A stretch of DNA of 64,000 bases from a virus. Location of the stretch: positions 1-64,000 of IMG/VR virus record IMGVR_UViG_3300029448_000001; one strand, written 5' to 3'. How positions within the stretch are numbered: position 1 is the first letter of the stretch; every line of letters begins with the position of its first letter. A program made the translations under genes and the position numbers. Under the pieces are notes generated by a model. It had not been told where the DNA came from. It ran no database searches and was given only the letters and a program-made list of their open reading frames with translations. Shown one piece after another: positions 1 through 64,000 of the stretch.

Positions 1-380
1 AAATTTGTATAAAATTCTATAAGTCCTCTGTCTTCTGCATCTCTATTAGGGTGTCCTATAATTATGTTTTGCCACTCTTCAAAAAAATCTCTTTCAATCA
101 TATCAGAAGAACAAATAACAGAAATGTCTGTTGTTCCATATATTATTTCAGTAGGTGTTTTAAATGAAAGTCCACCAGCACCTTGATTGATAGCTGTAGC
201 AATTGTCTTTCCTGTGAAGTTAGCAGATTCGCAACGAAACGGAAATGAGTTTACAAATTCTTGGGCATCTGCTGTGTTGCTCATTTTATTTGATAGATTT
301 TGAGATATGGCAATTTTTGCTTGAAATAAATTAGGATAAACTACATCTTTTATGTTTGTTCTAAATTGTGATAAATTCAT
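1..380 (-). CDS. gp19-family tail-tube-like protein, partial
   Basis: An open minus-strand frame runs from an ATG at 380 off the left edge of the window, so the C-terminus is missing; about 126 codons are visible. The translation begins MNLSQFRTNIKDVVYPNLFQ and continues with the pattern typical of T4 gp19 tail-tube proteins: a FPFRCESANFTGKTIAT segment, an IIYGTTDISVICSSDM strand pair and the acidic/aromatic IERDFFEEWQ motif. It is related in type to the two tail-tube genes near 52.3-53.5 kb, but is clearly diverged from them. Its ATG overlaps the stop of the upstream gene (ATGA), implying coupled translation. Candidate roles are a tail-tube initiator (gp54-like) or a minor tube protein; T4 keeps gene 3 (tube terminator) at this map position. 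Which role applies cannot be decided from the fragment. Confidence 0.7.
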   Translation of the reverse strand, partial: MNLSQFRTNIKDVVYPNLFQAKIAISQNLSNKMSNTADAQEFVNSFPFRCESANFTGKTIATAINQGAGGLSFKTPTEIIYGTTDISVICSSDMIERDFFEEWQNIIIGHPNRDAEDRGLIEFYTN

Positions 381-964
381 TTTGCTTTCCTTCTGGAGTC
401 TTCCCAAACTTGTGTGATTGATTTTTTTCTGAAAGATGCTGTAGGTAGAAATAATGCTATATCCCATTGAGTGGCATATATCTCTATGAACTGCGATCTA
501 ATGTGATTAGGTAAATACATTTTTACAGTAGGTTTAAATGCTTTATATTTAGATGCACTTTTTAATATACTATAAGAAATTTGTACTCTTGTAGTATCAT
601 CATATTTTTTATTTGTAACTGTAGGATAAATTGCGTCCATTAATTTTGCACGAAGAACTGGTGGCAAATAATGAAAGTTTATTCCTAACATATGACCTTG
701 CTGAAAGTCTATAGGAAATATTAAAGGAAATGTATCGTAGTATGGTAAAGTCTTCTTTAACTTAGGGTCATACTTGAATGCGTACATGTAGCCAAATTTT
801 ATTCTATCTACTTTTTGAACAGGTCTTGTTCTTTTCAATGCTTCAGACGGAGATATTTTTCTATTATATTCAGACGCCAGATTACGATACCATGACCTTG
901 CGGCCTTAGTTCTAGCTGGCGTAATTCCTTGCCTATTGCCTTGAAGTAAAATATTATCGAACAT
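377..964 (-). CDS. Candidate DNA end protector (gp2-like)
   Basis: The protein is about 195 residues from the ATG at 964; the same frame could begin at a TTG at 997, but neither start has a clear Shine-Dalgarno sequence. Its core contains LPYYDTFPLIFPID followed by GINFHYLPPVLRAKLMDAIY, a pattern I associate with a widespread small family in marine T4-like phages, often labelled DNA end protector. The N-terminal third is basic (GITPARTKAARSWYRNLASE). In T4 the order is 3-2-4-53-5; this gene lies between a tube-like gene and gene 4, matching gene 2. T4 gp2 binds packaged DNA ends and helps close the head. The assignment rests on family memory and gene order; a generic virion protein is the alternative. 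Translation is coupled to the next gene by a 4-base overlap. Confidence 0.45.
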   Translation of the reverse strand: MFDNILLQGNRQGITPARTKAARSWYRNLASEYNRKISPSEALKRTRPVQKVDRIKFGYMYAFKYDPKLKKTLPYYDTFPLIFPIDFQQGHMLGINFHYLPPVLRAKLMDAIYPTVTNKKYDDTTRVQISYSILKSASKYKAFKPTVKMYLPNHIRSQFIEIYATQWDIALFLPTASFRKKSITQVWEDSRRKAK

Positions 965-969
965 AATAG

Positions 970-977
970 TATTTATG
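970..977 (-). promoter_or_regulatory. Late-promoter-like CATAAATA (minus strand)
   Basis: The plus strand reads TATTTATG here, giving CATAAATA on the minus strand, one base from the T4 late -10 box TATAAATA. It lies only 5 bases upstream of the ATG at 964, so transcription from it would yield an almost leaderless mRNA. The position makes it uncertain. Confidence 0.3.
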
Positions 978-1001
978 TTATTTTTTCGTAAGTTCAAATA
1001 T

Positions 1002-1009
1002 TATAAATA
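1002..1009 (+). promoter_or_regulatory. T4-type late promoter TATAAATA
   Basis: An exact TATAAATA preceded by T and followed by AA lies 38 bases before the GTG start at 1047. It matches the late promoter box used by gp55-type sigma factors in T4-like phages and drives the two small plus-strand genes that follow. Confidence 0.8.
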
Positions 1010-1046
1010 AAAAGAAAAAATAAATATCTATTAAAGGAGAAATAAC

Positions 1047-1310
1047 GTGTCAACATTTAAACACATTTACAATGAAAAATTAAAGGCGATTGCTGAAGAG
1101 AAAGACGTAAAAAAGAAAAAGAAGTCTCATGACTGTGCATCTAAAGTAGAACATAAAGAGCATGGAGTTGGAACTTGTATACCAGAACAGCATACGTTAT
1201 TAGATGACGGAACAGTAACACATTATGATGTTATGTTTGAAAAAGAAATCATACAAAACGTGCCTGTTACTGAACTTAAAATTCTTGCATCAGAAATGCA
1301 TAATCATTAA
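1047..1310 (+). CDS. Small conserved T4-like phage protein, unknown function
   Basis: The protein has 87 residues. The start is GTG, chosen because AAGGAG at 1034-1039 is correctly spaced and a late promoter lies just upstream. The N-terminus is very basic (a KKKKK run near residues 22-26); the rest has a CASKVEHKEHGVGTCIPEQH segment with two cysteines and a GTVTHYDVMFEKEI strand, ending in a His-rich tail (EMHNH). I recall similar short proteins in cyanomyovirus structural regions, but no function is known to me. The paired Cys/His residues could bind metal, though no standard zinc-finger spacing is visible. Only 9 bases separate it from the next gene, so both are probably one transcript. 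Confidence 0.7.
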   Translation: MSTFKHIYNEKLKAIAEEKDVKKKKKSHDCASKVEHKEHGVGTCIPEQHTLLDDGTVTHYDVMFEKEIIQNVPVTELKILASEMHNH

Positions 1311-1319
1311 GGAATCACA

Positions 1320-1718
1320 ATGAATCAAAAAGACGAAAACTTATTAAAGTCAATACTTCAAGTTGTTTCAAATCAAACTTCTGAACTTGAGAAAGATGAA
1401 TTCACAATTTCTGAAGAGAAGTTAGATAAACTTTCAGAGGAAGATTTTGATAATGTTGATGAAGCAAAAAACATGGACGTCATTAGAAAAATTGTAGCCA
1501 AAAAACAGAATGCGCCTGTAAAAATGAAAGACGGCCAAATGAAAGTTGATCTATTTACTGCATCTGCGGTTGTTAAGGCTATGGACCATTATGCTAAAAG
1601 AACAGATGCGAAGGCACAGTCAATTAATAAAAAGTTAGAGAACATAATTAACACAGGTACTAAACAAGATTTTGTAAGAATTGCTAATGTAATCTTTGGT
1701 GGCATGAAAAAGAAATGA
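1320..1718 (+). CDS. Hypothetical protein, acidic N-terminus, basic C-terminus
   Basis: The protein has 132 residues. The N-terminal 50 residues are acidic and helix-prone (LEKDEFTISEEKLDKLSEEDF); the C-terminal half is basic and contains VDLFTASAVVKAMD and DFVRIANVIFGGMKKK. The DLFTASAVVK... segment recurs at the C-terminus of small unassigned marine myovirus proteins, as far as I recall. The ATG follows GGAATCACA, a weak ribosome site, 9 bases after the previous stop. Its stop codon directly abuts the stop of the convergent gene 4 on the other strand. Function unknown; being late-transcribed between head-completion genes, a head or packaging accessory role is possible. Confidence 0.65.
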   Translation: MNQKDENLLKSILQVVSNQTSELEKDEFTISEEKLDKLSEEDFDNVDEAKNMDVIRKIVAKKQNAPVKMKDGQMKVDLFTASAVVKAMDHYAKRTDAKAQSINKKLENIINTGTKQDFVRIANVIFGGMKKK

Positions 1719-2153
1719 CTACTTTAACTCTTTTTCAGTAATAATTTTAAACTCCCACAAGCGGTCTTTACAATAGTTATCGGCCGCTTTCCATTTAGCT
1801 TGATTCACACCCCATGTAGCAACTTCTCTTATGAATCTTCTAGTATGTTTCTTAATTGTTCTCTTGGGCTCTTTTGTTTGAGTAAAAGGTTTTATTTCAA
1901 TTAGATTTGTTTTTATATCTCCGTTCTTATCTCTAAACTTTATCCAAAAGTCTACAAAATATCTGTGAATACGATTATCTAAAGGTGAGCGATAAGGCAC
2001 AACAACTTCTTCTGAGTTCCATTGTAGTATTGATGAATTTGTATCACAATACACCATAAATCTTCTTTCAAGTAACGACCTATAAATTACTTTCGTAGGG
2101 TCGCCTTTATATTTTTTTACGTTGATTGGTGAATATTTACCTTTATAAGACAT
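1719..2153 (-). CDS. gp4: Head completion protein gp4
   Basis: The 144-residue protein matches T4 gp4 (50/65) along its length: GKYSPINVKKYKGDPTKVIY, then RSLLERRFMVYCDTN, SSILQWNSEEVVVPYRSP, LDNRIHRYFVDFWIKFRD and LIEIKPFTQTKEP. The E-x(n)-DFW-x(n)-EIKP arrangement is that of the TnsA/restriction-endonuclease-like fold and its acidic and lysine residues are present. In T4 gp4 is needed to finish DNA-filled heads before tail joining. It is transcribed leftward from a TATAAATA box at 2195-2202. No strong ribosome site is visible before its ATG. Confidence 0.88.
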   Translation of the reverse strand: MSYKGKYSPINVKKYKGDPTKVIYRSLLERRFMVYCDTNSSILQWNSEEVVVPYRSPLDNRIHRYFVDFWIKFRDKNGDIKTNLIEIKPFTQTKEPKRTIKKHTRRFIREVATWGVNQAKWKAADNYCKDRLWEFKIITEKELK

Positions 2154-2158
2154 AAATA
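2151..2158 (+). promoter_or_regulatory. Late-promoter-like CATAAATA for gene 48
   Basis: CATAAATA on the plus strand, one base off the late consensus, starts within the initiator codon of gp4 on the other strand and lies about 45 bases before gene 48. The same variant precedes gene 19 at 52307. Between it and gene 48 is a short AATAAC-rich repeat. Confidence 0.5.
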
Positions 2159-2194
2159 GATTTATAACAATAATAACAATAATAACAAAGAAGA

Positions 2195-2202
2195 TATTTA
2201 TA
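2195..2202 (-). promoter_or_regulatory. Late promoter TATAAATA for gene 4
   Basis: The plus strand reads TATTTATA, an exact TATAAATA on the minus strand, 41 bases upstream of the gene 4 ATG. It overlaps the first base of the gene 48 start codon, so this divergent pair interlocks. Confidence 0.65.
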
Positions 2203-3245
2203 TGAGTACATCACTTTTTGCACCAGATCCGAACGCAGGTACAGGCACTCACCCTAGAAGTGGGGAAGATATTCAGTTCTTAGGAAATAATCTGCAACTG
2301 GCCGCAATTCCTGTCATCACATTTTACTTTTCTACAGCAAAAGGATTTGCCGCATCAGAGTTGCCTAACTCTATTACTATGCACTTACCTGGAGCAGGAA
2401 TCTCAATTAGTTCTTTACAAAATTTTTCCACAGAAGAAAATATAGCTGGTGCTGGAATTGCAGGCACAATCACAACGCCAGACGATTTGAAATCAATAGG
2501 AGAACTTATAGGTGGTATTGGGCAAACAGTTACATCTTCTATAGTGAGAACTGTTTTAGATGCTTTAGTAGGAACAGCAGGATTTGCCACATCGGCCGGA
2601 GGTGCAGGAATATCTCAAGTTGAATTTTTATTAAGACAAACTTTCAATCAATTTCAACAATTAATATATAAAGGTCCTACTCACCGAGTATTTCAATTAC
2701 CATTTAGTATGAAACCTTCAAGCCCTCAAGAAGCTGAAGATGTTAGAGATATAGTATTAGCTTTTAGAATGGCATCTTCACCATCAATATCTGATTTTGA
2801 TATGGGTAAAGAATCAAGGCCTATGTTTGATAGAGAAGCGGATTCAGGTGAAATGCAAAGAGTTATAGATGAAGGAGGAGAACTTAGTCAACAACAGCAA
2901 CTTCAGATATCTGTAGAAAATGACCAGGGTATTGCAGATAGTGCCAGAGATTTAGGATTAATTGGTCCTGAGCCTTTTCTATTTAATTACCCAGATATGA
3001 CACAATTTGCTCTCGATCTTTATGTACCAAGTAGCGATAGGTTAATTCGTCTTTTTGAATCTGAATTTTGCGTAATGACTGCAATGAATGTAGACTACGG
3101 AGAATCTAAATTAAATTTCTTTAAAGAATCAAATGGAAAATATTATCCAACTGAAACAACTTTATCATTAAGTTTAACTGAACATATTCATTACTTTAAA
3201 GAAACTGCAATTAGAAGCCATGACAAAGGATATACAATCTTATGA
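2202..3245 (+). CDS. gp48: Baseplate tail-tube cap gp48
   Basis: The protein has 347 residues (T4 gp48 has 364). The N-terminus (DIQFLGNNLQLAAIPVITFY) and the C-terminal half, with FQLPFSMKPSSPQEAEDVRDIVLAFRM and ending in LSLSLTEHIHYFKE, are characteristic of the gp48 baseplate-tube junction family. A small-residue-rich middle (about residues 85-150, many Gly/Ala/Thr) resembles the membrane-like helical insert often seen in marine homologues. gp48 sits on the hub and starts tail-tube assembly. The start overlaps a minus-strand late promoter and has only a weak AAGAAG ribosome site. The end overlaps gene 53 by 4 bases (ATGA). Confidence 0.85.
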   Translation: MSTSLFAPDPNAGTGTHPRSGEDIQFLGNNLQLAAIPVITFYFSTAKGFAASELPNSITMHLPGAGISISSLQNFSTEENIAGAGIAGTITTPDDLKSIGELIGGIGQTVTSSIVRTVLDALVGTAGFATSAGGAGISQVEFLLRQTFNQFQQLIYKGPTHRVFQLPFSMKPSSPQEAEDVRDIVLAFRMASSPSISDFDMGKESRPMFDREADSGEMQRVIDEGGELSQQQQLQISVENDQGIADSARDLGLIGPEPFLFNYPDMTQFALDLYVPSSDRLIRLFESEFCVMTAMNVDYGESKLNFFKESNGKYYPTETTLSLSLTEHIHYFKETAIRSHDKGYTIL

Positions 3246-3775
3246 GTTCTTTATTTACCGACACTCAAAAATTTGCTTACAAAATCAATAATACAGATTT
3301 TTTTGAAGCAATCGACATTTCAATTAACTTTAATATTAATGATTTACTTAAACAATATCAAGGTGTAAAATATACTCCTTATGCAGTTCAAGACGGTGAA
3401 AGGCCTGATAATGTTGCCCAAAGATTTTATAATAATTCAGAATTAGATTGGATTATTCTTATGACAAATAACATTCATAACATTTATGACGAATGGCCAA
3501 GAAGTACAGACCAATTTCAAAAATATATTATACAAAAATACGGAAGCATAACAGTTTCCCAACAAAATGTTTTGTATCATTATAACGCTAAGAAACATAT
3601 AATAGATGAAGAAACTTATAACACTTTGCCTGATGAATTAAAATCGACTGAAACTCAATATGAATACGAGGCAAGAAAAAATATACAAAAAGGTATTATA
3701 AGAATACTTTCCTCTAGTGTTGCTAAAAGTATTTCGGCTTCTCTTAGAAATAGAACAAAACTTCCTGTTGTCTAA
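3242..3775 (+). CDS. gp53: Baseplate wedge protein gp53
   Basis: The protein has 177 residues. The segment YTPYAVQDGERPDNVAQRFY, then NNSELDWIILMTNNI and YDEWPRSTDQFQKYI, is the LysM-like module diagnostic of T4 gp53, which clamps the wedge onto the hub. The following YGSITVSQQNVLYHY and C-terminal basic helix fit the family. Its ATG overlaps the stop of gene 48 and its stop lies 2 bases from the next start, so the hub/wedge genes form one translationally coupled operon. Confidence 0.9.
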   Translation: MSSLFTDTQKFAYKINNTDFFEAIDISINFNINDLLKQYQGVKYTPYAVQDGERPDNVAQRFYNNSELDWIILMTNNIHNIYDEWPRSTDQFQKYIIQKYGSITVSQQNVLYHYNAKKHIIDEETYNTLPDELKSTETQYEYEARKNIQKGIIRILSSSVAKSISASLRNRTKLPVV

Positions 3776-3777
3776 TT

Positions 3778-5262
3778 ATGGCCGATATAACAGCACTCTT
3801 TGGAAAAAATACTTCAGGTATAGATGAGGTCGTTGATGATTTAAATTTGATTCAGGATTCTCCTGTTCTACCTACTAAGAGTTATGGAGCAGATGCAAAC
3901 ATATCAAAACTTTCGATTTCTATTTTACCCATAGGTGAAGTAGATTTGAGGCCAAGTTTTCAAAAGTTAGAAGTTTATGAAAATATATTTGCATCTTCAT
4001 TACAAGGTACGATTGATTTATTAGATAGAAATGGAGGTGTGGAAAGACTTCAGTTAAAAGGAGGAGAAACAATATCACTTGTAGTAAGTTCTCCTGAAAA
4101 TGAGATTTTTATTTCTAGACAAGATTTAGTTGTTCACAAAATAGTAAAGCATGAATTAGATGTAGGAACTCTTAATGCCTCTTACACTCTCGTATTTTGT
4201 TCTAAAGCGTTAGTTAGGTCAATGAGAAAAAATATATTTAAGAGTTACAAAAAACAATCAATAATAAATGTTATAAAAGATTTGTATAGTCATATGTCTC
4301 CTTCAGATTTGGTTTATGAAGACCCTAGCTTTACTTTAGATAAACCATTTATATCTACAGGACTAAATCCTCATAAAGCCTTAGATTTTTTATGTCAAAG
4401 ATGTTGTAAAAAAAGAAAATATTTTGTTTTCTTTGAAAGACTGATACCAGTTTATGGTAAGTCTCAAAAACAATCAGATGTAATCTTTGGAACGAGTGCC
4501 ACTAAATCATTTATTGGTACGCATTATTTTGGTAGCGTTGATAAACTTATAGATGATGCAAGAAGGCATTCAACATTTGATATTTATTTTGAACAAAAAG
4601 TTGAAGCTAATTTAGAACCAAACAAAATACGAGCATCTAAATTAGTTAAATTTGATAATTTTAATCATATTGAGTCTACGGAAAACGGATTACATAGGAC
4701 CGAGTTTACTTTTGTAAATCCCTTAACACGAAAGATTGATACAGATTCAGTAGAGTATATTGATAAAGATTTTTATACAGATATTGTATCTGACGTTGAA
4801 GGAAATCAATTAATCAATAAACAGAATATTTTTAATGTAGAATTTGTCTCAAATAAAAAAACAGGATCTTCTTCTGGGAATAGAAAAGTTATAACATCAG
4901 GTGATGATATAAATGATGTTCGTTCTAGAAAAGATTGGTTAGCATTTAATATTTACGGAAGTTTGATAAGAACATTATATTCTGTCGGTGTTGAAGTTCA
5001 AGGAGGAACTAATGAAGTTTCTTTAGGACACATTGTAAATTTAGTTGTTCCCTCAGCACAAGCAAGAGCATTTGAACTAGATTCTACAGGAGCAATAAGA
5101 AGAGACCCTACAACATCAGGTAAATATGTTGTTACAGGAGTAAGACATAAAATAGAGGTTAATAAGTATGTAAAAACATTAGAACTTGGTAGAGGTTCTT
5201 CATCAGTAAATTATGATGCAAGACTTAGTAGTTTAGGTTCAGGTTTAGGTACACAATTATGA
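3778..5262 (+). CDS. gp27: Baseplate hub protein, gp27-like
   Basis: The protein has 494 residues (T4 gp27 has 391). After a variable N-terminus, ISILPIGEVDLRPSFQKLEV followed by YENIFASSLQGTIDLLDRNG is typical of the first tube-like barrel of gp27/gpD-type hubs. The middle (TLVFCSKALVRSMRKNIFKS, then NVIKDLYSHM and ISTGLNPHKALDFLCQRC) and the C-terminal VTGVRHKIEVNKYVKTLELG also fit. gp27 trimers join the spike to the tail tube. A three-cysteine cluster (CQRCCKK) near residue 206 is unusual. The neighbours 53 and 5 support the call; the last codons overlap gene 5 by 4 bases. Confidence 0.85.
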   Translation: MADITALFGKNTSGIDEVVDDLNLIQDSPVLPTKSYGADANISKLSISILPIGEVDLRPSFQKLEVYENIFASSLQGTIDLLDRNGGVERLQLKGGETISLVVSSPENEIFISRQDLVVHKIVKHELDVGTLNASYTLVFCSKALVRSMRKNIFKSYKKQSIINVIKDLYSHMSPSDLVYEDPSFTLDKPFISTGLNPHKALDFLCQRCCKKRKYFVFFERLIPVYGKSQKQSDVIFGTSATKSFIGTHYFGSVDKLIDDARRHSTFDIYFEQKVEANLEPNKIRASKLVKFDNFNHIESTENGLHRTEFTFVNPLTRKIDTDSVEYIDKDFYTDIVSDVEGNQLINKQNIFNVEFVSNKKTGSSSGNRKVITSGDDINDVRSRKDWLAFNIYGSLIRTLYSVGVEVQGGTNEVSLGHIVNLVVPSAQARAFELDSTGAIRRDPTTSGKYVVTGVRHKIEVNKYVKTLELGRGSSSVNYDARLSSLGSGLGTQL

Positions 5263-5828
5263 GATATAAAAATTTTACAGGAAAAGATGGATTCGTATGG
5301 TGGTATGGTGTAGTTGAAGATGTAGATGACCCTGAGTTTTTAGGTAGATGTAAAGTTAGATGTATAGGATATCACCCATCTAAAAATAAAAATACAGTTC
5401 CTACTGAAGATTTGCCTTGGGCTTTATGTTTGCAACCTAATAATACACCGAATCTATACGCTACTTTAAGAAAAGGTGATATGGTAGTAGGGTTTTTCTT
5501 AGATTCTCATTCAGCACAAGAACCTGTCATCTTAGGTTATTTACCAGGGAAAATTGATGACGAACATGACTATGAAAACGAATTTAGTTTCGCACCGCCA
5601 TCTAGAACTTTTAGTAAAGTAAAAGATGCTTACGAGAAAAACCCAGATTCTGTAATATGGAATCATGAAGAATCAGGTTCATCATTTGAGATGCATGGAC
5701 CTACTGGAGGAAATACTATGAAACTGATGCATTCTTCAGGCTCAAGTATTATATTCAACGCTGACGGAACGATAAATATAAAAAGTTTATCAGCTAATGG
5801 AATTAGTTTAAATGGAACAACATTTTAG
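5259..5828 (+). CDS. gp5: Baseplate spike protein gp5, short form without lysozyme
   Basis: The protein has 189 residues against 575 in T4. The first 110 residues form the OB-fold: WWYGVVEDVDDPEFLGRCKV, RCIGYHP, DLPWALCLQPNN, LRKGDMVVGFFLD and EPVILGYLPG. After a linker the sequence ends in short beta-helix strands (SGSSIIFNADGTINIKSLS). No lysozyme domain or its catalytic Glu-Asp pair is present, so cell-wall digestion must come from elsewhere. Full lengths near 190 are usual in marine T4-like phages, so this is not a truncation by mutation. It follows gp27, its partner in the hub. Confidence 0.85.
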   Translation: MRYKNFTGKDGFVWWYGVVEDVDDPEFLGRCKVRCIGYHPSKNKNTVPTEDLPWALCLQPNNTPNLYATLRKGDMVVGFFLDSHSAQEPVILGYLPGKIDDEHDYENEFSFAPPSRTFSKVKDAYEKNPDSVIWNHEESGSSFEMHGPTGGNTMKLMHSSGSSIIFNADGTINIKSLSANGISLNGTTF

Positions 5829-5838
5829 GAGATTTTGA

Positions 5839-6015
5839 ATGACACATCATGAAAATATATTGCAATTATTTGACGTTTATATAAAAGAAAACGAAAAATT
5901 TGTAGAAAAAGGAATTAAGATTTCGGCTACCCGAGCAAGAAAGGCCCTCGCAGAATTAGTTAAAGCTAGTAAAGAAAGAAGAAAGGAAATACAAGAGTTA
6001 AAGACAAATACTTAA
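5839..6015 (+). CDS. Short Hc1-like basic protein
   Basis: A 58-residue frame with AGGAG about 6 bases upstream of its ATG. It consists of an N-terminal helix (ENILQLFDVYIKENEKFVEK) and a basic helix with ISATRARKALAELVKASKER then RKEIQELKT. This resembles the N-terminal coiled region of chlamydial histone-like Hc1 proteins, and short members of this type are found in marine T4-like phages. It may bind DNA or act as a small coiled-coil virion factor; neither is demonstrated. It lies 10 bases after gene 5 in the hub operon, ahead of gene 25. Confidence 0.7.
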   Translation: MTHHENILQLFDVYIKENEKFVEKGIKISATRARKALAELVKASKERRKEIQELKTNT

Positions 6016-6082
6016 TTTGAACTTGTACACAACCATTATACAATGCTATTTTATGAACTGTCAAGACAAAATGTAGAAAAAA

Positions 6083-6478
6083 ATGGCAAATACTTCACTT
6101 ATTTTTTATAAAGATTTACCTTTAGATTTTACGGCTCACCCTGTTACGGGTGATGTTCGCTCTATAAAAAATGAAGTTGCGATTAAAAATTCTTTAAGAA
6201 ATTTATTATCAACTAAAAAAGGCAGTAAACCATTCTTTCCTCAATACGGAACAAATTTGCAGAATCACCTTTTTAATAATATCAATGCTTTCACGAAAAG
6301 GACAATACAAAAAGAGATTCAAGATGCTGTTAGATTATTTGAACCTAGAGTTTCGGTTGAAAATGTTTCAGTTGAAGATGATAGAAATGGCTCAGGCGTT
6401 CAAGTTCAAATATTTTTTACTATTGGTAACTTAAATACGAAAGAATCTCTTACACTAACATTTACTAGGACAACATAA
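6083..6478 (+). CDS. gp25: Baseplate wedge protein gp25
   Basis: The protein has 131 residues, nearly the 132 of T4 gp25. FTAHPVTGDVRSIKNEVAIK followed by NSLRNLLSTKKGSKPFFPQY, GTNLQNHLFNN and TKRTIQKEIQDAVRLFEPRV matches the gp25/gpW family, an essential sheath-initiating wedge component. A 67-base gap with no clear late-promoter box precedes it, and the ribosome site (GTAGAAAAAA) is poor, so read-through from the hub operon is likely. Only 2 bases separate it from gene 6, its direct partner in the wedge. Confidence 0.9.
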   Translation: MANTSLIFYKDLPLDFTAHPVTGDVRSIKNEVAIKNSLRNLLSTKKGSKPFFPQYGTNLQNHLFNNINAFTKRTIQKEIQDAVRLFEPRVSVENVSVEDDRNGSGVQVQIFFTIGNLNTKESLTLTFTRTT

Positions 6479-6480
6479 AA

Positions 6481-8298
6481 ATGGCAATCGACTCTAATTT
6501 AAAAGTAAATGCTTTAGATTTTACAGGCATTAAAAATAATTTAAAAACATATCTTCAGTCGCAAGACGAATTCAGAGATTATAATTTTGAAGCATCAGGT
6601 ATTTCTACATTACTTGATATTTTATCTTACAATACTTATTATAATGCTTTTTATTTAAATATGTCTTTGCAAGAAGCGTTTATAACAACAGCACAGAAAA
6701 GAAATTCTGTTGTAAAAGCGGCATCAGCTTTAAATTACACTCCGAGGTCTACGACTTCTGCAAGTATATCAGGAACGGTTGCACTTACTGTTTCAGGATC
6801 TCCTGCTACAGTTACAATACCTGCATACACAGAATTTACAGGTTCAATTGAAGGGATAGCTTATACATTTTTAAATACCTCTGCTGTAGTTGTTTCAGAA
6901 TCATCAGGAGTTTATAACTCAGCAATTACTTTAAAAGAAGGTGCATTCGTAACAAATAGATATACAGTAAATGTACTGAATACAGACCAAAGATTTTTAA
7001 TTCCTAACTTATTGGTTGATACAAGCACTCTTACTGTTCAGGTTATAAATTCATCAACAGATTCAACAACTAGAACATTTACAAGTGCAGAAAATGTTGT
7101 AACTATTGATGGCACATCACAAGTTTATTTTTTGAGAGAAGTTGAAGATGGGCAATTTGAAGTTAAGTTTGGTGATGATGTAATAGGGAAAAAATTAGAC
7201 AATGGAAATATTGTATTATTTTCATATTTAATATCTTCAGGTACAAATGGTAATGACGTAACTGCTCTAACATACTCAGGTTCAATATCAGGAGTTACTG
7301 GAGCAACATTTACAAAAACTGCACCATCATCAGGTGGTGCATCAAGACAATCAATTAGTAGTATAAAATTTTCAGCACCTAAATCTTATGAATCACAAAA
7401 TCGTGTTGTAACAATTGAAGATTATAAAGGCCTGCTACTTTCACAACCAAATATTTCAGGAGTTTCCGTTTGGGGAGGAGAAGACAATGACCCTCCATCT
7501 TATGGTAAAGTTTATATCTCAGTTATTCCAACAACAGGTACAGTATTAACTGCAACTGAAAAAAATAATTTAATTAATAGTGTAATAAAACCAAAAAGAG
7601 TTTTAACTGTTTCTACTGAAATTGTTGATCCTGATTACATCTATTTACAAATAGTGGCATCTGTAAAATATGATGCTACTCTTACTACAAAAACATCTGG
7701 AGATATACAAGCATTAGCTACAACAACAATTAAAAATTATAACACGACAGATATAAACCAATTTCTGGAATACTTTAGATACTCTAAACTATCAAGATTA
7801 ATTGATTTATCAGATGAATCAATATTAAATAATTCTTTATCTACTACAATGAGAAAAGAAGTGGCGGTTCAATTAGGAACACCAGCAAAATATGATATAA
7901 AGTTTTCAAATGCAATAGACGATACAACTGATGGTAGAATATCATCACATGCTTTTTCTACGGGGAATCAAGTTGCATCAAACTCTTTTTCGACAGGAGG
8001 ATTTTCTAATTGCTTTTTAGATGATAATAATGGAATTATAAGAATATACCGTTTAGATGGCGTAGATAAAGTTTCTGTTAATCTAAATGCAGGAACAATA
8101 AATTACAGCACAGGACTTATAACCTTAACAGACTTTAATCCTACAGCTTTTGCTGACGGAGGTTCTACATTAAAAATTACAGCGATTCCAGAAAATCAAG
8201 ATATTCTTCCGTTAAGAAATCAAGTTGTAGCAATTCAAGATGCCGATATTACAGTTAATGCGGTTAATGATAACACTATAAGTTTAGTTAATAGATAA
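6481..8298 (+). CDS. gp6: Baseplate wedge protein gp6
   Basis: The protein has 605 residues (T4 gp6 has 660). The N-terminus, FTGIKNNLKTYLQSQDEFRD then YNFEASGISTLLDILSYNTY and YNAFYLNMSLQEAFITTAQK, is diagnostic of gp6, the wedge backbone protein related to P2 gpJ. The middle carries VYFLREVEDGQFEVKFGDDV, YESQNRVVTIEDYKGLLLSQ and the PKRVLTVSTEIVDPDYIYLQ strand, which is where the J-like core lies. Its stop overlaps the next ATG by one base (TAATG). Confidence 0.93.
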   Translation: MAIDSNLKVNALDFTGIKNNLKTYLQSQDEFRDYNFEASGISTLLDILSYNTYYNAFYLNMSLQEAFITTAQKRNSVVKAASALNYTPRSTTSASISGTVALTVSGSPATVTIPAYTEFTGSIEGIAYTFLNTSAVVVSESSGVYNSAITLKEGAFVTNRYTVNVLNTDQRFLIPNLLVDTSTLTVQVINSSTDSTTRTFTSAENVVTIDGTSQVYFLREVEDGQFEVKFGDDVIGKKLDNGNIVLFSYLISSGTNGNDVTALTYSGSISGVTGATFTKTAPSSGGASRQSISSIKFSAPKSYESQNRVVTIEDYKGLLLSQPNISGVSVWGGEDNDPPSYGKVYISVIPTTGTVLTATEKNNLINSVIKPKRVLTVSTEIVDPDYIYLQIVASVKYDATLTTKTSGDIQALATTTIKNYNTTDINQFLEYFRYSKLSRLIDLSDESILNNSLSTTMRKEVAVQLGTPAKYDIKFSNAIDDTTDGRISSHAFSTGNQVASNSFSTGGFSNCFLDDNNGIIRIYRLDGVDKVSVNLNAGTINYSTGLITLTDFNPTAFADGGSTLKITAIPENQDILPLRNQVVAIQDADITVNAVNDNTISLVNR

Positions 8299-10715
8299 TG
8301 GCTGATACCTTTTACAAACCTTCTCTCTACTTATCAAATATTTTTGATGAGCAAATTCGTGCGGACAATGAACTGTTTGAACAGTTTATAAAAGGTTATT
8401 ACGAATGGGTACAAACACAAAAACTTACTTTAACTGATGCAGGTACTTTTTCTAGAGAAGAAAGAATTACAGGAGGCACAACTGGTGCCACCGCAATTGT
8501 TAAGCAAATCGGAACAGGCTTTATTGTTGTTCGTGTAGAGACAACAACACCTTTTAGTGTAAATGAAACTATCACCGGAGGTACAAGTACTTCTACTGCA
8601 AAGATTTCTAGTATTGATGATAATGTAATTAGAAAAAGCGGACAACTTTTAAATTACCGTAGTCCTGAGGCAACAGTCGATAATTATGAAAGATATTTAA
8701 AAGATGAGTTATATCCAAGTTTGCCGTCAACAGTATTAGCTGAAAAAGAACTTGCTACTCCTTTATTCCGTGAGTTTTTTCAATCTAAAAGTAATGAAGA
8801 ATCTTATAAATTTTTATTCAGACTTTTATATGGGGAAACAATTAGTTTAAGATTCCCCGGAGAAGATTTACTTAGAATATCAGACGGAAATTTTGATAAG
8901 CCTCAAATTTTAAGAGCAGTTAATAGTTCTGATGTTTTTAAATTTGTAAACAAAACAATTAGAGGAACTTCTTCAGGTGCAATTGCAACTGTCACAGAAG
9001 TTGTAGTTATTACAATAGGAACTACAGAAGTTGCTGAGATGAGTTTGAAATTAGTTTCAGGCACATTTTCAGCAGGAGAAACAATAGTAGATTTAAGTGA
9101 TAGTACTTTAACAGCAACATTATACGGTATGGTTGTCTCTACAACAATCAATGATGCAGGTTCTGGGTATGAAGTAGGAGATGCACTTACAATCACAGGA
9201 GACGGCTCTGACGCCGCCGCTACAGTTTCTTCGATACAGAATGCACCTATCAACTCAATATCGGTTAATACAGAGGGACAAGGGTATAGACTTCATACTG
9301 ATGCTACAATTAATAATACAGGAACAGGAGGAACAAACTTCGCTGTTCGTGTAACTGATATATCGAACACATGGGTAGTTACAGATGGAGTAACAAATTA
9401 CACAGTAGGAACAACTACAGAAGTTGGTGTTAGAAATCGTGGCTCTGGTTACTTTAAGAATCCTACAATAACTTTAATTGATACTACAATACAATCAATA
9501 GGACTTTTGCATGAAAACTTATGTACTATTCTATCAGGTGGAACTAATTATGGCGTAGGAAATACTCTTACCTTTACAGGTGGTGCAGGAACAGGAGCCG
9601 CTGGACAAGTTGCATCAGTAACAGAAAGCACATCTTTCGATTTCTTATTTGAAGATGGTGATAGAATGATACAAGATGGAACATATTTTGATATCATTAA
9701 AAATGAGGATTGGAATGTTTTAGGCGCAATATCTAGAATTGAACTTACTAATTTTGGTAGTGGTTATGAAACTGCAAATCTACCATCAATAACTATCACT
9801 ACATCTACAGGCTCAAGTGGTGTAATTACTGCAAATAATATTCAAGGTGTTGGAGCAAATGTAACCGTAGACTCTACTAACAATAGCATTGGTATAGGTT
9901 CTATTAGAGGAATAAGTTTTTCAGACTTTGGAGTAAATTATACTACAGCGAATGCTAACTTATCATCAATAGGTGATGGTAACGCAAACGTAACTTTAAG
10001 TGTGGCAGGTTCTGGAACTAAAGATGGAATATTTTTAACTGACGATGGTAAAATTAGTAATAAAATTATACAAGATTCACTATTTCATCAAGACTTTTCT
10101 TATGTAATTCGTTCAGGTCTTACATTAAATGTTTACAAAGAAGTACTTAAAAAATCCATACACCCTGCGGGTCTTGAAGTGTTTGGAGAAATTCTGCTTG
10201 AATCTTTAATCAATGTTACGCCTGATTTTGCGGCTGAGATAACTCCTATCATTGCTAATGCAGGTCAATATGTTCTTACTGTTCAGCATGAATTTTCAGC
10301 ATCTTTACAAAGGTCTCAAATAGTAGAGGTGGAAAAAGATTTACCAGAAGCTAATGCGTTTATGTTTATAGATTGGATTCAATCTACTTCAGAAACATGG
10401 GGTGATAGACTTCTATCGGCATACGCAAATGTTACAATCGCAACATATTCAAGTGTTACTTTTGGAACAACTCTTGCTGTAGCGAATATTGTAAGACAAC
10501 AGCCAATATCAGGAACAATAACATCTGATGCTAACACGGCTAACTTAATTGGGTCAGGAACATCATTCACAACAGACTTTAACGTAGGTGAGTTTATTGT
10601 TATATCTAATGAAAAACTTAAAGTATTAAGTATTGCAAATAATCAACATATAGGAATAAATATTCCTACAAGTTTATTATACACAAATGCGGTAGCCCGC
10701 AAAGAATTGATATAA
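8298..10715 (+). CDS. Large baseplate wedge/structural protein in the gene 7 position
   Basis: The protein has 805 residues (T4 gp7 has 1032). The N-terminus, SLYLSNIFDEQIRADNELFE then QFIKGYYEWVQTQKLT, has the EFIK.YYEW type opening common to marine myovirus baseplate proteins, and ERYLKDELYPSLPSTVLAEK with FREFFQSKSNEESYKFLFRL follows. The middle (about 275-560) has several GSGYxxGDxLTITGxGxxAxATV beta repeats. YVIRSGLTLNVYKEVLKKSI and HPAGLEVFGEIL lie near 610-630, and the C-terminus holds a GSGTSFTTDFNVGEF module also found in gp18 and the 2051-residue protein. Order 25-6-this-8 makes it the likely functional counterpart of gp7; direct similarity to T4 gp7 is not evident by eye. Confidence 0.65.
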   Translation: MADTFYKPSLYLSNIFDEQIRADNELFEQFIKGYYEWVQTQKLTLTDAGTFSREERITGGTTGATAIVKQIGTGFIVVRVETTTPFSVNETITGGTSTSTAKISSIDDNVIRKSGQLLNYRSPEATVDNYERYLKDELYPSLPSTVLAEKELATPLFREFFQSKSNEESYKFLFRLLYGETISLRFPGEDLLRISDGNFDKPQILRAVNSSDVFKFVNKTIRGTSSGAIATVTEVVVITIGTTEVAEMSLKLVSGTFSAGETIVDLSDSTLTATLYGMVVSTTINDAGSGYEVGDALTITGDGSDAAATVSSIQNAPINSISVNTEGQGYRLHTDATINNTGTGGTNFAVRVTDISNTWVVTDGVTNYTVGTTTEVGVRNRGSGYFKNPTITLIDTTIQSIGLLHENLCTILSGGTNYGVGNTLTFTGGAGTGAAGQVASVTESTSFDFLFEDGDRMIQDGTYFDIIKNEDWNVLGAISRIELTNFGSGYETANLPSITITTSTGSSGVITANNIQGVGANVTVDSTNNSIGIGSIRGISFSDFGVNYTTANANLSSIGDGNANVTLSVAGSGTKDGIFLTDDGKISNKIIQDSLFHQDFSYVIRSGLTLNVYKEVLKKSIHPAGLEVFGEILLESLINVTPDFAAEITPIIANAGQYVLTVQHEFSASLQRSQIVEVEKDLPEANAFMFIDWIQSTSETWGDRLLSAYANVTIATYSSVTFGTTLAVANIVRQQPISGTITSDANTANLIGSGTSFTTDFNVGEFIVISNEKLKVLSIANNQHIGINIPTSLLYTNAVARKELI

Positions 10716-10718
10716 ATA
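10711..10718 (+). promoter_or_regulatory. Late promoter TATAAATA for gene 8
   Basis: An exact TATAAATA, followed by AA, overlaps the stop codon of the preceding gene and lies 38 bases before the gene 8 ATG. AGGAAAAG just before the ATG serves as ribosome site. Confidence 0.75.
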
Positions 10719-10756
10719 AATAGAGATAATTTGAAAAAACAACATAGGAAAAGAAA

Positions 10757-12028
10757 ATGGGAGCGATAGCTACAAGTAAATTTAGAGTTCACAACGCAGA
10801 ACAGTTTTTTGAAGCGTTTTCAGAAACATCAAATACAATGATGTATTTCTTTGTCGGAAAACCATATGCTTGGCCTGATGAGGCTGTTCCTCCAACACCT
10901 ACAAATTCTACAGCAAATATAGAATTTGTTCCTTGGCGAGATATGTTCGCCGCTAAAAGAATTCAAACAACTGATGTATCACATGCTATTGAAAGATATG
11001 ATTGGACATCAGGAACAGTCTATGATGCTTATGATGACTTAGATACAAATTTACTAGATGATGATTTTTACGTTTTAACTGAAGATTTTAATGTTTATAA
11101 ATGCTTATTTAATAATGGCGGAGCGGCATCTACAGTAAAACCTACAGGAACAAGCACATCAATTCTTACAACTGCTGATGGATATAAATGGAAATATATT
11201 TACTCTATTTCTACAGGAGATGTTCTTAAATTCTTAACATCAACTTATATGCCTGTTAAAACTAATTCTACAGTTTCAGCAGCCGCAGTAGATGGTGGAA
11301 TTGATATTGTTAAAGTCTCTGCTGGAGGAACAGGATATACATCAACTCCAACAGTAACAATTTTAGGAGATGGAGTCGGTGCAACTGCTACAGCAACAGT
11401 TGCCGCAGGCGCCGTCTCAGCCGTTACTGTAGCAAATGTAGGTTCAGGATATACTTCAGCTAATGTTTCAATAAGTGGTGGAGGTGGAGCAAACGCTACA
11501 GGAATAGTAGTGATAGGACCTAAAGGAGGACATGGTTCAAACGCTATCGAAGAGTTAGGTGGTAAGTTTATAATGGTAAATGCAAGATTAGACGGAACGG
11601 AATCATCAACTTTTTCAACAGATGCCGAGATAAGACAGATAGGATTAATTAGAGACCCTAATTTGTTCGGAACATCTAATAGAGCAGGAGATTCTGTATA
11701 TAGACAAACATTTAAATATAATTTAACAAGTGTTAGCGGTACAGGATTTACAGAAGATGAAACAGTAACAGTAGGAGGTAATAGTGCTATTGTTGTTGAA
11801 TACGATTCTTCAAACACAACTTTATTTACAACTAAACCTATGATTTATAATTTTGCCAACGGGGCTACAATCACAGGTGCTAGTTCAAACACTACGGCTA
11901 CAATTTCAGTAATAACAAATCCTGGATTAGAACCATATTCTGGAGACATATTATATGTTGAAAATAGAGTAGCAATTACAAGAGCAACAGACCAAATAGA
12001 AGACGTAAAAGTCGTAGTAGAATTTTAG
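10757..12028 (+). CDS. gp8: Baseplate wedge protein gp8
   Basis: The protein has 423 residues (T4 gp8 has 334). Family features are the opening IATSKFRVHNAEQFFEAFSE, the TMMYFFVGKPYAWPDEAVPP segment, DMFAAKRIQTTDVSHAIERY and DWTSGTVYDAYDD, and the YVLTEDFNVYKCL and TTADGYKWKYIYSISTGDVL blocks that match T4 gp8's YRCL...GDGYVWEYLFEI. About residues 180-255 hold an extra Gly/Ala/Thr-rich insert (VSAGGTGYTSTPTVTILGDG and AGAVSAVTVANVGSGYTSAN) that explains the greater length. The C-terminus (LYVENRVAITRATDQIEDVK) is well preserved in the family. gp8 dimers sit in each wedge arm. Confidence 0.9.
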   Translation: MGAIATSKFRVHNAEQFFEAFSETSNTMMYFFVGKPYAWPDEAVPPTPTNSTANIEFVPWRDMFAAKRIQTTDVSHAIERYDWTSGTVYDAYDDLDTNLLDDDFYVLTEDFNVYKCLFNNGGAASTVKPTGTSTSILTTADGYKWKYIYSISTGDVLKFLTSTYMPVKTNSTVSAAAVDGGIDIVKVSAGGTGYTSTPTVTILGDGVGATATATVAAGAVSAVTVANVGSGYTSANVSISGGGGANATGIVVIGPKGGHGSNAIEELGGKFIMVNARLDGTESSTFSTDAEIRQIGLIRDPNLFGTSNRAGDSVYRQTFKYNLTSVSGTGFTEDETVTVGGNSAIVVEYDSSNTTLFTTKPMIYNFANGATITGASSNTTATISVITNPGLEPYSGDILYVENRVAITRATDQIEDVKVVVEF

Positions 12029-12039
12029 GATAAAAACGA

Positions 12040-15000
12040 ATGGCAAATACAAATCCAGGTGGTTTAAATTTTAACACAAGTCCTTACTTTGATGACTTTG
12101 ATGAAGATAAAAAATTTGCAAGAATTCTTTATGTTCCAGGACGTGCAGTTCAGGCGAGAGAACTTACGCAAATGCAATCTCTTCAACAAAAACAAGTTGA
12201 AAGATTTGCAAATTATTTTTTCAATCAAGGCTCTGTAGTTGATGGTTGTGAGCAAAATTTAGATTTAGATTTACGTTTTGTAAAACTAGATTCTAATTAT
12301 GCTGGTTCTGAAGTTAATGTTAGTAACTTTTTAAATAAAGAAATCATCGGTGCTAACACAGGAATAAAAGCATTTGTAGGATTAGTATCTGATATAGAAG
12401 ATAATGATCCTAAAACACTTCATTTAAATTATTTAACAACTGGTGCAGTAGTTCTCACATGTAATACAGTTTCTACATCTTTAACTGTAGGAAATACTGT
12501 TTTCTTTGACTCAGGAACTTCAAATACAGCGGTTGCTAATACAGGAACAATTAGAGCATTTGATGCCTCAAGAAATAGAATTTATGTTGGTAATATTCAA
12601 GGAGGCGTGGTAACCACAGGAACAGCCAATACAATTCTTTCTACTGGCTCTGCAAGTATAATAAACATCACAGGAATTGATGATAAGAGAGCAAACACAA
12701 CTTTTGCAAATTCTGAAACAATATTTACAGCGAATACTACAGGTAGAGCATTTGCAAACGCTACATCAGATGCAGTTAGGCATGTATCAAATGTAGGTCT
12801 TTCTACAGAAACGATAACGACAAAAGGTTCAAAGTTCACGATAGGTAATGGCACAATGTGGATAGCTGACCATTTTGTTAAAAATTCAAATTCTTCTATC
12901 ATACTTGACAAATATAAAAATACACCATCATATAAAATAGGATTAGTTCCAACTAAAACATTTGTAGATTCTATTGCAGATTCATCTCTTTTAGATAATG
13001 CACAAGGAACGTCAAACCTTCAAGCACCAGGAGCCGATAGATTTAAAATTGATTTATCATTAACAAAAATAGTTTTAGGTGCAAATACTGATGAATCAGA
13101 ATTTATAACTCTTAATGTTGTAGAAAACGGAATATCTCAAAAGAGAGCATCTACAGGATTGGATAGCAAATTAGAAGAAGTTGTTGCAAAAAGAACTTTT
13201 GAGGAATCAGGTAATTATACTTTATCAGACCCTAAAGTTAATGTAAGAGAACATTTACTTCAAGGAAATAATAAAGGTAGATTCTCAACAGCAGATGGCG
13301 GAAATAATGATTTGTTATTATTAGAAGTTGATCCTTTTGTTGCATATGTTAATGGATTTAGAAATGAGTTCATATCAAAAAGAAATGTAAACTTAACAAA
13401 AGGTTTAGACACTAAACATGTAGAGCAATCAAAAACACAAATCAATACTGGAAGTTATATAGAAGTAAAAGAAATAGTAGGGTCTTTTGATTTTTCTGAA
13501 AGCACTACAGTTTCTTTAAGAGATACAGTAGCACAAGCAATTTCAAATGAAACGTGGTCGACTACATCAGCACCAGGAAGTGAAATTGGAACTGCAAGAG
13601 TAAAAGCTGTAGAATTTGTTAGCGGTACTCCAGGTACAGCCGATTCAAGATATCATCTATATCTTTATGATATCTTAATGGATAGTGGAAAATCTTTTGA
13701 AGATGTTCGTTCAATATATGACTCTGCTACTCCTAACAGATTTGCTGATATTGTTTTAAGCACAACTGGAAACGCTGTATTAAAAGAGCAAACATTCAAT
13801 AAAGCAATATTCAAATTACCTTATACAAACTTAAAAGAACTTAGAGATTCAAGTGGTAATGTTGAAACTGGATTTAGATTCAGAAAAGAATTTCCTGTAA
13901 CATTTACAGATGGAATAGCTACAATTTCATCAACAGATTCAAACGAAACTTTTGTTGGAACTGGAGTTCTCTCAACAACTCAAAAAAATCAAAACTATAA
14001 AGTTGTTGTTGATAATAGTGGAGCAAATGTTACTAGTATAAGTTTAACTGGAACTTTAAGCGTTGGAGCAGGTTCAGGTTCAGTCACAGGTTCAGGTTCT
14101 TCATTTACAACTCAATTAAATGTTGGAGATGTTCTTGCTGTTAATAGTGAACAAGTCACAATTTCTTCAATAACAAATGATACATCACTAACCCTCACAG
14201 GAAATCACGCAGGTGGAGCCTCAGGAGCATCATTCACTAAAATTCTTCCTACAGGAACTTCATTAAATCTTTCAGGTAATGGTGGAGATGGAGCAACTAG
14301 AACAGTCAATGTTTCTTCACCTGGAACAATACAAATTGATGCAAAAGAGCCTGTTACATTTACAGCTAAAGTAATAGCAACAATGGATAGAGCGAATGCT
14401 AGAGAAACTAATAAAGTATTGACATATCAAAGAAACACGCATATAAATCCTAACACATCTCCATATTCTAGCACAAGTGAACCATATGGATTAGGATATG
14501 CAGACATCTATCAATTACATGCTGTTTATCAATCGCCTGATTTTTCAACACCTGCAAATACAAGTTCTACAGATGTAACTTCAAACTACACTTTAGACAA
14601 CGGACAAAGAGATAACTCTTATGAGCATGGAAGAATTGTTCCGAATGTAGGAGTAGCACCTACTGGTAGATTGTTAGCAGTATTCGATCATTTTTCACAT
14701 AGCACTACACAAGGTTTAGGTTATCTCTCAGTAGATTCATATCCTGTAAATGATACAACAACATCTACAACTACAATTAGCACAGCTAATATTCCAACTT
14801 ACACTTCTGTAAGCACTGGTACTAAATTTAATTTAAGAGATTGTATAGACTTTAGAGCAATAAAATCAGCAAACACGGCAGGAATAAATCCAGCCATTAC
14901 TGATGAAGATAGCGGTGCTTATGCAATACCAACAGGCGGATTGCATCACCCAACACCAGGCTCAGATTTTGATGCAGACTTAATTCACTATAAAGGAAAA

Positions 15001-18000
15001 GTTTCAAAACTTTTCTTAGATGGTCAAGGAAACTTTGGAGTTAATGATGGGTCTCCTGGATATCCTAAACCTATCGCACCTCAATCTATTCCAGACACTT
15101 TAGATATAGCAGAAATAGATGTGCCTGCTTTCCCATCACAACCTAAAGATGTAGGAATAAAATTATTTAAGAATAAGCGTTTTCGTATGGGCGATATCGC
15201 AAAGTTAGAGGAGCGAGTAAATAAATTAGAATTTTTAACTGCTCTAAGTGAATTGGAAAGAGAAGCAAGTAGTAAAACAATTCTAGATAATGATGGTCTT
15301 GATAGATTTAAAAATGGAATATTAGTTGACCCATTTACAGGATTTAATATTGCAGACGTAAACAATACAACTTACCAAGCATCAATAGATAGAAAAGAAA
15401 AAACTCTATCAGCGTATGCAACAAAAGATAGACAATATCCTTTATCATTTTTAACTACAGGTTCAAGCAACGTCACCAGATATTCTGGCAATAAGTTAAT
15501 GCTCACGCCTTCATCACTTGAAATATTTCAGTCTCAACCTTTTGCTTCAGCAAGTATAAATTTAGCACAGGAGTTGACATTTACTTTTGTTGGAGATTTA
15601 CAAACATTTCCATCAACAGATAATTGGGTTAACACAGTTAATGATCCAGACAATAATTTTGTTGTTGATTTTGCACAGTTAAATGATAACTGGAGATCAT
15701 TAGTCAACGCTTGGAACGTAGAAGGTAATCCTGTACAACAATTCTGGTCAGGAATATCTACAACATCTCAAGAAGTTCTTTCTACTCAAGGTGGAGTAAC
15801 TACTGGACAAGTTGGTGCTGACATATTTAATGTAACAAGGACAGCGACTACTACAACTCAAGAATTGAGTTTTCAAAAAGCAGGTATCAATCCAAGCACA
15901 GACGGTCCAAAAAGTATAGAAGTAGATAGAGTAGTTGATGTTTCTGTTTCATTTGAAATGAGAACTAGAGATTTTATTTTTAATTCAACAGGACTTAAAG
16001 ACGGTTCTCCAATTTTTGCATTCTTTGACGAAGTTGATGTCACATCAAATTGCAAACAAATAGAACTAGTAGGTTCTACTACTATTCAAGATTTATTTGA
16101 TACTTTAGATGCTGATGGATTATTACCTACAGACACATCAAAATTTAGAGTGTTAAGTACAGGAAGTTTAAGAGCAGACAATGGAAAAATTCTAGGAGTA
16201 TTTACTGTTCCAGCAAATACATTCAGAACAGGTCAAAGAGAATTTAAATTAACAGATAGTTCTACAAATACAAACTCAGACACATCTACATTTGCAAAAA
16301 CAAGTATTTTATCTTCTGGACTTTCTTTAACTAAAAGTAAAAACGTAATTAACTCAAGACCTATTGATGTAAGTTTTGATGATGCGAATCTTAGAGAAAG
16401 TGTAGGAAGACAAACAAGAAGTTTACAATTTACTGAATCTAGAGTTAAAACAGGAGTTGTACCTGCTCCTAGAAGAAGTGACCCTTTAGCACAAAGTTTT
16501 TATGTTGATGAGGCAACATACCTTAACGGAATATTTTTAACATCTATTGATGTTTACTTTAAAGCAAAATCAACAGATTCTAATTTAGGTGTTGTAATGC
16601 AGATTAGAGAAATGAACTTTGGATTTCCTACAGAAAAAGTTATAGGAGGTTCTTCAATAAGAGTTGAAAACTCTGATATCAATACAAGTTCTACAAGTTC
16701 TGATGCCACAACATTTACATTTGAATCGCCAGTTTATTTACTGCCTGGTAGAAATTATTCTTTCTGTTTAAAGCCAGATGCTAATTCAACAGACTTTCAA
16801 GTTTGGACTGCTGAGATAGGAGGACTTGATATTACAAATTCAGATTCGCCTGTTAGAATAGATAAACAACCAGCGGCAGGAGTTTTATTTACATCTTCTG
16901 ATGATTATACTTGGTCACCAAGACAAAATCAGGATTTAAAGTTCATAATGAGAATAGCAAAATATTCAACAACAGCTTTAGGTACAGCTTTATTTGAGAA
17001 TAAGTCATTCTCTGGAACTAATTACCCATATAGTGCATTCACAGTCAACGCAGAAGATGTTCAAATTCCTAGCACGAATATTACTTATGAAAGTAGAAAT
17101 GCTGATTCATCTTTTGCTGTAGGAAGTTTCTTTAGAATTGATAATCGAGAAAGAATTCAAGAAACATCAATGAAGCAATTTTCTAATACATCAGTTGAGA
17201 CAACAAATGGATTTAAGTCTTTTAACTTAAAAGCATTCCTATCTACTGGAGATACTTACATTACTCCTTACATAGATTTAGAAAGAATACATACTATATT
17301 AGAAGATATACAAATTAATAATTCCGTTTCTAATACTTTAACGGGAACAGTTACTTATTCAGGCGGAGCAAATATTGTTACAGGAACAGGAACTTTATTT
17401 AATAATGAAGTTCAGCCTGGAGAATATATTAAATTTGATTCTACTCAATTTAGACAAGTTACTTCTGTTTCTAATAATACTTCATTAACTGTCAAAAATA
17501 ACTTTACGACATCTAATGGAGTAAGTCAATCTATATCAAGACAAAACGAAGAAAATCCTACAGGACCTTATATTTCTGAGTCGAGATATATTACAAGAAG
17601 AGTTACACTAAATGATGGATTTGAAGCAGAAGATTTAGTTGTTTATCTTGATACAAACAGACCAGCAGGAACAGACATAAAAGTTTATTACAAAGTATTA
17701 AATGAAAGTGATGCTGAAAACTTTGATGATAAATTTTATATTGAAATGTCTTTGAATGGAACTAAAAGATTTACTGAAGATAAAGAATTATTTACTGAAG
17801 AAAAATATGTTATTCCTACTTCATCAAAAACAGGAGGAACAACTTTACTTTCAGGAAATGTAGCTATAAATGGAACGATTACTGTTTCTGGAACTGGAAC
17901 AGCATTCTTTGAGCAATTAAAAATAGGAGATACAATACAAGTAGGAACAGCAAGAGAAGAAAGAGTTGTTGCAACAATTAATAATAATACATCTTTAACA

Positions 18001-18195
18001 GTTACTACTGCATTTGGAAGCACAGCATCGGCACAAGATGCATTTAAATTATTAAACGATACTGTACAATATACTAGACCTGACGGAAGCACATACACAG
18101 GATTTAAACAGTTTGCAATTAAAGTTGTATTTACTTCAGATAATGAATCTAAGACAACGAGAGTACAAAATTTAAGAGCGATGGCACTAGCATGA
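12040..18195 (+). CDS. Giant baseplate/fibre structural protein with DUF4815-type N-terminus
   Basis: The protein has 2051 residues. The N-terminus LNFNTSPYFDDFDEDKKFAR then ILYVPGRAVQARELTQMQSL and QQKQVERFANYFFNQGSVVD is the DUF4815-type opening found in large tail proteins of marine T4-like phages. YDWxxWRxTP-type fibre domains are not obvious, but conserved strings such as LFKNKRFRMGDIAKLEERVN and AQSFYVDEATYLNGIFLTSI with VDVYFKAKS and NYSFCLKPDANSTDFQVWTA fit this family. Three copies of a GTGTxFxxxLxxGD module are present (near residues 669-735, 1766-1832 and 1935-2002). It lies after gp8, the place of T4 9-10, and probably forms the outer baseplate and fibre attachment. Its stop overlaps the next ATG. 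Confidence 0.78.
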   Translation: MANTNPGGLNFNTSPYFDDFDEDKKFARILYVPGRAVQARELTQMQSLQQKQVERFANYFFNQGSVVDGCEQNLDLDLRFVKLDSNYAGSEVNVSNFLNKEIIGANTGIKAFVGLVSDIEDNDPKTLHLNYLTTGAVVLTCNTVSTSLTVGNTVFFDSGTSNTAVANTGTIRAFDASRNRIYVGNIQGGVVTTGTANTILSTGSASIINITGIDDKRANTTFANSETIFTANTTGRAFANATSDAVRHVSNVGLSTETITTKGSKFTIGNGTMWIADHFVKNSNSSIILDKYKNTPSYKIGLVPTKTFVDSIADSSLLDNAQGTSNLQAPGADRFKIDLSLTKIVLGANTDESEFITLNVVENGISQKRASTGLDSKLEEVVAKRTFEESGNYTLSDPKVNVREHLLQGNNKGRFSTADGGNNDLLLLEVDPFVAYVNGFRNEFISKRNVNLTKGLDTKHVEQSKTQINTGSYIEVKEIVGSFDFSESTTVSLRDTVAQAISNETWSTTSAPGSEIGTARVKAVEFVSGTPGTADSRYHLYLYDILMDSGKSFEDVRSIYDSATPNRFADIVLSTTGNAVLKEQTFNKAIFKLPYTNLKELRDSSGNVETGFRFRKEFPVTFTDGIATISSTDSNETFVGTGVLSTTQKNQNYKVVVDNSGANVTSISLTGTLSVGAGSGSVTGSGSSFTTQLNVGDVLAVNSEQVTISSITNDTSLTLTGNHAGGASGASFTKILPTGTSLNLSGNGGDGATRTVNVSSPGTIQIDAKEPVTFTAKVIATMDRANARETNKVLTYQRNTHINPNTSPYSSTSEPYGLGYADIYQLHAVYQSPDFSTPANTSSTDVTSNYTLDNGQRDNSYEHGRIVPNVGVAPTGRLLAVFDHFSHSTTQGLGYLSVDSYPVNDTTTSTTTISTANIPTYTSVSTGTKFNLRDCIDFRAIKSANTAGINPAITDEDSGAYAIPTGGLHHPTPGSDFDADLIHYKGKVSKLFLDGQGNFGVNDGSPGYPKPIAPQSIPDTLDIAEIDVPAFPSQPKDVGIKLFKNKRFRMGDIAKLEERVNKLEFLTALSELEREASSKTILDNDGLDRFKNGILVDPFTGFNIADVNNTTYQASIDRKEKTLSAYATKDRQYPLSFLTTGSSNVTRYSGNKLMLTPSSLEIFQSQPFASASINLAQELTFTFVGDLQTFPSTDNWVNTVNDPDNNFVVDFAQLNDNWRSLVNAWNVEGNPVQQFWSGISTTSQEVLSTQGGVTTGQVGADIFNVTRTATTTTQELSFQKAGINPSTDGPKSIEVDRVVDVSVSFEMRTRDFIFNSTGLKDGSPIFAFFDEVDVTSNCKQIELVGSTTIQDLFDTLDADGLLPTDTSKFRVLSTGSLRADNGKILGVFTVPANTFRTGQREFKLTDSSTNTNSDTSTFAKTSILSSGLSLTKSKNVINSRPIDVSFDDANLRESVGRQTRSLQFTESRVKTGVVPAPRRSDPLAQSFYVDEATYLNGIFLTSIDVYFKAKSTDSNLGVVMQIREMNFGFPTEKVIGGSSIRVENSDINTSSTSSDATTFTFESPVYLLPGRNYSFCLKPDANSTDFQVWTAEIGGLDITNSDSPVRIDKQPAAGVLFTSSDDYTWSPRQNQDLKFIMRIAKYSTTALGTALFENKSFSGTNYPYSAFTVNAEDVQIPSTNITYESRNADSSFAVGSFFRIDNRERIQETSMKQFSNTSVETTNGFKSFNLKAFLSTGDTYITPYIDLERIHTILEDIQINNSVSNTLTGTVTYSGGANIVTGTGTLFNNEVQPGEYIKFDSTQFRQVTSVSNNTSLTVKNNFTTSNGVSQSISRQNEENPTGPYISESRYITRRVTLNDGFEAEDLVVYLDTNRPAGTDIKVYYKVLNESDAENFDDKFYIEMSLNGTKRFTEDKELFTEEKYVIPTSSKTGGTTLLSGNVAINGTITVSGTGTAFFEQLKIGDTIQVGTAREERVVATINNNTSLTVTTAFGSTASAQDAFKLLNDTVQYTRPDGSTYTGFKQFAIKVVFTSDNESKTTRVQNLRAMALA

Positions 18196-18434
18196 TACCT
18201 CATAAATTAAAAGTCGATAAACCTCTATCAGGGTTTACTGAAAGGGAATATTATTCTAAAGCAATTCTAAATACTGACGTTGCATCTTTACTTAAATATA
18301 AAATACAAAAACAAAAAAGCAGTTCTTCTGTATTAGAATTAAATGCAGTAAAAGAAGAAGTTTCGGAAATTCGTCACGAATTAAAAGAAATAAAAAAATT
18401 ACTAATAAAGGTTACAAGCAATGTCGATAGCTAA
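18192..18434 (+). CDS. Small protein with C-terminal coiled coil
   Basis: The protein has 80 residues and starts with ATGA overlap on the preceding giant gene. The N-terminal half (KPLSGFTEREYYSKAILNTD) shows no known motif. The C-terminal 35 residues (VLELNAVKEEVSEIRHELKE then IKKLLIKV) have regular heptad spacing of Leu/Ile/Val, indicating a coiled coil. It overlaps the following fibre gene by 14 bases. A small trimerising or adaptor protein between baseplate and fibre is plausible; no family recognised. Confidence 0.6.
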   Translation: MIPHKLKVDKPLSGFTEREYYSKAILNTDVASLLKYKIQKQKSSSSVLELNAVKEEVSEIRHELKEIKKLLIKVTSNVDS

Positions 18435-19770
18435 TGTAGAATTATCAAACACATTTAATCAGTTTCGTACTTCTCATAATGAATCACTTTTAACTGTAAA
18501 TCAGATTGCAAGTGGTTCAGGCACAGTTACGCTTGGAACAATAAACGCATCAAATTATGTGGGATTACCTGGATTATCAATAGCAGGTGATACAGGAACA
18601 GATTTTATAAATGTAGAAACAGACTCTTTAACCTTTACAGGAGGTACAGGAGTAACTAGTGCCGTAACAGCGAATACTTTAACAGTATCAGTAGGACAAG
18701 ACGTTGGAACAACAGCAAATGTAATTTTTAGAGATGGCCAGTTTACTGCAAACTTAGTTGTTGATGGAAATCTTCTTGTAGGTGGAAATACGCTATCATT
18801 CTCTGCAAATACATTTATAGTTGATGACCCACTAATTCAATTATCAAACAATAATATAGCCGATACTTTTGATGGAGGTTTTGTAGTTCACTATAATAAT
18901 GGCTCTAATAGACATGCTGGTTTGTTTAGAGATGCATCAGATTCAGGTATATTTAAATTTTTTGACAACTACACTCCTAGCACAGTTAATGCAACAACAA
19001 TAGCAACAACAGATTCGTCATTCAGACTTGCAAATGTTGAAATGGATCAACAAACTGCAAATGTGTTTATTGTAAAAGATAGTTTACAAAGCACCTCAGG
19101 AGTTAATGCGGGTAAAGTTGTTGTTAAATCTAGTTTAGAAGTTCAAGGGGACCACGCAAATTTATATGCTGGTAAACTAGTTCTTGATTCAAATGCAGGC
19201 AATGCCGCTGCCGCAGACGGCTCAGGGCTTGTAATAGGCGGTGGCTTAGCTAATGTTTTATATTCATCTTCTAATAATCAACTAGAAACTAACAAGAGTG
19301 TTTATATTTCAGGGTTTGCAAATGTAGAAAATAGAATAGCAGGTTTTGATGTATTTGGAGCAAATAGTCTTTCTTCAAATACAGCAAGTATTAACTATGT
19401 AAATATTGATGATGTAGCAAACTTCTTTGGTAGTTATTCTGAAAAAGTTGCTACTGTAAATATTTCATCAGGCACTTTAGCGATAGATTTAGCATCAGCT
19501 TCTATATTTAAAGTTACTTTAGACGAAAACATTACAAATATTACCTTTACAAATTACCCATCAGTTGCGGCCAATCAAGCTGTAGGATTTATTCTTGAGA
19601 CAACAGCAGATGGAACTTCAAGAACTGTAACTTGGCCTTCAGCTTTTACATGGCCAGGAAATACTGCACCAGCTTTAACTTCAGATACAGGAAAAGTTGA
19701 TGTATTTACATTCTTCACTACAAACAATGGAACAAATTGGAGATCATTTGTTTCAGGTCAAAATTTATAA
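18421..19770 (+). CDS. Tail-fibre-like structural protein
   Basis: The protein has 449 residues. The N-terminus (VELSNTFNQFRTSHNESLLT) probably anchors it; the middle has the beta-rich string VDGNLLVGGNTLSFSANTFI followed by VDDPLIQLSNNNIADTFDGG, which recurs in marine phage fibres. The C-terminus (VTLDENITNITFTNYPSVAA, then TWPSAFTWPGNTAPALTSDT and NGTNWRSFVSGQ) is a typical fibre-end beta-sandwich. Asn/Thr/Ser/Gly are abundant and Cys is absent, as in fibrous phage proteins. AAAGG precedes the ATG. It is followed by a chaperone-like gene, the usual fibre-chaperone pairing. Confidence 0.7.
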   Translation: MSIANVELSNTFNQFRTSHNESLLTVNQIASGSGTVTLGTINASNYVGLPGLSIAGDTGTDFINVETDSLTFTGGTGVTSAVTANTLTVSVGQDVGTTANVIFRDGQFTANLVVDGNLLVGGNTLSFSANTFIVDDPLIQLSNNNIADTFDGGFVVHYNNGSNRHAGLFRDASDSGIFKFFDNYTPSTVNATTIATTDSSFRLANVEMDQQTANVFIVKDSLQSTSGVNAGKVVVKSSLEVQGDHANLYAGKLVLDSNAGNAAAADGSGLVIGGGLANVLYSSSNNQLETNKSVYISGFANVENRIAGFDVFGANSLSSNTASINYVNIDDVANFFGSYSEKVATVNISSGTLAIDLASASIFKVTLDENITNITFTNYPSVAANQAVGFILETTADGTSRTVTWPSAFTWPGNTAPALTSDTGKVDVFTFFTTNNGTNWRSFVSGQNL

Positions 19771-19786
19771 AACTAAGAGGTAAAAG

Positions 19787-20314
19787 ATGGCGAAATACGC
19801 ACTTGTAGAAGATAACGAAATAAAAGGAGTCTACGATAATTTACCTAAAACGTGGAGAAACATTAGTAATTTTGATGCTCTTCAAGGTGATACTAGCACT
19901 TTAAAATCTTTTGGTTGGGAAGAAATACAACACCCAACACAAGAGTATGATAAAACAAAATTTAAAAAAGGAAATGTTACTCATACATTAGTTGATGGGA
20001 AAGTTGTAGAATCAAAAACTTTAATTACTAAAAATCTACCAAATCAACAATTCTTCAATGGGTATGAACTTACAGATTCGGGACCTACTGAAGAAGATAT
20101 TGCTAATCAATGGAAATATGTAAGAGAAGATAGAGATAGACGAATGAAAGAAGTTGATTGGAAAATTTTAAGATATCAAAGAGAAGTTAGACTTGAAGAA
20201 ACTCCTACTGAAGATATAGCAACACTAGATACATATATGCAATCTTTAGCTAACATCACACAACAATCAGACCCTTTTGATATAACATGGCCAACTCTTG
20301 ACTCTGAATCTTAA
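19787..20314 (+). CDS. Tail-fibre chaperone-like protein (XkdW/TAC type), copy 1
   Basis: The protein has 175 residues with AGAGG before the ATG. The N-terminus (YALVEDNEIKGVYDNLPKTW) resembles fibre-associated proteins. The C-terminal 60 residues carry the motif WKYVREDRDRRMKEVDWKIL ... LDTYMQSLANITQQSDPFDI-TWPT, the pattern of phage tail assembly chaperone domains (R..RD.RL..TDW..L and ALRDIP.Q.DPFNI.WP). A second gene at 60217 shares it. Both follow fibre/adhesin genes, supporting a role in fibre folding or as a fibre-tip subunit. No promoter is evident between it and the giant gene downstream. Confidence 0.65.
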   Translation: MAKYALVEDNEIKGVYDNLPKTWRNISNFDALQGDTSTLKSFGWEEIQHPTQEYDKTKFKKGNVTHTLVDGKVVESKTLITKNLPNQQFFNGYELTDSGPTEEDIANQWKYVREDRDRRMKEVDWKILRYQREVRLEETPTEDIATLDTYMQSLANITQQSDPFDITWPTLDSES

Positions 20315-20336
20315 TTTTTTTGACTAAATATATTTT

Positions 20337-23300
20337 ATGTTAAGACGAGCCTTACTCACAATACAACCTAGCGATGCAGAGACTCCAGGACCACTTTTTG
20401 CGTGGGGATCTAACGAATCTTTTAATTTAGGAGATTCAACACAAGTTCACAGGTCATCACCAGTTCAAATAACAACGGATAACTTTAAGCAAGTTAAGGG
20501 TAACGGACGGTGGTCTGCTGGCATCAAACAAGACGGTTCACTTTGGGTTTGGGGAGAAGCCCCTAGCGATAAAAGACATTTCTCATCACCTGAAAATCAT
20601 GGCTCTTTAACTGGTGTAACAAATTTTTATCCTAGTGAACCTCTTGATAATGAATTAACAAGATTTACTTCACCAACACAATTAAATTCTGGTGCATGGA
20701 CACAAATTGCAGTAGGAAGAGACCATTTATTAGCACTCAAAGAAGATGGAACTATGTGGGGCTTAGGTTCAAATTATTTTGGACAATTGGGATTAGATCC
20801 AATTGCTAACAAATCAAAATTTGAAGTGCCTATGAAAATAGCATCATCTAGTTATAGAGGTACATTTTTTCTAGATACGCATGGTCAAATATGGGGTTGG
20901 GGTCATAATGAGTACGGAGACTTAGGACAAGGAGATACAAAAGCTAGAAGTTGGCCTGTCCAAATCATGGCTGATAAATCATTTACGTTTTTGTATACTG
21001 GTCATCAAAGTACATTTGCTATTGATGAAAATCAAAAACTCTGGGGTTGGGGAAGAGGTGATTTTGGAGTCTTTGGGCAAAACAATACAATACACTATTC
21101 TTCTCCTGTTCAAATTGATTCTTCTAATAACTATGTTAGTGGTGCTTCTCAATATGGAAGTAATTATATTTTAACTGCTAACGGCGAACTTAATTATCTC
21201 GGAGAAAATACATACGGTCAATCTGCTCAAAACGAACCTGTAGGAAATCATAAATCACAACCTGTTCAAATACCTGCACCTGCTGGACAAAAATGGGCTA
21301 AAATATTTACAGGCAATTCAGGTGGTCAAGCAATTACAAATACTGCACAACTATATGTGTGGGGGCTAAACGGAAAAGGACAACTAGGTCAGAATGATGT
21401 TGTTAGTCGTTCATCACCTGTTCAAATACCTGGAAGTTTTTCTTATGTATCAGGAGATAGAGCAATGAGAGGCTTCTATGCTACCTCTCATGGAAGTCTA
21501 ATGCTTAAAGCTACAAATAATGAAATTTATTTTGTAGGAGATAATACATACGGAACTGGCGCAACAGGTGAACTTGTTCATCGGTCTCAACCTGTTTTAA
21601 TTAGTTCTAAAGGAGCAGAAGAATATAAAAACTTTTACATGACTAGAGTAGGAACACACTTTACTACTTCAGCAAATCAAATATTTGCTACTGGTTATAA
21701 TGACAAAGGAGTTTTAGGTACTAATACAATAGATTATTATAGAGAACCACAACCTTTCCCTAATCAATATGATGAACAATGGAATTCAGATTACATACCT
21801 CCGTCTTACTATCTTCATAGATTAGCTTTTGATACTAGCAATAATCTTTACATGTGGGGTGATAGCGAAAACAATCATGCTTACTCAGTCTTCATGCAAG
21901 ATCATTGGTATGACAAATATCCTCTTCATAATCCTGGCCCAGGTCATGATAACAAATATGGGGATATTGCTACATCTAGATATCGTTCATCACCAGTTCA
22001 AGTCGTAGGAACAAATCTCAATTCATTTACTCAATTAGGTTCAGATAGTTGGATTCAAGTATCTGCAAATGAAAATACTTCAGCGGCAATTAAATCAGAC
22101 TTCTCTTTATATGTTGCAGGTGATATGAGAAGACATCAAAAAGGTTTTGACCCATCAAGTAATACTTCTTTATTTGAATTTACAGAAGTGCCTGCTTATG
22201 AACCACATAGTTGGACACAAATTGATTTAGGAGACCATCATACACTTGCATTAGACAACGATTCTAAATTATATGCATGGGGAAGAAATGACTTTGGTCA
22301 ATTAGGCGACGGAACAAAAACAGACAAAGATTCGCCTGTACTAATCGACTCAGGTAGTTGGTCTAAAGTAAGTGCAGGTTATAATCATTCACTCGCTCTA
22401 AAAAATGATGGTAAGATGTATGCTTGGGGTAGTTCAGGATATGGAGAAGTTGCAAACTCTAGTGTTAAAATTATAGATGTTGCCCGTGGAGGTTGTCAAA
22501 GAACAGGCGCTCATACTCTACAAGAATTTGGAGGATATGTTAAAAGTGATGGAACACTCTTTACATATGGTGGAAATCAATATGGCCAGTTAGGATTAGG
22601 AGATAAAATCCATAGGTCTTCACCAACTCAAGTTATGACTAATGCTGGTAGTTGGGTACAAATAGAAGCAGGTGCTACTGTTTTCTTTGGAAGAACCAAT
22701 GATAATAAATTATGGGCTTGGGGAGATTCTCGATACGGAGGACTAGGAACACTTCAAGGATTAAGCACTACAGAAAAAAGTCGCCCAATTCAGATTGATG
22801 GCCACAATGAGCATAATAATCAAGCAATTCGCTCATGGTCTCAAGTAGGATTAGGGTATGGATATGTAAGTGCAGGAATATCAAACAATAATCTATATGC
22901 TTGGGGATATGGTTCTGACGGAACTGGAGCAACAGGAAACATAGATTCAAGGGCACATAAATCATCACCTGTTCAAATAGGTTTATTTCAAAAAGGAAAC
23001 TGGACAAAAACACTAACAGGATATCGTTTTGGAGTTGCACTAACATCAAATGGAACTATTCACACATTTGGATTAAACAACTACGGTCAATTAGGATTAA
23101 ATGATGTTCTCTCTCGTTCACAACCTATTCAAGTTGGAGAAGCAAATACATGGTCTGACTTTGCAGTAGGAGGTTATCATTGCGTAGCTAGAAAGAAAGA
23201 TGGAACTTTGTGGAGTTGGGGTAGAAATGATAGTGGGGAAATAGGAGATAATACAGTAGTTGATAGGTCTTCTCCAGTTCAAATATCTGGAAGTTGGAAT

Positions 23301-26300
23301 CAAGTTTTTGCAGGTGCTAATAGAACATATGCTAAAAATACTTCTAACAATTTATTTGCATGGGGTGGAGCCCCTCAAGGACAACTTGGAGATAACACAG
23401 TTGTAAGTAAATCTTCTCCAGTTCAAATTGTTCTAGGGTCAGATAAAAACTTTACAGTTCTTTCTGTTGGAGGTCATACAGGAGGAATCACAGATTCTAA
23501 TCAGCTATGGATTTGGGGTGTTAATGACTTTGGTCAATTAGGAAATGGAACAACCGCAAATAAATCTTCTCCTGTACAAATTTCAGGTAGTTGGGATAGT
23601 GTTTCTACAAATGATTATGATGGATATCAAGCGACTGATAGAGGCGGTCATACAATAGCTGTATCAAATACAGGAGGACTTTATGCTTGGGGTCAAGGAA
23701 CTCATGGCTCTACAGGATTTAATAGTCTTTCTTATAATGTAAATTCTCCTGTGCAAATTCTATGGGGTTCAAATACAGGTTTTGATGTAGCAAATACTTC
23801 ATTTAAAATTGCCTTAAGTGGTGAAGAAAATTCAGGAGCAATAGACTCTTTAGGTAAATTATGGACTTGGGGTAGAAATGCATATGGAACTTTGGGTCAA
23901 CAAGTTCATGGACAAGCTGGTGATTTTTATCGCTCAGAACCTACAGTAGTTGGAAATACTTTACACACATTCTCTTCAATAGCAAAACTCTCAGCAGATG
24001 CAATAGGTTGTTTAGCTATTCACACAAATGGTCAAGGATATGGTTGGGGAATAAATGACTCTGGTGCAATTGGTATTCAAAATGCCGCTCAACAATCTTC
24101 ACCTATTCAAATAGGTTTAAATACGCATTGGGCATATCCAATGAGTTGGAAACAATTAGCACACTCTAGATATCACTCGGCTGGTATTACTCAACTATCA
24201 GGCAACACAGTAGATTCATTGATGACTTGGGGATCCAATGATGATGGTCAACTAGGCGATAAAAGTGTAGTTGGAAGACAATCTCCTGTTTTAGTAGAGG
24301 CCGCAAGTGCATCTAATTGGATATCAGTAGGAGTCGGATTTAAGCATACAGTAGCAGTCACTTCAGATAATAAAGTTTATTCATGGGGAAATAACGCATT
24401 CTTTAGTTCAATGTATATAGGAGGTCAACGCTCATCTCCAGTTTCAATAAATCACAATACATCTTTTGGACAAGTTCCTCAAGCAATTACAAAAGTAGTT
24501 TGTGGTCCACATCAAACAGCCTTGTTTGCTAACAGTTCATATAAAGGTTATGTTTATACTTTTGGAAATAATAGATCAGGTCAATTAGGAAGACATGGAA
24601 TTTATGACCAAAACTTTTATGGTCCAGCATTAAATGATGATAACAACAGAAGAGGTTATCAAATATTTAATAGTGCAAATGTAGACTTACAATCAGGAAC
24701 AACAGGTTTAAATACTGCTGTTTACGGAAGAGGAGTTCCTGATGGTGGAAATTCAATGTATTATGATTTTCATGCTCAAAATATTACAAATGACAGTCAA
24801 TGGTCAAACTGGAGAAATTCTTACGGATATCAAAAGAGAAATGAATTTGATATAGAGTATATTACTGATATTGATTTTGGAATAGAAAGTTCAAGTGCAA
24901 CAACAGGAGCGAAATATTTTGCTTCAGGTAATAACAGAATAGGGCAATTAGGAACAGGTGAAGCCGCAAATAATACTACAGTAAGTGGTCACTTTGTTGC
25001 AGGCGATTTTGATTCTGTAAATAGAATTCCTAGTAGGTCAAATGCTGTACAAGTAAGTGAAATATCAAACACTACATCAATACTAACACCTACTCTTATA
25101 AATGCAAATAGTTGGTATCAAATATCAGCAGGCAAAAATTATAACTTAGCCATAGATGCAAATAATAAAATATACTCTTGGGGTAGAAATGCTGTAGGTC
25201 AACTAGGACAAGGAACAGTAAGTTCTCCTACATCATCACCTACAATTGTAGAAGGTAGTATGTCTTGGAAACATGTAAGTGCTGGAGAACAACATGCACT
25301 TGCAATTGCATCAAACAATAGACTATATGCTTGGGGCGGAAACTTTCATGGGTCAGGAGCAACTTATCATTATACAACAGGACTTAGAAGCGACCCTGTA
25401 CAAATGCCAGCAGTTGAAAGTTTTGATTCTCCTGCAAATTATAGTTTTGTTCAACACGCTTCAGGTAATAATTTCCATGTAGCGATTAGACAAGATGGGA
25501 CATTGTGGTCTTGGGGATTTAATAATTATGGTCAGTTAGGACTAAACGATATAATTGCAAGATCGTCACCAGCACAAATTGATTCGGGTTCATGGAGTAA
25601 AGTCTTTGCTGGCGATAGTTTTGCGGCGGCAATTAATGCTAACAATAAATTATTCATGTGGGGTATTAACGATCATGGTCAACTAGGAACAAGAGGTGAC
25701 GGCTCAACAATCAATCGTTCATCACCACTTCAAGTAGGAATTGAAACAGTAAGTTACTCAATGGTTGCCGCAGGAGATTCATTCTCAATGGGCATACAAG
25801 CGAATACTGGTCATCTATTTGGGTGGGGAGAAAACAATGCAGGACAGTTAGGACAAAACAATACTATAAACACATCATCTCCTGTTCAAATTGGAAGTGA
25901 ACAATGGCTTACAGTTCAAGCAGGTCAATCTCATGTAATAGCTATAAAACAAAACGGAACTCTATGGGCTTGGGGCGGAAACTCTGTAGGAGAATTGGGA
26001 GATGGTACAACTGTACTAAAATCTTCTCCTATACAAATAGGAACAGCGAACAACTGGTTTACTATATCATCTGAACCTTTAGGAAGATTTACTTTAGCAC
26101 TTACAACTGCCAATCAATTGTATGGTTGGGGAGAAAATAATCAAGGTCAAATAGGTCAGGTAAATACAACAAATTATTCTTCACCTATTGTAATACATTC
26201 AACATCAAGTTGGACAGCCATTTCTGCTGGTAGATATCACTCTATGGCTATTAGCACAGCAAATAAATTATTAGGTTGGGGATATGGAACAACAGGTCAG

Positions 26301-29300
26301 TTGGGAGATGCATCAACTCAATCTAAATCATCTCCTACACAAGTCAGTCTTTCTAATTGGAAAACTGTAGATTGTGGAGAATCTCATGTATTAGCTTTAA
26401 ACACAAGTGATGAGTTATATGCTTGGGGTTATAACGGTCAAGGTCAATTAGGATTAAATAACACTACAAATCAATCTGTTCCTCAAGCAGTCGGTTCAAA
26501 TACATGGAAATTTATAAATGCTGGTTACAGAGGAAGTTCTGGTATCTTAACAAACGGAGATTTATATCTTTGGGGCCAAAATGATTATGGACAATTAGGA
26601 GATAACACAGTTGTAAACAAATCATCGCCTACAGTACTCGCAGGTAAGTGGGATAAAACAGCTATGTCTCAAGAATTTACTCTTGCTCTTGCAAATGGAA
26701 CTGGAATAGCTTGGTCTTGGGGATTAAATAATAAAGGTCAACTAGGAAACTTTGGATTAGATGGAAGTGTTGTTAATAGATCATCACCATCTCAAGTCGG
26801 AGAGTTTCATACTGGAAACACATGGATAGATGTTGCAATGGGAGATGACTTTACTGTTGCTATTCGTGAAGACAAAACTATGTGGGGTTGGGGTAAAGGT
26901 AACAACGGAGTTCTAGGAAATCTTAATATACTTCATAGGTCATCACCTGTACAAATAGGTACAGCTTCATGGGATCAAGTTGCCGCTGGATATTATCATG
27001 TAGTCGCAGTCGCAAATTCGACTGGATATCTATATGGTTGGGGTGCAGGAGCAAATGGAAAAATAGGGCATAATAAAACTACAAACTCATCTTCACCTGT
27101 ACAGATAACATCAGATGCATATAAAAATGTTGCCGCCGGAGAAATAAATTCATTTGCTATTAAAAATGATGACACTCTTTGGGGTTGGGGATATAGATGG
27201 GCTAATGGTTGGCCTGGAGATGGAAATCGTTATGCTAAATCAGAACCAGTTCAAGTTTGGAATGGAAATTCAGCAGAGAATCATGATTGGAAACAAATGG
27301 CCGCCGCTACAAATCACGCTGTTGCAATTAAGCATGATGGCAGTCTATGGACTTGGGGACATAATGGCTATGGAGAATTAGGTCAAAATGATGTAAAACA
27401 CCGTTCTTCAAGAGTTCAAGTAGGTACAAGTACTGATTGGATAGAATGTCATGCTTCAATTTACGGAACATATGCCATCAATGCAAACAATCAACTATAT
27501 GTTTGGGGATATAATAATTATGGGCAGTTAGGAACAGGTAACAGAACAAACTATTCATCGCCAGTTCAGGTAGCTGGAAGTTGGATAACAATGAACGCTG
27601 ATGAATATACTGTAAGTGCAATAAATTCAGCGAATCAATTATTCAGTTGGGGTTCAAATAATTATGGTCAAGTAGGAGATGGAACTAAAATAAATCGTTC
27701 TTCTCCTGTACAAGAAAACTCAGGACAAAGTTGGAGAAAAGTAACTGGTGGGTCTAGTGGTGTTAGTGGACATAAGTTAGCACTTAGAGAAGATTATACT
27801 CTTTGGGGTTGGGGATATAATGGAGGTAACATTATTGAAAGAGGTAATGGCGGAAATAGAGCGACAGGTGGTGCCCATGCACAAATGCAAAAATGGCAGA
27901 TAGGAACAGAGATTGAAAATCAATCTTATACTTATGTAAGTTCAGGTAGATATACTAACATGGCAATTGCCGCAAATGGTTCTATATGGGTAGCTGGATA
28001 TAATGGATATGGCCAATTCGGAGTAGGTGATGTACTTAATCGTTCTTCAGCAGTTCAGCTAACAGCAGGTGCAGGAAAGTCTTGGATTGAAGTAGAACAA
28101 GGACAAAACTTTGCATTCGGTATTAAAAATGACGGAACTCTATGGAGTTGGGGTCACAATAATTACGGTCAGCTTGGAGATAATAGTATCGTAAACAAAT
28201 CTTCTCCTGTTCAGATTACACACCCAGGCGGAAGAAGTTGGCTTCATGTTGTAGGAAATGAAAACGGAGCGGCCGCTTTAGACCAAGATAATAAACTTTA
28301 TGCGTGGGGATATGAACTTCAAGCCCCACCTAACGCAAATAATGCCTTAAATACTGGAGCCTATCATAGTAGACCTATACAAATAGATTCTTGCGAAACT
28401 CATGAAAATAGAAATAGTTGGAGACAAATTGCTTTAAATACAGGAGCAACATCATTTACCTCTGCCGTCAGAGCAGACGGAACTTTATGGACTTGGGGTC
28501 AAGATAATCACGGACAGTTAGGTCATAATACACTAAACATACATTGTTCCTCACCTGTTCAAGTAGGAGGTAGCTGGTTAGCAACAGCTATAGGAAATTA
28601 TTTCACAATAGGAATTAAAGACAATGGAAGTTTATGGGCTTGGGGATATAATAATTATGGGCAGTTAGGACAAAACAATATTAATATTAGTCGCTCATCT
28701 CCTGTACAAATAGGTAGTTCTACAGATTGGAAACAAGTTAGTGCGACAACTTCTGGTGCGGCCGCCATCAATGCGAACAATCAATTATATGTTTGGGGAT
28801 ATAACACTTATGGAGAAATGGGACAAAATAATACAGCACATTATTCTTCTCCAGTTCAAGTAGCAGGTAGTTGGTTAATGGTTTCAGGAGGACATCATTA
28901 CTTCTTAGGAATTAAAACTGATAGAACACTACACGCATGGGGTTACAATAGTTCAGGTAGATTAGGAAATAATTCAGTAGCAAATAAATCAAATCCTGTA
29001 CAGATAGGATTATCTCAATGGGGATTCGTAGATGCTGGTTGGGAACACTCAGCCGCTATTAGAAAAGATGGTAGACTGTATATGTGGGGTCTTAATAATA
29101 TAGGACAATTTGGAAATACACAAAACTCTACTATAAATGCATCTTCACCTGTTCAATTACCTGGAACAGATAGTTGGGCTCAAGTAACAACTAAAACATA
29201 TAGAGCAACACAGGCACTTAGAAGTGATGGAGCGTTGTTTGTATGGGGTCAAGATAATACTGGTTGTCATGGAACATTTGACTATAAACACGCTTTATCT

Positions 29301-32300
29301 AGAAGAGAAGTTTTAAATGCAGAACACAAATCATCTCCAGTTCAGATTCATCTCGATTATCATTATAGATCGTTTGTTCCTGTCGTAAACAAAAGTTATG
29401 CAGTAACATTTGGAGGAACTGGATATTATAGTTTAGATGACGGAATCACTCCTGCACAATTGAATAGAGATGTCTATTTGTATAGAGGAGTTTCTTACAC
29501 GTTTAACGTAAATGCATCAGGACACCCATTCTATATTAAGAGTGCTTTAGGTTCAGGCTCAACAGGAGAGTATACGAGTGGAGTGACGAATAACGGAACT
29601 GATAGTGGAACAGTAAGTTTTGTTGTTCCGATGGACGCTCCAGATACTTTATATTATCAATGTGGCATTCACTCAGGAATGAATGCTGTTATAAATGTAA
29701 CTGGTAATACTACATTTAAATTATTAAATGGCGGATATCAACACATATTTGCCTTATCAGGAAATGCACAGTTTAGTAATCTTTATGGTTGGGGTTACAG
29801 AGAAATTGGAAGAATTGGAGATACGACTGGTCAAAGAACTGCATCAGTTAATGGAAGAAGGTCTGCTCCTGTTCAAATAAGTAATTTTGAATCGTATGAT
29901 TCTTTCACTCATGTATCGTCAGAATCAAGAGGTCTTCAAGCCATAACAGCTAATGGACAGTTAATGGTTTGGGGATATGGAGATAATGGTGAGTTAGGAC
30001 AAGGTGATGTTACTAATTACTTCTCTCCTGTTCAACTTGGCGGAAGGTCTGCAAACGTAGCCGCTCCTATTAACTTTACTTATAGAGGAACAACTAAGTT
30101 ACCAACTTCTTGGTATATGGCATCTGGTGGACAAAGACAGTCAGTTGCTATTGATACTTCAAACAATCTGTGGTCATGGGGATTAAACAACTACGGTCAA
30201 GGTGGATTAAATCACCCACTTAATAATGATCGTTCACAGCCAATGCAGATTGCTGAAACAAAAGATATTTCATTTACAAAAATAGATTCAGGTGAAACAT
30301 ATTCGATTGCAGTTGCAAATGATGGTTCGCTATGGAGTTGGGGTGTAGGTGAATTTGGACAATTAGGATTAACATCAAGAATAGCACGTTCCTCTGCCAC
30401 ACAAATAGGTTCAAGTAGTTGGACATCAGTATCTACAGGAGAAAGTCATGCATTAGCTATTTCATCAAATGGCTCTTTATATGCTTGGGGTTCTAATAGA
30501 TACGGACAGTTAGGAGACAATACTAAAATTAGCAAGTCTTCTCCTGTGTTAATATCAACATCTAGTTGGTCTGATATAGGAACTGGAGAGTTTCATAGTA
30601 TAGCGTTAAGAAATGATGGTAGAGTTTTTGTTTGGGGAAGAAATGACTTTGGTCAATTAGGCCTTAATTTACAAAATGAACATATAGGAAACGAAACTGC
30701 TTACAAATCATCTCCTGTTTCATTAGGAACAAGTAGCTTTGTATTTGTAACAGCAGGCAAAGAATCTTCTTTTGCAATTAGAAGTGATAAAGCATTATTC
30801 TCATGGGGAGCAAATCAGAACGGAGTTTTAGGGCAAGATGATTTAACATTTAGATCATCTCCTGTACAAATAGGAACATCAAGTTATAATTTTGTTTCAA
30901 GTGATGGCTATCATACAGTAGCAGTTACTTCAGATAATAAATTATTCTCATGGGGTAGAAACTTAGAAGGACTTGTTGGAGACAACACAATAATAAATCG
31001 TTCATCGCCAGTTCAAATATCAGGAACTTGGTTTACAGCTTACGCAGGAAATAACACAACACATGCAATCACAACTTCTAACGCAGTATTTGGTTGGGGT
31101 TATGGAGGATTTGGTGGAATTGGAGATAATGAAAGAATTCATAGATCATCTCCAGTTCAAGTAGCAACAGGAACTAGCTTTATCGCAGTTTCTTCAGGAA
31201 ATGGATTTTCACAATTTATTGCCGCTAACAATACTTTATACAATACTGGAATGGTAGAACACGGATATCTTGCAACTTCTACAGCGACAACTCCACAAGG
31301 AAATGCACCTTACTTAGCAGGTTATGATAAATGGAAATGGGCTGAAACTGGAAATGAATTTACTCTCGCTGTATGTAAAGAAGGTCGTACAGGATTAATT
31401 GCAAATAATTTATATGGATTTGGTAGAAATTTAGGTTCTCCTATTGATACAACTTATGCAGGCACTACTGTAAATTATCCAGTTCCGATTGTACATTTAG
31501 AAGATGGTGAAAGAAGATTTTTCTCAGGAAATACACAACCTACTTATGCTAATGTTACATATGGTAAATTAGCTAGGTCAAACTTTGGTATTGATGTTTC
31601 AAATAGAGGAGGTAATGGACTTGCAATTGATGATACAGGAACTTATAGAAATAATGGAACTGGTACTGATTACGGAGAATTAGCAAAAACAAATTTACAA
31701 ATTGATGTAGGTGCCGCTTCAATATTTCATAGGTCATCGCCTGTACAAATAGGAGCAGGTAGTTGGGCAGTCATTGCATCAGCGTGGACGGCAAGTTATG
31801 CAATTCGACATGACGGAAGTTTATGGTCATGGGGTGGAGGAGGAACTGGTAGATTAGGATTAAATCATGCCTCAACCATATATTCTCCAGCAAGACTTTC
31901 TAGTTCAGAAAGTTGGAATGCAGTCATGTCTATAGGTGCTGGAGCATTTGCACTTAGAAAAGACGGAACAATGTGGTCATGGGGTGCAGGTGGACAAGGA
32001 AGAGGAGGTAGAGGAGATACATTAAATACTTCATCTCCAATTCAAATAGGTACTGACGATACTTGGATCGCACTTGCAAACACTACAGGACAAGATGATT
32101 TAGATTGGACAGGAGCGATAGCAAATACTAACGGAACATCAACTAGTGGACATCTTTATGCTTGGGGTGATAGTGCATCTGGTCAATTACATCAAGTGGG
32201 TGTATCTGAAGGTCCTCACGGCATGCCTGGTATTCATGACTTGTCTTCTCCTGTTCAATTAGGATTTAAGAGTTGGTCAAATGTAGATTCTGGTTATAGA

Positions 32301-33011
32301 TTTACTCACGCAATTACAACAAATAATGAATTATTTACTTGGGGATTGAATTATTACGGAACAACTGGACTAAATGAAGTTTTTGCAACTGATGGTGGTA
32401 CTGTTCACAAATCATCTCACACTTTAGTTAAAGCTGGTACAAGTTTTGTTTCAGTTACAGCGTATCATAATACAGTAGGTGCTTTGACAACTAATGGAGA
32501 TATATGGGTTTGGGGAGACCAAACACAATCAGGATTTAAAGAAACAAATATGGTACATAGGTCAAAACCAACTCTCATACCAGGAGACAGGTCTTGGAAT
32601 CATGTAAGTGCTGGTAATAATTATAGTGCCGCCATAACATCAAATTCAGAACTATGGACATGGGGATTAAATACTGATGGTCAACTAGGATTAAATGATA
32701 CAGTTCATAGAAGTAATATTTCTCAAGTTACAGGAACTTGGAAAGTTGTTGAAACAGGAAATAATCATACAGGAGCATTTGATTCAAGTAATGCAATTCA
32801 TACATGGGGTAAAAATGACGTTGGTCAGTTAGGAACTAATGATAATTATCCTTTCTATACAAATCGCTCAACACCTACTGCAATTGCTACTGGTTCAAAT
32901 AATCATTCTCAGTTATCTGTAGGTAAAGATTATTCTATGATAATTGACTCATCTAACGGAATACTAGCTTGGGGACATAATAAATATGGAAAAACAGGAG
33001 TAAGAGATTAA
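20337..33011 (+). CDS. Giant RCC1-repeat protein 1 with embedded cupredoxin-like domain
   Basis: A single uninterrupted frame of 4224 codons. Nearly the whole protein is made of RCC1-type repeats of about 50 residues: a YAWGxNxxGQLGDGT strand, a hydrophilic turn, RSSPVQIxxxSW and VSAGxxHxxAIxxDGxL. At that spacing there could be about 80 blades, i.e. about eleven seven-bladed propellers if they group as in eukaryotic RCC1; the number is an estimate. The series is broken at about residues 3015-3125 by a cupredoxin-like domain. No signal peptide or membrane segment is seen. No clear ribosome site precedes the ATG. Position between the gp8/fibre block and gene 13 corresponds to T4 11-12-wac, so a long fibre or adhesin binding surface glycans or proteins is likely. 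RCC1 folds serve protein and chromatin binding in eukaryotes; here only the fold is inferred. Confidence 0.85.
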   Translation: MLRRALLTIQPSDAETPGPLFAWGSNESFNLGDSTQVHRSSPVQITTDNFKQVKGNGRWSAGIKQDGSLWVWGEAPSDKRHFSSPENHGSLTGVTNFYPSEPLDNELTRFTSPTQLNSGAWTQIAVGRDHLLALKEDGTMWGLGSNYFGQLGLDPIANKSKFEVPMKIASSSYRGTFFLDTHGQIWGWGHNEYGDLGQGDTKARSWPVQIMADKSFTFLYTGHQSTFAIDENQKLWGWGRGDFGVFGQNNTIHYSSPVQIDSSNNYVSGASQYGSNYILTANGELNYLGENTYGQSAQNEPVGNHKSQPVQIPAPAGQKWAKIFTGNSGGQAITNTAQLYVWGLNGKGQLGQNDVVSRSSPVQIPGSFSYVSGDRAMRGFYATSHGSLMLKATNNEIYFVGDNTYGTGATGELVHRSQPVLISSKGAEEYKNFYMTRVGTHFTTSANQIFATGYNDKGVLGTNTIDYYREPQPFPNQYDEQWNSDYIPPSYYLHRLAFDTSNNLYMWGDSENNHAYSVFMQDHWYDKYPLHNPGPGHDNKYGDIATSRYRSSPVQVVGTNLNSFTQLGSDSWIQVSANENTSAAIKSDFSLYVAGDMRRHQKGFDPSSNTSLFEFTEVPAYEPHSWTQIDLGDHHTLALDNDSKLYAWGRNDFGQLGDGTKTDKDSPVLIDSGSWSKVSAGYNHSLALKNDGKMYAWGSSGYGEVANSSVKIIDVARGGCQRTGAHTLQEFGGYVKSDGTLFTYGGNQYGQLGLGDKIHRSSPTQVMTNAGSWVQIEAGATVFFGRTNDNKLWAWGDSRYGGLGTLQGLSTTEKSRPIQIDGHNEHNNQAIRSWSQVGLGYGYVSAGISNNNLYAWGYGSDGTGATGNIDSRAHKSSPVQIGLFQKGNWTKTLTGYRFGVALTSNGTIHTFGLNNYGQLGLNDVLSRSQPIQVGEANTWSDFAVGGYHCVARKKDGTLWSWGRNDSGEIGDNTVVDRSSPVQISGSWNQVFAGANRTYAKNTSNNLFAWGGAPQGQLGDNTVVSKSSPVQIVLGSDKNFTVLSVGGHTGGITDSNQLWIWGVNDFGQLGNGTTANKSSPVQISGSWDSVSTNDYDGYQATDRGGHTIAVSNTGGLYAWGQGTHGSTGFNSLSYNVNSPVQILWGSNTGFDVANTSFKIALSGEENSGAIDSLGKLWTWGRNAYGTLGQQVHGQAGDFYRSEPTVVGNTLHTFSSIAKLSADAIGCLAIHTNGQGYGWGINDSGAIGIQNAAQQSSPIQIGLNTHWAYPMSWKQLAHSRYHSAGITQLSGNTVDSLMTWGSNDDGQLGDKSVVGRQSPVLVEAASASNWISVGVGFKHTVAVTSDNKVYSWGNNAFFSSMYIGGQRSSPVSINHNTSFGQVPQAITKVVCGPHQTALFANSSYKGYVYTFGNNRSGQLGRHGIYDQNFYGPALNDDNNRRGYQIFNSANVDLQSGTTGLNTAVYGRGVPDGGNSMYYDFHAQNITNDSQWSNWRNSYGYQKRNEFDIEYITDIDFGIESSSATTGAKYFASGNNRIGQLGTGEAANNTTVSGHFVAGDFDSVNRIPSRSNAVQVSEISNTTSILTPTLINANSWYQISAGKNYNLAIDANNKIYSWGRNAVGQLGQGTVSSPTSSPTIVEGSMSWKHVSAGEQHALAIASNNRLYAWGGNFHGSGATYHYTTGLRSDPVQMPAVESFDSPANYSFVQHASGNNFHVAIRQDGTLWSWGFNNYGQLGLNDIIARSSPAQIDSGSWSKVFAGDSFAAAINANNKLFMWGINDHGQLGTRGDGSTINRSSPLQVGIETVSYSMVAAGDSFSMGIQANTGHLFGWGENNAGQLGQNNTINTSSPVQIGSEQWLTVQAGQSHVIAIKQNGTLWAWGGNSVGELGDGTTVLKSSPIQIGTANNWFTISSEPLGRFTLALTTANQLYGWGENNQGQIGQVNTTNYSSPIVIHSTSSWTAISAGRYHSMAISTANKLLGWGYGTTGQLGDASTQSKSSPTQVSLSNWKTVDCGESHVLALNTSDELYAWGYNGQGQLGLNNTTNQSVPQAVGSNTWKFINAGYRGSSGILTNGDLYLWGQNDYGQLGDNTVVNKSSPTVLAGKWDKTAMSQEFTLALANGTGIAWSWGLNNKGQLGNFGLDGSVVNRSSPSQVGEFHTGNTWIDVAMGDDFTVAIREDKTMWGWGKGNNGVLGNLNILHRSSPVQIGTASWDQVAAGYYHVVAVANSTGYLYGWGAGANGKIGHNKTTNSSSPVQITSDAYKNVAAGEINSFAIKNDDTLWGWGYRWANGWPGDGNRYAKSEPVQVWNGNSAENHDWKQMAAATNHAVAIKHDGSLWTWGHNGYGELGQNDVKHRSSRVQVGTSTDWIECHASIYGTYAINANNQLYVWGYNNYGQLGTGNRTNYSSPVQVAGSWITMNADEYTVSAINSANQLFSWGSNNYGQVGDGTKINRSSPVQENSGQSWRKVTGGSSGVSGHKLALREDYTLWGWGYNGGNIIERGNGGNRATGGAHAQMQKWQIGTEIENQSYTYVSSGRYTNMAIAANGSIWVAGYNGYGQFGVGDVLNRSSAVQLTAGAGKSWIEVEQGQNFAFGIKNDGTLWSWGHNNYGQLGDNSIVNKSSPVQITHPGGRSWLHVVGNENGAAALDQDNKLYAWGYELQAPPNANNALNTGAYHSRPIQIDSCETHENRNSWRQIALNTGATSFTSAVRADGTLWTWGQDNHGQLGHNTLNIHCSSPVQVGGSWLATAIGNYFTIGIKDNGSLWAWGYNNYGQLGQNNINISRSSPVQIGSSTDWKQVSATTSGAAAINANNQLYVWGYNTYGEMGQNNTAHYSSPVQVAGSWLMVSGGHHYFLGIKTDRTLHAWGYNSSGRLGNNSVANKSNPVQIGLSQWGFVDAGWEHSAAIRKDGRLYMWGLNNIGQFGNTQNSTINASSPVQLPGTDSWAQVTTKTYRATQALRSDGALFVWGQDNTGCHGTFDYKHALSRREVLNAEHKSSPVQIHLDYHYRSFVPVVNKSYAVTFGGTGYYSLDDGITPAQLNRDVYLYRGVSYTFNVNASGHPFYIKSALGSGSTGEYTSGVTNNGTDSGTVSFVVPMDAPDTLYYQCGIHSGMNAVINVTGNTTFKLLNGGYQHIFALSGNAQFSNLYGWGYREIGRIGDTTGQRTASVNGRRSAPVQISNFESYDSFTHVSSESRGLQAITANGQLMVWGYGDNGELGQGDVTNYFSPVQLGGRSANVAAPINFTYRGTTKLPTSWYMASGGQRQSVAIDTSNNLWSWGLNNYGQGGLNHPLNNDRSQPMQIAETKDISFTKIDSGETYSIAVANDGSLWSWGVGEFGQLGLTSRIARSSATQIGSSSWTSVSTGESHALAISSNGSLYAWGSNRYGQLGDNTKISKSSPVLISTSSWSDIGTGEFHSIALRNDGRVFVWGRNDFGQLGLNLQNEHIGNETAYKSSPVSLGTSSFVFVTAGKESSFAIRSDKALFSWGANQNGVLGQDDLTFRSSPVQIGTSSYNFVSSDGYHTVAVTSDNKLFSWGRNLEGLVGDNTIINRSSPVQISGTWFTAYAGNNTTHAITTSNAVFGWGYGGFGGIGDNERIHRSSPVQVATGTSFIAVSSGNGFSQFIAANNTLYNTGMVEHGYLATSTATTPQGNAPYLAGYDKWKWAETGNEFTLAVCKEGRTGLIANNLYGFGRNLGSPIDTTYAGTTVNYPVPIVHLEDGERRFFSGNTQPTYANVTYGKLARSNFGIDVSNRGGNGLAIDDTGTYRNNGTGTDYGELAKTNLQIDVGAASIFHRSSPVQIGAGSWAVIASAWTASYAIRHDGSLWSWGGGGTGRLGLNHASTIYSPARLSSSESWNAVMSIGAGAFALRKDGTMWSWGAGGQGRGGRGDTLNTSSPIQIGTDDTWIALANTTGQDDLDWTGAIANTNGTSTSGHLYAWGDSASGQLHQVGVSEGPHGMPGIHDLSSPVQLGFKSWSNVDSGYRFTHAITTNNELFTWGLNYYGTTGLNEVFATDGGTVHKSSHTLVKAGTSFVSVTAYHNTVGALTTNGDIWVWGDQTQSGFKETNMVHRSKPTLIPGDRSWNHVSAGNNYSAAITSNSELWTWGLNTDGQLGLNDTVHRSNISQVTGTWKVVETGNNHTGAFDSSNAIHTWGKNDVGQLGTNDNYPFYTNRSTPTAIATGSNNHSQLSVGKDYSMIIDSSNGILAWGHNKYGKTGVRD
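27503..28670 (+). repeat. Exact 31-base direct repeat inside RCC1 gene 1
   Basis: The 31 bases at 27503-27533 and 28640-28670 are identical, coding for the conserved WGYNNYGQLG blade strand. Many further near-identical blade segments occur throughout 20.4-39.8 kb (for example 33942 onwards). They mark recent duplication or conversion among blades. Confidence 0.8.
29379..29708 (+). other. Cupredoxin-like domain within RCC1 protein 1
   Basis: Codons about 3015-3124 of the giant protein do not follow the RCC1 pattern. They read as a plastocyanin-like beta-sandwich: YAVTFGGTGYYSLDD, DVYLYRGVSYTFNVNASGHP, FYIKS, VSFVVPMDAPDTLYYQCGIH and SGMNAVINVTG. The type-1 copper ligand set is complete: His3063 in GHPF, Cys3109, His3112 and Met3115 with C-x2-H-x2-M spacing, as in amicyanin. 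Similar domains lacking proof of copper occur in marine phage fibres. Copper binding is inferred from residues only. Confidence 0.7.
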
Positions 33012-36000
33012 ATGACTAAAAAAGTTTTTTCCATAAACACCCCTAAAAAATTAGGGAGTGCTAACTCAGTACCTAAGAGTTGGACTCAAGTACAAGTTGC
33101 GCCTACAGGAATAATGGCTAAAGATGCCGATGATTTTTTATTCGCTTGGGGCTCTAGTGGATATGCTAATACTACTATTTTTGGTGGGGCAGGTCCAGCA
33201 TCTTCACCTACGTCAGGAAATAATGTATTTAATTTAGATAGCACAGAACTACAACCTGTTCCTCATCAAGCGTTAGGTTTGCCTAATGCACAAGCGATAA
33301 AAAAACTTATATTTGCAGGTCATGGAAATGATCAAACAGCATATGCTATAACGCAAGATGGCGACCTTTATGCTTCAGGATTTAACACTTATGGAGTAGG
33401 TGGAGGACGAGGAGGAGGTCCTAACTTTGGAGATTCGACTTATAATCTTAATGATGTAAAACAAGCTAGGTCTAGCTTTACTCAAATTTTTAGTGGTCAA
33501 AGAGGAGTAGAACACCCAGAACATACACAACTTATTGATAAAGGTGTTCATGATATAGATTCTAACAGATACGCTGTAGGTATGATAAAAAATGATGGAA
33601 CTCTTCATACATGGGGATATAATCATTTAGGTCAATTAGGAGCAAATAGCACTCAAATTTTATATTCTCCAGTTCAAATAGGTAATGAAAGATATAGAAA
33701 AGTTTTAATGGGTATGCATGACGACCAGAACTCAACTATGGCTTTAAGAGATGACCACACTCTTTATATGTGGGGTTCAAATGAATATGGTCAATTAGGA
33801 ATTACTCATGGACACACTACTTGGCATACAATCGACCGTTCATCTCCTAATCAAGTAACATCAGGAACAGGCAGTTTTATTCACATTTCTTCAAGTGGTA
33901 AACATAGTGCCGCAATAGATTCAGAGAATAGACTTTATATGTGGGGATATAATAATTACGGACAGTTAGGTGTCGGTAATATAGCAAATAGGTCATCTCC
34001 AACACAAGTTCCAGGTAGTTGGTCACAAGTAGAAACAGGGTACGATACGACTTATGCTTTGACTACTGATAATCAATTATTTGCATGGGGAAGAAAACAT
34101 GTTGGTTCTATACCTGAACACCCATTTAATGCAAATCGTTCATCGCCTATAGCTTTAAAAGGAAACAATAATAATACAGGAGCAAACGTAAGTTTTGGAT
34201 TAGTTAGTTGGACAAACATCGCCGCAATTGATTATGGAGGTATTGCTGTAGAGGCAACTACAAATACTGCTTATGTTTGGGGTTCTAATGATGTAGGACA
34301 ATTAGGTCTAGGCGATAGTGCTAATAAATCTAGTTTTGTTGCCATAGGAACACATAACGGAGGGCATCTTTCTAATAAGAGTTGGTATAATGTAGATGCT
34401 GGTCCTAGAAATATAATATTATATGATCCTGATGGTAAAATATATGTATCAGGTGGTGATTACTACGGAGCAACAGGTAGAAGAAAGTCTGTTAATGCAC
34501 AAAATAATAAGCGTGTATATAGAAGTTTTCCTATACAAGTAAGCACAGTAGATGAATCTAAATGGTATTATCCACAAAAAATTCAAACAGGTTCAAACAC
34601 AGCATTCAAAGAATTTTCAGTAGGTCAAAATCATGGACTTGCAATAGACTCTAACGATAAACTTTGGGGTTGGGGTAATTTTGCTGGTCGTGATTTTTTT
34701 GCAAATACAACAGAACATAACTCTTGGAAAAAAATTGCATCAGCCCATACTCATAGTATAGGTCTTACAGATGATGGAGAAGCATATGCATGGGGAGAAA
34801 ATAATTGGGGTCAGCTTGGAACAGGAGAAAAAACGCATAGGTCTTCCCCTGTTCAAATTCCATCTGAAGAAGGCACAAGTTGGATTGATGTAGATGCAGG
34901 AACAGGTTATTCAGCACTTGTTAGAAGTGATAAAACTTTATGGACTATGGGAAGAAATGAGTATGGTCAGTTAGGTCCTAGAATGTTTGCTAACAATACT
35001 CTCTACTATGGTACTACAACTGGAATATATTCTCATAGAAGTTCTCCAATACAAATAGGTTCGCATGAAGGAGTTCGCAAATATAAATCTCTTGGTATAG
35101 GACAACATACTTCTTATGCACTTGATGAAGATGGGAATGTATTTGCTTGGGGAAGAAATGGAAGTGGTTCTTTAGGTGACATGGGTCCAGGAGGAGCAGT
35201 AACAAGTAAAAGTTCTCCAGTACAACTAACTATAGCATATAAGAATGATGGCTCTGCTCATTACGGAGCAAATAATACTTTTGCTGGAGGTGGAATACCA
35301 GATGAAGACAATACTTTTAATGTAGCAGGCAACTTTAACGCTAGAAGATTTAGTGCAGTAGATATTGTAGGTTCTATGGCTGACCATGCAGTTATACTTG
35401 ATGAGTACGGAAGAACATTTCATTTTGGACTTAATACATGGGGACCATACGGATTCAATGATATTGTAAGTAGAAGTACGCCCTACTTAAATACAGTTTT
35501 TGGACAAAAAAGTTTCGCACAAGTATCTTTAGGGTCAAATTATGGAATGTATCTTACACATGATGGACAGTTATGGACATCAGGTCATAATCCTGATGGA
35601 AGATTAGGAGACAATACAGTTATTTCTCGTTCCTCTCCTGTACAAATATCACACCCTAATTCTAGAAGTTGGAGTCAAGTATCAGCAGGTTTTGGACAAT
35701 GTTATGCATTAGATGAAGATTATAAACTTTGGGGTTGGGGTAGAGCGAATATGGGAAGGCTAGGACCTTCTAATAACAATCAATCATCACCAGTTCAAAC
35801 TGATGCAGGATTCACAAGAGCAAACATGGGAGTAAGTGTAATCTCAATGGCCGCTGGTGGAGAATACTCAGGTCATGTTCTTTCTAATAATGCTTTGTAT
35901 ATGTACGGAACAGGAACTTATGGTCAGTTAGGAAAAAATGATATATTAGCTTCAAGTTCTCCAATTCAGATTGCATCAGATAAAACATGGAAAACAATAC

Positions 36001-39000
36001 ACACAGCACAAAGTTTTACTCATGGAATAACAACAGACAAACAACTTTGGGGTTGGGGAGATAATAGATGGGGATCAGTAGGAGATAACACGATAATAAA
36101 TCGTTCATCACCAGTTCAAATAGCAGGAAGTTGGAATGTTGTTGCGACTGGTGGTGGAAATAGAACACATAATTGTTTAGCAATCAAATCAGACGGAACA
36201 CTATGGTCTTGGGGTTATAATGCACAAGGTCAATTGGGTCTTAATGATGTTGTAGGAAGGTCATCACCAGTTCAAATAGGAACAAAATCTGATTGGACAA
36301 TCGTAGCCGCTAATTATTATAATGGAGCGGCGATTAATGCTAACAATGAATTATTTGTTTGGGGAGATGGTCCTCAAGGATCGATGGGAGATAATACAGC
36401 AGTATCTAAATCTTCTCCAATTCAAGTAACTGGTAGTTGGCAACAAGTCGTATCAGGTGATAGATGGTTCTGGGCTTTAAGTTCAGCGAATCAAGTGTTT
36501 GGTTGGGGTTATAATAACTACGGACATGTTTCAGCAGACACTACTAAAACTAATAAATCTCAACCAGTTCAAGTTGCTACTGGTAGCAGTTTTGCTTTCA
36601 TAGGTGCATTGTCAGGAACAGCATGTATGGGAGATACAAACGGAAAATTATTTGCAGTAGGCTATAATGGTCATGGTGCTGTTGGTGACGGAACTACTGC
36701 ACACAGGTCAACAGTTACCGCAATACTGACACAAAGAAATACTCCTAGAGCGTTTTCTGCCGCTTACTGGAATGAAGGTAGTATAGCGAGAGAAATAACA
36801 GGAGGTTATCATCACTGGCAAATGCTAGACAATTCTAATACATTGTTTGCATGGGGTCATGGAACTACTAATCAATTAGGTCAAATGGGAACAGGATTAA
36901 CAACTCCAAACAAATCTAGTCCAGTTCAAGTTTATGGAAATGATAGTTGGGTTCAAATTTGTGCAAGATTTAACAACGCTACCATAGATGGTGTTTTAGC
37001 AATTAAATCTGATGGAACGGCATGGATTCATGGCTACAATGGAAATGGAGTAGATACTTATGATGGTTCTTTAGGAATTAATGAAATTAATTCTACTTAT
37101 TATTCTCCTGTTCAAGTATCTCTTCCGTCAGGCTTTGATGCATCAGGTAAAAAACCTTGGTTTCACGGACATGGTGGATTTGTTTTTGAAGCAAATACAT
37201 TGTCTACAGCACAAACTGTTTATGGTTGGGGAAGAAATGAACACTCAACATTAGGCTCAAGATATTTTAAATATCATAGGTCTTCTCCAGTTTTAATAAA
37301 TTCTGGCAAAAAATATAAAGATATAAAAACATTTACAACTACAACTGCTGGAGGTCATAGTTTAGGAGTTGATGAAGACGATATACTTTGGTCATGGGGC
37401 GGTTCTTATACTACTAATCATGGAGAATTAGGATTCGCAACATTACTAGACAGATTCCATAGGTCATCTCCTACGCAAGTAAAACTAGCACATCAATGGA
37501 GACCAGAGTCAACAAAAGAAGTAGGAGTACCTGGAACTGAATGGGTTTCAGATATTGTTTCTGTATCGTGTGGTAGAAAATATGATGATTCTGCTTTAGG
37601 TAATATGTCAGTTCTTACAGAATCAGGTAATGTATTCTCATGGGGCCATAACGCAACTTACGGAGGTCTTGGAGATAATACAGTTGTAAATAGAAGCGAG
37701 CCTGTTCAATTAGGGTTTAATTTAGACGGACAATTTGAGGGAATTAGTTTTAGTGCATTATCTACTCATGCATTTGGTGGATTTGCAATCGGAAGTACAT
37801 CAACAACTAATTCAAAATATGGAGCAAATAGTTTATGGGGTTGGGGTAGAAATGATGTAGGAATGCTTTCAAAACAAGCTGAAGATGTAGTAGCATACTC
37901 ATTTCCTATTCAAGTAGATGGAGCGTTTCACGATCAATTCTGGACTAAATGGGACACTTATAGATATCATGGAATCGGAATCGCTAATAACGGAACTTTA
38001 TGGGTTTCAGGATATAATCAGAATGGGTGCTTAGGTCAAAATTTAAATCCAACAGAACTTGTAGCAAGGTCATCTCCAATTCAAGTAGGAACAGCAAATA
38101 ATTATATTGATGTTGCCGCTGGAGATTATAGTTGCTATGCAATTAAAGATGATGGTAAACTTTTTGCATGGGGGTATAATGCTCAAGGGCAACTAGGACA
38201 AAATGATACTCTAAATCGTTCATCACCTGTTCAAGTTAGACCTGGAACATCATTCACTTCAGTATCAACTTCTTATCGACATGTTTTAGCTACTACTTCA
38301 TCTAATAATATAGTGGCATGGGGAGAAAATACTTCTGGTCAATGTGGAATCAATAATGCGTTAAATGTATCTTCACCGACTCAAATTGGAATATCAACTT
38401 GGAGTAAAATTAAAGTAGGTATTCATCATTCTCTTGCAATAGGAAAAGGATTTTTAAATAATGCTGGAGGATTATACACATGGGGATATAATGTAGTTGG
38501 AGGAGTTTTAGGACAAAATAATGTTGCTAATCTATCTAATCCTACTCAAATTGGAACACACACAAATACAAATAAACTTGCGGCAGGATATCAAAATACT
38601 AAATGGATTAATACTGCAAATCAAATGTTTGTAGTTGGTTATAATACCTATGATGAATTAGGTCAAGGAGATACAGTCCATCGTTCATCGCCCGTTCAAC
38701 TTGCAGGTAGTTGGACTGAGGTAACAAGCGGTTATAATCATGCAATAGCAACTGCGGCTAATGGAACTATATTTGGTTGGGGTCTTAGAACAAGTGGTCA
38801 AGTAGGAGATGGAACTACAACTGCAAATACAAGAGACTTTGGAATACAATTAGTTGCAACAGCGAACAGTTATTATCACCCAAATCCTACAAATGTAAGT
38901 CTTCTTTATTCTGGAGTTTACAATTCAGGTATTATTGATGCAAATAATAAAAGATATGAATTTGGAACAAATGAGTGGGGTCATGCAGGAAGAATCTTCT

Positions 39001-39845
39001 GGGCAGTTGGTGGAGCCCATCACTCAAGTGCTGTTCAAGTTACAGGAAATAAACAATGGCAAACAATAGCTGTAAGAGATGCAGTAGGAGGTCAGGCTAT
39101 ACAGAAAGATACAAATAAATTATGGGCATGGGGATATAACTCTCATGGAGAATTAGGTTTGAATAATCAACTAAATCAATCTTCTCCAACTCAAATATGG
39201 GGAGATGATATAACTAGCGTAACTGATGGAATGCATCACACAATAGGGTGGACTGCTAATACAGGCAAGATGTATATGGTAGGATATAATGACCAAGGTC
39301 AAATAGGTCAAAATGATGTAAGTGTTAGTCGCTCAACACCAACTCAAATAACAGGTGAAGCAAACATACAAGGCATACATGTAAATGGAAATAATTGGTC
39401 AAATGTTTGGGGTGGAGAGAGAAGTGTTTTTGCAGAACTAAAACATTCTAACAAAAGAATTTATGCATGGGGATATGAGGGTATTAGGTCATTTGCAAAA
39501 CTTGGTTTAGGATATAGGAATGATTTTGTTTATACTCCTACGCCAATGGTAGGAAATTATTTTGGAAACACAGAGATTAGTAGATTTGAAACTTCTTTGC
39601 CTGCTCAAATTGGAAATTTAAATTACAAATATGTCGCCGCAGGAAATAATATTTCTTACGCTATATCAGACACAGATTTAATTTATTCATGGGGAAATAA
39701 TCGTGAAGGTCAACTTGGTAGATATGGAGAAGCGAATTCTGAATTTGAATCATTTAGTCCTGTACAAATAGGTGTCGTAGCAGACACCTATCGAAGAGTT
39801 TACTCAGGAAATACAGGAGCGTTTGGAATTAAGTTTAGAGTCTAA
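33012..39845 (+). CDS. Giant RCC1-repeat protein 2
   Basis: A 2277-codon frame begins immediately after the stop of the first giant gene (TAA then ATG), so translation is probably coupled. It opens with a non-repetitive N-terminus (MTKKVFSINTPKKLGSANSV) and then RCC1-type blades such as LYMWGYNNYGQLGVGNIANR followed by SSPTQVPGSWSQVETG, roughly 40 at about 50-residue spacing (estimate). It has no cupredoxin insert. Blades are close to those of protein 1, so the pair arose by duplication and diverged. No signal peptide or membrane segment is visible. It is unlikely to be a frameshifted part of protein 1, since it has its own start and N-terminal leader. A fibre/adhesin role is inferred from location and repeat architecture. 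Confidence 0.82.
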   Translation: MTKKVFSINTPKKLGSANSVPKSWTQVQVAPTGIMAKDADDFLFAWGSSGYANTTIFGGAGPASSPTSGNNVFNLDSTELQPVPHQALGLPNAQAIKKLIFAGHGNDQTAYAITQDGDLYASGFNTYGVGGGRGGGPNFGDSTYNLNDVKQARSSFTQIFSGQRGVEHPEHTQLIDKGVHDIDSNRYAVGMIKNDGTLHTWGYNHLGQLGANSTQILYSPVQIGNERYRKVLMGMHDDQNSTMALRDDHTLYMWGSNEYGQLGITHGHTTWHTIDRSSPNQVTSGTGSFIHISSSGKHSAAIDSENRLYMWGYNNYGQLGVGNIANRSSPTQVPGSWSQVETGYDTTYALTTDNQLFAWGRKHVGSIPEHPFNANRSSPIALKGNNNNTGANVSFGLVSWTNIAAIDYGGIAVEATTNTAYVWGSNDVGQLGLGDSANKSSFVAIGTHNGGHLSNKSWYNVDAGPRNIILYDPDGKIYVSGGDYYGATGRRKSVNAQNNKRVYRSFPIQVSTVDESKWYYPQKIQTGSNTAFKEFSVGQNHGLAIDSNDKLWGWGNFAGRDFFANTTEHNSWKKIASAHTHSIGLTDDGEAYAWGENNWGQLGTGEKTHRSSPVQIPSEEGTSWIDVDAGTGYSALVRSDKTLWTMGRNEYGQLGPRMFANNTLYYGTTTGIYSHRSSPIQIGSHEGVRKYKSLGIGQHTSYALDEDGNVFAWGRNGSGSLGDMGPGGAVTSKSSPVQLTIAYKNDGSAHYGANNTFAGGGIPDEDNTFNVAGNFNARRFSAVDIVGSMADHAVILDEYGRTFHFGLNTWGPYGFNDIVSRSTPYLNTVFGQKSFAQVSLGSNYGMYLTHDGQLWTSGHNPDGRLGDNTVISRSSPVQISHPNSRSWSQVSAGFGQCYALDEDYKLWGWGRANMGRLGPSNNNQSSPVQTDAGFTRANMGVSVISMAAGGEYSGHVLSNNALYMYGTGTYGQLGKNDILASSSPIQIASDKTWKTIHTAQSFTHGITTDKQLWGWGDNRWGSVGDNTIINRSSPVQIAGSWNVVATGGGNRTHNCLAIKSDGTLWSWGYNAQGQLGLNDVVGRSSPVQIGTKSDWTIVAANYYNGAAINANNELFVWGDGPQGSMGDNTAVSKSSPIQVTGSWQQVVSGDRWFWALSSANQVFGWGYNNYGHVSADTTKTNKSQPVQVATGSSFAFIGALSGTACMGDTNGKLFAVGYNGHGAVGDGTTAHRSTVTAILTQRNTPRAFSAAYWNEGSIAREITGGYHHWQMLDNSNTLFAWGHGTTNQLGQMGTGLTTPNKSSPVQVYGNDSWVQICARFNNATIDGVLAIKSDGTAWIHGYNGNGVDTYDGSLGINEINSTYYSPVQVSLPSGFDASGKKPWFHGHGGFVFEANTLSTAQTVYGWGRNEHSTLGSRYFKYHRSSPVLINSGKKYKDIKTFTTTTAGGHSLGVDEDDILWSWGGSYTTNHGELGFATLLDRFHRSSPTQVKLAHQWRPESTKEVGVPGTEWVSDIVSVSCGRKYDDSALGNMSVLTESGNVFSWGHNATYGGLGDNTVVNRSEPVQLGFNLDGQFEGISFSALSTHAFGGFAIGSTSTTNSKYGANSLWGWGRNDVGMLSKQAEDVVAYSFPIQVDGAFHDQFWTKWDTYRYHGIGIANNGTLWVSGYNQNGCLGQNLNPTELVARSSPIQVGTANNYIDVAAGDYSCYAIKDDGKLFAWGYNAQGQLGQNDTLNRSSPVQVRPGTSFTSVSTSYRHVLATTSSNNIVAWGENTSGQCGINNALNVSSPTQIGISTWSKIKVGIHHSLAIGKGFLNNAGGLYTWGYNVVGGVLGQNNVANLSNPTQIGTHTNTNKLAAGYQNTKWINTANQMFVVGYNTYDELGQGDTVHRSSPVQLAGSWTEVTSGYNHAIATAANGTIFGWGLRTSGQVGDGTTTANTRDFGIQLVATANSYYHPNPTNVSLLYSGVYNSGIIDANNKRYEFGTNEWGHAGRIFWAVGGAHHSSAVQVTGNKQWQTIAVRDAVGGQAIQKDTNKLWAWGYNSHGELGLNNQLNQSSPTQIWGDDITSVTDGMHHTIGWTANTGKMYMVGYNDQGQIGQNDVSVSRSTPTQITGEANIQGIHVNGNNWSNVWGGERSVFAELKHSNKRIYAWGYEGIRSFAKLGLGYRNDFVYTPTPMVGNYFGNTEISRFETSLPAQIGNLNYKYVAAGNNISYAISDTDLIYSWGNNREGQLGRYGEANSEFESFSPVQIGVVADTYRRVYSGNTGAFGIKFRV

Positions 39846-40003
39846 TAAGGTAATTTCGTAGTTAGGTATTGTCTGGGCCTCTTAAAACGGAGGGTTTTCG
39901 TCCGCTGCCGACAACTTTTATTTCAGACAGTTGCTACTCGATCACTATAACACATCTGTCACTTACATTATAGGTCGTCATTTTTCCACCTAACTACTAT
40001 TTC

Positions 40004-40053
40004 GATTCTTTACGTTAGTTGTTTTCCCGACATTACGGTCGTTATAAAGAATC
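40004..40053 (-). repeat. Inverted repeat with nested hairpin
   Basis: GATTCTTTA at 40004-40012 pairs with TAAAGAATC at 40045-40053. Inside, CGAC at 40028-40031 pairs with GTCG at 40038-40041 around a 6-base loop. The element would lie at the 5' end of RNA made from the minus-strand promoter next to it. Confidence 0.55.
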
Positions 40054-40068
40054 TCAACCATCAAATAC

Positions 40069-40096
40069 AGTTTATCAAATCTACAAAATATGTCAA
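40069..40096 (-). promoter_or_regulatory. Sigma70-like promoter on the minus strand
   Basis: TTGACA (complement of 40091-40096), a 16-base spacer and TAAACT (complement of 40069-40074, 4 of 6 consensus bases) are present. This is unlike the TATAAATA late boxes used elsewhere in the window and would be read by host polymerase. It points into the gene-free gap, away from any minus-strand gene start. Confidence 0.45.
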
Positions 40097-40106
40097 GGGT
40101 ATTTAC

Positions 40107-40919
40107 TTAACTAATATTTTTGTTGCTTTTTAACAACGTAGTGGCTTTTTCTTTTATAGATTCATCTTTAAAACTTGACTGCGTAAAAACTTCATAAATT
40201 TTTTCTATCTTTTCTTTGTCTTCTGCATGTTCGATATACGCTAATCCTGTTTCTATAAAGTTTTTTGTATCTCTTTCTTTGTAGTAATGATTTACTAAAA
40301 ACCAAAGTGTCCAACAATTTGTAGGATTTTCTTCAAACTCTTCCCTTAACATTTTTACATAAAGTTCAGGTCTTTCTTTCTTCTTAAAATCTTGGTCGTG
40401 AATTAAATATATTAAATCATTATAAACTTCATTTTCAAGTTTAGGGTCATGCTTGTACGACCAGAACAAATGTTCATAGATAGGTTGTACCCAATGATAA
40501 TATTTTTTTCTATGAATTTTATTAGTTCCTAAACATTTAGGAGGACCTACACGAACTTCTTTTGTGTATATGTCTAATCTATCACATGCAATATTTGTTA
40601 CTGATGGAGTTTCTTTCATTGTTTTTTCCATCTCATCTAATACGTTGATAGAAAAGTATTCGTCTAAATCAGGAGAAAGACACCATTCAACATCTTTAGG
40701 TATCATGTTCAAATTGTAGTTTCTAGCTACGTTGAATTTCCATGGCGTAAAAGTTTTTTGTTCGACAATTATATTATCAGCTTTTTTAAATTCTTCATAT
40801 GTTCCATCTGTAGAACCTGTATCTAATATGACTCTGTAATCAAAATCTTTTGTATAGTAAAGCCACTTTTCAACATACTTTATTTCATTTTTACATATTG
40901 TATATGCGGCAGTTTTCAT
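40107..40919 (-). CDS. GT2-like glycosyltransferase (GT-A fold)
   Basis: The protein has 270 residues. The N-terminus TAAYTICKNEIKYVEKWLYY and RVILDTGSTDGTYEEF (Asp33 in the nucleotide-sugar loop) are those of family-2-like glycosyltransferases; SPDLDEYF at 82-89 supplies the metal-binding DxD. The C-terminal part (TLWFLVNHYYKERDTKNFIE) looks like TPR-type helices, common in this subgroup. It is the last gene of the LPS operon and overlaps the GT25 gene by 4 bases. The acceptor is unknown; transfer of a sugar to LPS core or O-chain is likely from context. Confidence 0.8.
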   Translation of the reverse strand: MKTAAYTICKNEIKYVEKWLYYTKDFDYRVILDTGSTDGTYEEFKKADNIIVEQKTFTPWKFNVARNYNLNMIPKDVEWCLSPDLDEYFSINVLDEMEKTMKETPSVTNIACDRLDIYTKEVRVGPPKCLGTNKIHRKKYYHWVQPIYEHLFWSYKHDPKLENEVYNDLIYLIHDQDFKKKERPELYVKMLREEFEENPTNCWTLWFLVNHYYKERDTKNFIETGLAYIEHAEDKEKIEKIYEVFTQSSFKDESIKEKATTLLKSNKNIS

Positions 40920-41626
40920 ACTTCAAGATTATCATTTCTTATTGTAGACCTTCCCTCTAAAGGTCTAGCTTTAATAGTAGTATCATTTGTTTTGTCATAA
41001 TTTTTATCGTATGCAATCAATCCTTGATGAGTGATATGAAATATATCTGTTCTTATCATAATATCTAAAGGAGCAACTATTCCATATTTTAATACATGAG
41101 CAAGTAAATTTTTTGCAACTTGAGGGTCAATACCATAAGCATGGGCTCTACAAATAAAATGATAGTTAGGACCTTCTGATGCATGTGGTGGAACTGACAT
41201 GACAGGCCAGTTTCTCTCAGCCCATTCTATTCCACCAAGATAAACAATTGAATTATAACTTTCGTGCATTTCAATATTCTTAATCACAATTGCATCATGC
41301 TCTAATATAATAATTGGCTTATCTAAATTTACACAATGAATCCATAAACTAATATGACTTAATGCACAAGCAACCTCACCTCTAGTTAAATAGTGGTCGG
41401 TAATTTTTAACATTTTCATAAAGTCGCTGTTTGATGAATGTTCTGGAACTATCATTTTACTTTCTTTAGTTCCATCGTAAGCGTCCCATATTTTCCACTT
41501 CATACCAACTTTATCACAAGAATCTTGACATTCTTTGGAATGTCTTTCCGATTTCTCATGATTTTTTACTGTTATAATATATGCACTTTCATACGCTCTA
41601 GTATTCGACCAAAATGGATTTATCAT
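40916..41626 (-). CDS. GT25-family LPS glycosyltransferase
   Basis: The protein has 236 residues. AYIITVKNHEKSERHSKECQ at the start, TRGEVACALSHISLWIHCVN near 81-100 and PIIILEHDAIV (EHDA at 109-112) are the hallmarks of the GT25 family, which includes LPS galactosyltransferases. The later GIDPQVAKNLLAHVLKYGIV and IMIRTDIFHITHQGLIAYDK fit as well. It is separated from the upstream fusion gene by one base and overlaps the next gene by 4. Role: adding a hexose to the outer LPS during infection, inferred. Confidence 0.83.
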   Translation of the reverse strand: MINPFWSNTRAYESAYIITVKNHEKSERHSKECQDSCDKVGMKWKIWDAYDGTKESKMIVPEHSSNSDFMKMLKITDHYLTRGEVACALSHISLWIHCVNLDKPIIILEHDAIVIKNIEMHESYNSIVYLGGIEWAERNWPVMSVPPHASEGPNYHFICRAHAYGIDPQVAKNLLAHVLKYGIVAPLDIMIRTDIFHITHQGLIAYDKNYDKTNDTTIKARPLEGRSTIRNDNLEV

Positions 41627-41627
41627 T

Positions 41628-43433
41628 TTATATTACTCCATCAAGAGGATTTTTCTTTTCATAAATTAGTTTTGCATTTGTATCAATAGTTCTTTTTGCT
41701 TCATCTGAATTTAACCATTCAAATAATTCATTCAGTTCTTTTAAATCACATCTTCCAGGTTTATGCACTTGAACAAGAAGTATAGCCTGATATGCAACAT
41801 TATTATAATGCTGTAAAGCAAAATCTACATCATCTTTTTTAATTTTTTGTTCTTTCAAAAGTCTTTGCCAATGAGGGGTAAACATAAATTGAACATCACA
41901 TAAATCCATATCAACATTTAAATCAAACGCTAATTTTGAAATATTTTTCTTTGCTCGTATTTGATCTAATGTTTCATTCATATTTAAATGTCTGAAAAAT
42001 CCTAAATTGGGTATTCTTTTAATGTATGGGTCTTCTTTAGCTAAATCTGAATTCCAATGTGGGATTTGTATTTCCCAAATAGCTGAGTTACTAGAAACTC
42101 TGTACATTTCTTTTATGATTTCATGAAAGTTTTCTTTTGTATCTCCTAAGTACTCAAGAACATTCTTAGCAACAATATGTGAAAATTCTTCATCTTTAAA
42201 TGGCCAAGGAGTTTTATTTAAATCTAAAACAACATCAGGCTCAACTCTTTTATCAATATCTACATTTACATAATCATCAAATTTATCGAATCCACAACCT
42301 AAATTAAGTCTCTTAAAATCTCTGTCTTCATTAGGCATTTCTACAGAATTTAAAGAAAACTTTTTTTCTAATTGTTTATATACTTCAGCAAATGTATCAT
42401 TCCATTTAGTATAAGTTTTTTGTCTGAATACTTTTGCAGTTTTATAATATGGAGAAGTTGTCGAAGTTGGAGCACCACAAGTCCATGTATGATAAGGTAA
42501 ACATGGAACCATGACCCATGTTTCTTTACCCATAGCCGCAGATAAATGAGCAATACTTGTACAAGAAGTAATTACTAAATCCAGATTCATGATGGCGGCC
42601 GCAGTATCGTCCCATGTGTTTAACTTATCTTGTAAATCTGTAATTTCTTTTGAAAGTTCAACTACGTTATGATCTTTTTGAAGACTGTAGATATCTAAAT
42701 CTTCATACTTTGTTAGATTAATTAAAAACTCTGGAGGAAATCTACGAAACTGTTGATGTTCAAATTTAGGATTACCTGCCCAACGAATACCAACTTTAAA
42801 CTTTTTTCCTTTTTTAAGTTTGACTATTTTAGACCATTTTCTTACTTCATCATCTTTTGCCGACAAATAATTATGATTCGGAAAATCTTCAAAAGTATGT
42901 CCTGCTACCCAACCTGCTGAGAACCCAGGTACCCAAAAATCATGGTCTACTTTATCAAACTGATTTCTTAAAATTACTCCATCAACTCCAGGCACTCTTT
43001 TAAACAAATCATCTATATCTTTAGAACACGCCAGATAAACTTTCTCTGCTCCTAAATCTTTATACGACTTGGCAAATCTAGCATGTATCATCTCATCTCC
43101 ATATCCACCTTCAAGAGATATGATAATTGTTTTACCTCTAATGCTATGAACACTAGGATTGTAAAGAGGTGCTTTTGTATTAGGAACTCCATTTCCATAT
43201 ACGCTTAGAAATCTTCCATTCTCTAATAGTTTAGAGCCTTCTTGATACTTACCTTCTTGAATTAAAAACCAACCTCTATTAAAAGAATGTCTTAACCAGA
43301 TGTCTTCAGTATTCTTTCCATTACCATCTAATATTTTATCTTTACCTATATTTTCTAGTTTATCAGATAATTTTCTAGCTTGTTCATGTTTACCTTCAAG
43401 CTGAAGTTTTAACATTTCATCTATTTCGTGCAT
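41628..43433 (-). CDS. Heptosyltransferase-like (GT9) and methyltransferase fusion
   Basis: The protein has 601 residues and GGGAG upstream of its ATG. Residues 1-80 are helical and TPR-like (LKLQLEGKHEQARKLSDKLE and FNRGWFLIQEGKYQEGSKLL). Residues about 100-355 resemble GT9/GT41-type transferases: ISLEGGYGDEMIHARF, GIRWAGNPKFEHQQFRRFPP at 215-234 and LDLVITSCTSIAHLSAAMGK at 284-303. Residues about 374-520 form a class I SAM methyltransferase (RLNLGCGFDKFDDYVNVDI with the glycine loop at 376-381). The close supply of ADP-heptose by hldE/hldD suggests heptosyl transfer; methylation may cap the product. Donor identity is inference. Confidence 0.75.
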   Translation of the reverse strand: MHEIDEMLKLQLEGKHEQARKLSDKLENIGKDKILDGNGKNTEDIWLRHSFNRGWFLIQEGKYQEGSKLLENGRFLSVYGNGVPNTKAPLYNPSVHSIRGKTIIISLEGGYGDEMIHARFAKSYKDLGAEKVYLACSKDIDDLFKRVPGVDGVILRNQFDKVDHDFWVPGFSAGWVAGHTFEDFPNHNYLSAKDDEVRKWSKIVKLKKGKKFKVGIRWAGNPKFEHQQFRRFPPEFLINLTKYEDLDIYSLQKDHNVVELSKEITDLQDKLNTWDDTAAAIMNLDLVITSCTSIAHLSAAMGKETWVMVPCLPYHTWTCGAPTSTTSPYYKTAKVFRQKTYTKWNDTFAEVYKQLEKKFSLNSVEMPNEDRDFKRLNLGCGFDKFDDYVNVDIDKRVEPDVVLDLNKTPWPFKDEEFSHIVAKNVLEYLGDTKENFHEIIKEMYRVSSNSAIWEIQIPHWNSDLAKEDPYIKRIPNLGFFRHLNMNETLDQIRAKKNISKLAFDLNVDMDLCDVQFMFTPHWQRLLKEQKIKKDDVDFALQHYNNVAYQAILLVQVHKPGRCDLKELNELFEWLNSDEAKRTIDTNAKLIYEKKNPLDGVI

Positions 43434-43442
43434 TTCACTCCC

Positions 43443-44306
43443 TTATAGAATATCATTAAGTTTATTTAAATCAGCACATGTCCAATCTTGATAGTGAACT
43501 TTAAGTTCTTCAGGCATCTTTATGAAATCTATTTTAGAGTTATGTTTAGTTTGTATTTCATGAGCAACATCAAGAAATGATTTTACTTTACCTGTGCCAC
43601 AATTATATATGCCGTTTACAGTATCAAATTTTTCTGCTAATTTAAATTTGATATCTAAGACTTCATCAACATGTATAAAATCTCTAAAAAAATTATCAGA
43701 ACCTTCAAAGACTTTACAAGAACCTGTTTCTAAAACTTGTTCTTCAAATTTAGTATAAGGACTAGCTTGGTCTCCTTTATGAGTTTCATTATTTCCGTAC
43801 ACGTTAAAATATCTGAGACCTTGTATTTTAGCTTCAGGCATTTTCTTTATAAGTCTTTCAACGTATACGTCAATTAAATATTTTGAATATGAGTAAAGAT
43901 TTAAAGGATTTAATTTATCACTCTCTTTACTTTTAGTTCCTTTTTCTACTTTTCCATACATACTAGCCGAACTAGCATATTGTATAGGAACGTCATGTCT
44001 AATACACTTTCGTATTAGTTTTTTAGTGAATTCATAATTTCTATTTAACACTAAGTTTCCATCAGTTTCAGTAGTAGAAGTTATTGCTCCCTCATGAAAA
44101 ACTTTTGTAACTTTATCCCATTCATTAAAATGTTTTATGAATACATCAGGATTAAAAAGTCTTTGAATGTCTGAACAATTTACGTTACTAAATTTTTGAG
44201 TTATGTCATCATAATCCTCAACTACCGCAAATTTAACTTTATCTTTTATTAATCTTTTAACTAAGTTTGATCCTATAAATCCAAACCCACCTGTCACTAT
44301 TATCAT
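43443..44306 (-). CDS. hldD: ADP-L-glycero-D-manno-heptose 6-epimerase
   Basis: The protein has 287 residues from the ATG at 44306, chosen because it overlaps the stop of the cupin gene (ATGA) and begins exactly at the NAD-binding strand MIIVTGGFGFIGSN. A longer frame to 44414 is only chance extension. Features of HldD/RfaD: GGFGFIG at 6-12, HEGAITSTTETDG, YASSASMYG, YSYSK with Tyr138/Lys142 as catalytic pair, GLRYFNVYGNNETHKGDQAS and FFRDFIHVDEV. The HEGA..STTE and N.YG..E.HKG..AS motifs are specific to the heptose epimerase among short-chain epimerases. It converts ADP-D,D-heptose to the L,D form. Confidence 0.9.
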   Translation of the reverse strand: MIIVTGGFGFIGSNLVKRLIKDKVKFAVVEDYDDITQKFSNVNCSDIQRLFNPDVFIKHFNEWDKVTKVFHEGAITSTTETDGNLVLNRNYEFTKKLIRKCIRHDVPIQYASSASMYGKVEKGTKSKESDKLNPLNLYSYSKYLIDVYVERLIKKMPEAKIQGLRYFNVYGNNETHKGDQASPYTKFEEQVLETGSCKVFEGSDNFFRDFIHVDEVLDIKFKLAEKFDTVNGIYNCGTGKVKSFLDVAHEIQTKHNSKIDFIKMPEELKVHYQDWTCADLNKLNDIL

Positions 44307-44662
44307 GTCTGAGAGTCTCCTGGTTCTATTCTGTAATTGTCTTCTACTGAATCTGGCGTTGAAACTTCTAATATTGTTCCTTTCGTTAAACATATAAGTT
44401 GATGAGGAACACATGGTTTATTTCTCCACACATCTCCTCTATCAAGAACTGTTGAATGCTGTTCTGCGGTTTTAGTGTCAATCCATTTTACTGTAAACAT
44501 TCCCTCTAATACATACCAAGTTTCATCTTTTTCTTTATGAAAATGCATAGAAAATTTTTGACCTTGCTTATCAAATCTTAAAAATTTTCCACAATACTTA
44601 TCATTAGTTGCCCATATTAATTCAGACCCCCAACCTTTTTTTACTTCTCCATCAAGCCGCAT
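44303..44662 (-). CDS. Cupin-domain sugar isomerase/epimerase-like protein
   Basis: The protein has 119 residues. It contains an exact cupin motif 1, G34-x5-H40-x-H42-x4-E47-x6-G54 (HFHKEKDETWYVLEG), and motif 2 around GDVWRNKPCVPHQL. The start (WGSELIWATNDKYCGKFLRF) resembles small phosphomannose-isomerase-type cupins. It overlaps hldE by 11 bases and hldD by 4, so all three are coupled. A role in heptose or a related sugar-phosphate conversion, perhaps standing in for a missing early step such as GmhA, is a guess from context. Confidence 0.75.
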   Translation of the reverse strand: MRLDGEVKKGWGSELIWATNDKYCGKFLRFDKQGQKFSMHFHKEKDETWYVLEGMFTVKWIDTKTAEQHSTVLDRGDVWRNKPCVPHQLICLTKGTILEVSTPDSVEDNYRIEPGDSQT

Positions 44663-45932
44663 TCTTAACCTTTTCTATAATTTTAGTTGTAGAGTGCCCT
44701 TCAAGAAGAGGTATAATGACAGTCTTTTTTACAATATCATGCCCTATAACATCTTCTTTTTTGTAGTCTCCACCTTTAGTTATTATATCAGGCTTTATTT
44801 TGTTTATTAAGTCAAGAGGCGTATTTTCTTCAAAAATTATTACTTCATCTACAAAATCTAAAGCAAGTAACATTTTCTTTCTATCTTCTTGATTTACAAC
44901 AGGTCTGTCATCACCTTTTATTCTTTTAACGCTTTCATCTGAATTCAATCCTACGACTAGTTTATCGCCTAGTTTTTTAGTTTTTTTAAGATAGTCAACA
45001 TGACCACTATGAAGCAAATCAAATACTCCGTTTGTAAATACAGTTTTTATTATTCCTAAGTCTTTTTGAGAAACAGAACTTGTTCCTTTTTTAGTAACTA
45101 CTGCTGATGCACCTTGATTTGCCAATTCTACAGCATCATTTACGCTATAATTTTTATCAATTCCATAAGCAATTGATGCCGTTACAGTATCACCAGCACC
45201 AGTAACGTCAAAGACTTCTTTAGCTATAGCTTTTCTGAATTTGAATTTATCTTTAGAAATTAAAATCATACCTTTATTTCCTAATGTAACTAATAAATAT
45301 TCAGCATTTACAGACTCTAAGACTGCTCTACCTTTTTCAATAATATCTAAATTATTATTACATTTTCCTACAGTTTGTTCAAACTCTTTTAAATTGGGTT
45401 TTAATAACCAACAATCTGAGTATTTTGATAAGTTGTTTTTAGGGTCAACTATAATTTTATTATTTGTCTTCTTTATATGATAAATAATATGATTCAATTT
45501 ATTACCTAGTGTTCCTTTTGCATAATCGCTAATTATTACGCAAGAGTATTTACTAAAATCTGTTTTGAGTATTAGATTAAACAACTGTTGGTTGTCATAT
45601 TTCAAATCATGGTCAATTCTAGCATAGTAATGGTTATTAGTATAAATTCTAGTTTTGTGGGATTTAAGACCATTAGAGGGTAAAACATTTTGTAGATTTA
45701 AATGAGTATTTCCTACAAGTATTTCATCTAGCCATGTTTTATCTAAAATCGCAAACAAATCAGTTTTAACTTTTAATTTTTTTAGATTTTGTGCTACGTT
45801 GCCTGCTCCTCCGGACAAAAACTTCTTGTGTGTGTATTCAATTACTGGAACAGGGGCTTCAGGACTTAATCTGCTACTCTCACCGTACAAATATTCATCA
45901 ATAATTAAATCGCCTATTACTGCTACACTCAT
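44652..45932 (-). CDS. hldE: Bifunctional D-heptose-7-phosphate kinase / heptose-1-phosphate adenylyltransferase
   Basis: The protein has 426 residues (E. coli HldE has 477). The N-terminal 290 residues form a PfkB-type kinase: VAVIGDLIIDEYLYGESSRL, LSGGAGNVAQNL at 39-50 and the catalytic DVTGAGDT with Asp248. The C-terminal domain starts at IIKTVFTNGVFDLLHSGHVD with the nucleotidyltransferase HxGH at 308-311, followed by VGLNSDESVKRIKGDDRPV and DIITKGGDY. The two domains make ADP-D,D-heptose, then acted on by the downstream epimerase. GGAG lies about 10 bases before the ATG, and a minus-strand late promoter lies at 45975-45982. Being first gene of the six-gene operon, it is expressed late. 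Confidence 0.92.
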   Translation of the reverse strand: MSVAVIGDLIIDEYLYGESSRLSPEAPVPVIEYTHKKFLSGGAGNVAQNLKKLKVKTDLFAILDKTWLDEILVGNTHLNLQNVLPSNGLKSHKTRIYTNNHYYARIDHDLKYDNQQLFNLILKTDFSKYSCVIISDYAKGTLGNKLNHIIYHIKKTNNKIIVDPKNNLSKYSDCWLLKPNLKEFEQTVGKCNNNLDIIEKGRAVLESVNAEYLLVTLGNKGMILISKDKFKFRKAIAKEVFDVTGAGDTVTASIAYGIDKNYSVNDAVELANQGASAVVTKKGTSSVSQKDLGIIKTVFTNGVFDLLHSGHVDYLKKTKKLGDKLVVGLNSDESVKRIKGDDRPVVNQEDRKKMLLALDFVDEVIIFEENTPLDLINKIKPDIITKGGDYKKEDVIGHDIVKKTVIIPLLEGHSTTKIIEKVKNAA

Positions 45933-45972
45933 ATTGCATTCTCCATTATCATAAATAGTCTAAAATGTCGTG

Positions 45973-45988
45973 TTTATTTATAAATAAA
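45973..45988. promoter_or_regulatory. Palindromic bidirectional late promoter
   Basis: TTTATTTATAAATAAA is a perfect 16-base palindrome. It contains TATAAATA at 45979-45986 on the plus strand (toward gene 13) and TATAAATA at 45975-45982 on the minus strand (toward hldE). Both have the same flanking AAA. A plus-strand near-match CATAAATA also lies at 45950-45957. One element can therefore start both operons at the late stage. Confidence 0.75.
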
Positions 45989-46012
45989 AAAGTATACTCT
46001 GGAGAAAAATAA

Positions 46013-46765
46013 ATGGCTAAACCTACAACAAGAGAAGATTTTAAAGAATATTGTCTGCGTAAACTTGGTAAACCTGTAATAGAAATTAATGTAGACGATA
46101 CACAAATTGAAGATAGAATAGATCAAGCAATATTGTATTATCAAGATTATCATTTTGATGGAACTCAAAAGGTCTATCTTGCCCATTCTATCACGGCAGA
46201 TGATATAACGAATAAGTATTTAGATATATCTTCTATCTCATCTAAAGTAACTAGTATTGTTCGTGTACTAGATATCGGAGATAGTTATTCCACAAATAAT
46301 TTATTTAATTTAAGGTATCAAATTTCTTTAAATGACCTATATGCTTTTCATTCAACGCAATTTTCTCCTTATTATATGGCATTACAAAACATAGCTTTAG
46401 CTGAAGAAATTTTTGTAGGAAAACAAGGAATACGTTTTAATCGTCATGTAAACAAATTACATATTGATATGGATTGGAATTCTAAAACTGTAGTGGGAGA
46501 GTTTATAATTATAGAAGCATATGAAATTTTAGACCCAGATACATTCACAGATGTTTGGTCAGATTACTGGTTACAAAATTATACTACTCAACTAATAAAA
46601 CAACAATGGGGAACAAACCTTAAAAAGTTTGAAGGTCTAAGTATGCCCGGTGGGTTAACATTTAATGGTCAACAAATATATCAAGAAGCATCAGATGAAA
46701 TACAAAAATTAGAACAAGAAATGATAACTTCATATTCTTTGCCTGTAAATGATATGGTTGGTTAA
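46013..46765 (+). CDS. gp13: Neck protein gp13
   Basis: The protein has 250 residues (T4 gp13 has 309). The N-terminus KPTTREDFKEYCLRKLGKPV and IEINVDDTQIEDRIDQAILY then YQDYHFDGTQKVYL is diagnostic for gp13 in T4-like phages. The middle segment LNDLYAFHSTQFSPYYMALQ and the C-terminal WSDYWLQNYTTQLIKQQWGT with NLKKFEGLSMPGGLTFNGQQ also match. gp13 forms the neck under the portal and joins head to tail. GGAG at 46001-46004 and the late promoter upstream set the start. Confidence 0.93.
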   Translation: MAKPTTREDFKEYCLRKLGKPVIEINVDDTQIEDRIDQAILYYQDYHFDGTQKVYLAHSITADDITNKYLDISSISSKVTSIVRVLDIGDSYSTNNLFNLRYQISLNDLYAFHSTQFSPYYMALQNIALAEEIFVGKQGIRFNRHVNKLHIDMDWNSKTVVGEFIIIEAYEILDPDTFTDVWSDYWLQNYTTQLIKQQWGTNLKKFEGLSMPGGLTFNGQQIYQEASDEIQKLEQEMITSYSLPVNDMVG

Positions 46766-46767
46766 TT

Positions 46768-47580
46768 ATGAGAAATAGACATTTTAATCAATATAATACA
46801 TCTTCAGAACAAAATTTAACTGAAGATTTAATTATTGAAGCACTAAAAATATATGGGCACACAGTATATTATTTACCTAGAACTCATGTAAATTTAGATA
46901 GGCTGTATGGTGAAGATGGTTCTGTATTATATGATGATGCAATAGAACTTGAAATGTATATTAAAAATGTTGAAGGGTTTGATGGTCAACAAGATTTTAT
47001 ATCTAAATTTGGTTTACAAGTTGACGAGCAAATAACTTTTTCTTTGGCAATAAAAAGATTTACTCAAGCACTTAAAACAAGTTTAGCTACAGAATATTCA
47101 TACAATCTTATAAATGAAGATGGTAATCAATTACTATTAGATGCTTCAGATACTTACGACTATTCATCTATATTTAGGCCAAGAGATGGTGATTTAATTT
47201 GGTTGCCTATGGTTCAATCAATGTACGAAATAAAATATACACAAGACGAGGAATATTTCTTTCAGTTAGGTAAATTATATACTTACGAATTGAGATGCGA
47301 AAGATTTGAATACTCCTCAGAAAGACTTGATACTGGAATTGCCAATGTTGATATTATTGAAGATAATAGTAGCTTATCAACTTCAATTTCTGATGAAATA
47401 TTGTTGGAAGATGAAAACAAAATGTTACTTGAAGATTCTTCAACTCTTATTATAGAAGGTAATGTTATACAAGCAAGAGCAAATACATCAGATAATGACT
47501 TTATAACTTCTGAAGTTAAAAACGAAGATGTATTAGACTTTAGTGAGCATAATCCATTTGCACTTACAAGGGAGTATTAA
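46768..47580 (+). CDS. gp14: Neck protein gp14
   Basis: The protein has 270 residues (T4 gp14 has 256). NLTEDLIIEALKIYGHTVYY followed by LPRTHVNLDRLYGEDGSVLY, DDAIELEMYIKNVEGFDGQQ and DFISKFGLQVDEQITFSLAI is the conserved gp14 core. LIWLPMVQSMYEIKYTQDEE and FFQLGKLYTYELRCERFEYS follow. An acidic insert (LLEDENKMLLEDSSTLIIEG) lies near 212-231. It begins 2 bases after gene 13; the two proteins assemble as the neck. Confidence 0.93.
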   Translation: MRNRHFNQYNTSSEQNLTEDLIIEALKIYGHTVYYLPRTHVNLDRLYGEDGSVLYDDAIELEMYIKNVEGFDGQQDFISKFGLQVDEQITFSLAIKRFTQALKTSLATEYSYNLINEDGNQLLLDASDTYDYSSIFRPRDGDLIWLPMVQSMYEIKYTQDEEYFFQLGKLYTYELRCERFEYSSERLDTGIANVDIIEDNSSLSTSISDEILLEDENKMLLEDSSTLIIEGNVIQARANTSDNDFITSEVKNEDVLDFSEHNPFALTREY

Positions 47581-47583
47581 ACT

Positions 47584-48345
47584 ATGATGTTCGGACACGA
47601 TTTTTACAACGGAACTCTTAGAAGATATATTGTTATGTTTGGAAATATATTTAATGACCTTCAAGTCGATAGATATGCTTCAGATGGAACTACGCCTATA
47701 CAATCAGTTTATGTTCCAATTGAATATGGACCTAAACAAAAATTTATACAGAGAGTAACTAGAAATCCTGATTTGGAATCTGAAGAATTTTCTACTCAAG
47801 TTCCTAGATTAGGTTTTGAAATGACTGCTATGACTTATTCTCCTTTGAGAAAATTAAATAGTCTTCATAAAATGAAAAACGGAACATTTTCTAGTTCCAT
47901 AGACTTTTCACAATCTTTTTCTCCTGTAGCTTATGATTTAAATTTTACTCTTCATGTTTTAGTTAAAAACGCAGAGGACGGAACTCAAATTGTTGAGCAG
48001 ATTGTTCCTTTCTTTACACCTGACTTTACAGTCACTATGAAAGTCTTGCCTGATATAGATTTAAAATTAGACATACCTATAGAATTAACTAATATAGCAA
48101 TTGATGACCAATATGAAGGAGACTTTGAAACTAGAAGAATATTAACATATAGTTTAGATTTTATTGTAAAAGGATATCTGTTCGGTCCTATTATTCGCAA
48201 TAAGTATATTGCTGATTTGACTGTAAGATTTAAAGACGATTCACAATCTTTTGTTGAACCTAGAACGGTTTCTTCTTTTAGAACCACAGGTAATAGTGAA
48301 TTCATTGCAAACACTACATATACAAATAACACGCCGAGAGATTAA
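47584..48345 (+). CDS. gp15: Tail sheath stabiliser / tail completion protein gp15
   Basis: The protein has 253 residues (T4 gp15 has 272). FGHDFYNGTLRRYIVMFGNI with FNDLQVDR, VYVPIEYGPKQKFIQRVTRN, VPRLGFEMTAMTYSPLRKLN and the signature GTQIVEQIVPFFTPDFTVTM match T4 gp15 (FRRY..LMGDLFS and IVEQILPYFQPHFNTTM). gp15 hexamers cap the finished tail and bind the neck. Two ATGs stand in tandem at 47584 and 47587; GGAG at 47571-47574 favours the first. Confidence 0.92.
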   Translation: MMFGHDFYNGTLRRYIVMFGNIFNDLQVDRYASDGTTPIQSVYVPIEYGPKQKFIQRVTRNPDLESEEFSTQVPRLGFEMTAMTYSPLRKLNSLHKMKNGTFSSSIDFSQSFSPVAYDLNFTLHVLVKNAEDGTQIVEQIVPFFTPDFTVTMKVLPDIDLKLDIPIELTNIAIDDQYEGDFETRRILTYSLDFIVKGYLFGPIIRNKYIADLTVRFKDDSQSFVEPRTVSSFRTTGNSEFIANTTYTNNTPRD

Positions 48346-48347
48346 TA

Positions 48348-48719
48348 ATGAAAGATGTAGATAAAAAACTTAATCAAATATTAGACATAGATATTCTTCC
48401 AAAAAAGAATGAAATTGTTGTGCCTAAAAATGATGTCGAAGATGATTATGAATATGCTAGAGGAAATTTAAGAGATTTAATAGACCAAGGCAAAGAGACT
48501 TTACATAATTTAACATACTTAGCTAATGAGGGAGAATCTCCTAGAGCATATGAAGTTGTAGGTCAAATGATTAAAACTCTTACAGACACAAATAAAGAAT
48601 TGTTAGATTTAGCAAAAAAGGCAAAAGAACTTAACGGAGAATCTAATCCTACAAACGTAACAAACGCTTTGTTCGTAGGTAGCACAGCAGAGTTACAAAA
48701 ACTACTAAAAGAAAAATGA
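48348..48719 (+). CDS. gp16: Terminase small subunit gp16
   Basis: The protein has 123 residues (T4 gp16 has 164). An acidic N-terminus leads into the helical core DDYEYARGNLRDLIDQGKET, LHNLTYLANEGESPRAYEVV and GQMIKTLTDTNKELLDLAKK, which matches the central oligomerisation helices of T4-like gp16. It binds the packaging substrate and stimulates gp17. It starts 2 bases after gene 15 and overlaps gene 17 by 4 bases. Confidence 0.9.
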   Translation: MKDVDKKLNQILDIDILPKKNEIVVPKNDVEDDYEYARGNLRDLIDQGKETLHNLTYLANEGESPRAYEVVGQMIKTLTDTNKELLDLAKKAKELNGESNPTNVTNALFVGSTAELQKLLKEK

Positions 48720-50338
48720 GCGGATATTTAGGAAAATCTACATTAAAGTCGGCTGAAACTACATTACAATATACTAAGGAACAACTTGAAGAATATATAA
48801 AATGTTTAAAAAATCCTGTATATTTTATTGATACTTATTGTAAAATAGTAACGCTTGATAAAGGATTACAACCTTTTAAGTTATATGATTGTCAGATAGA
48901 AAAAATTAAATTAATTCATGAAAATAGAAAAGTTATTCTCATGGAAGGAAGACAGCAAGGTAAAACTACAACTTCGGCCGCATACATTCTTTGGTATACT
49001 ATTTTTCAAGAAAGTAAAACAGTTGCAATATTGGCCAACAAAGCTACGGCGGCCAGAGAAGTTTTAAATAGGTATCAGATAATGTTTGAAAGTTTACCTA
49101 CTTGGTTACAGCAAGGAGTAACTACTTGGAACAAAGGAGATATTTATCTAGAAAATGGGTCTATAGTATTTACATCAGCAACAGCCGCCTCAGGTATTCG
49201 AGGAAAATCTGTAAACATGCTATACGTTGATGAAACTGCAATTATCCCTAATCAAATAGCAGATGATTTCTTCACTTCTGTTTATCCTACAATATCTGCT
49301 GGCGAAACAACTAAAATTTTATTAAGTTCAACTCCTTTGGGGTATAATCATTTTTGGAAATTTTGGAATGATGCTCAAGAAGGTAGAAATGGATTTGTTC
49401 CTTTGTTCATACCTTATACTGAAATACCTGGGAGAAATGAAGAGTGGGCAAATGAGCAACTTAAACTTTTGGGTGAATTAAAATATAATCAAGAAGTATT
49501 GTGTGAGTTTTTAGGTTCAAGTGATACTTTGATAAGACCAGATATAATTAGAAATCAATCGGCATCAACTCCTGTTTGGACAAAAGATAATTTAGATGTA
49601 TATGAAGATGCTCAAAAAGATAGAGCGTATGTTTTGGTCGCAGATACTTCTAGAGGAGTAGGTCAAGATTACTCAGCCTTTATTATATTTGATGCTACAG
49701 AATTGCCTTATAAAATTGTGGCAAAATATAGAAGTAATGAAATAGAACCACTAGTTTTTCCATCAATTATTCAGAAAGCTGGAAAAGAATTTAATAATGC
49801 TTATGTGCTAATTGAGATTAATTCTCATGAACAAGTAGCACAAATTTTATATCATGAATATGAATATGAAAATGTAGTTTTTGTAAATAGAAATACAGAC
49901 GGACAAGTTGTTTCTGGAGGATTTGGCGGAGGAAAGACACAGCTTGGAGTTTATACTGATGTGAAAACAAAAAGAATTGGTTGCTCAAATTTAAAGTCTT
50001 TAATTGAAGAGCAAAAACTAATTATACCTGATGCTGACGTTATATCAGAAATGTCAACTTTTATACGAAAAAGAACTAGTTATGCCGCCGACGACGGATA
50101 TCATGATGATTTAATGATGTGTTTGGTGTTATTTTCTTGGTTATCAACAAATCCGTATTTTAAAGAACTAACAAACGTAGACATAAGAACTGAGTTATAT
50201 CACGACAGAATTAAAAAAATTGAAAGTGAAATGGTACCCTTTGGCATTGTAGATGACGGAATGCATGAACCAGATGCTACTTTTATAGACAATCAGGGTC
50301 AATCATGGCAGACAGCAAACACTTTTGAAAAGTATTGA
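48716..50338 (+). CDS. gp17: Terminase large subunit gp17
   Basis: The protein has 540 residues (T4 gp17 has 610). ATPase: Walker A GRQQGKTT at 78-85, Walker B MLYVDE at 168-173 with Glu173, and the coupling motif LLSSTP at 202-207. Nuclease (RNase H-like): ADTSRG with Asp310, IEINS with Glu367 and YHDDLMM with Asp464, corresponding to T4 D401-E458-D542. All catalytic residues are present. It drives DNA packaging through the portal. No intron or break is visible. Confidence 0.96.
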   Translation: MSGYLGKSTLKSAETTLQYTKEQLEEYIKCLKNPVYFIDTYCKIVTLDKGLQPFKLYDCQIEKIKLIHENRKVILMEGRQQGKTTTSAAYILWYTIFQESKTVAILANKATAAREVLNRYQIMFESLPTWLQQGVTTWNKGDIYLENGSIVFTSATAASGIRGKSVNMLYVDETAIIPNQIADDFFTSVYPTISAGETTKILLSSTPLGYNHFWKFWNDAQEGRNGFVPLFIPYTEIPGRNEEWANEQLKLLGELKYNQEVLCEFLGSSDTLIRPDIIRNQSASTPVWTKDNLDVYEDAQKDRAYVLVADTSRGVGQDYSAFIIFDATELPYKIVAKYRSNEIEPLVFPSIIQKAGKEFNNAYVLIEINSHEQVAQILYHEYEYENVVFVNRNTDGQVVSGGFGGGKTQLGVYTDVKTKRIGCSNLKSLIEEQKLIIPDADVISEMSTFIRKRTSYAADDGYHDDLMMCLVLFSWLSTNPYFKELTNVDIRTELYHDRIKKIESEMVPFGIVDDGMHEPDATFIDNQGQSWQTANTFEKY

Positions 50339-50341
50339 AAT

Positions 50342-50349
50342 TATAAATA
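50342..50349 (+). promoter_or_regulatory. Late promoter TATAAATA for gene 18
   Basis: Exact TATAAATA, preceded by T and followed by AA, three bases after the gene 17 stop and about 58 bases before gene 18, whose ribosome site is AAGGAG. Confidence 0.8.
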
Positions 50350-50406
50350 AATTGAAAATAATAACAAAGTTCTTAGACAAATATTATTAGGACAAGGAGA
50401 AAATAA

Positions 50407-52311
50407 ATGGCAATCAGTCTCATATCACCTGGAGTAAAGATTACTGAACAAGATTTAGTATCGTCTACTCCTAGTTTAGCAACCACTTCTGGAGGATTCT
50501 CTGGACAGTTCAGATGGGGTCCGATAGATGAATCGACAATAGTAAATAATGAATCAGATTTAGTTGAGCAATTTGGGAAGCCAAATTCAACTAATATAGT
50601 AGATTTTTTGTGTGCGGCTAACTTTTTAGGTTATACTTCACCTCTTTATATGGTTCGTGTTGCAAATACGGCACTTAATTCAACTGCTGAGAATACTACT
50701 GGCGGAGGAGGAGCAGGAACAGGACTTCTCATAAAAAATTCAACAGTTTATACAGAGACTTATCAAGGTGGTTCTGCAAACGTAGGTCCTTGGGCAGGAA
50801 GATTTGCTGGTGCTTTAGGTAATTCACTTAAAGTTTCAACATGTCCTAGTGCGACTGCATTCTCAGCCTCATTAACTGGTACTGTAACTGTAGCTGTAGG
50901 CTCAACAACTGTTGTGGGAAGTGGCACAGATTTCGCTAATAATGTAATTGCAGGAGATGTCGTAGTTGTAAATAACAGGGCAATTAAAGTTTCGGCAGTT
51001 ACAAATGCAACATTCTTGACTTTAGAGTCTGCTCACTTAACAGGAGCATCAGCAGGTAGTAGTGCTGTTCGTAGATGGGAATTTCATAGCGAGTTTAGTG
51101 GAGCACCAGGCACATCAACAGATGCTTCAAATCATAGTGCTTCTGGAGACGAAATGCACGTTGTGGTTATAGACGAAGACGGGCAAATATCTGGAGTACC
51201 TGGAACAGTATTAGAAAAATTTGAAGGTCTTTCAAAAGGTTCAGATGCAAGAGCAGATAACGGAGGTTCAAACTTTTATAAAGATGTTATAAACGAACAA
51301 TCAGAATATATTTGGTGGACAGACCATGATAACTCAGGAACTAATTGGGGAAATACTTTATTAGCTGGAACAACATTTACTTCAGTAACAAGTGTTAAAA
51401 ATTATAGTTTAGCAGGTGGTTCTGATGGAACCACATTAACAAATGGAGATAAAATAGCTGGATATTCTTTACTTGCAAACAAGAGCGAAGTTCCTATTTC
51501 AATAGTTGTAGCAGGAAGTTCCGATGCAACAGTAACAAATACACTTACTGCTGATTTAGGAGAAGCTAGAAAAGATTGTGTTGTTTGTGCATCACCATCT
51601 AGAGCCTCAGTTGTAAATAATGCAGGTTCAGAATTATCTTCTATTGAAAGTTACATAGCAGGATTAACACGTTCAACATATCTTGTAATGGATAGTGGTT
51701 GGAAATATCAATATGACAGATATAATGACGTATATGTTTACGTCCCATTAAACGCTGATACGGCAGGTATCATGGCAAGAAATGATACAAACAGAGACCC
51801 ATGGTTATCGCCTGCTGGATATGTAAATGGTCAAGTACAAAATCTAGTTAAACTTGCATATAATCCTACCTTAGCTGATAGGGATATTCTTTACAAAACA
51901 TCTGTAAATCCTGTAATTACAACAACAGGAAGAGGAACAGTTTTATTTGGTGATAAAACATTCTCTTTGAAAAATACTTCTTTGAACAGAATAAATGTTC
52001 GTAGATTGTTCATTACACTTGAGCAAACTATAGGAGAAGTTGCAGATAATATTTTATTTGAACAAAATGATGCCGCTACTAGATCAAACTTTGTAAATCT
52101 AGTTACGCCATATCTTAGACAAGTTCAAGCAAGAAGAGGAGTAACAGCATTTAGAGTTGTTTGTGATGTATCAAATAATTCTGAATCAGTCGTTAATGCA
52201 AATGAATTTGTTTGTGATATATTTGTTCAACCAGTTCGTTCTATAAACTTTATTCAACTTAATTTTGTTTCTGTACGAGGCACCGCCACATTTACTGAAA
52301 TAGCCGCATAA
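50407..52311 (+). CDS. gp18: Tail sheath protein gp18
   Basis: The protein has 634 residues (T4 gp18 has 659). The N-terminus SLISPGVKITEQDLVSSTPS followed by GGFSGQFRWGPIDESTIVNN and LYMVRVANTALNS is typical of contractile sheath subunits. The C-terminal domain contains YVYVPLNADTAGIMARNDTN, RDPWLSPAGYVNGQVQNLVK, NPVITTTGRGTVLFGDKTF, LNRINVRRLFITLEQTIGEV and AFRVVCDVSNNSESVVNANE, all strongly conserved. About residues 154-220 hold a GSGTDFANNVIAGD module shared with two baseplate proteins, probably a surface-exposed insert. Confidence 0.95.
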   Translation: MAISLISPGVKITEQDLVSSTPSLATTSGGFSGQFRWGPIDESTIVNNESDLVEQFGKPNSTNIVDFLCAANFLGYTSPLYMVRVANTALNSTAENTTGGGGAGTGLLIKNSTVYTETYQGGSANVGPWAGRFAGALGNSLKVSTCPSATAFSASLTGTVTVAVGSTTVVGSGTDFANNVIAGDVVVVNNRAIKVSAVTNATFLTLESAHLTGASAGSSAVRRWEFHSEFSGAPGTSTDASNHSASGDEMHVVVIDEDGQISGVPGTVLEKFEGLSKGSDARADNGGSNFYKDVINEQSEYIWWTDHDNSGTNWGNTLLAGTTFTSVTSVKNYSLAGGSDGTTLTNGDKIAGYSLLANKSEVPISIVVAGSSDATVTNTLTADLGEARKDCVVCASPSRASVVNNAGSELSSIESYIAGLTRSTYLVMDSGWKYQYDRYNDVYVYVPLNADTAGIMARNDTNRDPWLSPAGYVNGQVQNLVKLAYNPTLADRDILYKTSVNPVITTTGRGTVLFGDKTFSLKNTSLNRINVRRLFITLEQTIGEVADNILFEQNDAATRSNFVNLVTPYLRQVQARRGVTAFRVVCDVSNNSESVVNANEFVCDIFVQPVRSINFIQLNFVSVRGTATFTEIAA

Positions 52312-52314
52312 ATA
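52307..52314 (+). promoter_or_regulatory. Late-promoter-like CATAAATA for gene 19
   Basis: CATAAATA overlaps the gene 18 stop codon and lies about 26 bases before gene 19, which has AAGGAG. It could give gene 19 its own high-level late transcript. Confidence 0.55.
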
Positions 52315-52339
52315 CTGAAACAAACTAAGGAGAAAAGAG

Positions 52340-52888
52340 ATGTCATTTAATGTAAACGATTTTAGAGTAAAACTTGGAACAGGGTCAAGGGGTAATCTTT
52401 TTAAAGTAAAGATTACTCACCCAACTTTAGATTTTAGTAATTTTGATATTCTTTGCAGAGCATCAAGTTTACCTAGTTCCTCTTTAGGTATTGTAGAGGT
52501 TCCAATGGCAGGAGGCAGAAGATTAAAAATAGGTGGCGATAGAGTTTTTGCCGAATGGTCAACAACAGTATTGAATGATGAAAATTTTAGCGTAAGAGGT
52601 GCAATAGAATCTTGGCAAAACACAATTGTAAAGACTAATTATGAATTAGGAGAACTCGGTAACAGAGATATAACAAGTACAAGTGTAACAAATGATGTGC
52701 AAGTATTTCAATTAAATTCTGAAGGATTAGTAATTGATAATTCTGCATATAGACTTGTAAATTGTTTTCCTAGCGATATATCAACGATAGATTTGTCTTA
52801 TGATTCTACTGATACCCTAGAGGAATTCACAGTAACTTGGGTCTACGATTATTATGTCGTCGGTGAAACTGTAGATTCGACAATTTAA
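52340..52888 (+). CDS. gp19: Tail tube protein gp19, copy A
   Basis: The protein has 182 residues (T4 gp19 has 163). RGNLFKVKITHPTLDFSNFD, ILCRASSLPSSSLGIVEVPM, AGGRRLKIGGDRVFAEWSTT and VLNDENFSVRGAIESWQNTI match the gp19 family. The ending ISTIDLSYDSTDTLEEFTVT is the usual C-terminal strand pair. It follows the sheath gene as in T4. The neighbouring gene codes for a related tube protein; which of the two forms the main tube is unclear. Confidence 0.92.
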   Translation: MSFNVNDFRVKLGTGSRGNLFKVKITHPTLDFSNFDILCRASSLPSSSLGIVEVPMAGGRRLKIGGDRVFAEWSTTVLNDENFSVRGAIESWQNTIVKTNYELGELGNRDITSTSVTNDVQVFQLNSEGLVIDNSAYRLVNCFPSDISTIDLSYDSTDTLEEFTVTWVYDYYVVGETVDSTI

Positions 52889-52898
52889 GGAGATATAA

Positions 52899-53489
52899 AT
52901 GGCTGTAACATTAATTTCAGATTTGAAAAGTGCTATTTCAAATTCTGCACGACCTAATCTATTTGAGTGTGAAATACAGTTTCCTAATTTAGCGGCCGCT
53001 GGAATTTCTTCAGTTGATGCAAATGAATCATTTAAATTTTTATGCAAAGCCGCGGCAATACCATCTATGACTATAGGAGTTGTCGAAATTCCTTTTAGAG
53101 GAAGAAGAGTTAAAGTACCTGGAGATCGTGTATTTGATACTTGGACAGCTACAATAATGGTAGATGAAGAGCATTTTGTAAGAAGATCATTTAAAGAATG
53201 GGTAAACACAATATCAACATTTAACTATGAACAATCAGGAAACAGACCTGTAGGCGGAACTTTAGACGATTATATGGCTGATATTATTATCAGACATTTT
53301 AAGCAAGACGGTTCAACAGCTAGAACATACAAGTTATTTGATGCATTTCCTACAGATGTAGATGCTTTAGATTTATCTTTTGATGCAGGAGATACTTTGA
53401 GCGAATTTGGAGTAACATTTCAATATCACTATCTTACAGCTAAAAGTGGTGTTGATGATGTAACTTCTGATGACGATTTGAGTGCTTAA
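52899..53489 (+). CDS. Tail tube protein gp19, copy B
   Basis: The protein has 196 residues and AAGGAG before its ATG. It shares the whole gp19 plan with copy A (RPNLFECEIQFPNLAAAGIS, FLCKAAAIPSMTIGVVEIPF, RGRRVKVPGDRVFDTWTATI, VRRSFKEWVNTISTFNYEQS, VDALDLSFDAGDTLSEFGVT) but has low identity outside the GRR.K..GDRVF..W..T. block, so it is an old duplication. It may be a second tube subunit, or a specialised ring at the tube end. Ends before a promoter and a strong terminator. Confidence 0.88.
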   Translation: MAVTLISDLKSAISNSARPNLFECEIQFPNLAAAGISSVDANESFKFLCKAAAIPSMTIGVVEIPFRGRRVKVPGDRVFDTWTATIMVDEEHFVRRSFKEWVNTISTFNYEQSGNRPVGGTLDDYMADIIIRHFKQDGSTARTYKLFDAFPTDVDALDLSFDAGDTLSEFGVTFQYHYLTAKSGVDDVTSDDDLSA

Positions 53490-53495
53490 AAGTGT

Positions 53496-53503
53496 TATAA
53501 ATA
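53496..53503 (+). promoter_or_regulatory. Late promoter box TATAAATA upstream of a terminator
   Basis: Exact TATAAATA with T before and AA after, 7 bases after the tube gene stop. Only about 20 bases further lies a strong intrinsic terminator, so the RNA started here may be terminated early before gene 20. Confidence 0.65.
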
Positions 53504-53525
53504 AACTTGTAATAGTTTCACAAAG

Positions 53526-53557
53526 AAAAAGGAGAGAACTATTACTCTCCTTTTTTT
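53526..53557 (+). terminator. Rho-independent terminator after the tail genes
   Basis: AAAAAGGAGAG at 53526-53536 pairs with CTCTCCTTTTT at 53545-53555 over an 8-base loop, followed by further T residues to 53557. It is the strongest terminator in the window and would stop high-level sheath/tube transcripts before gene 20. A box TATACATA at 53557-53564, one base off the late consensus, could restart transcription for gene 20. Confidence 0.85.
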
Positions 53558-53574
53558 ATACATAGGATATTAAT

Positions 53575-55200
53575 ATGGCTATCAAGTTATTCGGTTTTAA
53601 AATAGGAAAAGATGTTCCTGAAGAAGAGTTTAAATCTTTTGTCCCAAAAGATGATGACGACGGCTCAGTTGCTATTGCTTCTGGTGGTGTCTACGGAACA
53701 TATGTAGACCTTGAAGGTTCTTTAAGAACAGATTATCAACTAGTAAATAAGTATCGTGAAATGGCAATGCAACCAGAATGTGATGTTGCAGTAGATGACA
53801 TTGTAAATGAAGCGATAGTTTATGACGAGGAAGGTAAACCTGTAGAAATTGTATTAGAACATTTAAATCAACCTCAAAAAATAAAAAATCTTATTCGTGA
53901 TGAATTTCAATATGTACTTCAACTTTTAGATTTTGGAAATACAGCGTATGATACATTTCGTAGGTGGTATGTTGACGGAAGAATTTACTATCATTTAATT
54001 GTAGATGAAAAAAATCCTAGACTAGGTCTTCAAGAGATTAGATATATTGACCCTAGAAAAATAAGAAAAGTAAAAGTCAATAAAAAACAAAAAGATAAAA
54101 ATACTACTGTACAAATTTATAAAGGTCAAGATGAATATTACGTTTATTCGGACAAAGGATTCTTGCGTGATAATACTCAAGGAATAAAGATTGCACCAGA
54201 TTCAGTCTGTTATGCAAGTTCAGGTCTTTTAGATAAAGACGGTAAAATCGTAATATCTCATTTACATAAAGCAATCAAACCTTTAAATCAATTGAGAATG
54301 TTAGAAGATGCCACAGTCATTTACAGAATATCTAGGGCGCCTGAAAGAAGAATATTTTACATTGACGTAGGAAACTTACCTAAGATAAAAGCAGAACAAT
54401 ATTTGCGTGATGTAATGACAAAGTACAAAAATAAACTTGTCTATGATGCACAAACAGGTGAGATAAGAGATGACAGAAGGTTCCAAACAATGCTTGAAGA
54501 TTTTTGGTTGCCTAGAAGAGAAGGTGGTAGAAGTACAGAAATATCTACCCTTCCTGGCGGTCAAAACTTAGGAGAAATGGAAGATGTATTATATTTTCAA
54601 AAGAAAGTTTACAAAGCACTAAATGTTCCGTCTTCTAGATTAGAACAAGATAATGGGTTTTCTTTAGGAAGAACTTCAGAAATTACAAGAGATGAATTAA
54701 AATTTCAAAAGTTTATTGACAGACTAAGATTAAGATTTACAATTATGTTTGACCAACTCATGGAAACTCAATTAGTTTTAAAAGGTATATGTACAAAAAA
54801 TGAGTGGAATCAAATGAAAGAAAAAATAAATTATGATTTCATTTCAGATACACATTTTACAGAATTAAAAGAATCTGAAATTATGAGAGAAAGATTAGCA
54901 GTTTTAAGTGATGCTGATAATTATGTTGGAAAATATTTTTCTGTTGAATATATTCGTAAGCATGTATTACATCAGAGTGAAGATGAAATGAAACAAATGG
55001 ACCAACAAATGAAAGGTGAAGAACCTTCTGAAGAACCTGCTAAACAATCAGAACCAGAGCCAGAATCTGAACCAGAATCTGAACCCGAGAACAATCCTGA
55101 AGAGAGTAATGCTACTCAACAAATTGAACAAACAAAAGAGTCCACTAAATTAGCGGAATCTATGACAAAATTTTATGACGATATTTTGAAGGAAAAATAA
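53575..55200 (+). CDS. gp20: Portal protein gp20
   Basis: The protein has 541 residues (T4 gp20 has 524). YQLVNKYREMAMQPECDVAV then DDIVNEAIVYDE, FDFGNTAYDTFRRWYVDGRI-type text, YIDPRKIRKVK, LHKAIKPLNQLRMLEDATVI and YRISRAPERRIFYIDVGNLP are classic portal signatures used in T4-like diversity surveys. EDFWLPRREGGRSTEISTLP and GGQNLGEMEDVLYFQKKVYK then ALNVPSSRLEQD follow. The C-terminal tail has an acidic Glu-Pro/Ser repeat (EPEPESEPESEPENNPEESN) before a last helix. It forms the dodecameric vertex ring for packaging. AGGAT serves as ribosome site. Confidence 0.96.
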   Translation: MAIKLFGFKIGKDVPEEEFKSFVPKDDDDGSVAIASGGVYGTYVDLEGSLRTDYQLVNKYREMAMQPECDVAVDDIVNEAIVYDEEGKPVEIVLEHLNQPQKIKNLIRDEFQYVLQLLDFGNTAYDTFRRWYVDGRIYYHLIVDEKNPRLGLQEIRYIDPRKIRKVKVNKKQKDKNTTVQIYKGQDEYYVYSDKGFLRDNTQGIKIAPDSVCYASSGLLDKDGKIVISHLHKAIKPLNQLRMLEDATVIYRISRAPERRIFYIDVGNLPKIKAEQYLRDVMTKYKNKLVYDAQTGEIRDDRRFQTMLEDFWLPRREGGRSTEISTLPGGQNLGEMEDVLYFQKKVYKALNVPSSRLEQDNGFSLGRTSEITRDELKFQKFIDRLRLRFTIMFDQLMETQLVLKGICTKNEWNQMKEKINYDFISDTHFTELKESEIMRERLAVLSDADNYVGKYFSVEYIRKHVLHQSEDEMKQMDQQMKGEEPSEEPAKQSEPEPESEPESEPENNPEESNATQQIEQTKESTKLAESMTKFYDDILKEK

Positions 55201-55201
55201 A

Positions 55202-56986
55202 TTGAAAAAGTTCAAGCGTTACTCAAACTTAGTTAAAGAAGACGTTGTAACTAAAGAAAATGACGAACTATCTTTACAAGAGTTAATAGAACAGCTTAAA
55301 AGTAAACCTTTAACTAAAGATTCCATCAAGGAGTCTTTATATCTAGCAACGTCTGTAAAATATACAGATAAAGAAATTTCAACACTAAAAAAATATCTAG
55401 AATCCAAAATCCCCGTAGCAGAAGAACTACAAGGCCCTAGAGGAGTACAAGGTCTTCAAGGAAGTAGAGGTGAAAGAGGAGACCGCGGTCTACAAGGTCT
55501 ACAAGGAATACAAGGAACAAAAGGAGACAAAGGAGAAGCTGGTGACCCAGGTGGTCCAGCAGGTCCTCAAGGAGAAGCAGGTCTGCAAGGTCCAGCAGGT
55601 CCTCAAGGTCAAAAAGGGGAACAAGGAGACAAAGGCGAAAAGGGAGACAAAGGAGATACAGGTTCTCAAGGACTGCCAGGTGTAGATGGAAAAGATGGGC
55701 TTACTGGAGAAAAAGGAGAACGTGGTCAAACAGGAGCAAGAGGACTTAGAGGACTTAGAGGATTAAAAGGATTAACAGGACTTGCAGGTAAAGATGGATT
55801 AGATGGAAAAGATGGAAAAGATGGGCTAAATGGTGAAGACGGAAAAGATGGGGAAAAAGGAGAAAAAGGAGATGTAGGACCAGCAGGACTTCAAGGGGAA
55901 AAAGGTCTTCAAGGAGAAAAAGGAGACAAAGGAGATGCAGGTCAAGATGCTGATTTAACTAAAGCACAAGAAGAATTTTCTAAATTTAAAAAAGTTTTAC
56001 AAAATGATTTAAGTAAATATAAAACTAGAGTGAATGCCCAAATTGCAAGAACTATAGGCGGAGGTAATGCAGGCTCTGGTGAAGTTAATTTAAGATTTTT
56101 AGATGATGTAGATACTACAAACTTAGCTAATAATAAAATTTTAAAATACAATTCAAGCACATCAAAATTTGAGTTTGGTGATGATGCTACAGGAGGTGCA
56201 TCAGTAAATTTAAGTAATCTTATTTTAACTGGAAACGCTACAGTACAACATTTAATACCTTCAGCGAATGTTACTTTTGACTTAGGTTCTCCCACTAGAT
56301 TTTTTAGAGATTTATATTTAAGTGGAAACACTCTTGTATTGGGTGGACAAACTATTTCGATTGGTGCGAATAACGAACTTTCTTTACCTTCAGGAACTAA
56401 GTTTAGAGGAACTGGAGGATTTAAAATTGGCGATCAAACTATTGAGTTAGATCAAAATGGTGCTTTAAAAATGCCTGCTGGCACTAAATTTGGAACTTCA
56501 AATATAAAACCTGAAGACACAGATACAAAAGCACAAGCCGCTAGAGATGAATCGAACACAGTAAATTTATTAGCACAGTCTTCACATGATTTAGCTAACA
56601 CTAATACAGTCTTGGCTCAAGCCGCTAGAGATGAATCGAATACTGTTAATGTATTAGCAACAGCAACAAGAAATGAATCAAATACAGTAAACTTAATTGC
56701 TACAGCGGCCAGAAGCGAATCAAATACTGTGAGTGTTATAGCAACAGCGGCTAGAAACGAGTCTAATACAGTTAATGTATTAGCACAAGCGGCCAGAGAT
56801 GAGTCTAATACTGTGAGTGTTATAGCAACAGCGGCTAGAAACGAGTCTAATACAGTCAACGTAATTGCAACAGCGGCTAGAAATGAATCAAACACAGTTA
56901 GCGTAATTGCACAAGCTGGTAGAGACACAGCTAACACAAGAGTAACAACAGGAAAATCTATCGCAATGGCAATCGTATTCGGATAA
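55202..56986 (+). CDS. Collagen-like fibre protein
   Basis: The protein has 594 residues and uses a TTG start one base after gene 20, with AAGGA upstream. Residues 1-76 are helical and charged. Residues about 78-249 are an almost perfect Gly-X-Y collagen repeat of some 57 triplets (GPAGPQGEAGLQGPAGPQGQ and similar). Residues 300-420 are fibre-type beta segments (LRFLDDVDTTNLANNKILKY and DLGSPTRFFRDLYLSGNTLV). Residues about 446-571 hold nine 14-residue repeats of the type AARNESNTVNVIAT, likely a trimeric coiled coil or beta-roll. Probably a virion fibre that presents the adhesins encoded next. Confidence 0.82.
   Translation: MKKFKRYSNLVKEDVVTKENDELSLQELIEQLKSKPLTKDSIKESLYLATSVKYTDKEISTLKKYLESKIPVAEELQGPRGVQGLQGSRGERGDRGLQGLQGIQGTKGDKGEAGDPGGPAGPQGEAGLQGPAGPQGQKGEQGDKGEKGDKGDTGSQGLPGVDGKDGLTGEKGERGQTGARGLRGLRGLKGLTGLAGKDGLDGKDGKDGLNGEDGKDGEKGEKGDVGPAGLQGEKGLQGEKGDKGDAGQDADLTKAQEEFSKFKKVLQNDLSKYKTRVNAQIARTIGGGNAGSGEVNLRFLDDVDTTNLANNKILKYNSSTSKFEFGDDATGGASVNLSNLILTGNATVQHLIPSANVTFDLGSPTRFFRDLYLSGNTLVLGGQTISIGANNELSLPSGTKFRGTGGFKIGDQTIELDQNGALKMPAGTKFGTSNIKPEDTDTKAQAARDESNTVNLLAQSSHDLANTNTVLAQAARDESNTVNVLATATRNESNTVNLIATAARSESNTVSVIATAARNESNTVNVLAQAARDESNTVSVIATAARNESNTVNVIATAARNESNTVSVIAQAGRDTANTRVTTGKSIAMAIVFG
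56537..56914 (+). repeat. Nine tandem 42-bp units in the collagen-like gene
   Basis: Units start at 56537, 56579, 56621, 56663, 56705, 56747, 56789, 56831 and 56873, with a partial tenth at 56915. Each encodes AAR(D/N/S)ESNTV(N/S)(V/L)(I/L)A(T/Q); the second is diverged (SSHDLANTNTVLAQ). Units 56705-56788 and 56789-56872 form a higher-order 84-bp duplication. Copy number may vary. Confidence 0.88.
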
Positions 56987-56997
56987 AGGAAAATTAA

Positions 56998-57366
56998 ATG
57001 GCAAACCCAAACATTGTAAATGTAACAAGCATCTTAGGAAAAAATGCATTCTTAGCCTTAACAACAAGTTTTCAAACTATAGTAACGAATGCTAATAGTT
57101 CAGATAAAATTTTAAAAATTAATAGTTTAATTATTAATAATATAGATGGAACTAATGCCGCCTCTGTTAGTTCTGTCATAGCCAATGCTACAAGTTTAGC
57201 ACTTTCAGGTTACTTAGCTAATACAATTAGTGTTCCTGCTGATTCATCATTAGTTTTAATTTCAAAAGATACTTCAATCTATCTTTTAGAAAATCAAGTA
57301 TTAAGATTGAGTGCAAGTGCTAATTCTGATCTTCACGCAACTATATCATACGAAGAAATAAGTTGA
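56998..57366 (+). CDS. Small virion structural protein of marine T4-like phages
   Basis: The protein has 122 residues with AAAGGAAAA before the ATG. PNIVNVTSILGKNAFLALTT, SSDKILKINSLIINNIDGTN and the end ISVPADSSLVLISKDTSIYL then LENQVLRLSASANSDLHATI-SYEEIS form a beta-rich sequence that I recognise from cyanomyovirus virion proteins of unknown role. It lies 11 bases after the collagen-like gene and one base before the glycine-rich gene, so it belongs to the fibre/adhesin cassette. Confidence 0.72.
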   Translation: MANPNIVNVTSILGKNAFLALTTSFQTIVTNANSSDKILKINSLIINNIDGTNAASVSSVIANATSLALSGYLANTISVPADSSLVLISKDTSIYLLENQVLRLSASANSDLHATISYEEIS

Positions 57367-57367
57367 G

Positions 57368-58576
57368 ATGGCTTTTAACTACACTAGATATGGTAGCTAC
57401 ATAGGTAGTACAGTTAATTTAAAAGCAAGTGAATCTACAAAGATAGGTGTTTTTCAAAACGCTCCTTATAAACCGTCTTTATTTGCAATGGAAAGATTAA
57501 GTTTTACATCATCTAAAGAAGGACTTTACGGTCCTAACTTAGGAACCGCAAGAGTTGGAATCAGTTTGTTTGTAGATGGAATACAGAGTGCCTTTACAGA
57601 TACGTCTTGGAAATTTTTTCTTAGTAATTTTAACGTAATTGATAACGGAATAATGCAGTTTACTGTTCCAGAAACAGCGAAATATATTATAAGAGCCGAA
57701 GGTGCAGGTCATAGTAGTGCTAGTACTAGTAATACGCATGGTGGTGGAGCAAGAATACAAGCATCATTCAACTTAGAGATAGGAAAGTTTTTATGGATTT
57801 TAGTTGGTCAAACCAACAATCAACCTGACAGTAGTAGAGCATTTGCCGGAGGTGCAGGAGGGTCATTCGTTACATATGGAGATGTTTTTGCTACTAGCGT
57901 TCCTTTAGTAATAGCAGGAGGCGGAGGTTTTCTCAGAAGCGGTATTGCTTCTCAAACAAATAACGGAAAAATTCCAAACGATCACATCAACGGACAAACA
58001 AGTACTCAAAGTGGAGAAGGGCGTACTAATGGTAGTTCAAATTTTGGACAGAGAGGTCTTGGAGGACATAATCAATCAACTGGTGGAACAGCGGCTGGTT
58101 TTGTTCAAGATGGTTCAACACATACAGACTTGAGAAGTGTCCCTACTTCTTTTACTTTTGACAATGGGGGTGGTGCAGTAACTTACAATTATAGTGGAAG
58201 TTATGACGAAGCAAAAAGATTTCACAACGGAGGTGCTGGAGGACAATTTAGAACTCTTTTTGATCTTCAGTATATAGGTGACGGAGGATTTGGAGGAGGT
58301 GGTCCAGGTGGTTGGGGAGGCGAAGGTGGTGGTGGAGGATATTCTGGAGGTGGAAATGGAGATAATAATAATGCCTCATTTTCAGGTGGCGGTGGAAGTT
58401 TTATCTCTGAAAACATAGCAGATGCAAATGATTTAGCAACAAGCACAGGAACATGGACTCTTGCTGGAAGTGTAAGTAGTCATGGTACTTATGTTCCATT
58501 AGCAAGTGCTTCTGGTCTAACTAATTTTGGAAATTATAGAAGTAACAATGGACAAGTTAGTCTAATAAAAGTATAA
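57368..58576 (+). CDS. Glycine-rich adhesin-like protein 1
   Basis: The protein has 402 residues. The N-terminus carries repeated structural features (FNYTRYGSYIGSTVNLKASE, PSLFAMERLSFTSSKEGLYG). From about residue 95 there is a glycine-rich domain: IMQFTVPETAKYIIRAEGAG, GKFLWILVGQ, FAGGAGGSFVTYGD, VPLVIAGGGGFLRSG, then polyglycine-type stretches (GGFGGGGPGGWGGEGGGGGY). It ends NNGQVSLIKV. This order resembles the glycine-rich domain of ALK/LTK-type receptors and of T4 gp38-like adhesins whose loops bind receptors. Receptor binding is inferred from composition and location. Confidence 0.68.
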   Translation: MAFNYTRYGSYIGSTVNLKASESTKIGVFQNAPYKPSLFAMERLSFTSSKEGLYGPNLGTARVGISLFVDGIQSAFTDTSWKFFLSNFNVIDNGIMQFTVPETAKYIIRAEGAGHSSASTSNTHGGGARIQASFNLEIGKFLWILVGQTNNQPDSSRAFAGGAGGSFVTYGDVFATSVPLVIAGGGGFLRSGIASQTNNGKIPNDHINGQTSTQSGEGRTNGSSNFGQRGLGGHNQSTGGTAAGFVQDGSTHTDLRSVPTSFTFDNGGGAVTYNYSGSYDEAKRFHNGGAGGQFRTLFDLQYIGDGGFGGGGPGGWGGEGGGGGYSGGGNGDNNNASFSGGGGSFISENIADANDLATSTGTWTLAGSVSSHGTYVPLASASGLTNFGNYRSNNGQVSLIKV

Positions 58577-58580
58577 AATT

Positions 58581-60206
58581 ATGAAAAGAAATAAAGGACT
58601 AATAAAAGAAATTACGGGCGAACTCATTAGTGATACTGTTTCAGGTGTGTTTGATACATTTGATGTATATCAACAAAAGTTAATAGGTGAATGGCCTGAA
58701 ACTCCTGTGGGGCAAGTACTCTTTGATGTGCCAGGCGCAAATACTTTTACTGTTCCAACTGGCGTAACTTCTATCAATATCGTTCTTGTAGGCGGAGGTG
58801 GTAGTGGACGAGGACAGACAGTTTATGGCGGTGGAGGCGGTGGTGGAGGACTGTGTTGGATAAACAACTTTCCAGTAACTTCAGGAACAACTTTGAATTT
58901 AAATGTAGGAGCAGGTGGTATAGGAGGTCATAATGGAGTATCAAATCCAGGTTCAAATACTTGGTTCTCAGCTTCTTCAGGACCAGGAAGAATAGTTGCT
59001 TCAGGTGGTGAAGGTGGTAAATCAAATCCTAATTCACAAAATGCTCAAGGTGGTTATCCAGATATAGGTTCTAATTTTTCTAGTCTTTCAAATGGAGGTG
59101 GTAATGGCGGGCTAGGTGGAGTACACAATCAAGGTGGCGGTGGTGGAGGAGCAGGCGGATATTCTGGAAATGGTGGAAATGGTCAGGGTTGGACTAATGA
59201 ATTCAATAATAATAATCAGGCTCAAACTGCTGGACAAGGTGGTGGAGGTGGAGGTGGCGGAAGAACAAATCAAGATTTACATGGAGCAGGAGGTGGCGTA
59301 AATGTTTTTGGTCAAGGAGAAAACGGAGCGGCCGCAAATGCTACAGTCGGTAATATAGCATCTTCAGGTTACGGAGGTTCTGGAGGAAGTAGAGGACATA
59401 ATCCTCCACAATCATATCGTCCAGACCAAGACTTTACTGGAGGAAATAATACTTTAACTGAATATGGTGGACCTTTTAGTACTCATACTGGAAATGCTGG
59501 AGGAACTACAGATAATGTAAGTTTTACTATTAATTCAATAGCCAGGTCAAGAACAGGACGTTTAATATGGCATTATGTTAATGGAAGTAGTTTTAGAGGT
59601 GATATTCAAATTGATACTGTAGTATTAAGTGGAGGTGCTACTGCTACATTCAATTTTGATTCTAATGCTGATAACTTTCTTACAAGTCCAGACTCAAACG
59701 TATCTTTTGGAACTTGGAGTGCTGACCCATCAACTGAATTAGGAAATTTAGTTGCCGTTAGTAATAGTAGCACTAGCACTAGAGGAAGATGGAATAGAGA
59801 TTCTAATGGCACTCCATCTAGTAGTACAGGTGTAAATGTCGTAGATAATGGTTTTTATCTTTACGCTGAAGTTAGTGGCAGAAACAATAGAAATTTTTGG
59901 TTAGCATCTCCAGAAATTACAATTGCGGCTAATCAAAATCTATCTGTAACTTACAAACAAGTTAGAAATGGCTCAAACATAGGCGAAATTAAATCGTATT
60001 TTTTGGAAAATGCAAATACTGTTCCTGTAGCAGTTGCAAACGGAACATATGGAGGATTTTACGGAGGTGGCGGAGGAGGAGCAGAGGGAAGCGGTGGAAG
60101 TACAGGAGATTATCGAGGCGGAAATGGAGCCAACGGAGCAATCAGAATTATATTTGGACCTAATAGAGTGTTTCCAAATACAAACACAATAGACTTATCG
60201 AACTAA
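58581..60206 (+). CDS. Glycine-rich adhesin-like protein 2 with inserted beta domain
   Basis: The protein has 541 residues. After a 45-residue N-terminus (EITGELISDTVSGVFDTFDV) comes FDVPGANTFTVPTGVTSINI-VLVGGGGSG, the start of a phage glycine-rich fibre domain, with many GGGGGG runs to about residue 320. A non-glycine-rich beta-sandwich (TTDNVSFTINSIARSRTGRL to SVTYKQVRNGSNIGEIKSYF) fills about 313-475. The glycine-rich domain then resumes and closes with GGNGANGAIRIIFGPNR, the usual end strand. The insert looks like a carbohydrate-binding jelly roll (acidic and aromatic residues, FNFDSNADNF). Likely a host-recognition tip protein. Confidence 0.7.
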   Translation: MKRNKGLIKEITGELISDTVSGVFDTFDVYQQKLIGEWPETPVGQVLFDVPGANTFTVPTGVTSINIVLVGGGGSGRGQTVYGGGGGGGGLCWINNFPVTSGTTLNLNVGAGGIGGHNGVSNPGSNTWFSASSGPGRIVASGGEGGKSNPNSQNAQGGYPDIGSNFSSLSNGGGNGGLGGVHNQGGGGGGAGGYSGNGGNGQGWTNEFNNNNQAQTAGQGGGGGGGGRTNQDLHGAGGGVNVFGQGENGAAANATVGNIASSGYGGSGGSRGHNPPQSYRPDQDFTGGNNTLTEYGGPFSTHTGNAGGTTDNVSFTINSIARSRTGRLIWHYVNGSSFRGDIQIDTVVLSGGATATFNFDSNADNFLTSPDSNVSFGTWSADPSTELGNLVAVSNSSTSTRGRWNRDSNGTPSSSTGVNVVDNGFYLYAEVSGRNNRNFWLASPEITIAANQNLSVTYKQVRNGSNIGEIKSYFLENANTVPVAVANGTYGGFYGGGGGGAEGSGGSTGDYRGGNGANGAIRIIFGPNRVFPNTNTIDLSN

Positions 60207-60216
60207 GGAGATATGA

Positions 60217-60660
60217 ATGTATTCACATAAACAACAATATCCTATAGAAAATTTACCAGAAAGAATAAGACTTTCTGATGGCTCAGTACGAACTGATTCT
60301 TCAACTTTTACTGCTGATGAAATAGCTGATGCAGGATATGTGAGTGTAAGTAATCCGCCTTCAATTACAGAAAAGCAACTTTTAAACTGGACAGGAACAG
60401 AATGGAGCATAGTTGATAATACAGCAAATGCAACTTCAAAAAAATGGAAAGAAATTAGGACTGAAAGAAATAGAAGAATAACTGAAGCAGATGCTAGAGT
60501 TATGAGATATCACGCATTTGCAAGACTTGGCAAAGAACAGATTGACGAAATTGATACTTTAGACACATACATTCAGGAATTGAGAGACATAACGACACAA
60601 TCTGACCCATTTAACATAAATTGGCCTACAGATATTACGGACGAAGGTGCTACTGAATAG
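60217..60660 (+). CDS. Tail-fibre chaperone-like protein (XkdW/TAC type), copy 2
   Basis: The protein has 147 residues with AAGGAG before its ATG. The C-terminal half, KWKEIRTERNRRITEADARV ... LDTYIQELRDITTQSDPFNI-NWPT, matches copy 1 at 19787 in order and key residues (R..R.RR....D....RY, TLDTY...L..IT.QSDPF.I.WPT). The N-terminus (YPIENLPERIRLSDGSVRTD) is different and may fit a different partner. It closes the adhesin cassette, consistent with an assembly factor or tip subunit for the glycine-rich fibres. Confidence 0.68.
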   Translation: MYSHKQQYPIENLPERIRLSDGSVRTDSSTFTADEIADAGYVSVSNPPSITEKQLLNWTGTEWSIVDNTANATSKKWKEIRTERNRRITEADARVMRYHAFARLGKEQIDEIDTLDTYIQELRDITTQSDPFNINWPTDITDEGATE

Positions 60661-60669
60661 CATTTTTTT
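60648..60669 (+). terminator. Weak terminator overlapping the end of the adhesin cassette
   Basis: TGCTA at 60648-60652 pairs with TAGCA at 60658-60662 over a 5-base loop and is followed by seven T residues. The stem is only 5 bp, so efficiency is doubtful. A late promoter follows at once, repeating the terminator-promoter order seen before gene 20. Confidence 0.4.
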
Positions 60670-60676
60670 ATAAATA
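60669..60676 (+). promoter_or_regulatory. Late promoter TATAAATA for the prohead operon
   Basis: Exact TATAAATA with preceding T and following AA, about 38 bases before the ATG at 60714, whose ribosome site is AGGAG. Confidence 0.8.
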
Positions 60677-60713
60677 AATAAAAAATAAAATATATTAATA
60701 GGAGATTAACACA

Positions 60714-60896
60714 ATGAGCGACAGAGACAATCTTTTTAACATGCAATATTCGGCCGCTGAAGGTTCACCTAAAGACTTCAAAACAGCGTTGTCGCAAGAA
60801 CTTGAAAGTAGAATAAATAATATGCGAGAGAAAGAAAGAGTCTCACTAAGTAATGAAATTTTTAAATCTCAAGACGAAAAGGAAGCAGGAGAATGA
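60714..60896 (+). CDS. gp67: Prohead core protein, gp67-like
   Basis: The protein has 60 residues (T4 gp67 has 80). The segment DFKTALSQELESRINNMREK ERVSLSNEIF has the pattern of small prohead core proteins of marine T4-like phages (a FxxAMxxKxxxAxxxKKxxxAxxxF helix). It sits between portal/adhesin genes and protease, exactly the gene 67 place, with its own late promoter. It overlaps the next gene by 4 bases. The small size limits certainty. Confidence 0.65.
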   Translation: MSDRDNLFNMQYSAAEGSPKDFKTALSQELESRINNMREKERVSLSNEIFKSQDEKEAGE

Positions 60897-61183
60897 TACA
60901 TTTTAAAGACTTCATATTAGAAGAGAAACCAAATGCGAAACCTAAAGCTAAAGGGGAAGCAGACTTTGTTGCACAGCATGAAGTAGAAATGACAGACAAA
61001 GAAGACCAAGCAAAAAATTCAGCGAAAGTGGTCACAAAGAAATTTAAGAATAAAGCAGATAAAGAAAATGCTGTAAAAATGGGAGAAGAGGCGATAGATG
61101 AAAAAGAACTTTCTCCTCAAGAAAAGAAAAAGAAAAGTATACAGCAAATGAGAAAATTTGTTAGACAAAAAAAAGGTCATTAA
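60893..61183 (+). CDS. Lysine-rich small protein in the gene 68 position
   Basis: The protein has 96 residues. It is extremely Lys/Glu/Asp-rich (KPNAKPKAKGEADFVAQHEV, EKKKKSIQQMRKFVRQKKGH) with no hydrophobic core. It overlaps the gp67-like gene by 4 bases and lies 10 bases before gene 21. T4 gene 68 codes a small prohead core protein at this place, and the charged helical composition fits, but there is no clear sequence match by eye. Confidence 0.6.
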   Translation: MIHFKDFILEEKPNAKPKAKGEADFVAQHEVEMTDKEDQAKNSAKVVTKKFKNKADKENAVKMGEEAIDEKELSPQEKKKKSIQQMRKFVRQKKGH

Positions 61184-61193
61184 GGAGTAATAA

Positions 61194-61841
61194 ATGAAAC
61201 TCATAACCGAAGTAAACGAAGCAATAAAAGTTTTGACTGAAGAAGATAAAGGTGGTAAAAAGCATTATTTTATTGAGGGCATCTTTATGCAGGCAGAACA
61301 AAAAAATCGAAACGGTAGAATGTACCCAAGAGAAATTTTACAAAAAGAATCTGAAAGATACTCTAAAGAATATGTTGATAAAAATCGTGCATATGGTGAA
61401 TTGGGTCACCCAGAAGGTCCTACTATCAATCTTGAAAGAGTATCACACTTAATTAAAGAACTCAAAGAAGACGGAAATAATTTTATCGGAAAAGCTAAAA
61501 TTATGGACACACCTTACGGAAATATTGTAAAAAATTTAATGAGTGAAGGTGCTACATTAGGAGTTTCTACAAGAGGTATGGGTTCTTTAGAAGAGAAAAA
61601 TGGAGTAAAAGTTGTAAAAGATGATTTTTATCTTGCTACGGCGGCTGATATAGTAGCTGACCCATCGGCACCTGATGCTTTTGTAAAAGGCGTTATGGAA
61701 AGTAAAGAATGGGTTTGGGATAATGGAATTATTAAAGAAGTTGAAGTTGCTCAAATGAAAAAGCAAATTGAAAAAACATCTAAAAAATTATTACCTGAAG
61801 AAAAAGTTCGTATCTTTAGTGAGTTTATATCTAAACTCTAA
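61194..61841 (+). CDS. gp21: Prohead core protease gp21
   Basis: The protein has 215 residues (T4 gp21 has 212). FIEGIFMQAEQKNRNGRMYP, REILQKESERYSKEYVDKNR and AYGELGHPEGPTINLERVSH are typical of T4-type prohead proteases. The active-site His72 (GELGHP) and Ser125 (LGVSTRG) are both present, followed by YLATAADIVADPSAPDAFVK. It cleaves capsid and core proteins at (L/I)xE sites during head maturation. AAGGAG before the ATG. Confidence 0.94.
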   Translation: MKLITEVNEAIKVLTEEDKGGKKHYFIEGIFMQAEQKNRNGRMYPREILQKESERYSKEYVDKNRAYGELGHPEGPTINLERVSHLIKELKEDGNNFIGKAKIMDTPYGNIVKNLMSEGATLGVSTRGMGSLEEKNGVKVVKDDFYLATAADIVADPSAPDAFVKGVMESKEWVWDNGIIKEVEVAQMKKQIEKTSKKLLPEEKVRIFSEFISKL

Positions 61842-61845
61842 AAAT

Positions 61846-61853
61846 TATAAATA
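61846..61853 (+). promoter_or_regulatory. Late promoter TATAAATA for gene 22
   Basis: Exact TATAAATA with preceding T and following AA, 42 bases upstream of the gene 22 ATG, which has AGGAG. Confidence 0.8.
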
Positions 61854-61887
61854 AAAGACAAATAGATTACTTTCATAGGAGAACAAG

Positions 61888-62886
61888 ATGTCAGATTTAG
61901 AAAAAACCCCAATAGCTGAAGAAGAAGTTCTTGATACTGCTGTTGCTGAAGAAGAAGTAGAACCAGTTTCAGAAGACGAGATTGTTGCCGAACAAACTTC
62001 TGAGAAAGAGGTAGAAGAAGTAGTAGAGAAAGAAATGCCTCCAGCTTTGAAAAAGTTCATGGATAAGAAAAAGAAAAATGGCGATGCGAAAAAAGATGAC
62101 GATTCTGATGATGATGAAGAAGAAGAGGATTCTAAAGAAGAAATGTATGGTGCTAAGAAGAAAAAAATGAAAGAAGATATTGATGCCATCTTTTCTGGTG
62201 AAGATTTAGACGAAGAGTTTAAATCAAAAGCTAAAGTTATTTTTGAAGCCGCTGTTGATACTAAAGTAGACAGTCAGATGGAAGAAGTTATTGAATATTA
62301 CGAACACAAAGCAGAGCAAGAAGCCACAGAACTTACTCACGTTCTCGCAGATAAATTAGATGAGTATCTTGATTATTTCATCAAAGAGTGGAAAGAAGAA
62401 AATAAAGTGGCAATTACAGCAAGTATTAAAACTGAAATAGCTGAAGACTTTTTAGTAGGCTTAAAGAATCTTTTCGCAGAGCATTATGTTGACATACCTC
62501 AAGAAAAGGTAGACTTAGTTAATGAGTTTTCTGAAAAAGTTGAAGGGTTAGAAAAAGAATACGATAAAGCTATCCAAGAGAATAAAAAATTATCTCTTGA
62601 AATAACAGAGTACAAGAAAGAAATGGTTATCGCTGAACATACTCATGACTTAACAGAAGTTCAAGCTGAAAAACTAAAAACTCTTTCTGAAAAAATAGAA
62701 TATGTTAGTGATGAAGATTATACAGAGAAAGTTTCTATGGTTCGTTCAAAGTATTTTGATGGCGAACAAGAAATAGTTAAAGCTGATGTGAATGATGAAA
62801 ATGAAACTTCATTACAGACAGAAGAATATAATCCAACAATGCAACATTATGTAAATAACATTGCAAAGGGTTTAAAGAAAGTTTAA
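61888..62886 (+). CDS. gp22: Prohead core scaffold gp22
   Basis: The protein has 332 residues (T4 gp22 has 269). The first 90 residues are strongly acidic with Lys clusters (DDDSDDDEEEEDSKEEMYGA). The rest is helical: MKEDIDAIFSGEDLDEEFKS, KAKVIFEAAVDTKVDSQM, LADKLDEYLDYFIKEWKEEN, KNLFAEHYVDIPQEKVDLVN and LSEKIEYVSDEDYTEKVSMV then RSKYFDG, the conserved blocks of gp22. It is the internal scaffold removed by gp21. Position between 21 and 23 agrees with T4. Confidence 0.92.
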   Translation: MSDLEKTPIAEEEVLDTAVAEEEVEPVSEDEIVAEQTSEKEVEEVVEKEMPPALKKFMDKKKKNGDAKKDDDSDDDEEEEDSKEEMYGAKKKKMKEDIDAIFSGEDLDEEFKSKAKVIFEAAVDTKVDSQMEEVIEYYEHKAEQEATELTHVLADKLDEYLDYFIKEWKEENKVAITASIKTEIAEDFLVGLKNLFAEHYVDIPQEKVDLVNEFSEKVEGLEKEYDKAIQENKKLSLEITEYKKEMVIAEHTHDLTEVQAEKLKTLSEKIEYVSDEDYTEKVSMVRSKYFDGEQEIVKADVNDENETSLQTEEYNPTMQHYVNNIAKGLKKV

Positions 62887-62902
62887 TGTAAATTTAATTT
62901 TT

Positions 62903-62910
62903 TATAAATA
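62903..62910 (+). promoter_or_regulatory. Late promoter TATAAATA for gene 23
   Basis: Exact TATAAATA with preceding T and following AA, 41 bases before the gene 23 ATG; AAGGAG lies between them. Confidence 0.8.
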
Positions 62911-62951
62911 AATCAAGAGTAAATAACTACAAAGTTAAGGAGAAAAGAAAG

Positions 62952-64000
62952 ATGAACATTGAATCACTTGTTAAGAAATGGCAACCGGTTCTTGAACACC
63001 CAGACCTAAGTGAGATTAAAGATAGTTTGCGTAAAACAACTGTCGCTCAGTTACTGGAGAATCAAGAAGTTGCTTGTCGTGAAGGACAGTCAGGAGGTTA
63101 TACTGCCCCTCAATCACTTTTAGAGGCAGCCCCAGTAAACTCGATGGGTACTTCAGCAAGTCCATCTACAGTGGCCGCTGGAAACGTGGATATTTATGAC
63201 CCAGTATTGATTAGCTTAGTTCGTAGGGCTATGCCTAATTTAATTGCTTATGACATTTGCGGCGTACAGCCAATGACAGGTCCTACAGGACTTATCTTTG
63301 CTATGCGTTCTAGATTCTCATCACAAGGTGGTACTGAGGCTCTATTCAACGAAGCAAACACAGCCTTCCCTAATACAGTTCAAGCACAGACAGGCTCTTC
63401 ACCAGCAGACTTATCAGGTGGTACAGAGTATACAGTAGGTACTGGATTAACAACAGCCGCCGCTGAAGCATTAGGAGACGGAGCAGGACAAGACTTTCAG
63501 CAAATGGCATTCTCAATCGAGCGTGTTTCAGTTACAGCTAGAAGTCGTGCCTTAAAAGCAGAGTACACAATGGAACTCGCACAAGATTTGAAAGCAGTAC
63601 ACGGTCTTGATGCCGAGCAAGAATTAGCGAACATTCTTTCTACAGAGATTTTATCAGAAATCAATCGTGAAGTTGTTCGTCAAATTAACATTTCTGCTAC
63701 AATTGGTGCCCAAGAAAACGTAGCATCAGCAGGAACATTTAACCTTGACGTAGATGCTAACGGACGTTGGTCAGTAGAGAAATTTAAAGGCTTAATGTTC
63801 CAGTTAGAAAGAGAATCCAATGCGATTGCAAAAGCAACTCGTAGAGGAAAAGGTAATCTTATGATTTGTTCTTCTGACGTAGCATCAGCACTTCAGATGG
63901 CAGGCGTTCTAGATTACACACCAGCTCTTGCTTCTAACAACTTAGAAGTTGATGACACAGGAAATACTTTTGCAGGTGTTCTAAACGGACGTATTCGTGT
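62952..64000 (+). CDS. gp23: Major capsid protein gp23, partial
   Basis: The frame begins at ATG 62952 and runs past the right edge; 349 codons are visible. SLVKKWQPVLEHPDLSEIKD, RKTTVAQLLENQEVACREG, DIYDPVLISLVRRAMPNLIA then YDICGVQPMTGPTGLIFAMR, FSIERVSVTARSRALKAEYT and MELAQDLKAVHGLDAEQELA are the standard gp23 signatures. A gp21 site LLE|AAPV lies at residues 56-59, so about 58 residues would be removed on maturation. Codon use is richer in C and G at third positions than in neighbouring genes, as expected for the most highly expressed gene. Confidence 0.97.
   Translation, partial: MNIESLVKKWQPVLEHPDLSEIKDSLRKTTVAQLLENQEVACREGQSGGYTAPQSLLEAAPVNSMGTSASPSTVAAGNVDIYDPVLISLVRRAMPNLIAYDICGVQPMTGPTGLIFAMRSRFSSQGGTEALFNEANTAFPNTVQAQTGSSPADLSGGTEYTVGTGLTTAAAEALGDGAGQDFQQMAFSIERVSVTARSRALKAEYTMELAQDLKAVHGLDAEQELANILSTEILSEINREVVRQINISATIGAQENVASAGTFNLDVDANGRWSVEKFKGLMFQLERESNAIAKATRRGKGNLMICSSDVASALQMAGVLDYTPALASNNLEVDDTGNTFAGVLNGRIR

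What the first reader, a model, noticed from the sequence alone, without database searches (positions are those of the whole stretch)
20337..39845. Two giant RCC1-repeat proteins fill about 30% of the window
4224 and 2277 codons of nearly continuous RCC1-type blades (WGxNxxGQLG ... RSSPVQI ... GxxHxxA) stand in tandem in the place of T4 11-12-wac. RCC1 propellers are best known from eukaryotic chromatin and signalling proteins; arrays on this scale, possibly about 120 blades in all, are very unusual for a virion. They may form long beads-on-a-string fibres or a surface-binding adhesin, and consume a great deal of coding capacity.
Basis: partly seen in the sequence, partly recalled or inferred. 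Interest (0 to 1): 0.8.

Follow-up and report, generated by a model that had tools for sequence, protein, structure and literature searches.

The report
Giant split RCC1-propeller adhesin of T4-like phage
A T4-like phage spends about 20 kb on a chain of some 112 RCC1 propeller blades encoded by two genes that meet inside one blade; similar giant, fast-changing arrays sit next to a heptosyltransferase-like gene in dozens of other uncultivated phages, pointing to an overlooked class of phage surface fibre or adhesin.

Summary
Observation confirmed: ORFs A (4,224 aa) and B (2,277 aa) are almost wholly RCC1 repeats (Pfam E=0 and 1.8e-156). I count 109 blades by HMM and about 112 by a cyclic-profile parse (16 x 7, if two long inserts are each read as lying inside one blade). 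New points: (1) A and B share a frame, separated by one TAA followed directly by ATG, and meet inside a blade: A ends after the WGxNxxG hairpin, B begins at the SSPVQI-type strand. The same split position recurs at eight further RCC1-RCC1 junctions in other phages, often with coupled stop/start codons. (2) Relatives mostly carry multiples of seven blades, some larger (three linked ORFs, 11,565 aa). (3) Gene 41628-43433, modelled as a GT9/WaaF/TibC-like heptosyltransferase, has homologues beside RCC1 arrays in 72 of 80 loci; HldE- and HldD-like genes lie next to it here. (4) Between close relatives this GT is 90-99% identical, the array mostly 63-72%, with changes concentrated in loops of one ring face. 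(5) RCC1 proteins are virion components in coliphages W70 and GAP32. Best reading: a host-recognition adhesin built from split, possibly glycosylated propeller strings. Virion location, trans-assembly and glycosylation remain inferred.

The parts
20337..33011 (+). RCC1 array chain A, 4,224 aa, about 73.5 blades; short N-terminal leader MLRRALLTIQ that resembles the leaders of first-chain arrays in relatives; ends in mid-blade
33009..33014 (+). TAAATG: A's stop and B's start, adjacent and in the same frame, inside one blade (A ends at blade-model position 18; B's first homology is the SSPVQI-type segment NTPKKLG)
33012..39845 (+). RCC1 array chain B, 2,277 aa, about 38.5 blades; starts with the second half of a blade, lacks the leader of A, ends with a complete blade
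29400..29760 (+). Cupredoxin-like insert within one blade of A (residues about 3022-3141; HPF...YYQCGIHSGM); assignment by eye, no Pfam or PDB sequence match
18421..19770 (+). Tail-fibre-like protein (449 aa); homologues precede RCC1 arrays in relatives
19787..20314 (+). Tail-fibre-assembly-like protein directly upstream of A; same position in many relatives
41628..43433 (-). 601-aa fusion: short helical N-terminus + GT-B glycosyltransferase domain (predicted fold closest to GT9, WaaF, WaaC and TibC) + C-terminal methyltransferase-like domain
   Evidence: linkage
40916..41626 (-). GT25-like glycosyltransferase
   Evidence: linked in relatives
40107..40919 (-). GT2-like glycosyltransferase (weak, below Pfam cut-off)
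43443..44414 (-). HldD-like ADP-heptose 6-epimerase (TIGR02197, 271.5 bits against a cut-off of 274.6)
44652..45932 (-). HldE-like bifunctional heptose-7-P kinase / heptose-1-P adenylyltransferase (PRK11316 E=1.1e-114, below its equivalog cut-off)

Best explanation
A and B are two translationally coupled chains of one surface adhesin of the virion (tail or neck fibre, or a sheath of fibres), made of about sixteen seven-bladed RCC1 propellers strung like beads. SHOWN by sequence: blade content, shared frame, mid-blade junction and its recurrence in other phages, approximate multiples of seven, tight linkage to a GT9/heptosyltransferase-like gene, much faster divergence of the array than of that neighbour, and concentration of changes in loops of one face. 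INFERRED: (i) the last half-blade of A and the first half-blade of B complete one blade in trans and so link the chains; (ii) the leader of A (MLRRALLTIQ, resembling MLLEKLL-type leaders of other first-chain arrays), placed just after the tail-fibre-assembly gene, attaches or targets the chain to the virion, B being distal; (iii) the variable face binds diverse cell-surface glycans or proteins, many weak contacts giving avidity; (iv) the GT9-like enzyme, using ADP-heptose supplied partly by the phage HldE and HldD, glycosylates the array, working like TibC on autotransporter adhesins, although it is not a TibC-family member. Probabilities: host-recognition or adhesion role 0.7; in-virion location 0.7; trans-completed blade 0.6; glycosylation of the array rather than of host LPS 0.35.
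For: Location in the region between VrlC and the neck genes that pelagimyophage work calls the host recognition cluster (PMC7029224), downstream of fibre and assembly genes. Other phages fuse RCC1 blades to fibre-type domains (L104, L098, L092). W70 virions contain three proteins of phrog_4219, the PHROG that A and B match best, with 141-233 spectra each (PMC11370258); GAP32 gp1 is another RCC1-type virion protein. Multiples of seven in relatives. Split junctions in the window, G030, G031 (two), G034, G037, L140, L146 and L099. AF2 of the read-through junction places strands on both sides in the normal blade order; Foldseek best hits are RCC1-like domains (UVR8, HERC2, RPGR). GT homologues: 72 of 80 loci have an RCC1 ORF (5 of the other 8 are cut at a contig edge); from the RCC1 side 21 of 35 loci have the GT; none of 29 T4-like records found by gp14 has RCC1; distant alphaproteobacterial GT9 loci have none. 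GT fold hits GT9, WaaF, TibC, WaaC. Array 0.63-0.72 identical where the GT is 90-99% in most close pairs; pN 0.22-0.47 at positions 8, 10, 11, 18-21, 41-43 against 0.07-0.20 elsewhere in three independent pairs, same direction in a fourth, very close pair.
Against: No proteomics exists for this phage. The array has no detected attachment domain beyond a short leader. AF2 confidence on the two-ring junction model is low (pLDDT 62, pTM 0.46), so ring closure across the junction is inconclusive. The total of 112 depends on reading two long inserts as inside single blades, and a multiple of seven arises by chance one time in seven; other split sets give 113, 129 and 214 by the same count. Split positions could mark a loop that tolerates gene fission. 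SSP Ser residues are as common in arrays without the GT, so there is no glycosylation-site signal. High synonymous divergence in the arrays means recombination as well as selection. The 80 GT loci are the closest relatives of a GT chosen from an RCC1 locus, so 72 of 80 overstates the family-wide rate.
Confidence: 0.6

Rival explanations
1. One 6,502-codon gene was broken recently by a nonsense change (or an assembly error); B is a reinitiation product or dead, and the split has no function.
For: A and B share the frame, separated by exactly one TAA; G038 and L199 show frameshift- or nonsense-like breaks of the accidental kind.
Against: The same blade position is split in eight other junctions, several out of frame and with TAATG or ATGA overlaps that single substitutions do not create; downstream chains begin with their own M and lack the leader of first chains; B is open over 2,277 codons.
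Confidence: 0.15
2. The RCC1 proteins act inside the capsid or cell on DNA (condensation or packaging), as suggested in the phage literature from the RCC1 name (PMC7247149, PMC11370258).
For: RCC1 of eukaryotes binds nucleosomes; phage RCC1 proteins occur in purified virions.
Against: Genes sit in the tail-fibre/host-recognition block, not with head genes; fusions to fibre-type domains; hypervariability on one face and fast divergence are unlike a DNA-packaging protein; linked glycosyltransferases.
Confidence: 0.08
3. The arrays are made in the infected cell and exported or displayed there (superinfection exclusion or cell aggregation), and the sugar genes remodel host LPS; the array is not part of the virion.
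For: Glycosyltransferases in this region are proposed to modify host O-antigen (PMC7029224); HldE/HldD normally serve LPS core synthesis.
Against: No obvious signal peptide by eye in A or B (not run through a predictor); phage RCC1 proteins of the same PHROG are in virions; position next to a tail-fibre-assembly gene.
Confidence: 0.17

Closest known systems
Phage RCC1 virion proteins, PHROG 4219 family (W70_237-239; GAP32 gp1; 121Q and phAPEC6 copies)
   Same: RCC1 repeats, same PHROG (for W70), several copies per genome; in virions by mass spectrometry for W70 and GAP32
   Different: W70 proteins are about 40-43 kDa (single-propeller size); here about 112 blades in two linked chains in a T4-like host-recognition cluster with a heptosyltransferase-like gene
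RCC1 locus of Synechococcus phage BUCT-ZZ01 (Kyanoviridae)
   Same: Tail fibre, small ORF, RCC1 array, full-length homologue of the GT/methyltransferase gene (45% identity), VrlC-like gene nearby
   Different: One 700-aa, 14-blade gene instead of two giants; annotated 'BNR repeat domain protein'
Host recognition cluster of pelagimyophages (PMC7029224)
   Same: Hypervariable region between VrlC and neck genes with fibres and glycosyltransferases
   Different: RCC1 is not mentioned in that paper; SAR11 host not established for this phage
TibC / bacterial autotransporter heptosyltransferases acting on TibA and AIDA-I
   Same: Predicted GT-B heptosyltransferase fold, ADP-heptose supply, partner gene for a large repetitive protein
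   Different: No four-cysteine iron-finger; partner is an RCC1 array, not an autotransporter
Eukaryotic RCC1-like domains (UVR8, HERC2, RPGR, RCC1)
   Same: Seven-bladed RCC1 fold, best sequence and fold matches
   Different: One propeller per domain; no Ran-exchange or DNA role indicated here

Membership tests
RCC1 repeat family (PF00415) | Repeats score above the Pfam gathering cut-off | tested here: met
   A 1,164.9 and B 509.1 bits against 21.7
RCC1 repeat family (PF00415) | Seven blades per propeller | tested here: inconclusive
   Relatives' genes are mostly 7, 14, 21, 28, 35, 42, 77 or 84 blades; in the window A and B separately are not multiples, the sum of about 112 is; AF2 junction model low confidence
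Phage RCC1 virion proteins (PHROG 4219) | Sequence match to the PHROG | tested here: met
   E=6.5e-282 (A), 7.6e-122 (B)
Phage RCC1 virion proteins (PHROG 4219) | Present in purified virions | not testable with these tools
   Known for W70 and GAP32, not for this phage
T4 short tail fibre / whisker (gp12, wac) | Same genomic place (before gp13) | tested here: met
   gp13- and gp14-like genes follow at 46013 and 46768, with the sugar gene block on the opposite strand in between
T4 short tail fibre / whisker (gp12, wac) | Sequence homology | tested here: not met
   No fibre or whisker family among PHROG or Pfam hits except weak phrog_20500 'tail protein' in B
Bacterial autotransporter heptosyltransferase (TibC family) | GT-B heptosyltransferase fold | tested here: met
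   4rap, 4rb4, 1psw, 3tov among best fold matches, prob 1.00, TM 0.4-0.5
Bacterial autotransporter heptosyltransferase (TibC family) | Iron-finger with four conserved cysteines | tested here: not met
   Only one invariant Cys in 16-17 homologues; TibC needs four
Bacterial autotransporter heptosyltransferase (TibC family) | Heptosylates its partner protein | not testable with these tools
   Inference from gene linkage and HldE/HldD only
Pelagimyophage | VrlC-to-neck host recognition cluster | tested here: met
   phrog_358 gene 12040-18195 (taken as VrlC from its place) to gp13 at 46013
Pelagimyophage | SAR11 host | not tested
   Nearest terminases 48-49% identical to both cyanophages and HTVC008M; no psbA found in the record

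The most novel reading that the evidence does not exclude
A class of phage surface fibre built from strings of RCC1 propellers encoded by consecutive genes, where neighbouring chains are joined by completing one split blade in trans, one face of every ring is diversified for binding, and a dedicated heptosyltransferase decorates the string.
Probability: 0.3. Interest if true: 0.88.

Novelty: new variant of a known kind. Interest (0 to 1): 0.72.

Why it matters
Phage RCC1 proteins are filed by PHROGs under 'DNA, RNA and nucleotide metabolism' and have been suspected of DNA condensation. The data here point to a host-contact role instead: very large, fast-evolving propeller arrays paired with a glycosyltransferase, widespread in uncultivated T4-like phages. 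If the recurrent split blade is a real trans-joint, it is a way to build very long protein fibres from gene-sized pieces, testable in a cultivated relative on a laboratory cyanobacterium.

Tried and rejected
Whole-ring duplication: no lag-7 peak in blade-to-blade identity. Chance similarity: excluded. Close relatives of B in IMG/VR: none by six peptide patterns. Fibre gene 18421-19770 as a hook in IMG/VR: no relatives. GmhA in the genome (full ADP-heptose pathway): not found. Extra Ser sites in arrays with the GT: not seen. Cupredoxin insert by Pfam or PDB sequence: no match, kept as by-eye only. GIY-YIG homing endonuclease: none. Rfam families and tRNAs in the window: none. Papers on gene transfer agents and rumen phages returned for 'RCC1' were locus-tag or strain-name matches. 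The 0 of 29 control used many short contigs, so it is a weak base rate.
Full report
OBSERVATION. The two ORFs are open and nearly wholly RCC1. A starts at 20337, B at 33012; together they take 30.5% of the window. The blade HMM finds 109 blades. A cyclic-profile parse, which counts fractional repeats, gives 73.4 blades for A and 38.3 for B after merging two insert-split segments with their neighbours; with the piece between model positions 18 and 32 at the junction the sum is about 112, or 16 x 7. This total carries an uncertainty of at least one blade. Blades are about 32% identical on average, with no lag-7 periodicity.

JUNCTION. A ends ...GILAWGHNKYGKTGVRD*, B begins MTKKVFSINTPKKLGSANSVPKSWTQV; one TAA separates them in the same frame and ATG follows at once. 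Hairpin and following strands are parts of one normal blade: B's NTPKKLG...SWTQV matches the SSPVQI...SW part. In relatives, consecutive RCC1 genes fall into two groups. In one, both genes hold whole blades (ends at model 41-47 or 1-4). In the other, the upstream gene ends at model 15-20 and the downstream gene starts in the next segment (G030, two in G031, G034, G037, L140, L146; L099, where only the last strand is on the downstream gene). Stop/start signals there include TAATG, ATGA and TAAATG. G034 and L146 are close relatives, so independent cases are fewer than nine. G038 and L199 look like accidental breaks. First-chain genes often start with a short leader such as MLLEKLL or MLRRALL; downstream chains start with M plus the blade segment and lack it.

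MULTIPLES OF SEVEN. Complete genes of relatives usually hold 7, 14, 21, 28, 35, 42, 77 or 84 blades, with exceptions (100, 58, 20, 27, 26) that may be degenerate blades. Split sets counted the same way give 112 (window), 113 (G034), 129 (G037) and 214 (G031), so the rule is suggestive for them, not shown.

STRUCTURE. AF2 of the read-through junction (842 aa, TAA read as Q) has pLDDT 62 and pTM 0.46. Strands 578-582, 602-608, 618-623 and 627-632 around the junction follow the normal order with block confidences of 53-85. Foldseek finds UVR8, HERC2 and RPGR domains (E down to 2.5e-29), most with poor superposition (rmsd about 17) and one full-domain match, 4jhn_D, TM 0.76. So the blade fold is supported; ring closure across the junction is not settled.

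GENE CONTEXT. Order here: baseplate genes, a phrog_358 gene taken as VrlC, fibre-like gene, assembly-like gene, A, B, then on the other strand GT2-like, GT25, GT/methyltransferase, HldD-like, a 119-aa small protein, HldE-like, then gp13-gp17. In relatives the order fibre, assembly, RCC1, GT, GT25, HldD/HldE, gp13 is mostly seen with RCC1 and GT on one strand, so the sugar block appears inverted here.

LINKED GT. Homologues of 41628-43433 lie by RCC1 ORFs in 72 of 80 IMG/VR loci; five of the eight others are cut at the contig edge. The loci are the nearest relatives of an RCC1-linked query, a bias. From the RCC1 side, 21 of 35 loci carry it. In 50,697 phage records it matches 8, and three distinct phages (BUCT-ZZ01, S-SRM01, AG-345-E08) have both. 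Among bacterial genomes, 14 of 75 loci have RCC1 nearby, nearly all among the closer GT relatives. The AF2 model (pLDDT 85) matches GT9, WaaF, TibC and WaaC best, and HldE/HldD-like genes sit beside it, so a heptosyltransferase is the best guess. The four iron-finger cysteines of TibC are absent. [quoted passage not shown]

VARIATION. In G033 and G040 the array is 67.7% identical while the GT is 94.8% and GT25 97%; most other close pairs behave alike, L198/L201 (95%) and L194/L196 (83%) less so. Changes concentrate at model positions 8, 10, 11, 18-21 and 41-43. These positions were picked from G033/G040; L168/L171, L097/L200 and L194/L196 repeat the contrast (pN 0.47 v 0.16, 0.46 v 0.20, 0.22 v 0.07). 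From the model's strands (B 2-6, C 23-29, D 34-39, A 43-47) they fall in or at the edge of the BC and DA loops, which in an antiparallel meander lie on the same face. dN/dS stays below or about 1, and synonymous change is also high in the array, so recombination contributes.

LITERATURE. W70 virions contain three phrog_4219 RCC1 proteins (PMC11370258). GAP32 gp1 was in virions (PMC5259590). phAPEC6 encodes eleven RCC1-like proteins, suspected there of ordering DNA (PMC7247149). The pelagimyophage paper describes the host recognition cluster without mention of RCC1 (PMC7029224). I found no paper describing giant arrays, the split blade or the GT pairing in the library searched.

VERDICT. The thing is real, large and not unique. 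The adhesin or fibre reading is the best supported; split-blade joining and glycosylation are testable proposals.

Noticed in passing
window 29400-29760: Cupredoxin-like insert (HPF...YYQCGIHSGM) inside one blade of A, by eye only.
   Followed up: partly
window 56998-57366: 122-aa protein without family match; homologues lie directly upstream of RCC1 genes in L090, L091, L096, L100, L105 and near them in G034 and G040.
   Followed up: partly
window 55202-60660: Second tail-fibre cassette: collagen-like fibre, Gly-rich proteins and another assembly-like protein, between portal and head genes.
   Followed up: no
window 52340-53489: Two adjacent tail-tube-like genes (phrog_45).
   Followed up: no
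window 44303-44662 (-): 119-aa small protein between HldD- and HldE-like genes; looks cupin-like by eye, not searched.
   Followed up: no
L246 and L297 (Planctomycetota chromosomes): Bacterial RCC1 gene next to a related GT, so the pairing is not only viral.
   Followed up: no
G031 (loci L213, L214): Three linked RCC1 ORFs of 3,289, 3,107 and 5,169 aa, larger in total than the window's pair.
   Followed up: partly
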